The notes under the pieces are model-generated. The model saw nothing but the letters and a program-made list of their open reading frames with translations, had not been told where the DNA came from and ran no database searches. This document shows positions 1-64,000 of a stretch of DNA of 64,000 nt, one piece after another (the first letter of the stretch is position 1; every line of letters starts with the position of its first letter). Position numbers and translations under genes: made by a program. Source of the stretch: Gracilariopsis chorda (lineage: Eukaryota; Rhodophyta; Florideophyceae; Gracilariales; Gracilariaceae); NCBI GenBank assembly GCA_003194525.1, contig NBIV01000112.1:178519-242518 (forward strand). Direction: 5' to 3'.

Positions 1-1240
1 GCGGTTGTGTTTTGCTTGGCATAGAGGAAACTGGAGTGTGCTGTGGAATGAGAAGAACCTCCGATGGGGCGTCGCGTTCTGCAGAGAGCATGGCAACGAG
101 TTAATTCAAATTCTGTACAGTCTGAGGGCGTTTCGATCCCATTTTCTCAATTATAATACACTCTTCGTGACCGCACAGGCGTTCATGCATATTTTGTACG
201 TTATGGGAGGCGGTTCTTCCTTTCTGAGACTTGAAGAAAACGCTGCTCTTGCTCTTCCCATGCAAAACCAGAGCAACACGCGCTACAGCTTTCCGTGGAG
301 TACCGATCCACCTTCTTTGGATCCACCTCACTATGTTCATGCCAATCTGCCTCCGTTCATTTAAGACATCTAGGTAAGAGACATCGTGCCCGATTTGTAC
401 GCTGTGATTCAGCCGAAGCCAGACGTGGTGCGGAAAGGGTACCGATCTATGCTTAGAACGCAACAACAACATGCGGGGACCGCCGTGGATATCAGCGTGC
501 AAGTAGCGTAACAAGGATTAGTCGTACTTGGATACGAAGGAACCCAAAGTGCCAGAGTCAATGCTCCTCATGCAGGTGTAGTTCCACTCACTGACGATGC
601 TCCTGTTGGGGGGCCAGCCATGATGAGAACGCCCGTCGTGGATCCGACTGCCTTATACCGAGCCGAGTATCAAATGCTGCGCTTGGTAAAGGGACCGTAC
701 CAGAAAAGCGTGCTGTAGTGACGGCTGCTGCTGCTGGAGCTGGCGTGAATTCCAATGCCGCAAACAATGCGCAAGTGCGGTACCGACGTCTTAACCCGGC
801 ATCCAAACTTGCAGAGAAAGGCGCCTTCCCTCTTCTCTACCGGTACGGCGATCAGCACGAACACTGTGACATTGGCTTGTTTCTGGATGCACGTAACTAC
901 AGACAGCAAAGCCCATGTCTCAGCGTCAATGAATGGAAGCTTCAAAAGCTCACTTGGGCTAGGAACCCAAAGTGACGTCTGTACTCAGACAACATCCTCC
1001 TGAACAGTGGACCATTGATACAGATGTGTATGCTTCGCACCCATACAAGCATTGAGAACAGGGAACTGCGTTTCCTGGAGAGAAAGCAATAGGTCCGCAT
1101 TGTACGAGAGCAAGAGATCCAGCAAGCACAGCAACAAACCGGTCAAATGTCACTATCCCACTTTGCGCAAACGCTACCCATTTTTGTGACCGATGACTTA
1201 GTCAACTCAGCAACGTACTGTAAGATCAAGAGCACGTATG
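1..1240. other. Unassigned decayed DNA upstream of Helitron Rep
   Basis: No protein family is recognisable here. The longest plus-strand frame (5-364) has no motif I can name. By position this should be the N-terminal part of the Helitron polyprotein that becomes recognisable after about 1260, but the frames are too broken to show it. No RNA gene or repeat was seen. Confidence 0.4.
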
Positions 1241-1260
1241 TACAGGCGATCGTAGCCTGC

Positions 1261-3660
1261 AGAGTATCACCTTCTCTCTTCAATACAATCACCATGAACA
1301 TCTGGTGAGAGACATCCAGCGTTTTGCGATGGACACCAGCAATCGTTGTGCATTTACGGCATAGAGTAACCGCCCTTGACCGTTTGACCGACCGGATCTG
1401 ATTTCAAGGTATAAAAACAGTACTCCAATAGCTTCATAAAGGACTTGGAGAAGAACTCTAAGCACATCTTTGGAATGAATTGCTTGGATATTTCATCAAA
1501 GATTGAGTTTCAAGACCGCAATCTGCCCCATCACCACATGCTCGTGTGGCTCGAAGGGGAAGTAATTGAAGACTTTGATGTGATTGTTCAGCTGCTTCGT
1601 GCAAAATTGTCCCTTTCCGGTTATGAAGACGCATTGCGTGCCCTCATTCGTTCCATGCACAGGCACAGGCACAGACACTCCTTCTATTGCCAGAATTGGG
1701 CTGGGCGATGCAAGTTTGGATACGACTGCAACATGATTTTGCCTGTGACATACATTGAAGAAGGCATGAGTCGCGTGATATACCGCAGCAGAAGGTCAGA
1801 AAACCTCAAGATTGTGTCGTAGAACCCAACTCTGACCAAAAAGTACCGCTCCCATATCAACGTAGAACGCATGCAAGGGGAGGAGGAGTGGCATATCTGA
1901 TGAAATACGCCTTTAAGCCGCCCAAAGCTGATGAGGGGTTGCTCAACTTGAGTGGCACTAGTGAGATAGGTGCGCAGAACAAGCATCCACAAGAGCTGCA
2001 GGTGCAGAACGGAATTTGCGCATACATGCGTGCGCGTGTGGTGGGCGATGTCAACACAGTTTGGAGAATTTTTTAGTTTCTTCATGTGCAAATCATACCT
2101 AAAGTAGAGCGACTGGTCACTCAATTGGATGGAAACCGCATGCTTCTGTTCAGAGGTCCAAACCAGCTCCTTTCCACATCGCAGGCGTCTACGATGGAAA
2201 GATACTTTCCAAGGCCCGGAGCATATGCAAACCTCAACTACCTTTTTCACTTTGAAAATATGCGTATGTATCGCACGATCCCTGCCGGTGTGCTTAATCA
2301 ACAAGACCAAGTCCGCACTCAGGTGCCCACAGACGACTGCGATTCGCCCATGTACGTCATAGAACGTGGTAGAGTGCACGTATGACGAGCAGTGCGTCGT
2401 AAGGATCAGAGGTATGACAACTTCTGACATTGAGCTCTTTGCTCTTCGCTTGCTGCTCATGAATCACGGCTTGCGCTCTCATGGAGACGCAAGCACTTTC
2501 AACGGACAGCACTATGGAACGTATCGTGAAACGGAGATTGCAAGCAGACGGCCCATGGACAGAACCGAGTTTGATATTGCGTTCCAAGAAGCAGTGCAGA
2601 TCTAGAGCACGCCCTCCGAGCTACGACGTCTGGCTGGTACATTATACCAGCAAGGAGCACACCCAGAGAAAATGGCCGTTGACAACTGGGAGGCGCTATG
2701 TAGCTACATAAATACATTCGATGATAAGCAACGAAAGCAAGAGATGTATCGGTGTGTGTGGGTGGTCTCAGACTGACACTTTGGACGACTGCTACGCGAT
2801 TACAGCTTTCTCTCTCAACCCTTACAGCAGAATGATGCAGCATTGACTGAGAAGAATCGAGCTACACCAAATCGAGACGCACGCGTGGTGCAAAATGCTT
2901 CAACGTTGCAGTCAAGGTACGCGACCCTAAACACTCTCCAAAAACAATCCATTGCCACCTTCATTGCCGCAATTCAACACCGACAAGCGCTGAAAGAGCA
3001 AAGAAGCACTTCGGAAAAGGTGTTCTTCGTGCAAGGATCCGCCGGAACCTGGAAGACATACGTGCTCAACCTCCTTCGCTATATCGCTGAGTCGGAAGGA
3101 ATGTTGGCCAAAAAGACTGCTATAACAGGCATTGCAGCATCGTTATATGACGTTGGCGGCACTTTATATAGCTCACTCGGACTGGGTGTAGCTGATGAAG
3201 ATACCACAAGCAGCACTACAGCAACTTTGTCCAAGTACGGTCCCCGATCTCAACCTGCGGAACTGGTACGCGAATACAACTGCTCGTCTTAGATGAGGCT
3301 TCCATGCTCTCACGAAACCTATTTGAGCTCATGGATGCATTGTTCAAAGACCTTCACTGTAGTGGAATGGAAAACTGGCGTCCGTCTGGGGCTTGACAAT
3401 CTTTTTATCCAGCGACTACGCCCAGCTGCTTCCAGTCGTGCCGCACGTATACATGGAGGCTGAGCCCAATGGAAGTGTGTGGTATTCCAGTAATGCCTGT
3501 AAGGCCTCAGTAGCGGTGTGGAAAGCCACAGACGAACCACGAATGTGGGTGTTGCCTTACTAGCAACAGGGCTATAAGAACAGGGCCAAGATTTGTGCAC
3601 CAGAGGTGAAGATATCACCTGTGTGAAACGGCGTTACAGAGGGGCGGAGACTCAGAGCAG
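1261..3660 (+). pseudogene. Decayed Helitron Rep-helicase gene
   Basis: This is a broken Helitron transposase, the rolling-circle replication initiator fused to a PIF1-type helicase. The Rep part shows the motif FQDRNLPHHHMLVWL (about 1510-1550), with the paired histidines of the HUH nuclease region. It is followed by a Cys-rich stretch and NPTLTKKYRSHINVE after an in-frame stop (about 1822). Frames at 1888-2076, 2086-2385 and 2366-2605 match the middle of Helitron proteins in order (YLMKYAFK, FRGP, FNGQHYGTYRET). The helicase starts near 2843 with Walker A GSAGTWKTY, where a conserved Gly is Trp. LLDEASM (Walker B) and DYAQLLPVV follow near 3285-3440. At least five stops or frameshifts are present, so it is inactive. 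Its end is lost near element A. Confidence 0.85.
1658..1679. repeat. Short CACAGG tandem repeat
   Basis: Three to four copies of a CACAGG/GCACAG hexamer lie inside the Helitron Rep remnant and give a His-Arg run. This is a simple repeat expansion in a dead gene. Confidence 0.6.
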
Positions 3661-3699
3661 ACAGTTTGATACTTTTATCAGAAGATCCTGTTGCAAACA

Positions 3700-3704
3700 C
3701 AAAA
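3700..3704. repeat. Target-site duplication of element A, left (CAAAA)
   Basis: CAAAA directly precedes the TG of the left LTR and recurs at 15346-15350 directly after the CA of the right LTR. A 5-bp duplication is what Ty3/gypsy integrases make. Confidence 0.85.
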
Positions 3705-4528
3705 TGTAGTGCAACGCCCTCAGGGAGGGATTCTTGGTACTTGAACGCTTTCCCGATATTATCGGTTGTGTAGTGTGTATATGAACTACGCCCCACTATG
3801 GTGGATATGGACACGTGGGACACGGTTTTGGGTCAATTGGCGGTTGGCCACAGTAGTGGATGTTGCCACGAAATGTGGAGTATTTTAGTTGATTTTATTT
3901 ATTATTTTCACACCCATTTCTGGGAAGCTAGTACTTAGTGCGACGGCGCACTGCCATCGCACCAGTAAACCTTCCCAAACAAGGGACCCCAACCTGGGGA
4001 ATTGGCTCTAGTTGTTACCGCTTGCGCGCGTGCTCTACTCCTCCTTGGAGGGAAGCGCCGCGAACCACGGGACATCTAACCCCCTTGCACATCTAAAGGG
4101 ACCCATCACTGGGAGTCATATTATTCCAATTGCATTGATGTTTTGCCCTGTATAGGGATATTGTTACCGGCATCGCCGTTCGCCCCCGTCGCTCTCGCGA
4201 CTCACTTCATCCTCTCTTCCTCCTCTTCGCCCTTCCTTCTTCCCCTTTTTAGGGTAGCACCTCCCGCTATCTGCGGCTCTCGTGTGCGCATCCGCTCACA
4301 CACCCCCACTTACGTGGAAACATACCTCTGGCCAGGACGCATTCCCGCTCTCGCAGATACCGATTCTTGTCCTAAACCCTCTTGCGCTAGTCGCGAAGGG
4401 TGGCCTCGGTCTTACAAACAGGCTCCGCCGTGCCACCCCTAGAGGGGCTCTACCCAACTGGGTTCACCTCCACGGAGGAAAGATCCCGAACGTCTTTCGG
4501 TGTTTCTCCCATTTGGGGCGTTGCACCA
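3705..4528 (+). repeat. Element A 5' LTR
   Basis: Starts TGTAGTGCAACG and ends TTGCACCA. It aligns end to end with 14523-15345, with scattered substitutions and small indels. Several short ORFs inside are frames of the LTR, not genes. Much of the LTR consists of small inverted pairs, for example CCGATATTATCGG near 3753. Confidence 0.93.
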
Positions 4529-4533
4529 CAAAG

Positions 4534-4546
4534 TGGTGTCCCGACC
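4534..4546 (+). other. Element A primer-binding site
   Basis: TGGTGTCCCGACC lies five bases after the LTR end. The leading TGG pairs with a tRNA CCA end. It matches the sites of elements D (38387) and C (45100, minus) at 12 of 13 positions, so the family uses one primer tRNA. It is not the usual initiator-Met site, and I cannot name the tRNA. Confidence 0.75.
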
Positions 4547-4632
4547 TAGAATCGGTTTTTTTTCCTCTTACGAGGTTTGTTTTCATTCACCGGAAGTTCC
4601 GTCATCGTTTCCCGTCGTAACGGTATTTTCTC

Positions 4633-6806
4633 ATGTCGAGAAATCCCTCCGATGCGGAGCCATTGGTTTCGCTTAGTCGCTCCCGCGACAACGTGGACAC
4701 TTCCGAAGTTCGGTTCGTACCCCGTATCCCTATACGGACAAGTTCCAGCCGTGCTGGCGCCGCTTCATTGTGGAATGATACCCCCGACCGGGAACCCCGG
4801 AACCTCCTTTTGCCCTCGTTATCACCCCCGCAGGGGAATGCAGCATCGACTCCGGCTGTTGCCGCAGCGCCCCAGGCACCCCAGCCTGCTCCCACTGTCG
4901 CCGCTTCAAGCCCCCGTGGAACGGGCGATAACACCCCCCAGGGAACTTCCCTGGAATCCCAGGTCCGCGCTCTGTGGACCGCCCATGACACCCTTGTAGG
5001 GGAACTAAAATCCCTCCAAGAGGTGGTCTTGGAAACCCCTGTAAAGGAGGTTGCCGAGCACCTCCGTATTTTACGGTCTGACGTCAACTCCGTGTTGGAG
5101 AGTTTGGGACACCCGCCACCTTCATCGAAGGAGTTGAAGCCCGATTTGATCGGATTGGTGCCCGCCTGGAGACGCTGGAGCAGTTCATTCTCATGGACAA
5201 ACCATCCCTGGATGATCCAGTAGACGAGGCATCGCACAACGACCAGCATGCTGGGAAGAAGAAACGCCGTCATCGACGGAAACACCACCGAAAGTATTCG
5301 GACTCCGATTCTTCAACATCGTCGGACTCATCCCGAAACCATTCGGTTAGCTCGAGCTCCTCGGAATCCGACTCGGAGGACGAGAAGCGAGGCTACTCCT
5401 CCCGCTCGAAGCGGTCATCGGCCACTCAAGGTGTGATCCGAACCCGCCAGAAGGGGAGAAGACACCCCGGTCCCCGGGAATTGAAACCGACAAACCCGGA
5501 TTACCGGAAGCTCTTATCGTACCGGTACTACCGGCTCGAAGATTCGTCACTTGGACGTACGCCCCGTGGTATGGGAAAGGTGCGAGAATGCATTAAGCGA
5601 ATGCAGCTCTCGCTCCGCAACCATTATTTTACTGGAGAGGATCCGGTCCTAGTACTGGATTTCCTATCCCGCTTTGTAGCGGAGGCCGATATCCTCGGTA
5701 TGAATGAGGGACAAGCCTATTTGGCTTTACCGTATTTCTTACGGGGAGTGGCGGAGGACCAATACAACTCTGTCAAAGGATCTTCTCGTGCGTCCGAGGG
5801 AGGGGTCACTTACTGGCCGGAGGCTGTGCATTATCTTCTGCGCTCCTAGGCCACAAACACCGCTATTCAGCAGGCTATCCTCGCTTTGCGAGATACACGC
5901 CAGCGTGCTGGAGAAACAGAGACCGATTACTCGGTGCGCCTTAACAAGGCTTTCCACAGATGTGGTAACGTATACCCCGCTGGGGAGCGCAGTATCATGT
6001 TAATCGATGGTCTTGACCCGGCAATACGGATTTTAGTTACCCGTCATCGGGAGGACAAGCGGAGGATCACCTATCTCGTGCTGGTCCAACACGCTCGAGC
6101 GGAAGGGGATGCACTCCGTGCAAGAACTCCGAACAATCGGTCTAAATCCGCCAAGACGTTGTTGCTGGAAAGCGAAGCTTCCTCACTCCCGCTCACTGCG
6201 GATGGGAACCCTGGACAGGGATTTGATACCGTGTATTTAGTGCAGGGGGATGGTGTGTCGATAACCACCAGTGATTTGCCATCGACGACGGAGATGACCC
6301 GTGATACGGGAACAGAAGACCCCGTTTTGTACGGTGGTAACGGTCGGGTCCAACCCCAGTGACTCCCGTTATCAAACGGTCAATCTTGTTATCAACGGCC
6401 TGGATGGACTGACACACGCCCTGCGGTTCGCTTCTCCGATACTCGGAATAATAATCCGCGTGTCGCGGTGTTGGCTCTCATTTGCCACCTTTGTTATGCC
6501 CATGGCCATACCTCGCCTCAGTGAATCCGCTCACTGAATGATATGGCCAAGTTGGTGGCAAACTACGAGGCCCTCACTCCAGAGGAGAAACGTTCCGTCC
6601 CGACGGCTTCCTACCTCTGTGCTAAAACGGACTTTTCCCATGCCCTACCACAGACCCCGCGTGCGCGGCAAGCTTCATACACCCCGATTCGGGAGATCAC
6701 GCCACCATCTGTTGCAACCCCCGCTTATGCGGATCGAAACCCCCGTCAACGGGATGAAGCACTTGTTGTCGAGGAAACCAACCCACCGCCGAAGGCGGAA
6801 AACTAA
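4633..6806 (+). pseudogene. gag: Element A gag (broken)
   Basis: Gag is the RNA-binding structural polyprotein. ATG at 4633 opens a Pro/Ala/Ser-rich N-terminal region and a helical segment. A frameshift near 5130 moves to the frame holding 5193-5849, with a Lys/Arg then Ser/Asp-rich linker and a capsid-like region (YFTGEDPVLVLDFLSRF). The TAG at 5847-5849 replaces a Tyr kept in element D, and the same frame continues at 5850. A further frameshift near 6350 leads to a zinc knuckle of C-x2-C-x4-H-x4-C spacing (CHLCYAHGHTSPQ) whose last Cys codon is now TGA (about 6535). The final frame stops with TAA at 6804-6806, at the frameshift signal. Gag comparison with C and D supports each break. Confidence 0.85.
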
Positions 6807-6871
6807 CTGAGGGAGTCTCCCCTTTGGGAGAGGCGTCCTCAGACAAGAGGCTGTTGGCGCCCGAGGCTTCC
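6797..6871 (+). promoter_or_regulatory. Candidate -1 frameshift signal at gag-pol junction (element A)
   Basis: Gag ends GAA AAC TAA, and the pol frame is open from one base upstream of the stop (-1). The stop is followed by the stem CTCCC-CTTT-GGGAG, then a second pairing GGCG...CGCC with an inner CTC/GAG. Elements C and D have the same AAAC-TAR, the same frame relation and both stems; B has the stems. This is an inference from conservation, not a tested signal. Confidence 0.65.
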
Positions 6872-9774
6872 TCGCCTCGCTCCCCGGTGAAAGTCCTCTC
6901 GAGGAAAGACACCGCTGACGCGGACTCTGCGCACCTCGGTGTGTTGCGTCGCCCGTGGATACGGAGTAAAAATCCCCGGATTCCCGGTAGAGTCTTGGTC
7001 CTGGCCAAGCGCAATTACAAGGTCTATGGCCACCTTGGCCTTGATCCCCAGTTTATGGTGAGGTTTCTCACCGTCCTGGATACAGGTGCAGGCCCCAACT
7101 TTGTTGTGGAATCATTGTTACCCCCACTTGTGCGCTCTCGTATCCGCTCTGACGCGGTCCCCGACATTTCGGATGCGAACAACAATCCGTTACAAACGGT
7201 GGGCACAGTGGACCTCGTCGTGACACTTGGTACCTCTGTGGTGAAGTTGGACTTCATCGTTTGCCGTTCATTGGCAGCACCCGTCATACTGGGATGTGAT
7301 TACTGCGACAGATTTGTCGACGCAATCAGGCCCCGCCTCAGGCGTGTAGAACTTGACGACGGATCGTCGGTTCCGATTGTTCGCCGCCCGCTAAAGCGGT
7401 CCTCTCGGAAACAAGTTCCGCTCCCTGCTGCGCAGGAACCACCGCCCGCGTCCCGCGAGTCCACCAAGCTCCGCGTCGCTGCCTCGGTTTCTATACCGCC
7501 TGAGTCCCAAGTCTGGGTGCAGGTAAATTCCCGTCAACACGGTCTTCGGGTTATACAACCCCTCGCCTCGTTGTACGAGAAATCCCAGCTGGCGCTGGCT
7601 ACTGGAATTGTCTCCATTTCCACGGATGTTCCTTTCCGGATACTGGTTGCCAACCTTGGCAAACACCCCCAGTATCTGGTAAAACACCAAGTAATTGGGA
7701 GTGTAGCCCCCCATCCTATGGGAATGCTGCCAACGAAGATGACAGCCGCCGATTTACTCGGAGTTACCACCTCTTCTGAGGAGTTCGCCCCGCAGTCCGA
7801 AGACGTCAAGTCTAAGGAGGGGGAGGAAACCGCTACTTCAGCGTCGAACATACCGAGTAACTCGGAATTGCGAACCACACCTGTTCCACAGGACAATGCT
7901 CCATCGAGCAACGACTGGATTGATCCGGAAAAGGCACTTGAAGCGCTGGACGTCAGTCACGTGCCAGAGTCGCACCGCGACAAACTCCGTACAATGTTAT
8001 GGGAATTCACCACAATGTGGGATGGCTCGCTTGGTGAGATTAATGCAACGGAACACCGGATCGATTTTTTCCCCGGTGCGCGACCGGTTGCACAACCCCC
8101 TTATAGGCAGGTCCGAAAGCTCGGGAAGAGGAGCAGTCCCAAGTGGACAAGATGCTCCTCGCAGGTGTGATTGAGCCCGCTCAATCACCCTGAGCATCCC
8201 CAGTTGTACTGGCTTTGAAGGCCGACGGAACCTGGAGGTTCTGTGTCGACTACCGCTGGCTCAATGCCGTGACTGTTAGGGACTCGTACGCTATCCCTCG
8301 TATGGACGAGTGTATTGACTCCCTCGGAGACGCCACCGTTTTCACGGCTCTCGATGCCAATTGGGGATATTGGCAAGTACCTGTCAGACAGGGGGATCGC
8401 CACAAAACCGCATTCACCTGCCACGCAGGAACGTACCGCTTCAAGCGGATGCCATTTGGGTTAACCAGTGCCCCCGCCACCTTTCAGCGTGCAGTAGATA
8501 TTCTACTCAACCGCTTTAAGTGGCGGAGTTGTCTGGTCTACCTTGATGATATTATCATCTTCTCCAACTCGTTGGACGACCATCTCACTCACGTCCGAGA
8601 CGTGCTGACCGTACTCCGCGATGCGGGAATTACCCTCAAGTTGAGGAAATGCGAGTTTTTCACAGATACTGTGAATTATCTGGGTCACATTATCCGTCCT
8701 GGACGGTTTGCGATCGAGAAAACTCGAGTCAAATCCCTCGTTGAGGCGAATGAGCCCCGTACTCAAACGGAACTGCGCTTTTTTGGGGGGCTGGTCAACG
8801 TCTATCGACGGTTTATCCCGAACTTTTCGGATACCGCGGCGCCCCTGAACGCGTTGTTGCGAAAGGGGAACCCCCCAAAACTGGGAACATTTACGCCCGA
8901 GCAATCGGAAGCCTTTAACTCCTTGGAGGAGGCTTTCACATCAGCACCAATCCTACATCTCCCAAAACTTGGGTTGCCATACTCCGTAGATACGGACTCG
9001 AGCGACTACCAAGTCGGGTATGCTCTTTTTCAAACCACCCCCGAGGGGGAACGGCACCCAATTGGTTATTGGTTGCGCTCGCTCAATGTTCATGAGCGGA
9101 ACTACTCCGTATCGGAGAAAGAGTGCCTCGCCGTCTTATGGGCGATGAACACTCTGCGCCCCTACCTTATGGGAGTTAGCTTCACCGTGTACACGGATCA
9201 TTCCTCACTGAGGTGTTTGATGAATATCTCCGACCCGTCGGGACGCCTCATGCACTGGAGACTCCGCCTCGCGGAATATGACTTTCAAGTCATTTATAAA
9301 AAGGGCGCGCAGAACACCCAAGCCGACGCCCTGTCGCGGTTACCCACAAGTGGGGAAGCACTCTCAACGGAGGATGATGAAGTCCCATGTTTCATGGCCA
9401 TAGACCCGGATGATCCGGAATGTGCCGTCGAGGCTGGGCCAGAAAACTGGGACGAGGATGCTGACTTTGACGAACTACTCGCATCGCGAGATGAATCTGA
9501 GAACCCTTTACCGGGAAACTTTGTACCGGTATCACCGGAAGAAATGATCCGAGAACAATTCGGCGACCCATTCTGTACGAGGGTTCGTGCCCGTATCAAC
9601 GGTGGTGAAGATCTCCCTTTCGGGGTAAACGACAAAGGCTACCTCGTAAGGAAGGTCGAAGCCCGCCCACAGATTGTGGTACCTCATTCCTTGCAGTCGC
9701 GGGTGTTACATCTATCACACTACGCCCCCATGGGAGGTCACTCAGGTGGGAGAAAACTCTACCTAACCCTGTAA
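6803..9774 (+). pseudogene. pol: Element A pol: protease, reverse transcriptase, RNase H (broken)
   Basis: The protease has the aspartic motif VLDTGAGPN (about 7075-7100), in a frame open from 6803 to 8170. A frameshift near 8110 and a TGA (about 8192, where relatives have Trp in SPWASP) precede the RT. The RT shows FCVDYRWLN, TALDAN and the catalytic YLDD (about 8538-8549). RNase H follows with DTDSSDYQVG, a central Glu (SEKECLAV) and TDHSSL. The integrase zinc region begins with HLSHYAPMGGH and is cut by TAA at 9772-9774; the next residues continue in the same frame at 9775. Apart from these lesions the catalytic residues are retained. The enzyme would copy element RNA in the cytoplasmic particle. 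Confidence 0.9.
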
Positions 9775-11070
9775 AGGGATTTCTATTGGCCCGCCATGGC
9801 GGTTGATTGCTACGCAACCGTGCGGTTTTGTAGCGAATGCGCGAAGAATCGCGTGAAACTCCGCAAAAATGCGAAGAGGATGAAACTATTCCCCGCAAGG
9901 GCGCCGCTCGAGTTTATCGCGATCGATATTCTCGGACCACTACTCACCACGAAACGTGGAAACAAGTTTCTACTTGTCATTACCGACCTCTTTTCTAAGC
10001 TGGTACGGACTGTCCGTCTTGGGAGGATAACCGCTCTCACGGTGGCCCAGGCTCTGGTGACGCACTGGATTTTCGTCTACGGTCCCCTTGTGGAGGTGCT
10101 CTCCGATATCGGGAAACAATTCTTGAGCAAGTTCTTCCAGGATGTTTGTCGCATCCTGGATGTCAAGAACTTGTTCACGACTACCTACCACCCCCAAAGT
10201 AATGGGCAAGTTGAACGGTTTAACCGGACGTTACTCGCGGCGCTACGTTCCTACGTCGCAGACCACCCAAAGAACTGGGACATGTACGCTGATGCGTTAA
10301 CCTACGCGTACAACACGCAGGTACACCGGACTACCGGAGTTTTGCCATTCGAGTTGGTTCTATCTAGAACACCCCCGCCTGTGGCGCTGGAACCCCAAGC
10401 TACCTTGGACAATTTCCCATCAGTGGGTATCTACCGGCAGCAATGGAAGCAATGGCTTTCCAAGCTGGTCCCCGCTGCGCGGAAGTCTATGGCACGGGCC
10501 CAAGCCGCTTACAAGCGAGATTTTGATGCTCGCCTGCGAGGGAAACCGTCCCCGATTCGGGCGAATAATTACATCTTCATCAGGAAGGAGTACTACAACC
10601 CGGAATGGGAGAAGCGCCATAAACTCTCGCCTGTGGCGGATGGACCATTCAAGGTCATCTCTGTGAACACCGACACTGTCGTGGTAGAGATGGGCGACAC
10701 GCACGAACGGATTTCCCGTGATCGTGTTGTCCTTGCCCCTCCTACCTCGTCAGAGGTAGTCCTGGATCCAGGCAACCGCGTTTCTACGGATTCTGCAACA
10801 CCGGAATCATCCGGGAGTACTAGGCCTACGGTACTACCACACCCCAGCCGGGGACTCTCAGACCTACCGACTCTGTCGGACTCACCGGCTCAGCCGGGTA
10901 ATTCGGGCCGCTCAGCGCCCGCCCCTACCACGCCCGCCCCCCTGGCGCGAATTTATACCCGCCAGGCGGGGAATGTTATCCCTTATCCTGCCGCTCCGTC
11001 TAAGGAGGGGGAAGGAGAACACTCGTTTTCGAGGAACGATATCGCCGTCGCAACGGGAAACACACCGTAA
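9775..11070 (+). pseudogene. Element A integrase with GPY/F module
   Basis: Continues the pol frame beyond the TAA at 9774. The zinc-binding half (CYATVRFCSECAKN) is followed by the DDE core: IDILGPL (first Asp), LSDIGKQF (second Asp, Asn of the usual SDNG is Ile) and NGQVERFNRTL (Glu). The C-terminal VADGPFKVISV is the GPY/F module typical of this clade. The frame runs to 11070 and overlaps the chromodomain frame by about 100 bp in another phase. In element B the same two parts share one phase, so the offset in A is probably a mutation. Confidence 0.9.
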
Positions 11071-12532
11071 CATACGGAACACTGACCGTGGAGCACGGAG
11101 TATGTCACGCGACACTAATCCCCCGTTCCCGGGCAGTGCTGTGCAACAGGAACCAGACGCGCAGGTCCCGCAAAAGCGGCAAATACACCGTTCGTCACGG
11201 GAAAACGGGAAGCCTCCCTCCAATACCACAGCAGCGAAAATGCAATTGCCCGATCCATCCCCGGAGGCATCGCCACAAACGCGGGAAATATACCGTGCTA
11301 CACGGGAAGTTGAAGCGCAACTACCGCACACCCCTGTCAGGGGAGGATCCCCGATAAGGGAGTATGGCGACGATTGCCCCCAATCCCCTGGGCAGAGCGA
11401 TGCATCGAGGCCGCCATTGGCGGAAGCCCCCGCGGAAGCGGTTCAATTAGGTCCAGCAGACCAGCGCCCCGCGGAGAAGAGTCGCCCAGATACGCCAGCC
11501 TCACAGGGAAATAACCACACCCCTCTTGGGGAAAAAGGCAGCCAAGCCGCAGTCGAAGCTTCAGGCCCTGGCTCGCAAGCACCGGAAACGCCTCCCGTCA
11601 TTGACGGAATCGAAGCCCCCGCTGCGGGGAATAATTTGCGCCAACCCCCGCAACGCTGCGGCGAAGAACCGAGGAACTCGGGAATAACGCGCGCTATCGA
11701 ACGCTCGAAACCGGTCGTACCGGACGCTGCTCCTCCTCATGGAGATGGTGCACCGCGCTTAGCGGCAATTCCCCTGAAAAGGGTGTCATCGGCACCTGCC
11801 CGGCACCCCCCAAAGGAGAATTTTGACCAAAATACCGGTGTACCGGAGTTAGCCCCAGGCAACCCGTCAGTAACCGGGGACACCACGGCGTCGCCGGAAC
11901 GTATGGTGCAGAGCGCTCGTGCACCTGGCAGGGAGGCGGAACGCTTACCAATCACCGTGTCGCACGGGACCCCGCAGGGGATGTCGCAAACGCCGTTCCC
12001 GCCTACGCGGCAAAGACCCCGCAAGCTCGCGGTTCGTGAAGAAGACCGCACTCGCGGAGTTCAAGTCCCCCGCCGGTTGGCGGTTCGCCCGGCCTACCGT
12101 GAAGACGGGAACAACGACACCCCTCTGGGGAACAACTTGCCGGTGGAAACCGTGACGCCACACACCCTCTTGAGGGATATTTTCCCGCATGAGCAGCGGC
12201 CACTAGGACAGCGCACGGCAACGCTGGAGACATCGCCGACAACCCGGATAGGTGGTAATATACCGCGCAGCGGACAACCTTCGCAAGGGAATACAACCAC
12301 CACCCGGCACGGCCGGCGGGTCTACGAACGAGAGTTTGTAGTAGACCGACTTGTCGGACACACCTGGGACCAGGATGGTATTATACAATACCGCGTCCGC
12401 TGGCACGGGTATGACCCCAGGGCGGATACGTGGGAGCCAATTGAACACCTCCCACGATCGCAGGTCGTGCGATACCACCGTCATACGGGAACTGCAGCCC
12501 CAGCCACGCTGGTTAATGCCCAAGTCGGGTAA
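10973..12532 (+). CDS. Element A integrase tail: long disordered linker and chromodomain
   Basis: An open frame of 519 codons. Residues 1-440 are Pro, Arg, Gly and Ser-rich, look disordered, and hold many short GC inverted pairs of the type CCCCTGTCAGGGG. Residues about 445-505 form a chromodomain (YEREFVVDRLVG ... QYRVRWHGYD ... DTWEPIEHL), with the aromatic and acidic residues that read methylated histone tails. In chromoviruses this module steers integration to marked chromatin. The start shown is only the first in-frame start-like codon; it should be the pol tail, reached from the integrase frame. It converges with the antisense gene 188 bp downstream. Confidence 0.85.
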   Translation: MLSLILPLRLRRGKENTRFRGTISPSQRETHRNIRNTDRGARSMSRDTNPPFPGSAVQQEPDAQVPQKRQIHRSSRENGKPPSNTTAAKMQLPDPSPEASPQTREIYRATREVEAQLPHTPVRGGSPIREYGDDCPQSPGQSDASRPPLAEAPAEAVQLGPADQRPAEKSRPDTPASQGNNHTPLGEKGSQAAVEASGPGSQAPETPPVIDGIEAPAAGNNLRQPPQRCGEEPRNSGITRAIERSKPVVPDAAPPHGDGAPRLAAIPLKRVSSAPARHPPKENFDQNTGVPELAPGNPSVTGDTTASPERMVQSARAPGREAERLPITVSHGTPQGMSQTPFPPTRQRPRKLAVREEDRTRGVQVPRRLAVRPAYREDGNNDTPLGNNLPVETVTPHTLLRDIFPHEQRPLGQRTATLETSPTTRIGGNIPRSGQPSQGNTTTTRHGRRVYEREFVVDRLVGHTWDQDGIIQYRVRWHGYDPRADTWEPIEHLPRSQVVRYHRHTGTAAPATLVNAQVG

Positions 12533-12719
12533 CGCCACCGCGCGGGCGGAGGGCAGCAAGAAGAGATAGCAAGGGAAAGTCCGTCCAGGACGGGGAATTC
12601 TAATTGTAAATCACCGTCCGAGACGGGAAAGTTTACCTAGTGGAGCAGAAAGCTCCATATTACACTACACTAACTGGCATAGCCAGGGAAAGAAGAACCA
12701 GGAAACTGGACTAGAGGTT

Positions 12720-14358
12720 TCACTCACCCCCATCGTCCGGGGCGTAACCACCAGCGAGGCGGTAGGCCAACGCGTCCGACATAGTGGTGACATCCCCCGA
12801 TACCTCGGCAGCGCTTAGACCGGCACCCCGGAGAAAACGTGCGATGATCTCGTTTTCATTCGCCGTCACCCCGCTGGGGATTGAAGGTCCGGCACTTGCC
12901 GCCGAAGAGTCAGCAGCCGGCTCGGCCGGAGATACCCCCTCTGGGAAAGCTTCCGTGCTAGCGCCGGTTTCCTCTACGTCCATCTACCCGGGTTCTTCCG
13001 GTTCGTTATCGACCATTGGGTCATCCCCGCCGTATGCGCGGTAGTACTCGTCAGAATCGACTTACCCCACAGGGTGGTTTTCTGGCACATGCCGGGGCGC
13101 ATCGCGAAGCTCGCGCGCCTCCTCGGAGGAAAGTTCCCGGAACTCCCAGGGGTCGAAGTAGATGAAATCCCCCGCAAGGGCGGTGTTTCTACCCAGCCCC
13201 GGACCACCGGTGTTACCGCTGCCGCCATCCAGACGACCGCTTTGCTCCAGTGGGACCTCACTCCAGCTAACGCTGTCGATGTACCCAAGTAATTGGAGGA
13301 CCTCTTCATTGCTGGCCTGGCCCCCAAGGGGGATGCGAAGATCCAAATTGTGGATCGCTGCCTGCACACGTGGTGGGAGGAACTAGAGACGAAACTGGTC
13401 GTACGCTTCGTTGAGGATATAAGCCGCAGCGCGGGCCGCCCACTCCGTAACCACTACGGACCACAACCCCGACCGGGGATCCTGCATGGGCAGCGAGCTG
13501 GCAGGCTTCATGGAAGCGCCACCACTCGGGGAGTGCTACATGCCGACGTAGTCGGTGAGGCGGCGCAATCCGCTCTATCTCCACGTTCTGATACGGGATG
13601 AAATACCCGAATCGGGATCGCCAACGCAGCTCATAGCGGATGAAGTTCTGGAGGAAGGTTGACCGGTATTGCCGGGAAAGATAGCAGAACTCCGCCCGAA
13701 TAATCGGTCGCTCCCAACAAAGGGCTTCTTGCCGCGCTGCGGGGAAATTCCTCCAAGCGAGGGTCTCGAGGCGGAACAGGTTGTTGCCGTACCCAATCTC
13801 CCCGCGAGTGCGGAAGTGGCTAACGTCGAAGCCAAACTCCGGTGGGACCGGTACATCGAATGGAGCCCGGCTCTGCCGTTGGTATGCCATGCGCGTCAAC
13901 GCGGTCTGCGCCGCAGCGACGGTCTCGCCCGAATTCCTTCGGAGGTGTTGACGCGTAATCGCAATCCGGTGACGCCAATCCCACGATGTGGTGACTGCTC
14001 TGGGCAGATCCACCGGAAGGGTGTCTGAGCCATCCGCATAAGCGGTGACCAATCCCTCATTGAGGACAGCGACCGGGTGAAACCACGGGGCAAGGCGCAG
14101 GCGCGACGCGTGATTCCGATTCATCGGGTTGAGCCCCACCAGGGTGTTGTAGGTTGGCCAGTTGAACGCCGGAGCGGTTCCGGAGGACCCCACCGAAAGT
14201 AGTAGTGCGAAGGGATGGTCGGCTGTAGCAGCCATATTCCCCGGTTGTACCGGATTTCGATCGCCCTGAGGCAGAGGAGCTGACCGGAAACCGGTGGTGT
14301 ATAGCCCGAGAGCCCTCGGAGGTTGGCTGTGGTTGTTGATGTTGTTGTGGTTGTTCAT
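12720..14358 (-). pseudogene. Element A antisense accessory gene (aORF)
   Basis: A homologue of aORF in elements B, C and D; function unknown. ATG at 14358 opens an Asn-rich start (MNNHNNINNHSQ). The conserved core then reads APWFHP, WDWRHRIAI, FDVSHFRTRGEIGYGNNLF, RPIIRAEFCYLSR and RSRFGYFIPYQNVEIER. A frameshift after LPEWWR (about 13530) moves the family's C-terminal half to other frames (13062-13367, LDLRIPLG and FYFDPWEF-type). Stops lie near 13062 (TAA) and 12985 (TAG). The tail at 12720-12983 matches the last 90 residues of the family. There is no signal peptide or env-like layout. A TATA-like box lies about 95 bp upstream. Confidence 0.8.
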
Positions 14359-14452
14359 TTCTCACTTTTTGAGGGTGGCTGTTGTTGTTGTTTGTGCGCT
14401 CGATGACTCTGGTGCAGAGGGATTTACCGGAGAACCGGAGACAGAGCACGCG

Positions 14453-14460
14453 CTTTTATC
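14453..14460 (-). promoter_or_regulatory. TATA-like box of element A aORF
   Basis: GATAAAAG on the minus strand, about 95 bp upstream of the ATG at 14358. Comparable TATA-like boxes precede aORF in B (TATAAATA), C (GATATAAA) and, weakly, D at 95-125 bp. This suggests the gene has its own promoter next to the 3' LTR. Confidence 0.45.
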
Positions 14461-14508
14461 ACCCATTTTCGTCTGGGAATCCACCGCGTCCGCGGTCGTT
14501 TTCCCGTC

Positions 14509-14522
14509 TTAGGGGGGGGATA
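14509..14522 (+). other. Element A polypurine tract
   Basis: A TAGGGGGGGATA run directly before the right LTR; the expected primer for plus-strand DNA synthesis. D (about 43314-43328) and B (minus, 56575-56585) have AAGGAGGGGGA in the same place. Confidence 0.7.
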
Positions 14523-15345
14523 TGAAGTGCAACGCCCTCAGGGAGGGATTCCTGGTACTTGATCGTTTTCCCGATATTATCGGTTGTGTAGTGTGTATAT
14601 GAACTACGCCCCACAATGGTGGGTGTGGATACGTGGGACACGGTTTTGGGTCCATTGGTGGTTGGCCACAGTAGTGGATGTTGCCACGAAATGTGGAGAA
14701 TTTTAGTTGATTTTATTTATTATTTTTACACCCATTTCTGGGAAGCTAGTACTTAGTGCGACGGCGCACTGCCGTCGCACCAGTAAACCTTCCCCAACAA
14801 GGTACCCCAACCTGGGGAATTGGCTCTAGTTGTTACCGTTTGCGCGCGTGCTCTACTCCTCCTTGGAGAGAAACGCCGTGAACCACGGGACATCTAACCC
14901 CCTTGCACATCTAAAGGGACCCATCACTGGGAGTCATATTATTCCAATTGCATTGGTGTTTCGCCCTGTATAGGGATATTGTTACCGGCATCGCCGTTCG
15001 CCCCCGTCGCTCTCGCGACTAATTTCGTCCTCTCTTCCTCCTCTTCGCCCTTCCTTTTTCCCTTTCTAGGGTAGCCTCTCCCGCTATCCGCGGCCCTGGT
15101 GTGCGCATCCGCTCACACACACCCACTTACGTGGAAACCTACCTCTGTCGAGGACGCATTCCCACTCTCGCGGATACCGATTCTTCTCCTAAACTCTCTT
15201 GCGCTAGTCGCGAAGGGTGGCCTCGGTCTTACAAAACGGCTCCGCCGTGCCACCCCTAGAGGGGCTCTACCCAACTGGGTTCACCCCCACGGAGGAAAGA
15301 TCCCGAACGTCTTTCGGTGTTTCTCCCCTTTGGGGCGTTGCACCA
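14523..15345 (+). repeat. Element A 3' LTR
   Basis: Starts TGAAGTGCAACG and ends TTGCACCA, then the CAAAA duplication at 15346-15350. It is the partner of 3705-4528. The scattered differences between the two show the insertion is not very recent. Confidence 0.93.
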
Positions 15346-15350
15346 CAAAA

Positions 15351-16620
15351 CCCATTATCCAAAGGATAATGCGAAGCTGAAAAGTGAGAAATACGAACAC
15401 ATTCAGACCTTCTTCGATGTGGTTGGAAAGATTTGTGAAGAAAATTCTGGCCTCCTTGATGATCCCTCTCGTATATGGAACATGGATGAAACGGCTGTGG
15501 ATGTCACATGGGACAGGGCAACTAAAGCCTATGGTTCGAAGTCTTCAAAGCAGGGCGGATAAAAGGTCGCCCAAAAGATGCAAGGTGTAGACAAACACAT
15601 TACCGCCGTCCTTTTGTGCTCTGCATCTAGGAAAAAAGCCCTTTCATTTTATAGCGTTGCCGGAAAAAAGTAATGCAGCACTGGATGGAACCTCTTCCTG
15701 GAACTTAAAAGAAGAGCGCCACAGGTTGTAACGAGTTTCAACGGCCAAACTGGATGCCTGCGGACGCTGTCGGGAAGTGTGCAGAAAATGAGTCAATGGA
15801 TAGTCAGATTCTGAAGGGGTTTATGAAACACGTTAAAAACATTGTTCGAACGCAGGTTCCAGAGTCGATGTTTTACCTTCTAACTAGAGATGGTCACTCG
15901 TCGTGCAAGGGCTTTCGCTGGGTTATAAAATGTGAGAAACCCCGATTTATTCCCGTTAACAAGCCAGCCAACACCTCACATATACTTCAACCCTGCAATT
16001 GTCGTATCAACAAAACATTTAAACAGCCGCTAGGATACCTAAGAGTTCAGTTTGCACACTGGGTAGTCCCCGAGACTCGTAAACCTCGATTCAACCTGGC
16101 ATGTGCAGTTTATGCACATTAGACAATCTCTCCTCCAATCATCAAGTCCTTTTTTGAAGATACAGGTTTGTTCCCGTTCAAACTGGATTTTGCGAGACGG
16201 TACAAACGAGAAGAACCGCAAGATGTTGTGTGAAGGTCGCTTCGCATGATAACGTCGCGGACAGAACTCGCCATGTCCAAAAGAGACGAACAGGTGCAGA
16301 AGTTTGCAGCAAAACTCGTCACATTTTTGCAACCGAAATGAGCGATGTGATGGTATGCCACAAACTTTTCCAACTTCTCCGGAACGCAGAAACAGCCAGT
16401 AGCATCATAATGAATACAGTAACCCTGATTAAGACAGAGAAAGAGGTATTAAGAGACATTCATTCGCAACCGAAGTTAGTCATGTTAGACTGTGGAGTGC
16501 CAGCAGAACACAAAACGCTAGCCAAATTGCTTTAAGATCGACGAAAGAAAGAGGCTGATTAACTTGAAAGGAGAAGAAGATTCAGCTTGAAACGCAGCGT
16601 GGGGTGGCAGAACGCGAAAA
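15351..16620 (+). pseudogene. Decayed pogo/Jerky-type DDE transposase
   Basis: A cut-and-paste transposase of the Tc1/mariner superfamily, DDE_1 type, now broken. In order: IWNMDETAVD (about 15473-15505, first catalytic Asp), a TAA at 15560, HITAVLLCSASRKK in the next stretch, LLTRDGHSSCKGF (about 15880-15915, second Asp), and PANTSHILQPCNCRINKTFK (about 15964-16020). Further stops lie near 15670 and 16120. In LQPCNCRINK the usual Asp after Cys is Asn, so the third catalytic acid is lost. The N-terminal DNA-binding half is missing, cut off where element A inserted. No terminal repeats could be identified. Confidence 0.8.
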
Positions 16621-17102
16621 GAAAGAGGCTCAGAAGGTGCAAAGTCCAGCACATAAGGTTGCATGAAAAGCGGAACGTGCGGAAAAGCGAGCGAAGAGGC
16701 ACTCCCTAAAAGTTCGTGTACGCATTATTAAGAGTGAAGTGTGGGGCTTCAAACAGAAGTGGCGGTTGGTTTTGGCTTGAATATCGCAGAGAAAGAAAGT
16801 GAGCTTGTTCGACGCTATGAGGAAGGCTGCAAAGGTTGTGGCGGGCGTGGTATGCGGCGCTATAGTTGTTGAATAGATTCCATGTTTGACCTTGAAACCC
16901 CTGTAAAGGTGATGTGACAATCGAGAGCGGTGTTCAAAGGCTAGAGAGAGGCACGAAAAGGGTGGAAGCTCGCAGGTTCGTCAGTTTAAGGAACAGAGTA
17001 CACCAGAGCAATTGCACAACATTTCAGAGGCCAAAATCGAATAGTTTCTGAGATATCTAGAGAATATTGGAAAAGCGTACAATTCATGCCTTTTGTGAAC
17101 GG
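16621..17102. other. No recognisable feature
   Basis: Probably the 3' tail of the pogo-type element. It is Lys/Glu-coding at first (to about 16,800), then broken. No gene, terminal repeat or RNA seen. Confidence 0.4.
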
Positions 17103-17758
17103 TAACATAAGTGTGGCGCACTACAATAGTAGTATTCTTAGTTTTATCGTGACCAAATAGTACTTAAGGGGGAACGGCTCTGCCGCTTCACCCTTCAGTA
17201 AAGTTAAGCTGTAACTCGGTTATGATTTTATCGCCTGCGGGAAGTAACTAACGCCTTATGTGGTCTCACAGCGTTCGGTCTCAGTATATTCACCGGCGCA
17301 GTATCACTGAAAGCTGCTGATCTGTTATAACCCATGGGTACGCCCAGTTTTGACTGTTCTAACCGTATTGGTTACTTTCTATTGAGGGAACAGATAGCTG
17401 TTTGACTCAGTATTGGTTTTTGAGGAGCTGGATGAATAAACAATACCCCACCGCCCAGTCTCTTCTGGCTTTCCACACGACCAGACCGGTTGTACCTTTC
17501 CGTTGGTTCCCTCTCTCTTTTCTCCTTTTTGTCTTTGGATTCTCCATGGACCGGAACACCGCTTACAAGGACTCGTGCACTCAGTTGACCTGGTCAGAAC
17601 CCGACTGTCGGTAACAACTCCGTTGTCATAATCGGAAGCCACAGTTTTAGACACGAACACCGTGTGGTACGAAAGGCCCTGTCGCTTTTCCTACCTCGCA
17701 AGAGAGCAAGGCCGAGAACACCTTGAGAGGATCTCCCGCCTATAGATATTGCTTCACA
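17103..17758 (+). repeat. LTR fragment, inverted relative to element C
   Basis: The reverse complement of this stretch matches the element C 5' LTR (45115 to about 45760) almost throughout, including the shared gene-like frame rich in Lys/Arg. It therefore holds the 3' three quarters of an LTR in the wrong orientation for C. The LTR terminus is ...CTTCACA at 17758. Together with 18690-18895 it adds up to one LTR. Confidence 0.7.
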
Positions 17759-18689
17759 GCTAGTGCTCTACATTCAGCTCAGAAGGAAGTGCTACTTTAA
17801 TAAATTCTGGCTTCTTACTGCCGCACCACTGCCCGCTACTGGAATAATGTTTTAATGGTACTCCCGCCAAGGGACTGTTTTTTAGAAGGAAGTAACCACT
17901 CAATCGGTGGATGTTCTGTAGACATCTGGAAATTCTTTCTTTACAACGAGCACGTAGCCACTGGCTGCCAATCAAGTGAAAACAGGGCTCTGAATTCTCT
18001 TGGATATTTGGATTTCGAGGCCTTCGAGGTCTATTAGGATACGTTTTCTATTTAAATTGATCTCAGCTGAGAAGGTAGTGAATATTCTGTTGTCAGGGAG
18101 GTGTTATTTGAGCGTTCCGGGGCTTCCGAGGCACACGAAAACCATACTTGAAAAGCTGTGTTACCCCGGTTGGACTATGTGGATCTCGTACAATCGCTAA
18201 AAGTATGGATGCCGTTTTCGGGAGAACAGAAGTGAATTAGAAAGCCAAATTAGAATTACTCCGGAAGGCAGTAATGTACTTTGAAGATTTGGCCCATTTT
18301 CCTATATTACGTGGTACTAATGACTATGAACCCCTTAAAAATTCGGTTCGCTTTCTCTTCGCTGGACGAAACGTTATGGGAACCGATGGTGCACTAAACG
18401 TGCTGTCGCCTCCGAAAACGATTCTGCGCAAGGAAGGTCGGGTTAATATGAAATCCCGGAATGCGTTTGAGAAACATGTTGACCGGATCACCGATCAGGT
18501 TGCACACTTCTCTTTTCTTAAAAAGAGAAGCCAGTTTTTTGGCACTCGCAATGCTATGAAACAAGTATTCTCCTATTGCAAGCGGCATGGAAATTACCCC
18601 AATCGCTGCGATCTTAACCCTCATCGCTACAGCAGGTGTGCTCGACTCAAGAATAACAGGCATTCTGTGCCAACCTATGAATAATATCA
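17759..18689. other. Unassigned segment between split LTR pieces
   Basis: No family recognised. A 136-codon plus frame (18274-18684) has no motif I know. If the inversion model is right, this is the original flank next to the C 3' LTR, now turned around. Confidence 0.4.
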
Positions 18690-18895
18690 GTACGCTTGCC
18701 ACGCGCCCATCTACTCCAGATACCACATAAATCACCCACAAAGGTTCAAAAAGTACCAATTAAAATTCATATCAAGTTGCACCCAATATTTCCGAGAGTC
18801 CACGCATACCTGAGTTGAACCGATGCCACCTCGGTACTGAATCATTCATGATCTACCTCGTATAGAGGGTATGTGCAAATGCATTGCTCTACACA
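18690..18895 (-). repeat. Element C 3' LTR, U3-start piece
   Basis: Matches the right quarter of the B LTR (about 56370-56574), including the terminus GCATTGCTCTACACA. It is followed at 18896-18907 by the polypurine tract on the minus strand (TCTCCCTCCCTA as read on plus). The rest of this LTR is at 17103-17758 in opposite orientation. Confidence 0.65.
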
Positions 18896-18954
18896 TCTCC
18901 CTCCCTAGAGCGGGAAACAGTGAAACGAAAGCGAGTGTCCCACAGGCGAAAAAT

Positions 18955-18962
18955 GATATAAA
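18955..18962 (+). promoter_or_regulatory. TATA-like box of element C aORF
   Basis: GATATAAA, about 100 bp upstream of the ATG at 19064, in the same relative place as the boxes of A and B. Confidence 0.4.
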
Positions 18963-19063
18963 GAATCCAACTCCTCATGAGCGATACCGACCTTCCTCCG
19001 GTTCAACGCATAACGCGAGGAACGGACACTAACGACATCGAAACCGATTCTTCATCTCGGTTA

Positions 19064-20770
19064 ATGAACTCAGACAATCTCAACCAACACAAACACGAAG
19101 CGGGCACTTCCCAGTCTGGGAGTATCGCTCCTTCATCCTCCGGGCTGAGCTAGTTTCCTACGGCTTCATTGCGTCTGGATAACGCTCCAATAACCGTTTG
19201 GGTACACGTGCGCGCATGGCAGTCCTCTCAGGGTCCTCTGGTCGTCATAAACTAACTCGGTTGGGTCCACGGAGTAACCGGGGAAGCACGGGATCCGTTA
19301 CAGAATCCTTCGATCTATACCCAGACTCCTTGGTTTCACCCGTCTGATGTTTTAAACCTGCCCCCGATCCATTCCTACGCACACGACGGCGTTTTCCATG
19401 GTGGACATCCACTTGACGTGGTCACTTCACGCGATTGGCAAGGACGCATTGCGTTGGATCTTAACTTTCTAAGGATAGACCACCGCCATGGAGAGAACCT
19501 GGATAGGGCCAGAGAAGAAATGGTGCGACTCGTATATGAACGGCTCATCCGTACTCCAAGCCAACACCGGATTGCCAGTGAATACAACTTCGACGTATCG
19601 AGGTATCGCACCTTTGGCGAAGTATTCTATAGGGATAACCTGGCCTAGGTCGATACAGCACACTTCGAAACCGCAACGCAGGTGACCATCGAGCCCGGTA
19701 TGCTCTATTATGCCAGACCCATCATCCCTGCGGATTTGTGGTTCCTCCGTCGTTCTGGGACGCAAGCGGCGTTCTCCGAGAGGATTCGGTTTGAGTGCAA
19801 GGCGCGTTCTCGACATGGGGATTTGATTTCATACACCAATATCGAAACCGAAAGGTATCCCTGGCAAACGTTCAGGAGTCGCTTCGCAGCGTTACCACCG
19901 TGGTGGCGTCAGGTTGAGGTACCCAAGGGGTGTTTCCCGGAACTTCCTCCCTGTTTAACTTTTATAAGTTCCCACATCATTGACTATCCGAAATCCGGTT
20001 ATTGGGTGCTTATTGCCGCAGAGTGGGCTACCCGCGTAGCGGTTTTCTTTCTTTGGGAAGCGTATGACAACTACTGTCTTTGATTCATACCGCCGAGGGT
20101 ATGGAACATCATCAAACAGCTCGACTTGTGAGTCCCATTGGGATGCCAAGACAACTTCGAAGTAGTCTTATACATCGTGAATGTGATCGACGAGGTCAAC
20201 TGGGATACCGCTCCGTGGAAAAACCGTGGTCAGAGTCCAAGAAATCCTCTTGACAACTCTCCGGGCCGCCGGCATCCTACAGCTAAAGAATTCGTCTATT
20301 ACGAACCGTATGTGGGTGTAACGTTGTCCTGTGCTCATGCATTTGAGAAAAACAGTCCTCTGCAGACCATATCAGCGGGTCATCCGAAAGGATTCGTATT
20401 TCATGACGATTACAAGCCGTCGGTCGACTTCGATGATCCGATGATGGATGACGAGGGCAACGAGAGTGGCGGCCTCTACCATAAACCGGTCATGGATTCC
20501 GTTTTTCCGACCAAAGATGGGGTGTCCAACCAATCGGGTGCTCCCGAGGGGTGGGGTTTCGTAACTCAGATGAGTAAGCTGCAAACTTTAGCGGACGAGC
20601 TACATACGGTTGTAACGGACCCTCACGTCATCTTGTTGCGCGAGAACCTCCAAAAATTTGGAATTTCGGTACCTCCAGACATGGTAGATGCTGGACAGCT
20701 CCTGGCTCTCGCCGTGGCGAACTATCTTCAGTCAACCAGTCACTCTGGTGCAGGCCCTTCGTCGGTATAA
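19064..20770 (+). pseudogene. Element C antisense accessory gene (aORF)
   Basis: Homologue of the aORF of A, B and D on the strand opposite C pol. The ATG at 19064 (MNSDNLNQ) matches the Asn-rich starts of the family; another in-frame-like ATG lies at 18977. The core is well preserved in pieces: FDVSRYRTFGEVFYRDNL, then a TAG (about 19648), RPIIPADLWFLRR, RSRHGDLISYTNIETER, LPPWWRQVEVPKGCFPELPP and SGYWVLIAAEWATRVAVFF. TGA stops lie near 20083 and 20130. The C-terminal part (20138-20770) ends in a Ser/Gly tail as in B and D. Unknown function. The hydrophobic AEWATRVAVFFLW stretch might be a buried helix. Confidence 0.8.
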
Positions 20771-20915
20771 CTTGTATTGAGTATTCTGACCTTCATGTAT
20801 CGGTGATAGATCTTGCGATAACTTCTGGTTTAAACCAAAGTTGTACTTTTTTCTTCATGCTTCTTCTCCATTCTTCACTTCAGAGTGTTCTTCATTATCA
20901 TGACTTCTCTTCTTT

Positions 20916-20923
20916 AAACCGGT
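20916..20923. repeat. Candidate 8-bp target duplication of transposon copy L, left
   Basis: AAACCGGT before the left terminal repeat, against AATCCCGT at 30567-30574 after the right one: 6 of 8 identical. The flanks on both sides are the same spacer of element C (compare B at about 58470-58800), which supports the insertion point. Confidence 0.5.
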
Positions 20924-20943
20924 ACGTCGGTGTTTTCGGGATG
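20924..20943. repeat. Left terminal inverted repeat, copy L
   Basis: Begins ACGTCGGTG. It matches the inverted right end of copy L (30547-30566) at 17 of 20 and the start of copy R (45772-45791) at 18 of 20. Confidence 0.75.
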
Positions 20944-21208
20944 CAAGTTTGGCATTCAAAAGGCAAAGAATTAAAATGAACGAATAACGACTCTTCAAAC
21001 CCAATTTTGAATGAATCAAATTTCTCAAAAACATTCCATTCATAGCACAGAGCTAGTTTGCTTGGGACAAAAGACTAGCAGTATACTAGACATTTCCCAG
21101 TTTCTTTGGAGGTAAAACTAGTGCCAGACTCCACTAATACCTACCATCTCAGGTGCACGTGGAATCCAAATCTTACTGGTCCTGAGCGAGTGCCCCTTCA
21201 AATAGCAA

Positions 21209-21240
21209 AATAGAATAGATAGAATAGATAGAATCGATAC
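21209..21240. repeat. AGAATAGAT microsatellite
   Basis: About three copies of a 9-bp unit (ATAGAATAG) just upstream of the zinc-finger gene. Confidence 0.6.
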
Positions 21241-21265
21241 ATAGCGTTTACATAACCAAATAGCT

Positions 21266-22711
21266 TTGGCTTTGTATCACCCGTTGCCCGTCCTGCTCCC
21301 TGCATCGCATGCTCTACCCCACGCCCTACGAAAAGACGCTCTGCATCACGTGCACCACCTCATCTACGTGCACCATAATATTATGCTCCCCGATATCCCA
21401 CTCCGCCGCCACCCTCCCTTCTCTGTTTCCAAGCATCCCGTTCTCCGTTCTCCTTCCCCCGCCATTATACCCTGTTGCCATCCCCGTTGCACCTTCTATG
21501 GCCGCACCGCGTTCTCTCTCCAGAGTCACCAACGCAGGTGCCCTCATCGACTCACCCCCGACAAAGTCCCTTCCTCCTCCGCCAACGCTCCCGTCCAGTT
21601 CCCTCCAAGGACCAAGCGACGAAAATCCGTTCCAAACCTCTCCACCATTTTTCCTCCCACTCCCTCACACCGCCCCTCCAACAACGTCCCCCTCGCCGAA
21701 GATGAACCCTATCACATCCAAGAAACCTCCCTTTCCCTCCAAACACAAGACGCACACCACATGGCAAGTCACGCCCTCTGTTCAGTCTCCTCCTCAAACC
21801 CACCTCCCCATACCTCGTCCCAATCCCCCTCCCCTCTCCTCAACAACCCCCATCTCGAGCAACTCGTCCTCTGCATCTCCTCCATTGCTTCCTCCTTCAG
21901 CCCACGCAAAGCCGACGAACTCATCTCCCTTCTCAACCACCCAGACTTCTCCAAGTCATCCTTCCAGAAATCCATCTCCTCCGCAAAGCAGTGCCTCGCA
22001 CTCCAAGAACACCTCCTCAAGGAATGCATCAGCTCCAACGGCTTCCTCCCTCTCACACTCACCGACGAGCACAACTCCTTCTCCGCAAACCTCTTCTAAA
22101 AATGCGCCACAGACGTCCTGAAACAACAACTCGCTCTCGCACACTTCAACAACACCTTCTTCCAACCTGTCTCCCAATCTTCCCTTTCCTCCTCTTCCAC
22201 CCCCGCCTTCGCCCATCCTATGGCCGCAGCCTTTGGAAACAAAGTCGTTCCTGCCTTCAAGCAAGCCATCATGCAGTGCCACATCAATGACATCGTCTGG
22301 CACACCCCCGAAACAACCGGTGTGGAATCTTCCGTCGGTTTCGTCCAGTTATACTCCGGTAAGTCCGCCATCTCACTCAAGAGCTCCTCCATCAACTCAT
22401 ATCCCCTTCACATCACCCTTCTCAACTTCTCAGACGCATTCCGCCGAAAGTGTATCTCCGAAAACCTCACCCTCCTCGGATACCTCCCAACCTCCTTCTC
22501 CCCCTCTTCCTCCCCCGACCACGCAGACTTCATCCCACATTCGTCCTCCAGCATCCCACGCAAAACAAGAATGGACCTCATTCAGCGCGCCATCTCTGCA
22601 ATCTTCCGTTTCGAAGGTATCCACAGCGTTACCTTCGCTTCTCTACTCCCATTCCTAGCTATAAAACGCGGGTCACCGTCATCGCAACCTTCATTCTCCA
22701 ATTCTTCATGA
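21266..22711 (+). pseudogene. Zinc-finger KDZ/Plavaka-like transposase, N-terminal half
   Basis: Two frames in one phase (21266-22099 and 22220-22711) joined through a single TAA at 22097-22099. Residues about 70-95 form a Cys2-His-Cys finger (CCHPRC ... HQRRCPH). A long Ser/Pro linker follows. The stretch around 22345-22500 (YSGKSAISL, YPLHITLLNF, FRRKCIS, LLGYLP) has the order of blocks found in Plavaka-type KDZ transposases. There the first block carries a catalytic Asp (SDKT-like), which here is Gly. The later catalytic blocks are absent, so this is a truncated or inactive transposase. It converges with the next gene, overlapping by 53 bp. Family call by motif memory only. Confidence 0.5.
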
Positions 22712-24557
22712 TGTAGTTCTCCCACCCTCTCCAACGCCACCACAAGTATTTTCTCCACCGCAAGCCGAAGATACTCCCCGTACAACTAGAAAATAACAAC
22801 TGCCGTCTTCCTTCACGCCCCATATCTGTGTCCATTGCTGTCAAAACCAATCCGATCCACGCATCCAAACGAGCCAAATGCATCACTGTCTCACCAACGT
22901 ACTCCATCTTTCCCTCCCTTTCCGTCCCCACCTCATATCCCATGAATTCTTCCAACACTTCCACTGCAGCCCCGTTCTTGAAGTACATGTCCTCTTCACT
23001 AAACTCCCTCAGCCGACCAGCAACCTGAAATCCAGAATACGTAAGATCTTCGATTGTTTTCATCCTCCCAGAACATAACCTACCACTCCTCGCCTCCCCA
23101 TCCCCCATGAACTTCGTCTTTACTTCCTCTAACTGCTTCTTCAACTCCATGTCTAGCTCCGTCCCCTCTCGCGGTCCCACACGTCTGGCTATCAAGTGAT
23201 ATCCAGGCAACGAAAACATTTTGTCCCGTGCCGCACGCTTCCGAACCCCAATCACATCACTCAACTTCTGCTTCATACTTTGCCTCAAACACCTGTCCGC
23301 AACAACCTCCCGCACGCATTGATCCTTCCTACCCGCTTCACGAATCGACTCCCATCTCTCCCCCTCAATCTCAACGCCAACCAAGTACTTCAATAGTTCA
23401 TTACTTCCTCCTTGCGACGAAGGCGTGTACGACCTCAGCTCAGACGCAATCTCAAACGGACATCGAGGTACAATCTCCTTTCCTCCTACAACAAACATAC
23501 TCTCCTCTTTGCCCTTCCCCAATACTTCGCATCGATTCTTCCAGTTCCTTTCCACACCCTCCGAAGTAAAACAAAGCTCCGATACCTCCACCTTCGCATA
23601 GTACAACAACCTATCATATACTACCCTGGTAAACCCATAAAAACCCTCTTGCACATCAACCACATACTTCCTACCCCCTCGCAATTCCTTTTCACCTTCA
23701 GATCCCTTTCTCTTCCCTCGTCTCACCTTCATCCCTTCCCGTAACCTATCTATCAGCAAATTCTTCTCGCTCATCTCTTCTCTCATCCTCTTCAGTTCCT
23801 CTTGCGTCAGCTTCAGCGACATCTTTAGGCTGCAGTGGTCCCCTTTGATCTGCCCGAGTTCTGCCTTCAACATATTGACCCTCTCAACTAACAATGATCG
23901 AGACATCACACCGATGTCGTCATTCCCTGCATCTCCCAAAATATTGACAGGCAGCCGTCGCTCCTCAGCAGGCTCACTTGGCGACCGATGAACACTTCGT
24001 TTCCTCTCTCGCATACCTTCCTGAGTCCGCGGCGTTATGCTTCCTTTATCACTTTCCAAGTCTTGAGCCATTTGCACCTTTCGCGCCCGTACCGGGGTGC
24101 TCGTACGTTCTCCACTTTTCGATGCTTCCTGTATTCCATCCGTCGCTCCGACCACTTCTTCCACTTCTCGCGTTTCCTTTAAATCAGAGCGGCGTCCCAC
24201 TCCTTCCTTTATTCTCTCTCTCGTCCATCTCCCCTTCACAATGTGATCCTCTTCGTCCCCATCACTCTCTACCAAAGGGACATTTACCTCTCCTCCATAT
24301 TGATTTCCCCTTGGGGCTCCACCTCTTTTCAGCGCAACTGCCCCTTCCATTTGTTTCCTTTCCGGCATTTCTTCATCTTTATTTCGGCCTTCGACCCGCG
24401 CATTTGCTTTCAACCCTCCCTGATCTGGTACCTCTTCTCTTCTCCTAGCAACTGACCCTTTCTTACCCTCCACCCCACCACCAGACCCAGGCATAGATCG
24501 CTGTCCCCGAACCGAATCTCTCCTGCGTGCTACAAGCGCATGGGCATCAGCCTTCAA
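22659..24557 (-). CDS. Coiled-coil protein of the transposon, unknown function
   Basis: A 632-codon uninterrupted frame, the longest intact ORF of the element. Residues 1-200 are basic, Gly/Arg/Glu-rich and probably disordered. About 205-275 is a heptad-rich coiled coil (SLLVERVNMLKAELGQIKG ... LKRMREEM). About 295-600 looks globular (YVVDVQEGFYGFTRVVYDRLLYYAKVEV and FEIASELRSYTPSS) and matches nothing I recognise. The last 30 residues, Trp-rich, overlap the opposite gene and may be run-through. An upstream basic frame, starting MAPKGKKRGPARG near 24782, ends in a TGA that overlaps this ATG (ATGA), so a spliced N-terminus is possible. Its counterpart in copy R lies outside the window. Confidence 0.55.
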   Translation of the reverse strand: MKADAHALVARRRDSVRGQRSMPGSGGGVEGKKGSVARRREEVPDQGGLKANARVEGRNKDEEMPERKQMEGAVALKRGGAPRGNQYGGEVNVPLVESDGDEEDHIVKGRWTRERIKEGVGRRSDLKETREVEEVVGATDGIQEASKSGERTSTPVRARKVQMAQDLESDKGSITPRTQEGMRERKRSVHRSPSEPAEERRLPVNILGDAGNDDIGVMSRSLLVERVNMLKAELGQIKGDHCSLKMSLKLTQEELKRMREEMSEKNLLIDRLREGMKVRRGKRKGSEGEKELRGGRKYVVDVQEGFYGFTRVVYDRLLYYAKVEVSELCFTSEGVERNWKNRCEVLGKGKEESMFVVGGKEIVPRCPFEIASELRSYTPSSQGGSNELLKYLVGVEIEGERWESIREAGRKDQCVREVVADRCLRQSMKQKLSDVIGVRKRAARDKMFSLPGYHLIARRVGPREGTELDMELKKQLEEVKTKFMGDGEARSGRLCSGRMKTIEDLTYSGFQVAGRLREFSEEDMYFKNGAAVEVLEEFMGYEVGTEREGKMEYVGETVMHLARLDAWIGLVLTAMDTDMGREGRRQLLFSSCTGSIFGLRWRKYLWWRWRGWENYIMKNWRMKVAMTVTRVL

Positions 24558-24782
24558 ATCTCACTCGTCGTGCGCTCGGATCCGACGTTCTCTGCCCCAC
24601 CTCTTCCCCCTCTCTTCAAAGCACCTTCTTCTGACCTCCTCCCCGATAATCCGCTCCTGGAAACACACGATCTTGCTTTCGTTCCACTCGCGGTTCGCTC
24701 CTCAATAGCCTTTCGCCGCGTCTTAGGCGCACTCGCCGCACCACCCCTTGCCGGGCCTCGCTTCTTACCCTTCGGCGCCATT
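24554..24782 (-). CDS. Basic N-terminal frame upstream of coiled-coil gene
   Basis: Starts MAPKGKKRGPARG, Arg/Lys/Ser-rich throughout, and ends with a stop that overlaps the ATG of the 632-codon frame. A nuclear-localisation-like composition and same strand suggest it is an exon or frameshifted start of that gene. It has no recognised domain, and the frame upstream of 24782 looks non-coding. Confidence 0.3.
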
Positions 24783-25076
24783 CTTGGAGTCAAACCTCTT
24801 GCGCAAGTGGCTAGTGACGCTGGGATGGCGCACGCCGTGTGTTGTCCGGGAAAATCTCGCCACCCAATGCGCACAAAAATCTTTGCTTTTTGTGAAATCT
24901 TGAGAATACAATCCTCCGTGGTACCGAAAATGGACGTTTCTGTGTCACATCTATATCGCTTTGTATCTTGTATCCTTACTGAAAAGTGATGTTCTCCTAA
25001 GTTAGTACTACACATCCGTTCAAATAATAAACGTCGCCCTTTAGCCAAGCTGTGGACAAACGTTTATAACAACAAA

Positions 25077-26333
25077 CTAATCAATGACTATAGTTCCATC
25101 CTCCACATTCAAATGGGTTTGCCAGTCATAAACATCACCGTATACGGCGAAGAGTTCCTCTCCTTGCTCTATGTTGGCTGTCGCCTCCATCTTAATAAGT
25201 TCGTAGTCCGTTATTACCCTTGGTGTTCGTCCCACTCCCGGTGTCCGTTTCATTAACACATTACCCTCCCTTTTTTCACGAGGCCATCCACCATGGCATC
25301 TAACTGTTTATTCCCTTTCACGTACTTTGGATCGTTGACATACCCCGCAGTACAAAAAGGGGCAGGAACCCCCCAAAATGGGGTTTGCTTGTTTTCCATG
25401 CCAATTCGTCAGCTGTTTTCGATGCCGAAGTGATTGGAACTGTTGACCGTAGACTTCTATCTCCACCGCATACTTCCGGAAGCGATCCTTCGTCACACCC
25501 ATGACTCCCTCCCCGTAGGTCTTGTGCACTTCTTTCCGATTCGAAAGGTCATGATAAACCAAGGTCCCGTAGAAATAGCACACTACCTCGCCTGCAGCAA
25601 TTCGACGAGTTGCAAACACTCCAACACCAGCCTTTTCGTGACGAATAGTAGACTTGCCCACTTGCAACCCATATTGCACAGCCTCCATTGCCAACAGAGA
25701 ATTCATGTTCTCCAGATTCATTCTTCCCTGCAGCTCCATCGTCCATCCATCCATAGCTTTCTTCCTTCCCAACTTCCCTAGAATTTCACTTTGCCACAAA
25801 GTGGAGAGAAAGTCGACAAGGTGTGTGGGAAGAATTTGGTACGGTGGAAATCCGCCGACAGCCCTCCATAACACGGTGTGCCTGCTTCTTCCCATTGGGA
25901 ATGCAGAGGAAACACAATGGGGCATCTTTCGAAGCTCCTGGCTCTTCTCAATATCCGTGTGTCCTTCCCGTATTATGGAAGCGAAGCGAACAATAGCGGC
26001 ATGCCTGGCGTGTTCAAAGCAGCCTTTGTCCGGTTCACACCCCACAAACTTCCAATGCTTGGGCAGTTCCATGTACGCCATCGCTGTCCAGAACGTTCCG
26101 GCAAACATGCCGACCACGAGGTCTCCTGGCTCACTGAACCTGCAAATCAGCTCTTTCAACAGTGCCCTACACTCCTGTTCCGGTCGCACCCTCTTCCTCG
26201 TATACTTCCCATCCGGGTTTTTCACAGACCATATGGGCATCTCACTATTTGACATAGGCGGCACCTGATCCATGATTGCATGATACGCTTGGTATCGTGA
26301 AGCAACATAATTGAAGTTCTCATAGTTGACCAT
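25077..26333 (-). pseudogene. DNA methyltransferase C-terminal half plus SET domain (copy L)
   Basis: In the same phase as the upstream frame 26382-27686, past one TAA. Residues 70-100 carry motif I DLVVGMFAGT (AdoMet-binding loop) and motif II-like FVGCEPDKGCF. Because DPPY comes first in the upstream frame, the order is beta class. From residue about 232 a SET domain begins (GVGVFATRRIAAGEVVCYFYGTL). Its middle (INDPKYVKGN) is in another frame, and its end (IEQGEELFAVYGDVYDW, 25077-25259) is back in the first, so two small frame changes, shared with copy R, interrupt it. Alternatively these are tiny introns. Predicted roles: methylation of DNA and of a protein, likely histone Lys. Confidence 0.7.
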
Positions 26334-26381
26334 CCGGTGCTGTTGTGCATAAGGAACTCCAGAAAGAACAGCATGTACAGC

Positions 26382-27686
26382 TTATTCTGTCGTCTGGTGC
26401 AACCGGCAACTTCTTCTCCCAACGTTACCCGTCGTATTACCTAAAGACCGTACGAAATGGAGGGGCTGTTCGTCGACGACAAAGGAGTAACGCATCGTAT
26501 CAGATTCATCCATGTAGGTAACTTTCCGTAGCACATCCCGCCACAACGGTACCTGATCCCATGAGCAGAACTGTATAATATGTTCAACAGGACGTAGAAG
26601 CTTTGACGACCTCCTCGCTGACCTGCTCATGCCCTTCTCTGTCAGAATATCGTGTTTGCTGTTCTCCAAACGACGCTCAGAACGAGTCCCATATGGCGGA
26701 TCGGAAAGCAGGAACTGTACCCTTCCTTCAATAGATACCTCGCTTTCGCCAGACTTGTTGTCGTCAACTTCGATGGTATTCTCGAACTTGCAGTTGTGGA
26801 GACGGAAGTCGCGGGACATCTCCTTCTCACAATACTTGTAAGCTATCACATCATCCAAAGTCGTAGGGTACGGTGGTGCACGAATCCCCGTGCCTTCGAC
26901 ATCATACGATAAGTTCTGCGACAAAGCTGTTGTCTGCAGTCCTTCAGTGGCCTTTGGTGCAGTACTACGTTCCGCATCCTCTACCATCTCTATCTCTTCC
27001 ACTTCTCCCAACTCACCCTGATCACCACCTTCCACACGCTCAGCACGTTCGCTCCCACCACCAGCCGTACCAGTTTCTACCGGCCTCATAATGATGTCAA
27101 CGTCTTCTGCGGGCTCTGGTTTCACAGCTTGATGTACTTTGACATTGCTCCCATGCAATGCAATGAGCTTCAGAGGCTTTATGGCCTCTTGAACCGTAGT
27201 GAAAAGAGATTTACTAAAGTTCTCAAAGCGCAGAGGAAAAAGTCTCGTTCTCGTGATGATGAACCTTTTGAGGGCATCCCATTTGCTGGGAGCACAGATG
27301 TGGAACAGTTTCTCTTGTACCACCACATTAGAAAGGTCACCAAGGTATTCTTTGGCACAAAGGCGAAGCGCTGTATCCACTGGGTTCGAAGGATTCCATG
27401 CCCATTTGGTAACGTTTTCTTCTATGGTGGTGACGTTCTTCTCCTCCACAAACTGTTTGGAACAATCTTTGTGTTGGAAGCCCATGGAGCATTGTGCGAT
27501 ATCGGTGAAGACTACACTGATATAGTCGAGTCGAATGTAAGGCAAGATCATAACCTCAACGTTGGGAAACCCGAGGAATTGGGCGAAATAATCCCAAGCC
27601 CTGGTCACCAGCTGCACACCATACCCGACTCTCTGACTCTGGGTCTTGTCCGACAAACTCTCTTTCGAGAACTTCTTAGCTGCCAT
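26382..27686 (-). pseudogene. DPPY DNA methyltransferase N-terminal half (copy L)
   Basis: 434 codons. The catalytic motif IV QFLLSDPPYGT is at residues 324-334. DPPY is typical of N6-adenine or N4-cytosine amino-methyltransferases. An acidic disordered insert lies at about 190-240. It ends in TAA at a position conserved in copy R; 16 more codons continue in phase to the ATG of the next frame, so the enzyme was probably one protein of about 870 residues with the SET domain. Copy R differs at roughly 16 positions. Its target base and specificity cannot be read from the sequence. Confidence 0.7.
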
Positions 27687-28210
27687 GCCCCTTTCCTCTT
27701 CCTACCACTTGCTTTCTTATCCACGGCATTCTGTTGCACCATAGACAACCCAATGACCATTTCAAAGTCGGTGCAAGGATCCGTGTGGAAAGCGGAAGAT
27801 TTCTTGGTTGCTCCCAGAACACAGGACTTGCAAAAGACAGATAGGAACACGTTACGGGGAATTCCTTTAAGCCCTTCCCTTTCACAATACACCTTCCAAA
27901 AGTCCCTTACACGCCTGTCTTCTTCACGGTCCTTTACGTCCACCACTCTTGCCATAAGATAGAGTTGACGTGGAGGGCCTCTGAGAGACATGTTATGGAG
28001 CTCGGAGTCCAAGTACGAGATTTAATCCGGTCTGATGAGAGTGAGAAACATTTTCTTGGCAGAGTTATGAACGTTGCGACTTTGTACCGTGAACTCCATA
28101 AAGTCGGTGTGCTTCAAAATTCTCGGCTCATACACATTTTGCCTCGTCGCTGCGTAGTCATCAGGAACTGCAAGATAAGCATCAATAAGCTCTTCTCCGG
28201 TTCCGTGCAT
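27605..28210 (-). pseudogene. Small cargo gene next to methyltransferase (copy L)
   Basis: Starts at ATG 28210 (MHGTGEELIDAYLA). A TAA (28022-28024) interrupts it where copy R has Tyr in GPDYISY, and it then continues to 27605. It has no recognised family; the protein is mixed alpha/beta and ends in a basic KKASGRKRK-type stretch. It overlaps the start of the methyltransferase frame by about 80 bp in another phase, so it may be the methyltransferase N-terminus reached by splicing or frameshift. Confidence 0.5.
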
Positions 28211-28255
28211 CTTGAATGAACCCGTTTCCTTCGGATTATGTTTCTGTTCGTTTTG

Positions 28256-28403
28256 GGTCGAGGACCGTGGACCGAGGTGTCATGGTGCTCCATCGCGAAC
28301 ACGATGGAGCGCCAGGACGCGAAATGTTAATTAAAACTCATTCCTGGCGCTCCATCTTGTTCGCGATGGAGCACCACGACACCTCGGACGATGGTCCTCG
28401 ACC
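28256..28403. repeat. 148-bp palindrome, copy L unit 1
   Basis: Inverted arms of about 65 bp (starting GGTCGAGGACC and ending GGTCCTCGACC) around an AT-rich centre (TTAATTAAAA). It is a homologue of 28745-28892, 51691-51838 and 52179-52312. It lies immediately upstream of the small gene and methyltransferase start. Confidence 0.85.
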
Positions 28404-28744
28404 AAAAAATTATCAAAAGTTTTTTCCAATGCAAGTAATGGGGAGGGGAATTGTAGGGATGCTACGATGACGACGCATGGATGTCATGAAACGTCTTGAA
28501 AACGATATATAGTGCTTACGTCCATCTCTTTGAAACCAAGCAAGCGTGATCACGGGAGCTTCAAAAGAAAGGGATAACACTGTTGGAGACGACCACTCCG
28601 GTGCTTTGTTTAACAAGAAAAAGTTGTTCTTCGGGTTCAATAGAAGGTTTTCAATCGCCCAAACCGACGCAACGAATGCGGTTGCGAAGAATGCGCAAGA
28701 CGCTTTTGACTTGGTTGCCACGGATTATGTTTCTCTTCATTATG

Positions 28745-28892
28745 GGTCGAGGACCGTGGTCCGAGGTGTCATGGTGCTCCATCGCGAACACGATGGAGCG
28801 CCAGGCATGAATTTTAATAAAAATGTCGCGTCCTGGCGCTCCATCGTGTTCGTGATGGAGCACCACGACACCTCGGACGATGGTCCTCGACC
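28745..28892. repeat. 148-bp palindrome, copy L unit 2
   Basis: Second copy of the palindrome, 489 bp from the first. The flanking 150 bp (ATATATAGTGCTTAC... region at about 28500 and 28990) is duplicated too, so palindrome plus flank form a tandem unit of about 490 bp. Confidence 0.85.
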
Positions 28893-29103
28893 AAAAAATT
28901 ATCAAATTCTTTTTGCAATGCAAGTAGTTGAGAGGCGAATTGCAGGGATGCTACGTTGACGACAATGGATGTCATGAAACGTCTTGAAAACGATATATAG
29001 TGCTTACTTCCATCTCTTTGGAACCAATCATACGTGATCACGGGAGCATTCGACGTCAGCAGGTGCCAAGAAAACGCAAGCGCGACCTTTGAAGTACTCA
29101 GCC

Positions 29104-30093
29104 ATGGATTCCACTGGGAATAAGATAAACGCGCCATCACGGAAATGGACTCCGAGGAAGCCTGTTTCGCCGAAGAGACGTGTTATCGACATGCCGACCA
29201 CGCGAGGCAAAGCGAAGAGCCGGGGCGCCTCCCGAACTGCCAGCCACCCTGAGCTATCAATTGGGGGCAATACGGGTCAGGTGCTTAAGGGCGATGCGGA
29301 GGTCAATCTGTTCGTACGAGTTGGGAGTAGTGATGCGAAGGGGAAGGTAGGAGAGGCGAAATTGCGCGGTGTGGGGGTTGCTGGGGGGCCGGGGACGAGA
29401 CTCTGTCGTTCTCTACACAACCATCCCCTGTCCTCTACGCAGAGGCCTGGAGAGGACTTGGTGGTTATCTTTAAGACAAATATTTCGTCACACCAAGATG
29501 AGAAGTACCCTTATGTTTTTGGGGGTCCCGAGGAACCGCCCGCAACTTTGAAGGAGATGGTTTCAGCGGGTTTATATGCATGGGACACTGCGATGATGAG
29601 TGTCAAAAATGAATGCGGAGAGGGGAATGAGTCGGTTCCACAGCAGTCAGGAGCAAATGTGAAGACTGTCCACAGAAGTACAGCTTCCGGGACCACTGCA
29701 AGACAAGTCAAGCGCCTTCCCGCTGTTGCTGGTACACCATCAAGCATTTTGGTGACCAAAGCGCCGGTGAAGAGCCTTGAGAGCGGTGGAGAGGCTCTGG
29801 TGAAAACCCGTCAGAGCGGTGGAGGAACATCAGGTGCTCTCGCGGGCGGCTGTGGGAACTGAGGAGGCCCTGAAATCGGAGCAAGCTCCGATGATGAAGT
29901 CATAGAGGTGCCTGTACTCTCCAGGAACGATCTTGATCCGGAGGAGAGGTTTTTATATGATGACGGTGATGCTGTTCCTTCGGAAGAGGTGGATAACAGT
30001 TTGGGGGTCTTGGACATCAATTGAGATGATTATGACGAGCACAATTGCGTAATCGATATCCACAACATTCGATTTCCGAAGAATATGGTTCGT
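29104..30093 (+). pseudogene. N-terminal fragment of ParB-like cargo gene (copy L)
   Basis: ATG at 29104 (MDSTGNKINAPSRKW). A Pro/Lys/Arg/Ser-rich N-terminus with MPTTRGKAKSRGASR is followed by an ordered stretch (about 60-150). TGA at 29860 interrupts a Gly-rich segment; the phase continues through VIEVPVLSRNDLD to a second TGA (about 30023) and VIDIHNIRFPKN. The gene is then cut at about 30093 by the internal deletion, before the DGxHR motif. Copy R is sense at the first position and has its own stop 7 codons on, so the two copies died separately. Confidence 0.7.
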
Positions 30094-30100
30094 GATGTTT
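30085..30100. other. Internal deletion junction of copy L
   Basis: At TGGTTCGTGATGTTTAGG the left half matches copy R near 50490 and the right half matches copy R near 46250, both inverted. About 4.24 kb, holding the 2-oxoglutarate dioxygenase and most of the ParB-like gene, is missing. Confidence 0.8.
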
Positions 30101-30290
30101 AGGAGTGTCGTTGAGGCTGTTAGGATGAAGGAATGGGTGGTATTGGAATCTGATGCGCGGTGCGTCGGGTGTGTGAGAACGGGGAGAGCTGCCCAGATGA
30201 GTTCCTGAGGATGAGTTGGAAATCAAACTAGGGCAGTATGAAGTTTGAAATTCAAAACATGGAAATAAAAATGTTAGTTTTGGTTGGGTG

Positions 30291-30333
30291 CTCGAAATGG
30301 CGTTGGCCGCGCAGCGGCCAGCGCCATTTCGAG
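30291..30333. repeat. Subterminal hairpin, copy L
   Basis: Arms of 19-20 bp (CTCGAAATGGCGTTGGCCGC and its complement, one mismatch) around GCA. Copy R has the same hairpin at about 46013-46049, about 240-270 bp from the transposon end in both. Confidence 0.8.
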
Positions 30334-30546
30334 ATCTTTATCTATCTTTTAGTGGAGAATGAACTTGCTCCAAACTTGAAACTAGCGATGCGCAGTGCAG
30401 GTGAGACAAGGCTCTGTAAGATATGGAAGTGTGAGTTCTAAACAATTTTTTTACTTGGCAAGCGCCAGAAACTAGCAGAATCTATCATTTTCGTAGTATT
30501 TTTGAGCTTTTGCCTAAGAAACTTGCGATCTAGCACCCCTATCTAG

Positions 30547-30566
30547 CATTCTGAGAACACCGACGT
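30547..30566. repeat. Right terminal inverted repeat, copy L
   Basis: Inverted match to 20924-20943 (17 of 20). It is followed by AATCCCGT, the candidate target duplication. Confidence 0.75.
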
Positions 30567-30637
30567 AATCCCGTATCACCGTTAATCGGGTAGTATTCTA
30601 TTTGCTACAGTTCATCATGTTCCATCAGTGAGGATCT

Positions 30638-30660
30638 TCTTCTTCTTCTTCTATTCTTCG
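30638..30660. repeat. CTT microsatellite
   Basis: About six CTT units in the element C spacer downstream of the chromodomain; the B spacer has a similar CTTCTT-rich stretch at about 58568. Confidence 0.6.
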
Positions 30661-30757
30661 AGCTTCTCCTCTTCGTGGTCACTTAATACCCTTCGGGGAC
30701 CTGGTACGATTCTACCCTACTTGGGCTTTATCCACTGTTGCTGGTATGGATGTCCCA

Positions 30758-30925
30758 GTCTTTCGGTGATATTGCAGGACTTTCGACCTAGGTAGGTGTT
30801 CGATAGCTTCCATCGTGTCCTTTTCTGGAGGGTATCTATACCAATGGATTTGGTAGTACATCAACCCTTGTGGGTCATATTCGTGACGCAGGATGCGTTC
30901 GATGACGAATTATCGGGAATAAGTG
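30758..30925 (-). pseudogene. Element C chromodomain remnant
   Basis: The minus-strand reading aligns with the B chromodomain (58830-59000), including the YQIxWYxYPPEExTWEPI core region, but holds stops. It was the targeting module of C integrase. Copy L inserted about 190 bp beyond it. Confidence 0.65.
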
Positions 30926-32052
30926 TCTGCTTCTACGTCTCCCATGACGAATTCCCATAATAGCGAACCTTTCCAGGGTCCCAAGGGACTCTTTTCCAAC
31001 CCTGATCGAGGGTATTACGGTTCTCGCAGACCAAGGACTTGGAATTTACTTTCCATGGGCCCGTCGAGTCGGCTGAACGGTAACTTTCGTCATACGCGTC
31101 GTAGCGCAAATAGGAAAATGTACCCAGATAGAACTCGCGTTCTAGAGTGATCTGTTTTTATGTGAGCTCCCGAGAGTGATGAAGCAGCGAAAGGTAGCGT
31201 CCGGGATTCTGTTAGCTTCTCACAGGGTTGGAACTACCGTTTGAAGAAGATTCTCGTGTGCCACACTCCCTATGCATGGATGCGGATCGACCGGCTACAG
31301 TGCGTGCAAACTGGATCCTGATTGAATAACCGTCGCCGCCGGACGTCCACAGAGTATCGGTGCCATTTTCAGTAAATCCTTGCCGATGGGTGCCACGGGT
31401 TGCGTGTACATGAGTAGGGTGTCCGTTACTTCTGCACCTCAGTGCTCCGGGACGCTGTAGGCGTGTTACGTCCTAGTGCGTATACCGGCCCTGTGCCGTG
31501 TGACGCACGTTGCGCGTCATCTTCCCACACGGCGTGGCGTACGTCTTAATGCTCTACCTATTCAAGAGTTCCACAAAAGCCTCGTACTTCCCAGTGATCA
31601 GGGATTACAAGCCCCAAAGCGTGGGGTACACGCGATCGGCGTCGTTGTCCTCGTCGAGGTAACCCAAGCCAGGGTCGAACGTCATCGGGCATGGTTCGCC
31701 ATTAGTCCGAGGACCAACGCCTTGCGTGTTATCGCTACTGCGAAGTCCTGATTCCAGCAGGTGAGCCACGAGGGCAGGCGCTATTACAGCGGTTTCTTCT
31801 CTTTGACGCTTTCCCTAGTGCGGTTCCCACTTTCCATGTGGGGTTCCACGTCCACATCTCGCACTGTGTGATTAACAGTTTGGTGCTCAGGAATGATTTT
31901 CTCTGGCGACTCCAGTAGATCAACAGCGATTGCACCTCCCTCCCTCTCCTTAGGAGGAGCCCTGGGAGTGAGAAGGGTGCGTGGCTGGTTGATTCGAGTG
32001 GAGTGAGCAGGGGTATCTGGGGACTTGTCTTCAAGATGGAGATCTGTTCTCT
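30926..32052. other. Decayed element C linker between integrase and chromodomain
   Basis: Position equals the Pro/Arg-rich linker of A and B. Short frames only (such as 31735-32034 minus). No other element or gene recognised. Confidence 0.5.
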
Positions 32053-33276
32053 TCAGTAAATCCGATAAACCACAACCCGGATGCTGTAGAATAGCTGGGC
32101 ACGATGGAGAATGAACCGCGAGTGGAGCGTCCTAGACCAGATTACTGTCGGATGTATGCCTGGTATCAGGGGCTGGGTGAGAGTGAGGAGATAATGTAAC
32201 GCCGTCGCGTGAAACCCGTTCGTGTTGGTAGTTAATGTCCAGGAGGACTGTGTCGTTGGAAGTAGAAACCAAGCGACAGGGTCCGTACATGATTGTGGAA
32301 ACCTTATGACGCTTTTACGTTTCAGGGTTATAATACTCTTTATGATGGAAAACAAATTCATCTGTGTTTTAACCTGGGGTAGCGGCTGACGGAGCTTGCC
32401 GTCGGAATTACGCCTGTACGCAAATTGAGCTTTGTCCATAGCTTTCCGGGCAACCGGTATCATCTTCTTTAACCATTTTCTCCAGTTGTACCTATGTAAC
32501 TGCGTTGAGGGGTACGCTGACAAATTCGGTAGAGCCGCGATTGCCACCGGGGGTGGGATTCGCGACAGCACCAACTAAAAAGGTGAAAGCGACGTAACCC
32601 GATGTATCTGGGTATTTTAGGCCTATGTAACCGCATCGGTATACAGGTACCAATCCTCAGGATGATCCGCAACATAGGATCGTAATGCTTTGAGCATCGT
32701 ATGATTAAACTGTTCTACTTGTCCATTACCGTGAGGGTGATATGTTGTGAAGAACATATTTCCAACATCGAGAATACGATAGACGTCTTGAAAGAAATTT
32801 GACGTAAACTGAGGACCATTGTCCCATAGAAAATCGACGGGTGGGCCGTAAACGAATACCCAGTGGGTAACAAAGGCTTGTGCCACAGCTGCAGCGATAA
32901 TCCGTTTAAGCGGCACTTTCCGTACGAGTTCAGAAAACTGGTCGGTTATTACCAGCAGATAGCGGTTCCCTCAGGATGTCCGAATCATCTCGACGAGTAC
33001 ATAGATGGCCACGATTTCCAGCGGAGCGCAGGCTGGGAACAGTGTTAACGACTTAGATTATTTCCGTAGCTTCACGTTGTTCTTCGCGCATTCGGTACAA
33101 GAGCGACAGACGGCATAACCGTCAACTGCCATAGCAGGCCAGTAGAAATATCTACGGATAGTCAGATATAACTTCCTACCCCCTGGGTGTGCTGCGACTT
33201 TTACGTTTTGAGAAAGAGGGAGAACCCGTCTCTGTAAAGAGTTGGGTATCACAATCTGGGGAGAAGAATTAACCAA
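32053..33276 (-). pseudogene. Element C integrase remnant
   Basis: Three frames in order: 33058-33276 (zinc-binding region with CRSCTECAKNNVK), 32623-32916 (core: LWDNGPQF for the second Asp and NGQVEQFNHTML for Glu) and 32053-32574 (C-terminal region with VLSRIPPP and the GPY-like part). The usual Ser-Asp-Asn-Gly is Trp-Asp-Asn-Gly. Frameshifts separate the pieces. Confidence 0.8.
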
Positions 33277-33510
33277 CCTGCCAACGTATCCCTGACCGTT
33301 CGTCGAAAAGGGTAAGTCATATCCTCCATTGAGGGGAGCGCGAATCTGCGTACATAATGTGTCGCATTATTGTTCGCGAATCAGCTTTTCAGAAGCAATA
33401 GGCGTAAAGGAGCTCTTGTTTGGGGGCTCCGAAGTCTCGAAAGTGAGAATATCATCACAAATGTCGTCTGACCAATCCTTGGTATTCCGTTCATCGTTCT
33501 CAACCACAAA

Positions 33511-34874
33511 TCACGTTGTATCGAGATCATTAACCGGCCCTGCTTCGGCAGCGGTTCCCAAGCGGAATAACGCGTCGGCTTGCGTGTTAATGGTTCCCTT
33601 TCTGTAGAGTACTTCGAAATCGAATTCCGAGAGCCGTAGGTGCCAACGCATGAGGTGTCCCGATGGTTCGGCAATCTCCATAAGCCAACGGAGGCAGGAG
33701 TGATCCGTATGTACCTCAAAATAGGCTCCCATAAGATATGGTCGAATAGTGGCAAGCGCCCAAACAACGGCGAGACACTCTTTCTGAAACCGAGTAGTTA
33801 CGTTCATGCACGTTCAATGTCCGAGACTATTATCGTTCACCGTCTTCTGTCACTTCAAATAGCGCACATCCAAACTGGTTATCAGTGGCATCAATATCCA
33901 CTTCATAGAGTAAACAAGACTTGGCAGCGCCAATATTGGCGGAGACATCACGGCGTTGATGAGAGCCGTGAAGGCAGGTTCTTCTGCGGGGCCAAACATA
34001 TCCAGTTTAGCTCGTTTTCCCTTCGTTAGGAGAGCATTCACAGGTGTCACAAGCTCCGCGAAATTTGAGACAAACCAAAGATCTACGCTATCCAATGTCC
34101 GAGAAATGATCGGAGTTCCGTTTGTGTAGTCGAACGTTTCGCGTTCTTTAGTGACTTTACTCTTACCTCTTCTATCGAGAGCTGTCTGGGGCGGATTAAA
34201 TGTCCAAGATACTTCATCGAATCGGTACAGAACTCGCACTTCTTGATTTTTAGCGTAATTTCTGCATCTCGCAGGACACGCATGACGTTCCTCGCATGGG
34301 TTATGTGATCATTCAAGTTGTTGGAGAAGACGATTATATCGCCGAGATACACCAATCAGGTTGTTCACTTGAACCTAGCCAATAGAATATCTATGGAAAG
34401 TTGAAACGTAGCAGGTGCATTGGTTATCCCGAACGGCATACTTCTAAAAAGATGTAGTCCTTGGTAGCACACAAACGCAGTTTTGCCCGTTGTCCTTTTG
34501 CGAACAGAAACTAGCCAATAACCCCAACTGGCGTCAAGAACGGTGAACACCGTAGCACTTTCAAGTGAGTCGATGTACTCGCCCATCAGAGGGATCGGGT
34601 AAACGTCTTTGACGGTAACTGTGTTGAGACGTCGGTAATTGATACAAAATCTCAACGATCCATCTGATTTCGGAACAAGCACTACTGGCGAAGCCCAGGG
34701 TGACTGAGTGGGTTCAATGACGCCAGCTTGTAACATCTTCTCAACTTGAGATTTGTCCTCTTTACGGGCTGTCGCTCCAGCCCGATAGGGATTCTGTGCA
34801 ATTGGCCGTGTGTTCAGTAACAGATCAATACGGTGCTCCATTATTCCTATTGTTCCAAGCGAACCGTCCCACAT
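33511..34874 (-). pseudogene. Element C reverse transcriptase-RNase H remnant
   Basis: 34365-34874 carries the RT fingers and palm (FCINYRRLNTVTVKD, TVLDASWGYW). 34083-34355 begins VYLGDI, where the catalytic YLDD is YLGD, so one active-site Asp is lost. 33850-34239 and 33511-33807 hold the thumb and RNase H (KECLAVVWAL, VHTDHSCLRWL). At least three frame breaks. Confidence 0.85.
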
Positions 34875-35158
34875 GGGGTAAACTCACGAGGCATGTCCCG
34901 TAGTTTCTCTCGATGAAAGTCAGGTATATGGTCCAATTTGAGCTTCTCGAGTTCCTCTATACGATTTGACTGTTCTGAACCAGGTGGTAGCGCAAAAGTT
35001 TCCGTAGTTTGTTCACCCTCGAAGTCAGGATCTGGATTACGCTCAGCGTGGTTATAGTTATCTTTCCCTTCCTTAGACTTTTCCACTCCCATGGCGGCAG
35101 CCAATGGCATTTTCGTTGTCACGAGGACCCGCGGGTAAGGGGAAACAGAATTTAAAAC

Positions 35159-36049
35159 TTAGTTTTTGACTAACCACTGAGTGGATTTGCCACGTTTGGC
35201 AACCAGTACCTGAAACGGAACATCAGGGTTGTTAGAAACGACTCCGTTCGCAAGTGCGAGTTGAAGCTGGTCATATAACGACGTAAGCGGTCGAATGACA
35301 TGGTATCCACTATGCTTGGAAACAACTGTAACCCAGACTTGGGACACCGGTGGTACGGGAATTGAATGAGCATTTCGAAGCTTCATAGAAACGGGATCCG
35401 TGTTCTGCATTTACTGGGCAACCAGTATGGGTACATGCTCCTATGTAGCACGCCTGACCGGTTTCAGGACTATAGGTACGGTAGAACTGTTTGCTATTTC
35501 CACTTTTTTCGCGCAAAGGCGAGTTGCTTCAAGACATTGATCACAAAAGTCACAAAAAAGAATCACTGATGGCACGAGTTTATCGCAAACAACGAATTCC
35601 AGTTGAAACATAAAGGTACCCAATCTCAAGACGAGAGGAACGTATCCCACTGTCTTTTGTGGTTTGTCATTCCCGTCAGCGATATCTAGGCCTGGTCCAC
35701 AACGAATGTGAGCACGAATAGCCGGGGGTACTAGTTCCAAGTTGATAAGGTTGGGCGGAGCCCCTGTATCTACCACAGATAATTGGCGACCCATATATGG
35801 GTTGGGCAGGCCAACATCGGCATAAACTTTGTAGTTTCTCTTGGCCAAGACCAAAGCTCTATCCGGAATACGGAGGTTACGATAACGTATCCATGGACGA
35901 CGTAGAACAGAGATGGTTTCCGAGCTCACGTCGGTTGTAGCCATTTTTCTAGAAAGGATCGTGACAGCTGGAGAGCGAAGCTGTATCGCCTCGGGCGTCA
36001 ACGTCGGGTCAGAAGACGCCCCTCCCATAGGGGTGACTCCCGAATCTAG
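35159..36049 (-). pseudogene. Element C protease region
   Basis: Frame 35441-36028 contains LRRPWIRYRNLRIPDRALV, conserved in all four elements, and the aspartic motif SVVDTGAPPN. 35159-35410 continues with VPPVSQVWVTV. The frame is open from one base upstream of the gag stop (36048), the -1 phase seen in A and D. Confidence 0.8.
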
Positions 36050-36058
36050 TTTCTCGAG
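35995..36058 (-). promoter_or_regulatory. Candidate -1 frameshift signal at gag-pol junction (element C)
   Basis: Minus strand: AGA AAC TAG, then after a short spacer CCCC-TAT-GGGAGGGG, then GGCGTC...GACGCC as a second stem. It matches A and D in stop context, pol phase and both stems. Confidence 0.65.
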
Positions 36059-37456
36059 GAGGGACTCACCGAACTCGGTGTCACCATCCCATGGTGGGAA
36101 CCAGAGCTAATCCGATTCGTTGGTAAGACCGCGTCCACCAGTTGATCAGGGGTTGGACTAACCACGGGAATGTCCGTTCGTGCAAGTGCGGCGTTCACCA
36201 TTAATGCTTTCACCTCTTCATAGAAAGTACTCGGCACTCGGGTCCCATCAGCTTGGGCCAGCTTTTCGTCATTCATGATAAACTTGGGCACCTCCGGGAA
36301 TTTCAAGTCACATGGAGGGGCAATATGACTATGATGGTAACATCTATGACAGATAGCCTGTGCCGCTTTATCGTATTGACGATGGCTATCCGTTTGAAGT
36401 TGCAGTTGCGGTATGACCCATCCCGGTCGGGTGAGACGGGATCCGTTTGACGCGTAAGTGAGCGGAGTGGCCTGCATCCGTGCCTCACCGTCGTAGAAAG
36501 TGGGGTCTTTCTCCGAGATCAGTGCCGAAGTTGACGGCAAGTCCGCAGTCTCAGACGAGTCAGGGCAACTGCCAACGTACTGGACGTTGTCCATATCTGC
36601 GTTTGCGATTCCGCCCTCGGCCAAAGATATCGATTGTGACGATTCTTCTAATAAGAGAGCTCTCGCCAAATGGCGTTTAAGTTGACTGCGTGTACGGTGA
36701 GTTTCCCTCTCAGCTTGGGCATACAGGGCCAGGTCAATATATAAAATCTTCCGTGTATCCTCACGGTGTCGTGCGATGAGTTCTCGTACTGTGAGATCCA
36801 ATCCATCAAAGAAGTTCGTACAACGCTCGTGTGCAGAATACACATTACCACAACGATTAAACGCTTTATTCAAGCGGATTGAATAGACCGTTTCGGTTTC
36901 ACCAGACGTCTGCTTAAAATCGGGTAGCGCAAGTATCGCCTTGAAGATGGACTTTTCCGTGACGTATGATCTGAGAAGGTTATGAAATGCTTCAGGCCAG
37001 CAAGCTTCTTCCTCTTAGGCTGTCAAGGTTCCTTCAACGAATTAAACTGATGTTCAGCCATACCGGTTAGGAAATACGGTAACGCGAGTTACGCCTGGGC
37101 TTTTACTCATGCAGCGCATGTCAGCCTCCTGAACGACCCTATCGAGGATGTCAAGCACCCGAATTGGATCTTCTTATGAGAAAAGACTCGATTGAAGAGT
37201 ATATTCATGCTTTTGATGGACTTCTTAATCCTGCAGGTACCCCGTGCAGACCAATTGGATGAGGAACCATCCAATCGAAAATAACGATACGATAACCATT
37301 TCTGGTAAAGTGGATTCGTAGGCTTTAACTCCTGGAGTCCCAGGTGGTTTCTACCTTTCTAGCGAGAGCTAATGACTCCATGAGTAGTATAATTCGCCTT
37401 TGACTTCGTCGCACGGTACTTCCTCCGTTGGTTATCGGAATCCGACTATTCCGATG
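36046..37456 (-). pseudogene. gag: Element C gag, C-terminal part
   Basis: 36046-36873 is open and contains the zinc knuckle CHRCYHHSHIAPPC with intact C-x2-C-x4-H-x4-C spacing, and the capsid end (NKAFNRCGNVYSAHERC). Beyond 36873 the capsid region is broken by stops. The frame is cut at 37456 by insertion D and resumes at 44262. Confidence 0.8.
37452..37456. repeat. Target-site duplication of element D, left (CGATG)
   Basis: CGATG precedes the left LTR and recurs at 44262-44266 after the right LTR, both within element C gag. Confidence 0.85.
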
Positions 37457-38384
37457 TGTGGGGCAACGAGAAAGGCGTGGAAATCACGATGATGCTACTC
37501 ATAGGAGTATGACGTGGTTACCGTGACGGCTATACCTTATAAGAGTTGGGCCCGTAATAGTTGATGCCTATGGGATAGTTTACTGTGCGAACTTTCACCT
37601 AGGAAGGTAGGAATCTAGAATGGATTGCAGGATGAGTGGATGCGTGTGCGCGTGTGCGATAGCACCATGCTGCAGTGTTATGTTTTACTTGGGTTGACCC
37701 CTCAGGGTCCCTGACACTGGCCTGGCCAAGTGTGTGGACTTGAGGAGGTTTGCACTATTGTAGTTAGTTATTATAATTTATTTGGTAGCATAACCACTTA
37801 GTTGCGCGCGACCTCATCGTCGCGAGCACTAAGCAAAGTTAACCAGAGACTTCGGTCATTCATAACTGTTCAGTTTGACCTGAGGTATCCGGATCTGGAT
37901 TATGACGTCGCTGTACTACTCCTCGCGGAGGGTCACCGCATTCGGGTCGCTCAATTCACCCGCTCGGTAAACCTACAGATACTCTGTGTTATAATTGTCT
38001 TGTGACATTACCTACCGTGTGGTACTGGTATCGTCCCTGTATTGGGTAGTTCGTCCGCTACATCTCGTGCATGTGCACCATCCTTCGGGTCTGTTTCCGC
38101 TTTTCGCACGACCCACTGGGTGGTTTTCCTCCGCCTTCGGACGGCACCCTTCACCGGGTATATTCTAAACCGCCGCGTTGCGTGGGACCCCGGTCTCTGG
38201 TTTTACCGTCTTTCTGTCTCCCGTTCACAGTTCTTTATCCACCTCTGTGGTCAATCCGAGATACCTACAGAGTTACACCCGTATTACAGGTATACAGAGG
38301 GCTCCGTCACTGGGTCTGCCTCCACAGGGAGCAAGGCCCCGGACACCTCGAGTGTGATACCCAACCTTCGGTTTTTGCACTACA
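37457..38384 (+). repeat. Element D 5' LTR
   Basis: TG...CA. Aligns with 43329-44261 with scattered substitutions and small indels. Short frames inside recur in both LTRs and are not genes. Confidence 0.92.
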
Positions 38385-38386
38385 AG

Positions 38387-38399
38387 TGGTCTCCCGACC
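38387..38399 (+). other. Element D primer-binding site
   Basis: TGGTCTCCCGACC, two bases after the LTR. It is identical to the site of element C and one base different from A. Confidence 0.75.
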
Positions 38400-38626
38400 T
38401 AGAAAGGTTGAAACGTTCGTGGTTACATCAACGGAATAACCATAACTAGTTCACTTCGAAGAAGGAAGACTCACGTGGAAGTCGAAGAACTGGTGATCAT
38501 TTGGACCATCGTGTCGTGTTCAAATGATCTCGGTGAAGATTTGTTTTGTGTTTTGTGCTCCGTTCTTTGGATATGTCGGAATTGAGCTCTACAGAACTCT
38601 GAGTGGATTGGCTGGCCAGTTGAGAA

Positions 38627-40684
38627 ATGCCACCACCCTCTAAGGGTTCTCGTGCAGGATCTTCAGGCGTTCCTCAGCCTGCTGGACCGCGTTTGCGTGG
38701 TTCTACCGACGAGAATTCACATACTGATGAGGTCGTTCCGGATGTTCGGAGAGCACCCTCTCTGTTGCTTCAGTTCCGTGAGAAGTCGCAATGGTTAATC
38801 AACCTGTGGTTGAGACACCGTCAGCCATTATTCCGGGCGGCAATGTTGCTACGTAGTTATCTCGACTCGAGTATCGCCTGGACATCGCTGCTGCGACACA
38901 TTTGGAACTCTTGCATAGTGTAATGGAGCTTAGGCGTAAGGTTGAAGACGCCCTGGTTTGGGACGTCTCGAACGATCTACGTCGTTTGAGACAGGACGTG
39001 AATTCCATTTTGGAAGATCTTGGTACCCCCGAGTCGTTTATGAAGAATTATCAGATATTTGACGATGAAGTTCGTGAAGCGACAGTTCGAATTCACTCGC
39101 GTCTGGATATTCTTGACGAAACAATCCGTATGGATGAAATAGTGGACGCACGTGCTCAAGAAGAAGATGCATCGCTTGGTTTGAGTCACTGCTCGTGCAA
39201 ACGAAGTCAGTGTAACTCCAAAAAGGGAGTTCGCATCCATTCGGATTCATCAGGTTCAGACTCTGAAGTATTTCGATTGATTCCTTTTCAGATTCATCGA
39301 TTTACGATATCGATCAAAGGACATCTCGCGCGACACGTTCTAAGGCCACGTACCGCACTCAGGGAGTTATTCGCTCTCGCGAGAAGGAACCGCGCCACCT
39401 TGGGCTTAAAGAGCTGAAGCCGACGAATCATCTTTTCAGGAAACTTTTTTCGTATCGATATTATCGCCTTAACGATTCATCGAATGATCGATTGTCACGA
39501 GAAACCAGAAAAGTCGTGGACTATATCAATAGAATGAGTCTCAACTTACAGAAAATTTTTACTGGTGAAGACCCAATCTTGGTTCTTGACTTCCTTGCGA
39601 AGTTCAATCAGGAGGCTGATATACTCGGGATGAGTGAAGCACAAGCGTATGCCACACTACCTTACTTTCTAACCGGCATGGGTGAAGATCAGTTCAATTC
39701 CGTTCGTGGTTCTTCCCGTGCATTGGAGGGTGGGGTAACCTGTTGGCGAGAAGCGGTTCAATACCTTCTCAGGTCCTACGCAACTGCTGATGCTATAAAT
39801 GATGCGATACTCGCTTTGCACGATACAAGGCAGAAGCCTGGAGATACCGAAAAGGTTTGTTCGACGCGTTCTAATAAAGCGTTTCACAGTTATGGTAATG
39901 TTTATTTCGCCCAGGAGCGCTGCACCATGATTGTGGATGGTCTTGATGCTGCTACCAGAGTTTTGGTTGCTCGACATAGCGAGGAGAAACGGAGAGTTAC
40001 CTACCTCGAATTGGTTCAATTTGCGCAAGCGGAAGGAGGTACTTATCGTGCTCGACATCCGTCAAAAACTCGACCGTCGAGAGCTCTTCAAGTAGAAGGA
40101 TCATTCACGTTGTCGCTATTGCGAGATGGAACCGCACCGGTGATAGCGACAATGTTCATTTTGCTGGAGGTGAATCAGACTCGTTGGGAACTACGGATCT
40201 TCCGTCAATATCGACTACGACTGCGGATGGGGAGCCTGCGTGTTATGGAGGCGTTCGAGTTCTGGCAGCTCCGCTCGCTTATGCAAACAACGGTACGCGT
40301 CACACCCGTCCGGTTTGGAAGAACACAACACAACGTCGGGTGGACAATCGACCATGCGATGCTTTAGCCCAGCTGATATCTTTTATCTGCTACCTACATG
40401 GTCATGTTGCACCCAAATGCACATTCCCCATGCGGGACGGGTTAAAGATCATCGTACAGTACCAAGCCCTCACGCCTGAGGAGAGGACTCGTGTTAGGAG
40501 TGCGTCATACGAACAGCAGAAGTTCCTGCAAGCATACCAGTATCAGGTGTCAGCAGACGATGCCCTTCGAGCACCTAACCTTGGTAACCCGGTTGAAGAC
40601 GGAGTACCTGCGAACGGGATTCAATCGGGATCCTCCGAAGTGGTCCACTTACCGAATCCAGTGCAACCTGCTTCGAAAAACTAA
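38627..40684 (+). pseudogene. gag: Element D gag
   Basis: ATG at 38627 (MPPPSKGSRAGSS) leads a Pro/Ser-rich start. Frameshifts move the protein to 38902-39417 (helical region, VEDALVWDVSNDLRRLRQD), 39492-40367 (capsid: IFTGEDPILVLDFLAKF, NKAFHSYGNVYFAQERC) and 40184-40684 (end). The knuckle is reduced to CYLHGHVAPKC, missing three residues and one Cys. Gag ends AAA AAC TAA at the frameshift signal. The parts still align along their length with C gag. Confidence 0.85.
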
Positions 40685-40733
40685 TCTCGGGAGTTTCCCC
40701 TTCGGGAGGGGCGTCTTTGGAGTCGAAGTTGAA
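40674..40733 (+). promoter_or_regulatory. Candidate -1 frameshift signal at gag-pol junction (element D)
   Basis: AAAAAC TAA, short spacer, stem CCCC-TTC-GGGAGGGG, then GCGTCTT...AAGACGC as a second stem. Pol is open in the -1 phase from 40681. Confidence 0.65.
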
Positions 40734-41085
40734 GACGCCCGAGGCGGAACAGCTTCGCTCCCCAGCTGTTAAAATCCTTATTCGGATGATGGCTGAAATA
40801 GACGGTGACGCAGACCACGTAATGGTTCTACGTCGACCGTGGGTACGTTCCTGTTTTCTCCGTATCCCGGATGGAGTCTTGGTAATGGCCAAGAGAAACT
40901 ACAAACTTTATGCCGACCATGGCCTCTCCAACCAGTTCATGGTTCGACATGGAACTTATGGTACGTCATGAAACTCGCGATAGAGTACTGCAGTATCTCA
41001 TCCGTTGGTATGGATATCCACCAGAGGAGGATACATGGGAACCTATAGAGCACCTCCCAAGGTCCAAGATTATATCTTAGCACCA
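40681..41085 (+). pseudogene. Element D protease start fused to chromodomain end
   Basis: Codons for [23 protein letters not shown] and LSNQFMVR are followed directly by chromodomain sequence ([19 protein letters not shown], about 41000-41060) in a shifted phase. The break lies near 40955, just before where the protease DTGA would be. All catalytic pol domains are deleted. Confidence 0.8.
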
Positions 41086-41442
41086 CAGGACCTGGTTAGC
41101 TCTCCTATACACCCTGGATAACGAGCAAGTTGGATAATCACACTCGGTGAGATCGCGCAGGACATTCATACTACCATGACGCAGTATGTGAAGGGACTCG
41201 AGGAGCGTGATGAGTTGAGAACTCTGATAGGAGTGGAGGTTCCAGGATTATTCCCCTTTACTCACCGAGTTAACGGTTTCATCGAATTAATGGTTTATGA
41301 AGATATGCATCATGGGTATGAAGTACACGAAGAAGAAGTGTGACGCAAGAAGTAAGAAGAACAAGAAGAAGTATGAAGGCCTAAGTCTGTTTAATCTGTG
41401 TTCAGAAGATCTATCACTAGGTGATCAAGTACCGCTAGGTTG
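41086..41442. other. Element D spacer between chromodomain end and aORF
   Basis: The convergent 3' ends of pol and aORF face this spacer. A Lys-rich AAGAAG stretch lies at about 41328-41374. No gene seen. Confidence 0.5.
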
Positions 41443-43136
41443 CTACACTCCCGATGAGGGACCAGCACCACCTTGGTTTGACGCTCTAGGCGTATGGTGC
41501 GCTGCGAACGTTAGCAGCTGGCTCAAGTCATTCATACCAGGTGGAACTGTGCTACGTAGATTCAACAGTTTAGCTAGCAATGCCGCGACTTCTGCAGATA
41601 GCGCAGTTGGCGGTGGAGCACTCTGCTGAGTTCCCAGATTCCAACCGGATTGTGCCACGGCTCCTGTAGCGGATGCTCCAGCAACGCTGCCACCCGGAGG
41701 GTTCACAACCATGTTGTAATCGGCGCCAACGAGCGCGTTCGCTTCATCATCCAACATCGGATCTTCAAGGGCAACCGGAGCATGGTACTCTTCATTGAAG
41801 ACGACCCCAGTGGGGTGAGGCTTAGGAATCACGCGTGGGGCGTTGCTTAACATTAACGCTTGAGTACACGACGTCTCACAACCATCTTACGGGTCGTAAT
41901 AGATGAAAACTCTAGCTCCTGGATGCCGACGACCCGGAGACTGGTCATAAAGGAACGGTTATCTATCGCGCGATTACCGTACGATACCGTGTTCCAGATA
42001 ACCTGATCAACCACATCTAGGAGGTAATACACTTTATCTACGTTCTCTTCGGAACCGAGAACGGTGTGGAGATTCAGTGTTCGCATTACCTGTCGGAGGT
42101 ACGGAGGTAGGTACCAAACCCTACAATGGTCATATGCTTGCCAAAGGATGAAAACTGCAACGTGGGCAGCCCACTCGGCGATTAATAACGACCAGTATCC
42201 AGACCTTGGATTGATGAGCATGTGGGACGCCACGTAAGTAGGACACGGAGGGAGTTCCGGGTAACACTCTTGGGGTACTTCAACACGAGACCCCCAAGAT
42301 GGTAAGGTCACGAACCCCCCGTCGAAAGCCTGTGGCTGGTATCGTTCTGTTTCGATGTTCACGTATGCTATCCAGTATCCGTGACGGGATCGCACTTTCC
42401 ACTCAAACCGGATATAACGCGCAAACCTGTCGATTGTAACGGCTTTCCGTATGTATCTGAACTCCCCTCGAAGGAAGGGCCGTGCCCAGCAGAGCATATC
42501 GTGTTCGATACGAACGATACTCCCATTAAACAAGGCGGGGTCAAATGCAGCCAGTTGGTCTCTGTACGAGATTTCACCGTAGGATCGTTGTCTTGATACG
42601 TCGAATCTATACCGCTACGGTACCGGGCTCGCATTCCACGCCCGGCTTAGCCGTTTGTAAGCAAGCTTCGTCATCTCTTCACGGGCCTTGTCTAAGGTTT
42701 CACCTCTGTGGTCATGGATCCTTAACAGGTGCGGGTCGATCGCTATGCCACCTATCCAATCAAGGCATTCGAATATTTCAATTGGTACCCCACCGGGTAA
42801 GAGACCATTGGTAAGGTGCGAAGAGATCAACGCATAATTTTGAACTGCTTCGGGGTGAGACCACGGTGCTCTCGAGAAGAGATAACTATCCCGCATGGGA
42901 TTGCGTACGAGGAGCGTATCCTTTGACACCCAACCAGAAGCATTGGTTTTCATCGCCGTTGGTTCTTCTGAATTCCAAGCCACAGCCAAGGGATCCAATG
43001 TGGAACCCGTCTGGTGTTGTGGCAACGGAGCCGAAGGAAAACCAGTCATCTGATATACGCTCGCCGGTAGACGTTTAGAAGGACCAGTAGAGCTGGAGGC
43101 AATCGGGAGAGGGTTGGACGGAAAGTTCGTTCGCAT
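41443..43136 (-). pseudogene. Element D antisense accessory gene (aORF)
   Basis: Homologue of the A, B and C aORF. ATG at 43136 (MRTNFPSNPLP) fits the family's Asn-rich start about 125 bp after a weak TATA-like TTAAGTAA. An upstream family start at 43246 is now GTG. Pieces in order: 42615-43136 (SRAPWSHP, LDWIGGIAID), about 42534-42614 in another phase, 41853-42533 (RPFLRGEFRYIRK, RSRHGYWIAYVNIETER, SGYWSLLIAEWAAHVAVF, LGSEENVD) and 41443-41853 (HPTGVVFNEEY, DPMLDDE and the Ser/Gly tail). Three frameshifts. Retained although pol was deleted. Confidence 0.8.
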
Positions 43137-43328
43137 CCTTGGTGGAGTTCGTATTCCAAAGTATTACTCGAGTTCGAGTTTGACGCTTCAGAGATCTGGC
43201 GTTTTTCGCCTGATTTGCGAGGAACCGGAATGTCGGAGAAACTCACCGTGAGTCTGTTACTTAAGCATTTCGCCGCCTAGAGTTCTGCTCAAAGAACGCG
43301 GGAACCCTCGGCTAAGGAGGGGGAGATG

Positions 43329-44261
43329 TGGGGCAACGCGAAAGGCGTGGAAATCGCAATGATGCTACTCATAGGAGTGTGACGTGGTTACCGTGACGGC
43401 TCTACCTTATATGAGTTGGGCCCGTACGAGGTGATGCCAATGGGATAGTTTACTGTGCGAACTTTCACCTAGGAAGGTAGGAACCTAGAATGGATTGCAG
43501 GATTAGTGGAGGCGTGTGCGCGTGTGCGACAACACCATGCTGCAGTGTTATGTTTTAGTTGGGTTGACCCCTCAGGGTCCCTGACACTGGCCTGGCCAAG
43601 TGTGTTGACTTGAGGAGGTGTGGACTATTGTAGTTAATTATTATAATTTATTTGGTAGCATAACCACTTAGTTGCGCGCGACCTCATCGTCGCGAGCACT
43701 AAGCAAAGTTAACCAGAGACTCCAGTCATTCATAACTGTTCAGTTTGACCTGAGGTATCCGGATCTGGATTCTGACGTCGCTGCGCCATGTACTACTCCT
43801 CGCGGAGGGTCACCGCATTCGGTTCGCTTAGTTCACCCGCTCGGTAAACCTACAGATACTCTGTGCTATAATTTTCTTGTGACATTATCTACCGTGTGGT
43901 ACTGGTATCGCCCCTGTATTGGGTAGTTCGTTCGCTATATCTCGTGCATGTGCACCATCCGTCGGGTCTGTTTCCGCTTTCCGAACGACTCGCTGGGTGG
44001 TTTTTCTCCGCCCTTTGAAGGCACCCTTCACCGGGTATATTCTAAACCGCCGCATTGCGTGGGACACCGGTCTCTGGTTTTACCAACTTTCTGTCTCCCG
44101 TTCGCCGTTCTTTATCCACCTCTGTGGTCAATCCGAAATACCTACGGAGTTACGCCCGTATTACAGGTATACAGAGGGCTCTGTCACTGGGTCTGCCTCC
44201 ACACGGAGCAAGGCCCCGGACACCTCGAGTGTGATACCCAACCTTTGGGTTTTGCACTACA
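43329..44261 (+). repeat. Element D 3' LTR
   Basis: Preceded by AAGGAGGGGGA (polypurine tract) and followed by CGATG (44262-44266), then element C gag. Partner of 37457-38384. Confidence 0.92.
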
Positions 44262-44747
44262 CGATGAGGAGTCCGCTGGGCGGCAATCAGACTCAGAATC
44301 TGACGAACTCGAATGAAGGTAGTGAGCATCTTTTTTGGGTTTAAGAGCCTGTCTTGTGTTCGAGCCGGGAGTTGAATCGATAGAGACGAACTCGTTTTCT
44401 GCTTCTGTGGGCGCTTCTGTATCCATACGGATGGTCGCCTCCAGCGAGTTCAAGCGAACGTGCACAGGTTCTAAGGCCACCTGAACCTCATTGACAAAGG
44501 TCTTGTAGTCCTTGGCAAAGGTACCTGGGGCACCCAGACATTCTAAAATGAAGTTCAAGTCTCGAAGTAAGAGTCGGATATCTCCCGAGACATCCTGAAC
44601 TTGGGCAATTTCAACTTTTTTACTAAGTTCGTTTACCTTTTCGAGGAGAGACACATGAGCCACTTTAGAGATGTAGATCATCGAATCCAGTTGAGCAAAC
44701 TCAGCTGAATCCATAGGAGGGTAGACCGCAGACGGCATTTGGACCAC
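44262..44747 (-). pseudogene. gag: Element C gag, N-terminal part
   Basis: On the minus strand this is helical gag sequence (VNELSKKVEIAQVQDVSGDIRLLLRD and LEATIRMD) matching D gag at about 38930-39140. It ends in a Ser/Asp-rich stretch at the D insertion point. The rest of gag is at 37456 and below. Removing D and one CGATG rejoins the two parts. Confidence 0.8.
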
Positions 44748-45099
44748 TGGGGGGTGATACCGCCTGGGTTATAGCCTGTGGAGCAGACCGAACGGAGAGC
44801 GTTCTTCGGGCATTTTAACCCACCTCATTGTTGTCCAAACGTTCCGGAATGGAGGTCCGCGTGCGCGGTGAACCTTGCAGGGGTATACCAACTTCATCGG
44901 TAGAACCAGTTCGAAAATTGGGAGCCGGTGGCGGCATACTGCGTGCCAATCAACGGAGTGTTAAGATCTTCAATGAACTTAAATCAGAGGTTTTCAAAGG
45001 ACTGGGATAACAAAAAGTTCTTCATAGATTCTTCCAAAGAACTAGGACAGCACAGAAATGCACAAAGTCATCAAACCAATTATAGGTGAACCGATTCTA
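44748..45099. other. Element C leader and gag start region, decayed
   Basis: Lies between gag and the primer-binding site. Minus-strand frames similar to the Pro/Arg-rich gag N-termini are broken. Nothing else seen. Confidence 0.5.
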
Positions 45100-45112
45100 G
45101 GTCGGGAGACCA
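45100..45112 (-). other. Element C primer-binding site
   Basis: Minus strand TGGTCTCCCGACC, identical to element D, two bases from the LTR end at 45115. Confidence 0.75.
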
Positions 45113-45114
45113 CT

Positions 45115-45771
45115 TGCGTAGCAATCTCCCTAGGCGGGGGATCCTCCCAAGTTGTTCGTGGCGTTGATCTCTTGCGAGGTCGGTGCAGCGACAGGGCCCG
45201 CCGTACCACATGGTGTTCGGGTGTAAAACCGAGCTGGCTTCCGGCTATACGGACGGATGTGTTCCATTAATCGGGTTACCAGCTCCTCAACGAAGTGCGC
45301 AGGTCTCTCCGAGCGGTGTTCCGGTCCACGGAAAAATCTACGAAGGAAAAAGGGGAAGAAACCAAAGGAAAGGTATAACCCAGCTGGTCGTGCAGAAAGC
45401 CGAGGGAGGCTCGGGGGTGGGTTTTGTTGCTTATTCAGCCAGCACGGCAAAACTCAATACTGAGTCGAATGGCTCTCTATTCCCACAATAGAAATTAACC
45501 AATACTGTGAAAATAGTAAACACTGGGCGAACCCACGGGGTAAAACAGATCAGCGGCCTTTGTGGACACTTTGCGGGTGAGTATAAAGAGACTGAACGCG
45601 GTGAAACCCAGGGAGGAGTTGATCACTTCGCGCAGGCGATAAACTCAGAGCCGAATTACAGCTTAATTTTACTTTGGGGTGAAACGGAGTGGCCGTCCTC
45701 CCGTACGTACGATTGTGTCACAATAAAGTACTACTGTACTGTGCCACACTTGTGTTCAACACACTTGTGTC
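45115..45771 (-). repeat. Element C 5' LTR, cut by transposon copy R
   Basis: Matches the B 3' LTR (55660-56574) and the inverted fragment at 17103-17758. It stops at 45771 where the transposon terminal repeat begins. The remaining 200-250 bp should lie beyond the window. Confidence 0.75.
45764..45771. repeat. Predicted target duplication of copy R (left side)
   Basis: CTTGTGTC directly precedes the terminal repeat. Its partner should follow the other end of copy R, outside the window, so this is a prediction only. Confidence 0.3.
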
Positions 45772-45791
45772 ACGTCGGTGTTCTCGGAATG

Positions 45792-46250
45792 TTAGATAGA
45801 GGTGCTAGATCGCAAGTTTCTTAGGCAAAAGCTCAAAAATACTAGGAAAAGGATAGATTCTGCTAGTTTCGGGCGGTTGCCAAGTAAAAAAAATTTTCTT
45901 TTTGGAATTCACACTTCCATATCTTACAGAGCCTTGCCTCACCTGCACTGCGCATCGCTAGTTTCAAGTTTGGAGCAAGTTCATTCTCCACTAAAAGATA
46001 GATACAGATCTCAAAATGGCGCTGGCCACGCAGCGGCCATCGCCATTTCGTGCACCCAACCAAAACTAACATTTTCATTTCCATCTTTTGAATTTCAAAC
46101 TTCATACTGCCCTAGTTTGACTTCCAACTCATCCTCAGGAACTCATCTGGGTACCTCTCTCCGTTCTCACACACCCGACGCACCGCGCATCAGATTCCAA
46201 TACCACCCATTCCATCGTCCTAACAGCCTCAACGACACTCCTAAACATCA
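45792..46250. other. Subterminal region of copy R
   Basis: Matches copy L 30100-30545. It contains a hairpin at about 46013-46049 (AAATGGCGCTGGCC/GGCCATCGCCATTT type). No gene is credible. Shared subterminal repeats are typical transposase-binding regions, but binding is not shown. Confidence 0.6.
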
Positions 46251-46937
46251 CTAGCCTTCTTCTCCCTCTTCCCTCTTTCCATGCCTCCTCTTCAACCGAA
46301 TCCTAACCTCCAATCCTTCTTTGTCCTTCTGCTCCAACCTCCTTTTCACGCCCCTTCTACCTCCAGGAGTAACCGGAGACCAACTCCCGACAGCACCTCC
46401 CACCCCACCTTCCCCTCCACCTCCATACATCTTGTTCCGCATATCCTCGACTAGATGCAGAGCCCTGTCCACCAGTAAAAGCCGCTTCTCCAACTCCAAA
46501 ATCCGTCCTCGCAACTCTTCATTCTCCTTCCACAGCCTCCCCAGCTCCTCTCCCACACACGCCACAACCCCATCGACGTGCTGCTCTGCTCACACCCCAG
46601 CCTCCCTCACCCTCCGGCGCAACTCAGCCACAGCACCCATCGGCAGTCCTTCCTCCGACGCACTCAGAACCATCCCTCCCAACTCCACGACAACCTCCTC
46701 AATACACTCATCCAAGCGCTCCTTAATCCCTCCCCCAGCGCTCCTCAATAGTTCCTTCACATCGCGGTAGAACCCATCCATTCGTTTCCCTCCACCTCCC
46801 CCTACCCCTCCTCCTCGACCACCCTCGCCCGCACCTCCCTCCCCACAATCCCCTCCCATCATCGTCCCAACCCCAAGCTCACTGACCGAAAATTGCAAAT
46901 AGTAGTCATGGTGCGTGTGGATGTTCTCAAATGACAT
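46251..46937 (-). pseudogene. Gly-rich coiled-coil cargo protein (one stop)
   Basis: Two frames in the same phase, 46937-46590 (115 codons from ATG MSFENIHTHHDYY) and 46565-46251, split by one TGA. The joined length is about 229 residues. A Gly-rich stretch (about 32-50) precedes a helical region (FYRDVKELLRSAG ... CIEEVVVELGG), then after the stop a coiled coil (LWKENEELRGRILELEKRLLLV) and a basic tail (RRGVKRRLEQKDK). No known family; a DNA-binding accessory protein is possible. Deleted from copy L. Confidence 0.5.
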
Positions 46938-47603
46938 GAATCTTCAAGAGTCGTGAATGAATGTTCAACAGTGGTGAGTGAATTTTCAAAAGTCGATAAT
47001 GAATGTCCCACCTCTTCACTTGAACCAACTGTGTCACTGCTTAAATGCACAGCTTATCATCTTCTCATTTGCTCACCCCTTGTCCTTCCCAACACACAAA
47101 ACAATACTTTGAACCTCTACACGATAATGCCTTCACCCTTTTCACTATTCTTCATACATCAAGCACGCCACAATGCATTCATGTATGAAAAGAACCAGTA
47201 CTTTCTATATCAACAGAATGGACAATCGCGGTATTTGGCTATAACAACGGGATCCTTCACACCCGTACAATCACCTTCAATTCTCATACATAATCCCATA
47301 CTCAATTTTACATCCATTCGTGTTTCATATGAGCTGTCCCTTCATTCTCCCCTCCAATACACCCATCCCAAGTTTCTTCTCATACTTGTAGACATTTGTT
47401 TATGGAATATAACAAAGCAAAATCTTTGTAGACATCATCCCTTCATTATTACGCATCATTCGAATGAAGCCGCATAAAAAGTAATCCCCATCGTACTAAA
47501 CCTCTCCCATTCACTATAAACATTCACTATAAACATTCATTATAAAGATCAAAAAGCAATCATAAGATTTAACAAACGTATATCACTAGTTTACTTATCA
47601 TTA
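46938..47603. other. AT-rich spacer with short repeats
   Basis: Contains an imperfect 21-bp repeat (TGAATG-TTC type, 46950-47005) and three copies of CATTCACTATAAA-like units at 47512-47548. The 174-codon plus frame (46953-47477) has no motif and is not accepted as a gene. It could hold the promoter of the coiled-coil gene. Confidence 0.45.
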
Positions 47604-48671
47604 TCAATGGCTTTCATCGTCCTCACCTATCAGACCCTCTGCTCCTTTAGGAACCATTTCACCCTCATCGTCATCCTCCTGTTCATAATCTCCATCAGTG
47701 TTCATTTCCACTGGTTTCAGTATATTCTCATCGTCCTCCTCATCCGACGGGTTCTCACCTTCGGCTTCTTGCATAACTACATCTCTATCGTCAGCTTCAT
47801 CTCCCCGCTCCCCTTCCCCTCCTCCCACCTCACATAAATCGCCACGGTCCTCTTCATCATTAAAAAAGGGAGGGCAAAAACCGCTTTGCCTATGCACCGC
47901 ATCCGGGAGATTGTATCCCTCAGGTACAAAGTACATATGGTATCGCATGCAATAGCCTTTCGCTATTCCATCATTGTACCCAGTCCCAGCATGAAATACA
48001 TCCCCTCTTCCAATGAACACAGAAAACGGTGGAACTCTGAACTTCCAAACCATCATAGAAGACGAAAGCTCTTTCAGGTTACCCCGTGTCAATGTTAGAC
48101 TATGTGACCGTTCACAAACCCAAATCATGAACGCATCCGGTCCCGATGCCATTGCAAAATACCCCGGGTTCACATTTCTCATCCTGTCATTCTCCGTGAA
48201 ACCCCTGAAATCCGTGTGTAGCACCTGCCTCGGACAATCCTCTCCAGTACAAAGGATACGGCCACCCGTGTGAGGGGCATACATCTCTCCACCTTCAGAC
48301 AACCCGGGAGCCGCTGCAATCTGACCGAGCCTTGCATCCAACATGGCTCTCTTTCGAGCAAGAACCGCACCGTTTTCAAGCTCCTCAACTCTGTCCGCAA
48401 TTCCTCGTTTGGTTGTGATGAAACGACCCACCGTCTTGATACCATTCTTAACATCGTTTACCCCTCCTTCATTGATGATCATATTCCTGAAAACACGATT
48501 GGCTTCGTTCGTGAGATCCGGTTGCGAAACAAAGTCGCGTTCGAAGAAGTCCATCAGTTCTCCTATCACATCTTCGTCCATTTGCAGTCCCCTCCTCGAA
48601 GCCTCACTCGCCATGCCTTCATCTGTCCCGAAATTATCCAGCACACAAAACCCTCTCTCCGACAGCTCCAC
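47604..48671 (-). pseudogene. Fe(II)/2-oxoglutarate-dependent dioxygenase
   Basis: 355-codon frame whose start is GTG, so it is the continuation of an upstream frame rather than a true start. Metal and cosubstrate residues are in the right order: His152-x-Asp154 (RQVLHTDF), His227 (GRGDVFHAGTGY) and Arg243 (CMRYHMYF), 16 residues later. The acidic C-terminal tail (270-355) is Glu/Asp-rich. Such enzymes hydroxylate or demethylate proteins, nucleic acids or small molecules. TET/JBP and AlkB are DNA-acting members, but I cannot place this one in a subfamily. Its neighbours are DNA and chromatin enzymes, which favours a nucleic-acid or histone substrate (inference). Absent from copy L. Confidence 0.7.
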
Positions 48672-49420
48672 TCTCTTCTTTGCAAAGTAACACGAGCCAA
48701 GTCCTCTCTCTCAAAAGCGGCCATCCATAACGCTTCCTCTTCATTCGATGCCGTTCCTGATGACGGCATCTTCATGCCCAGCACTGCACGTGTCGTAGTA
48801 CCCATCTCTTTGTGCATGTTGCGCGACGCACGCCAGTACACAGCATGATGAACTATTCGGAAGTCATCAGGTGATAGGCACTCCGCCCGATGGTGCTTCC
48901 TCAGATTTATCCTCTGCATCCATGGATGGGAATGCTTCACTGCATTTCCGCTTGCAGCCCACTCACTCGGCAACGAGTATACCAGGTCCACCCAAGACAT
49001 GTCCGCTCCCATAGTCAGCTCTCCTGGCGTACTTAAGCCAGCTGGAAGCTTGTCAGGATTCTTATCGTCAAAGCTGCCTGCGGTTTGCTGCTCTTCTGCC
49101 TCGTCTTTCTCATCATCCACAAAGTCCTCCTGAGCTTCATCCTCGCTTGAATCGAGCACAATGATCTCCTGTGCTGTCAACCACCTCTTCAAATCTCTCC
49201 TTTCCATGTTACGCAGCACCTCCACCACCTCCTGCGAGATACCAAAGCCAGGTCGCTTCACACCAGGTGCAGTCGGCTTACGATTCGATCGTCTCTGCCT
49301 CTTCACCGGTGGCTCAAAATCAACTGACTGTTCATCTTCATCTTCGTCCAGGACCTGCACTTTACGCTTCTTTGATATTCGCTTACTTCTTCGAGGCTCC
49401 TGCTCAGGGTTTGGAGGCTC
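48672..49420 (-). pseudogene. Middle segment linking ParB-like and dioxygenase parts
   Basis: Frame 49360-48566 is in the same phase as the ParB-like frame, separated only by the TAG at 49421-49423. It begins with basic nuclear-signal-like KRQRRSNRKP and acidic runs, then an ordered part (SWVDLVYSLPSEWAAS, HHAVYWRASRNMHKEMG). Near 48680 (LARVTLQRRE) it passes by a one-base shift into the dioxygenase frame (VELSERGFCVLDNF). It therefore reads as a linker and N-terminal cap of the dioxygenase in a single ancestral gene. Confidence 0.55.
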
Positions 49421-50674
49421 CTAAGCAGCTTCCTCATTCAGACCAAGCAACTCGATCACGTCCACATCGGCCGCAGAAGGAGCAGCAGCAGTAGGATCCT
49501 GTCCCTGAATGCCCGACAAAGCGCTGGACAACGTCCTACGAACCTCTTTCACCTTATTACTCACTCTGGACTCCAGTGAGCTGCGTTTCCCTTTCGTATA
49601 CCACTTCCCCAGACGAGATATGATATACTTTGACACAATCTGGTCAGAATCGCCGATGGTAACCGTGGTATTCATCACTTCCTGTACATTCCTTTTCTCC
49701 TTCATGGAACTCCCCAGCTCACTGGGAATGTCATACGTTCTAGAAGCGCAGTCGAAGAAGTACCTTTGGAAATCCTCAAACGGTCCCATCTTCACAGCGG
49801 CCGCCGACCTCACTCGAACATGCGCCTGTAGACATTGGATAGTAAAACGAATCTTATCCCCTGACATTCCAAGCAGAATATCACTAGACACATGAGTGAT
49901 TCCAATTTGAGGCGTCTCCTGCCACACCACATCGAAGAACTCTAACAGACCGGGATTACGCGCAAACTTCAGAGCAAGAGCAGAATAGCGATTGAAATGA
50001 CGTATCTTCCCTTCTTTCCCCTTCGTCTCACTGCTCCACAACACCCCCGTGATTTCGCTTGGTTTAAGCTTCGACAACTCATACCCATCCTGCTCTACGC
50101 CATTACGAATAAACGAAACAGCAGTGTGAATCTTATCTGCGAAAGACATCACCAGAACATTGGAGCTCAAACCATTCAACGTCTTCGCCAGCCACAACAC
50201 CTCATTCAATGTCATTCTCCGGCCGTCGTTCCGTTCCCAAAGCGTGACCTTCAAACCAGCAGTAATCCGTGCCCATCTCGCACCATCCAGCTCGAGGTCC
50301 AGTAGAACACTCACTCGATGGAAGCCGTCCACCAAAACCACAGGAACAATCAAAGGCCCACTCGCATCAATAGCGTCACGAACCGGCACATTCTCAAACA
50401 GGGCCACCGCAATCGACCCAAGAGAAGGGAGCCATCCGAATTTCCTAAGTTTGTTCGAAGTATCTCGAAGATGTTTGTCATTCTTCGAACGAACCACTTT
50501 CTTCGGAAATCGAATGTTGTGGATATCGATTACGCAATTGTGCTGGTCATAATCATCTCGATTGATGTCTAAGCCCCCAAAATTGTTATCCACCTCTTCC
50601 GAAGGAACAGCATCACCGTCATCATATAAAACCCTCTCCTCCAGATCAAGATCGTTCCTGGAGAGTACAGGCAC
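49421..50674 (-). pseudogene. ParB-like DGxHR domain protein
   Basis: 417-codon frame. Residues 48-125 resemble the ParB/Srx N-terminal fold: VIDIHNIRFPKK at the start and VVLVDGFHRVSVLLDL (DGxHR at 116-120), the nucleotide-binding and catalytic signature. Residues about 125-400 are helical (MTLNEVLWLAKTLNGLSSNV, TIQCLQAHVRVRSAAAVK). In phages and bacteria such domains often sit beside or fused to DNA methyltransferases, matching this neighbourhood. The frame continues upstream through one TGA (50702) to ATG 51478 and downstream through TAG into the dioxygenase segment. Confidence 0.65.
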
Positions 50675-50701
50675 CTCTATGACGTCATCATCGGAGCTTG
50701 C

Positions 50702-51478
50702 TCAGATTTCAGGGCCTCCTCCGTTTCCAGAGCCGCCCGCGAGAGCACCTGATGTTCCTCCACCGCTCTGACGGGTTTTCACCGGAGCCTCTCCACCGCT
50801 CTCAAGGCTCTTCACCGGCGCTTTGGTCACCAAAATGCTTGATGGTGTACCAGCAACAGTGGGAAGGCACTTGACTTGTCTTGCAGTGGTCTTGGAAGCT
50901 GTACTTCTGTGGAAAGTCTTCACATTTGCTCCTGACTGCTGTGGAACCGACTCATTCTCTTCTCCGCTTTCATTTTTGACACTCATCATCGCAGTGTCCC
51001 ATGCATATAAACCCGCTGAAACCATCTCCTTCAAAGTTGCGGGCGGTTCCTCGGGACCCCCAAAAACATAAGGGTACTTCTCATCTTGGTGTGACGAAAT
51101 ATTTGTCTTAAAGATAACCACCAAGTCCTCTCCAGGTCTCTGCGTAGAGGACAGGGGATGGTTGTGTAGAGAACGACAGTGTCTCGTCCCTGGCCCCCCA
51201 GCAACCCCCACACCGCGCAATTTCGCCTCTCCTACCTTCCCGTTCGCATCACTACTCCCAACTCGTACGAACAGATTGACCTCCGCATCGCCCTTAAGCA
51301 CCTGACCCGTATTGCCCCCAATTGATAGCTCAGGGTGGCTGGCAGTTCGGGAGGCGCCCCGGCTCTTCGCTTTGCCTCGCGTGGTCGGCATGTCGATAAC
51401 ACGTCTCTTCGGCGAAACAGGCTTCCTCGGAGTCCATTTCCGTGATGGCGCGTTTATCTTATTCCCAGTGGAATCCAT
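50702..51478 (-). pseudogene. N-terminal segment of ParB-like gene (copy R)
   Basis: ATG at 51478 (MDSTGNKINAPSRKW), immediately beside the palindromic region. Basic, Ser/Pro-rich residues 1-55, then an ordered stretch with DLVVIFKTNISSH and PATLKEMVSAGLYAWDTAMM, then a Gly/Ser linker. The TGA at 50702-50704 is GGA (Gly) in copy L. Copy L instead has a TGA seven codons earlier, where this copy has GGA. The phase is that of the ParB-like frame. Confidence 0.65.
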
Positions 51479-51690
51479 GGCTGAGTACTTCAAAGGTCGC
51501 GCTTGCGTTTTCTTGGCACCTGCTGACGTCGAATGCTCCCGTGATCACGTATGATTGGTTCCAAAGAGATGGACGTAAGCACTATATATCGTTTTCAAGA
51601 CGTTTCATGACATCCATGCGTCGTCATCGTAGCATCCCTGCAATTCCCCTCCCCATTACTTGCATTGCAAAAAACTTTTGATAATTTTTT

Positions 51691-51838
51691 GGTCGAGGAC
51701 CATGGTCCGAGGTGTCGTGGTGCTCCATCGCGAACAAGATGGAGCGCCAGGAATGAATTTTAATTAAAATTTCGCGTCCTGGCGCTCCATCGTGTTCGCA
51801 ATGGAGCACCATGACACCTCGGACCACGGTCCTCGACC
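51691..51838. repeat. 148-bp palindrome, copy R unit 1
   Basis: Arms beginning GGTCGAGGACC, inner GGAGCACC/GGTGCTCC and GGAGCGCCAGGA/TCCTGGCGCTCC pairs, AT-rich centre. Homologous to 28745-28892. Confidence 0.85.
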
Positions 51839-52178
51839 CATAACGAAGAGAAACATAATCCGTGGCAACCAAGTCAAAAGCGTCTTGCGCATTCTTCGCA
51901 ACCGCATTCGTTGCGTCGGTTTGGGGGATTGAAAACTTCTATTGAACCCGAAGAACAACTTTTTCTTGTTAATCAAAGCACTGGAGTGGTCGTCTCCAAC
52001 AGTGTTACCCCTTTCTTTTGAAGCTCCCGTGATCACGCTTGCTTGGTTCCAAAGAGATGGACGTAAGCACTATATATCGTTTTCAAGACGTTTCATGACA
52101 TCCATGCGTCGTCATCGTAGCATCCCTGCAATTCCCCTCCCCATTACTTGCATTGCAAAAAACTTTTGATAATTTTTT

Positions 52179-52312
52179 GGTCGAGGACCATGGTCCGAGG
52201 TGTCGTGGTGCTCCATCGCGAACAAGATGGAGCGCCAGGAATGAATTTTAATTAAAATTTCGCGTCCTGGCGCTCCATCGTGTTCGCGATGGAGCACCAT
52301 GACACCTCGACC
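52179..52312. repeat. Palindrome, copy R unit 2 (outer arm shortened)
   Basis: Same palindrome lacking about 14 bp of the outer right arm (ends CACCTCGACC). Homologous to 28256-28403. Confidence 0.85.
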
Positions 52313-52357
52313 CAAAACGAAGAGAAACATAATCCGAAGGATACGGGTTCATTCAAG

Positions 52358-52963
52358 ATGCACAGAACCGGAGAAGAGCTTATTGATGCTTATCTTGCAG
52401 TTCGTGATGACTACGCAGCGACGAGGCAAAATGTGGATGAGCCGAGAAGTTTGAAGCACACCGACTTTATGGAGTTCGCGGTACAAAGTCGCAACGTTCA
52501 TGACTCTGCCAAGAAAATGTTTCTCACTCTCATCGGACCGGATTACATCTCGTACTCGGACTCCGAGCTCCGTAACATGTCTCTCAGAGGCCCTCCACGT
52601 CAACTCTATCTTATAGCAAGAGTGGTGGACGTAAAGGACCGTGAAGAAGACAGGCGTGTAAGGGACTTTTGGAAGGTTTATTGTAAAAGGGAAGGGCTTA
52701 AAGGAATTCCCCGTAACGTGTTGCTATCTTTCTTTTGCAAGTCCCGTGTTCTGGGAGCAACCAAGAAATCTTCCGCTTTCCACTCAGATCCTTGCACCGA
52801 CTTTGTAATGGTCATTGGGTTGTCTATGGTGCAACAAAATGCCGTGGATAAGAAAGCAAGTGGTAGGAAGAGGAAAGTGGCATGGCAGCTAAGAAGTTCT
52901 CGAAAGAGAGTTTGTCGGACAAGACCCAGAGTCAGAGAGTCGGGTATGGTGTGCAGCTGGTGA
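52358..52963 (+). CDS. Small cargo gene next to methyltransferase (copy R)
   Basis: 201 codons from ATG 52358 (MHRTGEELIDAYLAV), intact here while copy L has a stop. Motifs: KHTDFMEFAVQSRNVHDSAKKM, RQLYLIARVVDVKDREEDRR, ending in basic KKASGRKRK. Unknown family. Its last 82 bp overlap the methyltransferase frame in a different phase, and the shared tail of about 25 residues looks like run-through. It may be the first exon of the methyltransferase. Confidence 0.5.
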   Translation: MHRTGEELIDAYLAVRDDYAATRQNVDEPRSLKHTDFMEFAVQSRNVHDSAKKMFLTLIGPDYISYSDSELRNMSLRGPPRQLYLIARVVDVKDREEDRRVRDFWKVYCKREGLKGIPRNVLLSFFCKSRVLGATKKSSAFHSDPCTDFVMVIGLSMVQQNAVDKKASGRKRKVAWQLRSSRKRVCRTRPRVRESGMVCSW

Positions 52964-54186
52964 CAAGGGCTTGGGATTGTTTCGCCCAATTCCTCGGGTT
53001 TCCCAACGTTGAGGTTATGATCTTGCCTTACATTCGACTCGACTATATCAGTGTAGTCTTCACCGATATCGCACAATGCTCCATGGGCTTCCAACACAAA
53101 GATTGTTCCAAACAGTTTGTGGAGGAGAAGAACGTCACCACCATAGAAGAAAACGTTGCCAAATGGGCATGGAATCTGCCGGACCCAATGGATACAGCGC
53201 TTCGCCTTTGTGCCAAAGAATACCTTGGTGACCTTTCTAATGTGGTGTTACAAGAGAAACTGTTCCACATCTGTGCTCCCAGCAAATGGGATGCCCTCAA
53301 AAGGTTCATCATCACGAGAACGAGACGTTTTCCTCTGCGGTTTGAGAACTTTAGTAAATCTCTTTTCACTACGGTTCAAGAGGCCATAAAGCCTCTGAAG
53401 CTCATTGCATTTCATGGGAGCAATGTCAAAGTACATCAAGCTGTGAAACTAGAACCCGCAGAAGACGTTGACATCATTATGGAGCCAGTAGAAACTGGTA
53501 CGGCTGGTGGTGGGAGCGAACGTGCTGAGCGTGTGGAAGGTGGTGATCAGGGTGAGTTGGGAGAAGTGGAAGAGATAGAGATGGTAGAGGATGCGGAACA
53601 TAGTACTGCACCAAAGGCCACTGAAGGACTGCAGACAACAGCTTTGTCGCAGAACTTATCGTATGATGTCGAAGGCACGGGGATTCGTGCACCACCGTAC
53701 CCTACGACTTTGGATGATGTGATAGCTTACAAGTATTGTGAGAAGGAGATGTCCCGCGACTTCTGTCTCCACAACTGCAAGTTCGAAAATATCATCGAAG
53801 TTGACGACAACAAGTCTGGCGAAAGCGAGGTATCTATTAAAGGAAGGGTACAGTTCCTGCTTGCCGATCCGCCATATGGGACTCGTTCTGAGCGTCGTTT
53901 GGAGAACAGCAAACACGATATTCTGACAGAGAAGGGCATGAGCAGGTCAGCGAGGAGGTCGTCAAAGCTTCTACGTCCTGGTGAACATATTATACAGTTC
54001 TGCTCATGGGATCAGGTACCGTTGTGGCGGGATGTGCTACGGAAAGTTACCTACATGGATGAATCTGATACGATGCGTTACTCCTTTGTCGTCGACGAAC
54101 AGCCCCTCCATTTCGTACGGTCTTTAGGTAATACGACGGGTAACGTTGGGAGAAGAAGTTGCCGGTTGCACCAGACGACAGAATAA
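52882..54186 (+). pseudogene. DPPY DNA methyltransferase N-terminal half (copy R)
   Basis: 434 codons from the first ATG after an in-frame TAG. QFLLADPPYGT (motif IV) at residues 324-334, acidic insert at about 200-240. Ends at TAA 54184-54186, at the same place as copy L. The phase continues with 16 sense codons to the next frame. Copy R keeps the catalytic DPPY. Whether the TAA is a fixed lesion, lies in an unrecognised intron or is bypassed cannot be told. Confidence 0.7.
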
Positions 54187-55491
54187 GCTGTACATGCTGT
54201 TCGTTCTGGAGTTCCTTATGCACAACAGCACAGGATGGTCAACTATGAGAACTTCAATTATGTTGCTTCACGATACCAAGCGTATCATGCAATCATGGAT
54301 CAGGTGCCACCTATGTCAAATAGTGAGATGCTCATATGGTCTGTGAAAAACCCGGATGGGAAGTATACGAGGAAGAGGGTGCGACCGGAACAGGAGTGTA
54401 GGGCACTGTTGAAAGAGCTGATTTGCAGGTTCAGTGAGCCAGGAGACCTCGTGGTCGGCATGTTTGCCAGAACGTTCTGGACAGCGATGGCGTACATGGA
54501 ACTGCCCAAGCATCGGAAGTTTGTGGGGTGTGAACCGGACAAAGGCTGCTTTGAACACGCCAGGCATGCCGCTATTGTTCGCTTCGCTTCCATAATACGG
54601 GAAGGACACACGGATATTGAGAAGAGCCAGGAGCTTCGAAAGATGCCCCATTGTGTTTCCTCTGCATTCCCAATGGGAAGAAGCAGGCACACCGTGTTAT
54701 GGAGGGCTGTCGGCGGATTTCCACCGTACCAAATTCTTCCCACACACCTTGTCGACTTTCTCTCCACTTTGTGGCAAAGTGAAATTCTAGGGAAGTTGGG
54801 AAGGAAGAAAGCTATGGATGGATGGACGATGGAGCTGCAGAGAAGAATGAATCTGGAGAACATGGATTCTCTATTGGCAATGGAGGCTGTGCAATATGGG
54901 TTGCGAGTGGGCAAGTATACTATTCGTCACGAAAAGGCTGGTGTTGGAGTGTTTGCAACTCCTCGAATTGCTGCAGGCGAGGTAGTGTGCTATTTCTACG
55001 GGACCTTGGTTTATCATGACCTTTCGAATCGGAAAGAAGTGCACAAGACCTACGGGGAGGGAGTCATGGGTGTGACGAAGGATCGCTTCCGGAAGTATGC
55101 GGTGGAGATAGAAGTCTACGGTCAACAGTTCCAATCACTTCGGCATCGAAAACAGCTGACGAATTGGCATGGAAAACAAGCAAACCCCATTTTGGGGGAT
55201 TCCTGCCCCTTTTTGTACTGCGGGGTATATCAACGATCCAAAGTACGTGAAAGGGAATAAACAGTTAGATGCCATGGTGGATGACCTCGTGAAAAAAGGG
55301 AGGGTAATGTGCCAATGAAACGGACACCGGGAGTGGGACGAGCACCAGGGGGAATAACGGACTACAAACTTATTAAGATGGAGGCGAAAGCCAACATAGA
55401 GCAAGGAGAGGAACTCTTCCCCATATACGGTGGTGTTTATGACTGGCAAACCCATTTGAATGTGGAGGATGGAACTATAGTCATTGATTAG
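54187..55491 (+). pseudogene. DNA methyltransferase C-terminal half plus SET domain (copy R)
   Basis: Main frame 54235-55260, SET end 55309-55491, same phase. Motif I is VVGMFART: the second Gly-position residue is Arg here but Gly in copy L, so AdoMet binding is probably lost in this copy. SET start GVGVFATPRIAAGEVVCYFYG; middle INDPKYVKGNKQLD in a shifted frame (about 55210-55300); end IEQGEELFPIYGGVYDW. The TAA/TGA between 55258 and 55306 are shared with copy L. Confidence 0.7.
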
Positions 55492-55659
55492 TTTGTTGTT
55501 ATAAACCTTTGTCCACAGCTTGGCTAAAGGGCGACGTTTATTACTTGAACGGATGTGTAGTCCTAACTTAGGAGAACATCACTTTTCAGTAAGGATACAA
55601 GATACAAAGCGATATAGATGTGACACAGAAACGTCCATTTTCGGTACCACGGAGGATTG

Positions 55660-56574
55660 TGTGGTGCAATCCCGGTGTGGGAAAGGCACCCAAGGCAGCT
55701 CGAAGCCTTGCTCTCTTGGAGAGGTAGGCCCAGCTGGTTAGAGCCCTCCGTGTCCCGTATGACGGGTGTAACTCCTTCGGGAGCCTGGATGTACCTCGGA
55801 GGTTTAGGGGTTAGAACGGGTCGGAACCACGGCTGGTCCGGAAGTAGCCTGCGAACAGGGGAACAAAAGAGGGAAAGGGACCACCCGACGGGGGCGTGCG
55901 GAAAGCGGGAACAGACCCCGGAGGGGGGTGCCGATACACACACACGAACACGCACCGCGCGGCGGTTAGGGGATATGAGGGGAAGAGATGGTCTCACGGT
56001 CTCACGACACACGTCGGTAATATCAATACCCAAAACTGGGGCGGAGATAGGGCCTGTACGGGCGGTCACACGACAACAATGAATACCACGAGTGGTCACA
56101 ACCCACTGGGTACGACGAGCACGGTCTCCTCGGTGGTGCGAGTCGGGTGAAACTATCGGGCAAGCGGTGTACCTCCGCGAGGAGTTAGACACTTCGCATG
56201 GCGAATAGAGTCAGAGCCGAACTCTTGTTACTTTTCTTGGTGAGCTCGCCGCCGTGCGGCCGACGCTCAAGTACTAGCTCAGTGCAGTACAGTAGGTAGT
56301 GCACTAGCCTAAGTAAAATTAACCCCTAAACTATACTAAAATAAGTAGCCGTTTTGGGCCTCCTGGCCGGGGCTGTAGCCACGTGTCCACCACCCTTGCC
56401 AGGCAAGTACCACAAAATATGAATGTTCCCATAACCACCCTGGGTAACCCGACCGCTAATTAGCCCGGTAAACGGGGGCTAAAATTCATGCATCCCGCTT
56501 CATCGCTCGCACCGAGTACACCTCAGATATGAGTTTCACCATCGCCCGTACGCGGGAATGTATTGCACTACACA
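55660..56574 (-). repeat. Element B 3' LTR
   Basis: On plus it runs TGTGGTGCAATCCC to GTATTGCACTACACA. It matches the C LTRs. The polypurine tract follows at 56575-56585 (minus AAGGAGGGGGA). Frames at 55563-56192 are inside the LTR and not genes. Confidence 0.88.
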
Positions 56575-56636
56575 TCCCCCTCCTTAAGGGCCGAAAACGA
56601 ACGTGAGTATAGGCGTGAGGAGATGAGGCGCGAGGG

Positions 56637-56644
56637 TATAAATA
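56637..56644 (+). promoter_or_regulatory. TATA box of element B aORF
   Basis: TATAAATA, about 110 bp upstream of ATG 56749. It is the best TATA match of the four aORF promoters. Confidence 0.5.
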
Positions 56645-56748
56645 GTCCCGACAAGGGAATCGCCGAGATACCGGTCCCCCGTACCAACACGGTTACAACT
56701 GATCAACCCTCAGTACCTTCTTCAACAGACTCTGCGCCCCTCTCTACT

Positions 56749-58463
56749 ATGACCAACACTCCGTTTTCGAACAACCCGCCTGCGGGCGCCCCGCAGGGGA
56801 CTTCCGCGAGCGGACAACCTTCCTTCGCGACGCCGGGGTCGCGGGTTCGTCACCCAACCTCTGGGTTCCTCTCCTTGCCTCTGCCTGGAGGATCGTCTCA
56901 TGTTCCAACCTTGGATGCCTCGGATGCCGCGAGTATCGCCGCCTGGAATTCCGCTCAAGCGATACCGATCACTGCGACCGCCGCCGGCTGGGTGTCACCA
57001 TCGACACTTTGGGCCCGCAATCCCCGGGAAGACGCTCTCCTCTTTTCGCGTGCGCCCTGGTTCCACCCCACATGGGTTTCCGACTCGGACCTCATCGACT
57101 CCTATGTGGAGGAGGCGAGCTCCCAGGGGGACTAGGCCGGGATATGGTCGACTCCTTCGACTGGAGGACGCGTATCGCGGTAGAGCCACAGTTCCTCGCA
57201 CGGAAGCGCACCAGATATGGTTTCGAGACGCTGAATGAAGCCCGTGCCGGGATGGCCAAGGTCGCCTACGACCGTCTCGCCCGCGCGAGTTATCCGGATG
57301 AGCTGATACCAACGGAATACAGCTTTGACCTCTCGCGGTACCGTACCTACGGTGAAGTCTCATACTGCGAGAACCTTGCTGCCTACCAGCCATCTACACC
57401 GTTCCGGTCCACTCCAATAGAAGCCGGGATGCTCCTCTGGAGGCGCCCAATTCTGCGTGCAGAGTTCCGATATCTTCGTCGTCCGAATCATCGCGGATCC
57501 TTCTTCGACCGACTCCGGTTTGAGCGAAAGGCGCGCTCCCGCTTCGGGTTCCTGGTACCATACCAAAAGCTCGAGGTCGAGAGGCTCCGTCGATCCGCGA
57601 TGCGCGGCCGGTATGCACCTCTTCCCCATTGGTGGAGCAGGTTCGAAGTCCCGAGGGGATGCTTTGCGGAGATACCTCCGTGCCTCAGCTACATCGGTTC
57701 ACGATTAATCAACAATCCGGATTCCGGTTACTGGACTCTCTTCCTCGCCGAATGGGCTGCTCGCGTTGCCGCATTTCTCCTCTGGGAGGTGTACGACAAG
57801 AACCGTCTGTGGTACATTCCTCCTCACCTACGCCAGGTTATCCGCCGATTGGATCTCTATATCCCTCTGGGATCCGAAGCCAATGTGGATGAGCTTCAGT
57901 GCCTTCTGAACACCATCGATATGGTTAACTGGGATACAGTCCCAGTCTCCAACGTCCCTGACGGTGAGCCTTCCAGGCATGATCGCTCTCCAGGCCGGAG
58001 AAATCCAAACGCTGGCAACTTCGTCTTCTATGACCCTTGGGAGGTATCCGTGACTTCACGGGCTCACGCGCTAGCGTTACGCGATGTACCACGCTCCGTT
58101 CCGCGAGGCCACCCGGTTGGGTTCATGTTTTCCGATGACTGGCACGGTTCCTACGAGGATGATCCAATGGTGGATGACGACCCCGATGAGGTGGAGGAGG
58201 CCGTAGCCCCGGGAACGGCGATGGTCGACGATCTCGACGGATCCGGCCAGCATGTGGCTGCTCCAGATGGCTGGAATATGGCCGCCAGTGCGGCTGCTTC
58301 TCCGTCTACCGCATCTCCGGTCCCCGTGGACCCTCAGGCCGTTGCCCTCAGGGCTCACCTCCAGTCCATTGGAGTGGTTGCGCCTTCCAACCTCACCAGC
58401 GTGAGCGAGTTATTGGCTTTCGCGTCTGCGAACTACCAACCGCCAACGAGCGGCTCATCCTAA
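56749..58463 (+). pseudogene. Element B antisense accessory gene (aORF), best copy
   Basis: About 571 codons with a single frameshift near 57115 (frame 56563-57135 into frame 57009-58463). Starts MTNTPFSNNPPAG. Conserved blocks: SRAPWFHP; FDWRTRIAV; FDLSRYRTYGEVSYCENL; RPILRAEFRYLRR; RSRFGFLVPYQKLEVER; LPHWWSRFEVPRGCFAEIPP; SGYWTLFLAEWAARVAAF; WYIPPHLRQVIRRLDL; PLGSEANVDELQ; NFVFYDPWEV; HPVGFMFSDDW; DDPMVDDDPDE. The C-terminal 90 residues are Ala/Pro/Ser-rich with a short helix. No signal peptide, no zinc finger and no known domain. Convergent with pol (chromodomain ends 58800). Confidence 0.85.
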
Positions 58464-58799
58464 GTCAGGATCCTGGACCGTGGCACACACACCTGATATA
58501 GGTTAGCGCTTAACGCTCCATAGCTTGTGGTAAACGACTTCCTTCTTCTATATCCGTATGTCCGGACTCTTCTTTTTCTTCTTCATAGCATCTTCATGCT
58601 GGACCGCTAGGCGGTATTATTCATTAAACCGTTACTTCGGTCGGACCGCTAGGCGGTGTGACGTCCAATGACCATTGGTTTCCCTATCCAGTCCCTTACT
58701 TCGTGTAACCTTCTCTAGCCAGATCTCTTCCTGTGTCCTCTTCTCTTCGGAGACTTCTCTTCCGTCTTCGGAATCTTCTGCATAGTGCAGTGTATCGTC
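58464..58799. other. Element B spacer between aORF and chromodomain
   Basis: Both genes end here. It contains a repeated hairpin-like GGACCGCTAGGCGGT at about 58601 and 58645, and a TTCTTCTT-rich stretch. In element C the corresponding spacer is where transposon copy L inserted. Confidence 0.6.
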
Positions 58800-59144
58800 C
58801 TACCCAACCTGGGCCATGTCCAAAGTGGATGGGAGTGGGAACCGCGTCCGGCGGTGGTAGGTTATCACCTTGGAACGAGGAAGGTGCTGAATGGGCTCCC
58901 ATGTGTCCTCTTCCGGGGGGTATCCGTACCATCGGATTTGGTAAAACCACACTCCTTTGGAGTCCAGAACATGATCCACGATGTGGTCAACGACAAACTC
59001 CTGGTCGTACGTAGCCGGCTCCTGACCCGTCATGGCAGGGCTTAAGGGGAGAACCCTGTGAGGGGACTTGCCTGAAATTGGCGCGACCCTGCGGGCAAAG
59101 TCAGCTTTCCTCGACGCTGCGAGTGCTGGGACTTGATACCGCAT
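58800..59144 (-). CDS. Element B chromodomain
   Basis: C-terminal integrase module: [36 protein letters not shown] and a short tail. The Tyr, Trp and Glu residues of the methyl-lysine cage region are kept. Same phase as the integrase frame 59586-61151 but separated by stops in the linker (59145-59585, Pro/Arg-rich). Confidence 0.85.
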   Translation of the reverse strand: MRYQVPALAASRKADFARRVAPISGKSPHRVLPLSPAMTGQEPATYDQEFVVDHIVDHVLDSKGVWFYQIRWYGYPPEEDTWEPIQHLPRSKVITYHRRTRFPLPSTLDMAQVG

Positions 59145-59585
59145 TGCGGTCTTTCCGCTTCCTAATCCTCTCCTTGTGGGGGGGGGGCCTTCCGTTCTAA
59201 CCGGATTACCCTATTGACTCGCAGCTCGCGAGCTCTTCTCCCACGCGACCCGTGCAACTCTGGTGAGTTTGACCGTTCACGGTGAGGGAGGCGGTTCACT
59301 ACGGTTCCGACGCCAGGAGGCGGATTGCCATGCATCACACACTGTGATTGGCTGGCCGCTGGCGGCAAGTGTCGCGCGCGGTCTTTCCACGACGCGGGTC
59401 TTGACTGTACTCCTGACGCCGGCCGGCGGTATGTACGTGTACAACTTTCCACGGTTTGGAATTTCGGGCTTCGTCGGCGTGACAGTGGCGTCACAGTGTC
59501 CATTTGTGGGGCTCTGCGGTAACGCACGCAGTGTCAACCACACTCTCCGTGTCCGCGGTTGCTTTTCAGCTCACCACGAAACTGG

Positions 59586-61151
59586 TTATGACCGAGGTTG
59601 TATGTGCTCCGTGCTCGGAGATATCATTCGCCACATTAGTGACCACACCGAGTCCGGTTCCCTACTTCCTCCTTCGCTACCCAGCGACTCGCTCGACAGG
59701 AGTGCATCCGGGTCCGCGGAGACGGCCTTCTCGCTTCGCGATGCGTTCAACTCCTCCCTGCTCCGGGGGTGCTCATCCGACGATGCCGTATGAAACGGGA
59801 CACCGTCCGACGCCGGAGCTTCCTTCCGCGATGGCGCGATCGATTCCCGTCCCTCCCCCTCCTTAGGTGAGAGGGCGGTGGGTTCAGGCTGAAGGATCTC
59901 CGCGGGCGGAGTAACGGTTAGGCGTTTGGGGTCAAGCGTGCGTTGCACGATACGCGCGGCGCGCCCAACCGGTTGATCGGCAATCGGAAGATCCGAGAGT
60001 CCCCGTTCCGGGTGCGGTAAGACGGGTGGGCGGGACGGAAGCAGATTATCCGTTGGCCGAGTTACGAGGTCATCCTCCGGGATTGTCACGAGCGGTGATG
60101 AGCCCTCAGGGGGCGCAGGCGCGTGGGCTACGCGGTCGCATGAGACGCGTTCGAACTGGTTATCGATGTCCAGTACGACTGTGTCGTCGGCGACGGAAAC
60201 CACCCGATAGGGTCCATTCACTATCGGTGACAACTTGTGGCGCTTCTCCTTTTCGGGATTATAATATTCCTTTCGCAGGAAGACAGAATCCCCTTCCGAG
60301 ACCTGGGGTATCGGGGTACGAATCTTCGCGTCGAAGTTCTGTTTGTATGCCTCCTGGGCTTTTCCCATAGCCTTTCGGGCGGTAGGGACCATGTTCTTCA
60401 ACCATTCCTTCCAGGAATCTCGATATAACCTTGGTGAAGGGTACCCCGAGACGTTCGGTTGCGCTTCAATAGCCATGGGTGGCGGAATCCGAGACAGGAC
60501 CAGCTCAAATGGAGCGAGGGTCGTGACCCGGTGTACCTGGGTGTTATACGCGTACGTAATAGCGTCCGTGTACAAGTCCCATTCCATGGGGTGATCCGCG
60601 ACATACGCGCGCAGTGCGTTGAGCATAGTACGATTGAATCGTTCCACTTGTCCGTTACACTGCGGCTGGTAGGTGGTAGTAAACATATTCTTGATTCCCA
60701 AGATTCTACATACGTCCTGAAAGAACTTTGAGGTAAATTGAGATCCGTTGTCGGAGAGTAGATGTACCGGCGGGCCGTAAGTAAAGACCCAGTGGGTTAC
60801 GAACGCACGCGCAACCACGTCCGCGGTAATCCGTTTAAGCGGTACTGTTCTCACCAACTTTGAGAAGCGGTCAGTAATGACGAGAAGATACTTGTAACCA
60901 CGTTTGGTTTTGACAAGCTCGCCCAAGATATCAATAGCGACATGTTCGAGTGGCGCCCGTGCCGGGAATAGTGTTAACCTCTTCGAGTACTTCCGAAGTT
61001 TCACATTATTCTTCGCACATTCCACGCACGAGCGGCGAACTGCATAGCAGTCAAATGCCATAGCAGGCCAATAGAAGTCCCTGCGAAGGGTCAGGTATAG
61101 TTTCCTCCCGCCGGGATGTGCACCCAACTTCGCGTAATGCGATAGATGCAA
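59586..61151 (-). pseudogene. Element B integrase
   Basis: 521 codons open. Zinc-binding region HLSHYAKLGAHPGG ... SCVECAKNNVK; complete DDE core AIDILGEL, LSDNGSQF and NGQVERFNRTML; GPY/F module VNGPYRVVSVADD. It continues into a Pro-rich linker with LLPSRPPVLPHPERGL, shared with A. The upstream join to RNase H needs frame changes near 61200 and 61440. Confidence 0.9.
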
Positions 61152-61450
61152 GACGCGCTGCTGCAGCGTGTGAGGTACAACGATCTGTGGGCCCGTGTCA
61201 GCGACCTGACTAGGTAGCCTCGATCGTTCACCGCAAAGGGTATCTGTGTGCCCCCGTTAAGACGGGCACGAATCTGGGCACAGAAAGGATCCTGCTGTTG
61301 TTCACGGATCATTTCCTCAGAGGATATGGGAACAACCTGGCCATCCGGAGGATCCGTAGGGCTTGCAGCCAGAATATCATCACAGATGTCATCCCCATTC
61401 ACGTCTGGGTCGTCTTCTTCCGTTCCCTCCGGGATTGTGCCATGAAACAT
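61091..61450 (-). pseudogene. Element B RNase H-integrase connector in shifted frame
   Basis: Acidic stretch (EEDDPDVNGDDICDD) then SSEEMIREQQQDPFCAQIRARLNGG, the segment before the integrase zinc region in A (EEMIREQFGDPFCTRVRARINGG). It is in a different phase from both neighbours, so two single-base changes break pol here. Confidence 0.8.
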
Positions 61451-63000
61451 GGTATTTCCAGATCATCGACCGGTTCAGTTTCCGCTGATGTTCCTAAGTG
61501 CGATAGGGCGTCAGCCTGAGTATTCAGGGATCCCTTCTTGTAGAGGACATCAAATGTAAATTCCGAGAGTCGGAGACGCCAACGCATGAGGCGGCCCGAC
61601 GGTTCTCGAATTTCGAGTAGCCAACGGAGAGCCGAGTGATCGGTGTGAACCTTGAAATGGTTACCCATAAGGTATGGGCGAAGCGTTGCCAACGCCCAAA
61701 CAACAGCAAGACACTCCTTCTCGGACACCGAGTAGTGGTGCTCGTGAACGTTCAACGAACGTGACCAATATCCGATCGGATGTCTTTCTCCTTCTTCCGT
61801 GACTTGGAACAACGCACAACCCACCTGGTGGGCACTTGAGTCAGTATCCACTTCGAAGGGTAAGTCCGGGTGCCGTAAGGCCAGAACTGGCGGGGACGTT
61901 ACAGCGTCGACAAGAGACGAGAATGCTGACGACTCAGCCTCGTCAAAGACGTCCAGTTCGGTGGGTTGTCCTTTCCGGAGAAGTGCGTTAAGCGGTGCTG
62001 ACAAGTCGGCGAAGTTCGGGACGAATCGGCGATATACATTGCAAAGTCCTAGGAAGGATCGAAGCTCCGTTTGATTAGTCGGATGTTTCGCCTCTCGAAG
62101 TGATTTCACTCTTGCTTCATCGATTGAAAGCTGTCCGGGGCGGATGATGTGCCCCAGATATTTTACCGAATCGGCGCAGAACTCACACTTTCCCAGCTTC
62201 AGGGTGATGCCCGCGTTGCGGAGCACTGTCAAGACTTCCCGGACATGGGACAGGTGATCGTCCAAGTTATTGGAGAACACTATAATGTCGTCCAAGTATA
62301 CCAGACAGCTGGTCCATTTGAACCTCGCCAAGAGGATATCGATTGCCCGTTGGAATGTAGCTGGGGCATTCGTTAGTCCAAACGGCATTCGCTTAAAGCG
62401 ATATAGTCCTTGATGGCACACAAACGCGGTCTTATCACGATCTTCTTTCCTAATAGGGACCTGCCAGTATCCCGAATTGGCATCAAGGGTAGTGAACACC
62501 GTTGCGCTCCCCAGGGAGTCAATGTACTCGTCCATTCGTGGAATCGGATAGACGTCCTTGACAGTAACCGCATTCAGGCGGCGGTAATCCACACAGAAAC
62601 GCCATGATCCATCCGCTTTCGGAACAAGGACAACAGGAGAAGCCCAAGGGGATTGTGCTGCTTCGATAACTCCAGCTCGCAGCATCTTCTCCACCTGAGA
62701 TTTCTCTTCCCCCCTTGCTTTAGGGCCTGCCCGATACGGGTGCTGTACAATAGGCCGTGTATCCGGCAACAAATCAATCCGATGTTCGGTTACCCCTATC
62801 GTCCCCAGGGAACCGTCCCACATGGCGGTAAAGTCCCTGAGCATGTCACGAAACTTCTCACGATGAGATTCATTAATGTGATCCAGGTCCAACTTATCCA
62901 AAGCCTGTTCTGGGTCTAACGCAGTATCTGCCGATGCTGAAGTCGTGCTCTTCTGAGCTTCTTCGACAGTCGAATCTGAACTTTCCCGGGCGGGATCCAA
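61399..63000 (-). CDS. Element B reverse transcriptase and RNase H
   Basis: 533 codons uninterrupted. RT blocks: FCVDYRRLNAVTVKDVYPIPR, TTLDANSGYWQVPI, MPFGLTNAPATFQ, LVYLDDIIVFSNN (catalytic Asp pair) and LGHIIRPGQL. RNase H: VDTDSSAHQVGCALF, VSEKECLAVVWAL, VHTDHSALRWL and NTQADALSHL, the Asp-Glu-Asp set present. All catalytic residues look intact. The first 30 residues overlap the protease frame in another phase. Confidence 0.93.
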   Translation of the reverse strand: MDPARESSDSTVEEAQKSTTSASADTALDPEQALDKLDLDHINESHREKFRDMLRDFTAMWDGSLGTIGVTEHRIDLLPDTRPIVQHPYRAGPKARGEEKSQVEKMLRAGVIEAAQSPWASPVVLVPKADGSWRFCVDYRRLNAVTVKDVYPIPRMDEYIDSLGSATVFTTLDANSGYWQVPIRKEDRDKTAFVCHQGLYRFKRMPFGLTNAPATFQRAIDILLARFKWTSCLVYLDDIIVFSNNLDDHLSHVREVLTVLRNAGITLKLGKCEFCADSVKYLGHIIRPGQLSIDEARVKSLREAKHPTNQTELRSFLGLCNVYRRFVPNFADLSAPLNALLRKGQPTELDVFDEAESSAFSSLVDAVTSPPVLALRHPDLPFEVDTDSSAHQVGCALFQVTEEGERHPIGYWSRSLNVHEHHYSVSEKECLAVVWALATLRPYLMGNHFKVHTDHSALRWLLEIREPSGRLMRWRLRLSEFTFDVLYKKGSLNTQADALSHLGTSAETEPVDDLEIPCFMAQSRRERKKTTQT

Positions 63001-63884
63001 CGGAACGAACGGGACCTCCTCCCCTCCTTAGGGTCTTGTATTCCGAGAACGTCGGATATCGGAATCTTTGTAGGAAGGATAGCCAACGGATGCGGAAGCA
63101 TGTTGCCCAGGACCTGGTTTTTAACCAACCACTGAGTGGTAGTTCCGAGGTTAGCAACGAGAACCTTAAAGGGTTTGTCCGGCTCGACGGATACGATCCC
63201 ATTTGCTAATGCGAGACGGCGCTGTTCGTAGAGCGAGGGGAGCGGTTGAACAACCTGCAACCCGTGGTGTTTGGATGTTACCGAGACCCACACCTGAGAT
63301 TCCTTCGGGATCGAAACTGGTTCCGCGACGCGAATATTCGTAGATGCTCGATCCACATTGGACGCTTCCTGAGCAGCAGGTAAAGGTACCCGTTTACGGG
63401 AGGCGTGTCGCAAGGGCTTCCGTACAATCGGGATGGTCGAACCGTTGGCCAATTCCACGGATCTGGAGCGAGGGCGGATAGCTTCCACGAAGCGGTCACA
63501 GAAATCACAACCGAGGATAACCGGTGCAGCAAGAGAATCGCATACGATGAAGTCCAACTTCACCACGTAGGTGCCTAGTCTGAGTACCAGAGGAATTGTT
63601 CCAAGAGTCTGGAGCGGGTTGTTATTAGCGTCCGCCAGATCCAGACTTGGACCAATGCGAATGCATTTCCGCATGGCGGGTGGAATAATCCCGGTATTGA
63701 TCAGGTTCGGAGCGGCACCTGTATCCAGGACAGATAACTGACGAACCATGAACTGGTTAGAGAGACTGAGGTCACTATAAACTTTATAGTTCCTCTTGGC
63801 CATTACCAAAACTCGATCCGGGATGCGGAGGTTACGGGACCGTATCCACGGACGACGCAGAGCCACTAAGTGGTCCGAGCTCAC
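62916..63884 (-). CDS. Element B protease region
   Basis: 322 codons. [24 protein letters not shown], then the aspartic protease motif QLSVLDTGAAPNLINTG and ILGCDFCDRFVEAIRP. Residues about 190-300 are the conserved connector (ESQVWVSVTSKHHGLQVVQPL). Relative to RT the phase differs at about 62960, probably a mutation since A and B differ there. Confidence 0.88.
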   Translation of the reverse strand: MSSDHLVALRRPWIRSRNLRIPDRVLVMAKRNYKVYSDLSLSNQFMVRQLSVLDTGAAPNLINTGIIPPAMRKCIRIGPSLDLADANNNPLQTLGTIPLVLRLGTYVVKLDFIVCDSLAAPVILGCDFCDRFVEAIRPRSRSVELANGSTIPIVRKPLRHASRKRVPLPAAQEASNVDRASTNIRVAEPVSIPKESQVWVSVTSKHHGLQVVQPLPSLYEQRRLALANGIVSVEPDKPFKVLVANLGTTTQWLVKNQVLGNMLPHPLAILPTKIPISDVLGIQDPKEGRRSRSFRWIPPGKVQIRLSKKLRRARLQHRQILR

Positions 63885-63929
63885 GTCTTTCTTGAGCCAG
63901 TTCCTCGTAAGGATTTTGGCAAGGGGAGC

Positions 63930-64000
63930 GAAGCGGTGGCGCCTCAGGCGTCTTCAATTCGGCTTGGAAGACACCCCTCCCGTGGGGAGACTCCCAAGAT
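63930..64000 (-). promoter_or_regulatory. Element B gag-pol junction stem-loops (partial)
   Basis: Minus strand: GGGAGTCTCCCC-ACGGGAGGGG, then GGTGTCTTC...GAAGACGCC. Both stems of the A, C and D signal are kept, the second with a G-U pair. The slip site and gag stop are just beyond the window. Confidence 0.55.

Follow-up and report, generated by a model that had tools for sequence, protein, structure and literature searches.

The closest published kin that we found for the element described here are fungal Plavaka and other DNA transposons with TET/JBP dioxygenases; the cargo of these TET+ elements, described by Kojima in 2025, is thought to act on DNA methylation (PMC12730594, as far as the available part of that paper goes). 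HarbingerS and oomycete MuDR DNA transposons, cited in the same part, carry SET genes (PMC12730594). According to the excerpts available of three further papers, dinoflagellate and charophyte retrotransposons captured C5 DNA methyltransferases (PMC5890265); bdelloid N4CMT is a bacterially captured amino-methyltransferase that is fused to a chromodomain and linked to SETDB1 (PMC8885841); and in the Plavaka giant repeats of Amoebidium, a Plavaka transposase flanks intron-poor genes, relatives of which were noted in red algae and dinoflagellates (PMC11244446). We found no transposon with a DNA methyltransferase-SET fusion in the titles and abstract starts of openly licensed literature. Here, we propose that a red algal locus belongs to a Plavaka-type (CMCT clade) cut-and-paste family with a DDE-type transposase, and that this family probably carries a mobile chromatin-modification cassette that marks the element's own chromatin.

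We refer to the whole 64-kb stretch of DNA analysed as the window. Comparison of the window with itself bore out the original prediction of two inverted copies, L and R: positions 24908-28263 of L align with 55660-52305 of R at 98% identity, and additional shared blocks are mostly 93-98% identical. Terminal inverted repeats, predicted to be about 20 bp long, were found at the expected places and are about 23 bp long in copies elsewhere in the genome. In copy L, the left repeat (CGTCGGTGTTTTCG...) occupies 20925-20947 on the forward strand and the right repeat 30543-30565 on the reverse strand, bordered by a 2-bp target duplication, TA, at 20923-20924 and 30566-30567; the right-end repeat of copy R occupies 45773-45795 on the forward strand. 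The nonamer ACGTCGGTG is found at 20924-20932, 30558-30566 and 45772-45780, i.e. three matches against 0.5 expected, but three matches also arose in 3 of 100 shuffles; the nonamer alone is thus weak evidence, and the case for the ends rests on genome-wide copies.

Although the two copies are real and inverted, neither is complete. Copy L lacks about 4.2 kb on its right, including most of the gene for a ParB-like/dioxygenase-like protein, and also lacks the transposase core; copy R stops at 55660, and its left part, including most of a gene that we call ORF2 and the transposase gene, is missing. An Asp in methylase motif I that is invariant in 14 aligned methylase-SET relatives is replaced by Gly in both L and R, and the FAGT position reads FART in copy R. 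Both window copies are dead, decayed relics. Over a 1,026-bp probe from the SET end, L and R are 99% identical to each other and at most 96% identical to 38 other copies among the matches listed; this mutual sequence similarity suggests that a local hop or duplication gave rise to the pair. At the left end, which is absent from R, the matches listed include copy C51, with 98% identity to L. Retroelement frames flank the element copies at 6824-12532 and 57009-63000, with reverse transcriptase, RNase H and integrase matches in both regions and a chromodomain in the former. Between the copies lie pairs of 300-bp direct repeats at 37457-38211 and 43327-44088 (92-94% identical, about 5.87 kb apart), and a frame at 39492-40367 with a weak DUF535 match (E 4.8e-5, below the cut-off).

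We surveyed the genome (91.3 Mb in 1,081 contigs) with probes from the two ends. The best 40 of 143 candidates matched a 1,060-bp left-end probe at 93-100%, and the best 40 of 132 candidates matched a 491-bp right-end probe over its full length, also at 93-100%, so the ends are conserved across genome copies. We read ten longer copies, one short copy, and end stretches of nine more. The longest are about 16 kb (C1, C135 and C39, 15.8 to 16.2 kb), and their inverted repeats, CGTCGGTG...CACCGACG, span about 23 bp. One and the same 2.4-kb segment, which contains the transposase core, is absent from the other seven of the ten longer copies and from L. The short copy, C7b, is a 6.5-kb internal deletion derivative from which much of the cargo is gone, and three further end pairs among the matches listed are also spaced about 6.5 kb apart. 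Beside the window family (family 1) there is a sister, family 2, with 72-73% identity in the methylase-SET protein. Family 2 is younger and includes recent copies, a minority with unbroken frames: C53 and C48 are 99.7% identical over 11.8 kb, and C31 and C53 are 99.7% identical over 10.2 kb. No one family 2 copy among those read was seen to hold all frames unbroken.

For 22 copies (20 of family 1, L, and one of family 2), we aligned the ends on CGTCGGTG and compared the flanking sequences. With the border at CG, which was first picked by eye in the same copies, 15 of 22 have equal 2-bp flanks, whereas 5,000 shuffles of the flank pairing gave 3.4 on average and never more than 10. Shifting the border outward by 1, 2, 3 or 4 bases gave equal 2-bp flanks in 1, 0, 0 and 4 of 22 copies, respectively. 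Seven copies lack a matching 2-bp flank; two of the copies, C212a and C212b, share a common left flank and neither matches, and dropping one gives 15 of 21. Equal 3-bp flanks and equal 8-bp flanks were each found in none of the 22. The target duplication is 2 bp long; the degenerate 8-bp duplication originally proposed for copy L matches at 6 of 8 positions in that register, and at only 0-4 of 8 in the other 21 copies.

The original prediction that a DNA transposon carries DNA methyltransferase and SET cargo was correct, but the transposase had been overlooked. A Plavaka-type remnant in copy L (21248-22606, forward strand) matches residues 2-457 of a 1,160-aa family 2 frame (tblastn, 64%), with the core deleted; the deletion corresponds to positions 1683-4039 of C1. 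The remnant matches PF18759 with an E value of 1.4e-5 and 25.0 bits against a cut-off of 26.3 (26.4 bits with its frame neighbours), and the match is above the cut-off in the family 2 frame (E 2.7e-21) and in C1, a family 1 copy (E 8.8e-19). The 1,160-aa frame is unbroken in four rows of the genome profile search, which gave 114 PF18759 matches in total. The CMCT clade is defined by C(2)C and H(3-4)H motifs between the second D and the E, and by target duplications of 2 to 5 bp, those of Plavaka being 2 or 3 bp (PMC12730594, available part). By eye, the 1,160-aa frame contains CPRC and HLLDH, agreeing with these two motifs, and the 2-bp duplication in 15 of 22 copies has the length described for Plavaka and CMCT elements. 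Judged by sequence, the element is of Plavaka type and, by its termini, falls outside the two named sublineages: CGTCGGTG..CACCGACG is neither TGT..ACA nor CATCA..TGATG, the termini of PlavakaA and PlavakaB. We also considered KDZ and Zisupton, the latter with an 8-bp duplication, and rejected them based on the lack of equal 8-bp flanks in all 22 copies (best, 6 of 8, in L only).

The DNA methyltransferase and the SET domain, which the original prediction assigned to separate genes, are both present, but in intact family 2 relatives they form a single open frame of 1,065 aa. This frame occurs in 4 of 23 full-length family 2 rows; the other 19 are shorter, at 476-650 aa. In the window, the gene is decayed in both copies: at 25080-28225 (reverse strand) in L, with the frame broken, for example, between 26382 and 26333 (tblastn, 65-68% to the 1,065-aa frame), and at 52343-55488 (forward strand) in R (67-68%), where DPPY is at 53866-53877, motif I at 54457-54477, and the SET motifs between 54997 and 55431. 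All of the motifs originally reported, namely DPPYGT and FAGT in beta order, the SET blocks, DGFHR, and HTD...H...R, are present in the frames. Pfam matches and 12 database relatives support the fusion, with the predicted fold as further support for its methylase half; relatives in the databases that are as little as 27% identical still have the domains fused. DPPY (motif IV) precedes FxGxx (motif I) in 13 of 14 aligned members, which is the beta order, and the methylase part matches PF01555, with a predicted fold like those of CcrM and MboIIA. Hence, its predicted activity is that of a beta-class DNA amino-methyltransferase of bacterial type. PF00856 (SET) scores above the cut-off in family 2 (E 8.9e-5) and family 3 (E 7.2e-6), a more divergent group described below, and below it in the window frame (0.047). 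A 14-member alignment has conserved SET columns of the types GTLVY, ND, N and GE..YG. In a structure search with a model of the fusion, the rows shown were all taken by the methylase domain; the SET assignment is a prediction from Pfam and motifs.

A ParB-like gene and a 2-oxoglutarate dioxygenase gene had also been predicted. The motifs of both are present, but in one fused frame, and profile searches and modelling did not confirm the folds. The 1,417-aa frame that holds both parts is unbroken in C204 and C550 of family 2, and has one stop in C31. Copy L retains a 5' remnant (29119-30093, forward strand; tblastn, 49%), the rest being deleted; in copy R, the gene at 47610-51463 (reverse strand; 58-68% to the 1,417-aa frame) has stops and frame changes, with DGFHR at 50315-50332, HTDF at 48207-48218, GDVFHAG at 47985-48005, and RYHMY at 47931-47945. 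We found one database relative, P0001, in which the two parts follow one another as they do here, at 26-30% identity. It is possible, although we consider it somewhat the weaker prospect, that this second cargo protein is related to neither dioxygenases nor ParB and that the element only writes marks. Searches of Pfam, NCBIfam and PDB profiles gave no supporting match to ParB or a dioxygenase, the structure model is poor (pLDDT 37.5), and the HxD...H...R motif, present in copy R and family 2, is impaired in C1, family 3 and P0001 by loss of either the His or the Asp of its HxD. Against this, DG-x-HR or DG-x-NR is kept in four of four aligned rows, as are the distal His and Arg, and sulfiredoxin recurs among the non-significant fold matches (best E 0.86). 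Sulfiredoxin has a ParB-superfamily fold. The labels ParB-like and dioxygenase-like are thus putative, motif-based names.

The transposase, ParB-like/dioxygenase-like, ORF5 and ORF6 genes are oriented one way, and the ORF2 and methylase-SET genes the opposite way. ORF2, which has a label and no assigned function, is at 22600-24904 in copy L (reverse strand; tblastn, 40-57%) and is an unbroken 821-aa frame in C53 and C31 of family 2. In copy R, ORF6, encoding a small charged protein, is at 46272-46892 (reverse strand; tblastn, 68%), and a short ORF5 remnant is at 46878-46937 (reverse strand; tblastn, 20 residues, 75%, E 8.6e-5); their unbroken family 2 frames are 276 aa and 417 aa, respectively. 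By eye, the ORF5 product (L052:1040-2290) appears to be membrane-spanning, and in family 2 its gene separates the ParB-like/dioxygenase-like gene from the right end.

In each of the three families that we read, the methylase-SET and ParB-like/dioxygenase-like genes are divergent, with long palindromes between them. Family 1 arms are 50-67 nt: in copy L, at 28251-28408 (67-nt arms, 91%) and 28740-28897 (66 nt, 91%); in copy R, at 51686-51843 (67 nt, 91%) and 52191-52314 (50 nt, 92%). Family 2 palindromes have no spacer (43 nt at 100%, 47 nt at 94%), and family 3 has palindromes of 37-40 nt, three in C117 and at least two in C637. Since the family 3 palindrome sequences look different from those of the other families, a putative cognate protein that binds them is a reasonable inference. 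In bacterial Tn10, Dam methylation signals the age or replication state of a copy to transposition. By analogy, the cassette might regulate transposition, with methylated ends or palindromes enabling the transposase to recognise old or replicated copies, and SET acting as an auxiliary targeting arm. The CcrM- and MboIIA-like fold, the palindromes in three families and the many copies fit such a role, but the palindromes lie between the cargo genes rather than at the ends, the deletion derivative and the three equally spaced end pairs speak against it, and a SET domain is hard to account for; we regard this role as improbable.

We favour marking of the element's own chromatin by a cassette made up of the methylase-SET fusion and the ParB-like/dioxygenase-like protein, divergent around the palindrome-bearing region. 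The fusion would methylate adenine (cytosine N4 is less likely) in element DNA, and would also methylate a histone lysine on the same chromatin. Both marks would keep the element's genes expressed in the face of, or uncoupled from, host silencing, and the ParB-like/dioxygenase-like protein might bind the palindromes and tune or remove the mark. These in vivo functions, including the marks on the element's own chromatin, are inferred from enzyme family. Alternatively, the cassette could silence the element or its rivals through repressive chromatin, limiting copy number or damage to the host; this would resemble bdelloid N4CMT and SETDB1, but on a transposon. However, self-silencing would rarely profit a selfish element, and we think this unlikely.

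In favour of cargo genes that are inert passengers, or host genes captured by chance, both window copies are decayed, and dN/dS between L and R is 0.84 and 1.40, on few changes, so L and R seem to decay freely. Between families 1 and 2, however, dN/dS is 0.18-0.23 for methylase-SET, 0.14 for the ParB-like/dioxygenase-like gene, 0.24 for ORF2 and 0.31 for the transposase, with dS high (0.62-1.28) and the family 1 copies used partly decayed. These low values indicate purifying selection, such that the cargo was, from sequence comparison, probably constrained while the families diverged. Together with the persistence of the fused domains in distant relatives and of the cassette in three families, this makes inert passengers very improbable. 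The cargo is not needed in cis, since C53 and C48 lack the ParB-like/dioxygenase-like gene and much of the cargo is missing from the 6.5-kb copy.

We asked whether the cargo genes occur unlinked to the ends. At 88 of 113 merged methylase-SET loci, a Plavaka match or a listed end is no more than 15 kb away (55 of 68 in family 1, 33 of 36 family 2-like, 0 of 8 in family 3, and 0 of 1 other). Of the typed rows, 65 of 113 for Plavaka and 35 of 43 for ParB-like/dioxygenase-like are near methylase-SET; thus, the genome contains many Plavaka genes without such cargo. The eight family 3 loci are 42-44% identical and have neither a Plavaka match nor a listed end less than 15 kb away, with at least three of the eight near contig ends. 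Family 3 methylases have DAPT in place of DPPY, and the family retains the divergent pair (read in C117 and partly in C637). In C117, the cassette adjoins OrsD-like and helicase-like frames, and the part of the neighbourhood read in C637 is homologous (91%). Hence, the cargo seems not to be confined to the Plavaka-type element, and the position of the family 3 cassette suggests that it may move between element types.

A six-frame profile search of the host genome gave no PF00145 (C5 DNA methyltransferase) match. Seven phycobilisome-linker loci scored above the cut-off, on seven contigs, of which four (C12, C60, C144 and C153) also carry methylase-SET loci, a result that fits a red algal host. 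A more speculative extension, which we put forward tentatively and think rather unlikely, is a self-contained two-layer epigenetic system: base and histone marks would be written on the same nucleosome, the second protein would act ParB-like on the palindromes to erase or spread the mark, element chromatin would be inherited independently of the C5-methyltransferase-less host, and the cassette would move between unrelated elements.

Chromatin enzymes on transposons illustrate the means by which genomic parasites combat or rewrite silencing by the host, and a DNA methyltransferase-SET fusion would couple base and histone marks in a single enzyme. The idea is testable, because one genome has recent copies whose frames are unbroken, and the family also opens a way into the study of DNA modification in red algae. 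Like the fungal TET+ Plavaka elements, the family described here has a Plavaka transposase, 2-bp (there, or 3-bp) duplications, cargo related to DNA methylation, and dioxygenase-like cargo (PMC12730594). It differs in its red algal host, in its termini, and in the methyltransferase-SET fusion; in the available part of that paper, "ParB" occurs 0 times and "SET domain" once (PMC12730594). The dioxygenase-like part has no match to the TET/JBP of the fungal elements. SET cargo is shared with HarbingerS and oomycete MuDR elements, which belong to other superfamilies and for which the same part mentions no DNA methyltransferase fusion (PMC12730594). The dinoflagellate and charophyte elements also carry DNA methyltransferases, but these are C5 enzymes on retrotransposons, whereas here an amino-methyltransferase is carried by a cut-and-paste element (PMC5890265, excerpt). 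The Amoebidium giant repeats are likewise large and Plavaka-associated, but have tyrosine recombinase cargo, with no methylase-SET described in the excerpt (PMC11244446). For bdelloid N4CMT, the excerpt describes a chromodomain fusion and states no transposon carriage; the likeness is that, in both cases, a eukaryote has a bacterial-type amino-methyltransferase joined to a chromatin domain (PMC8885841).
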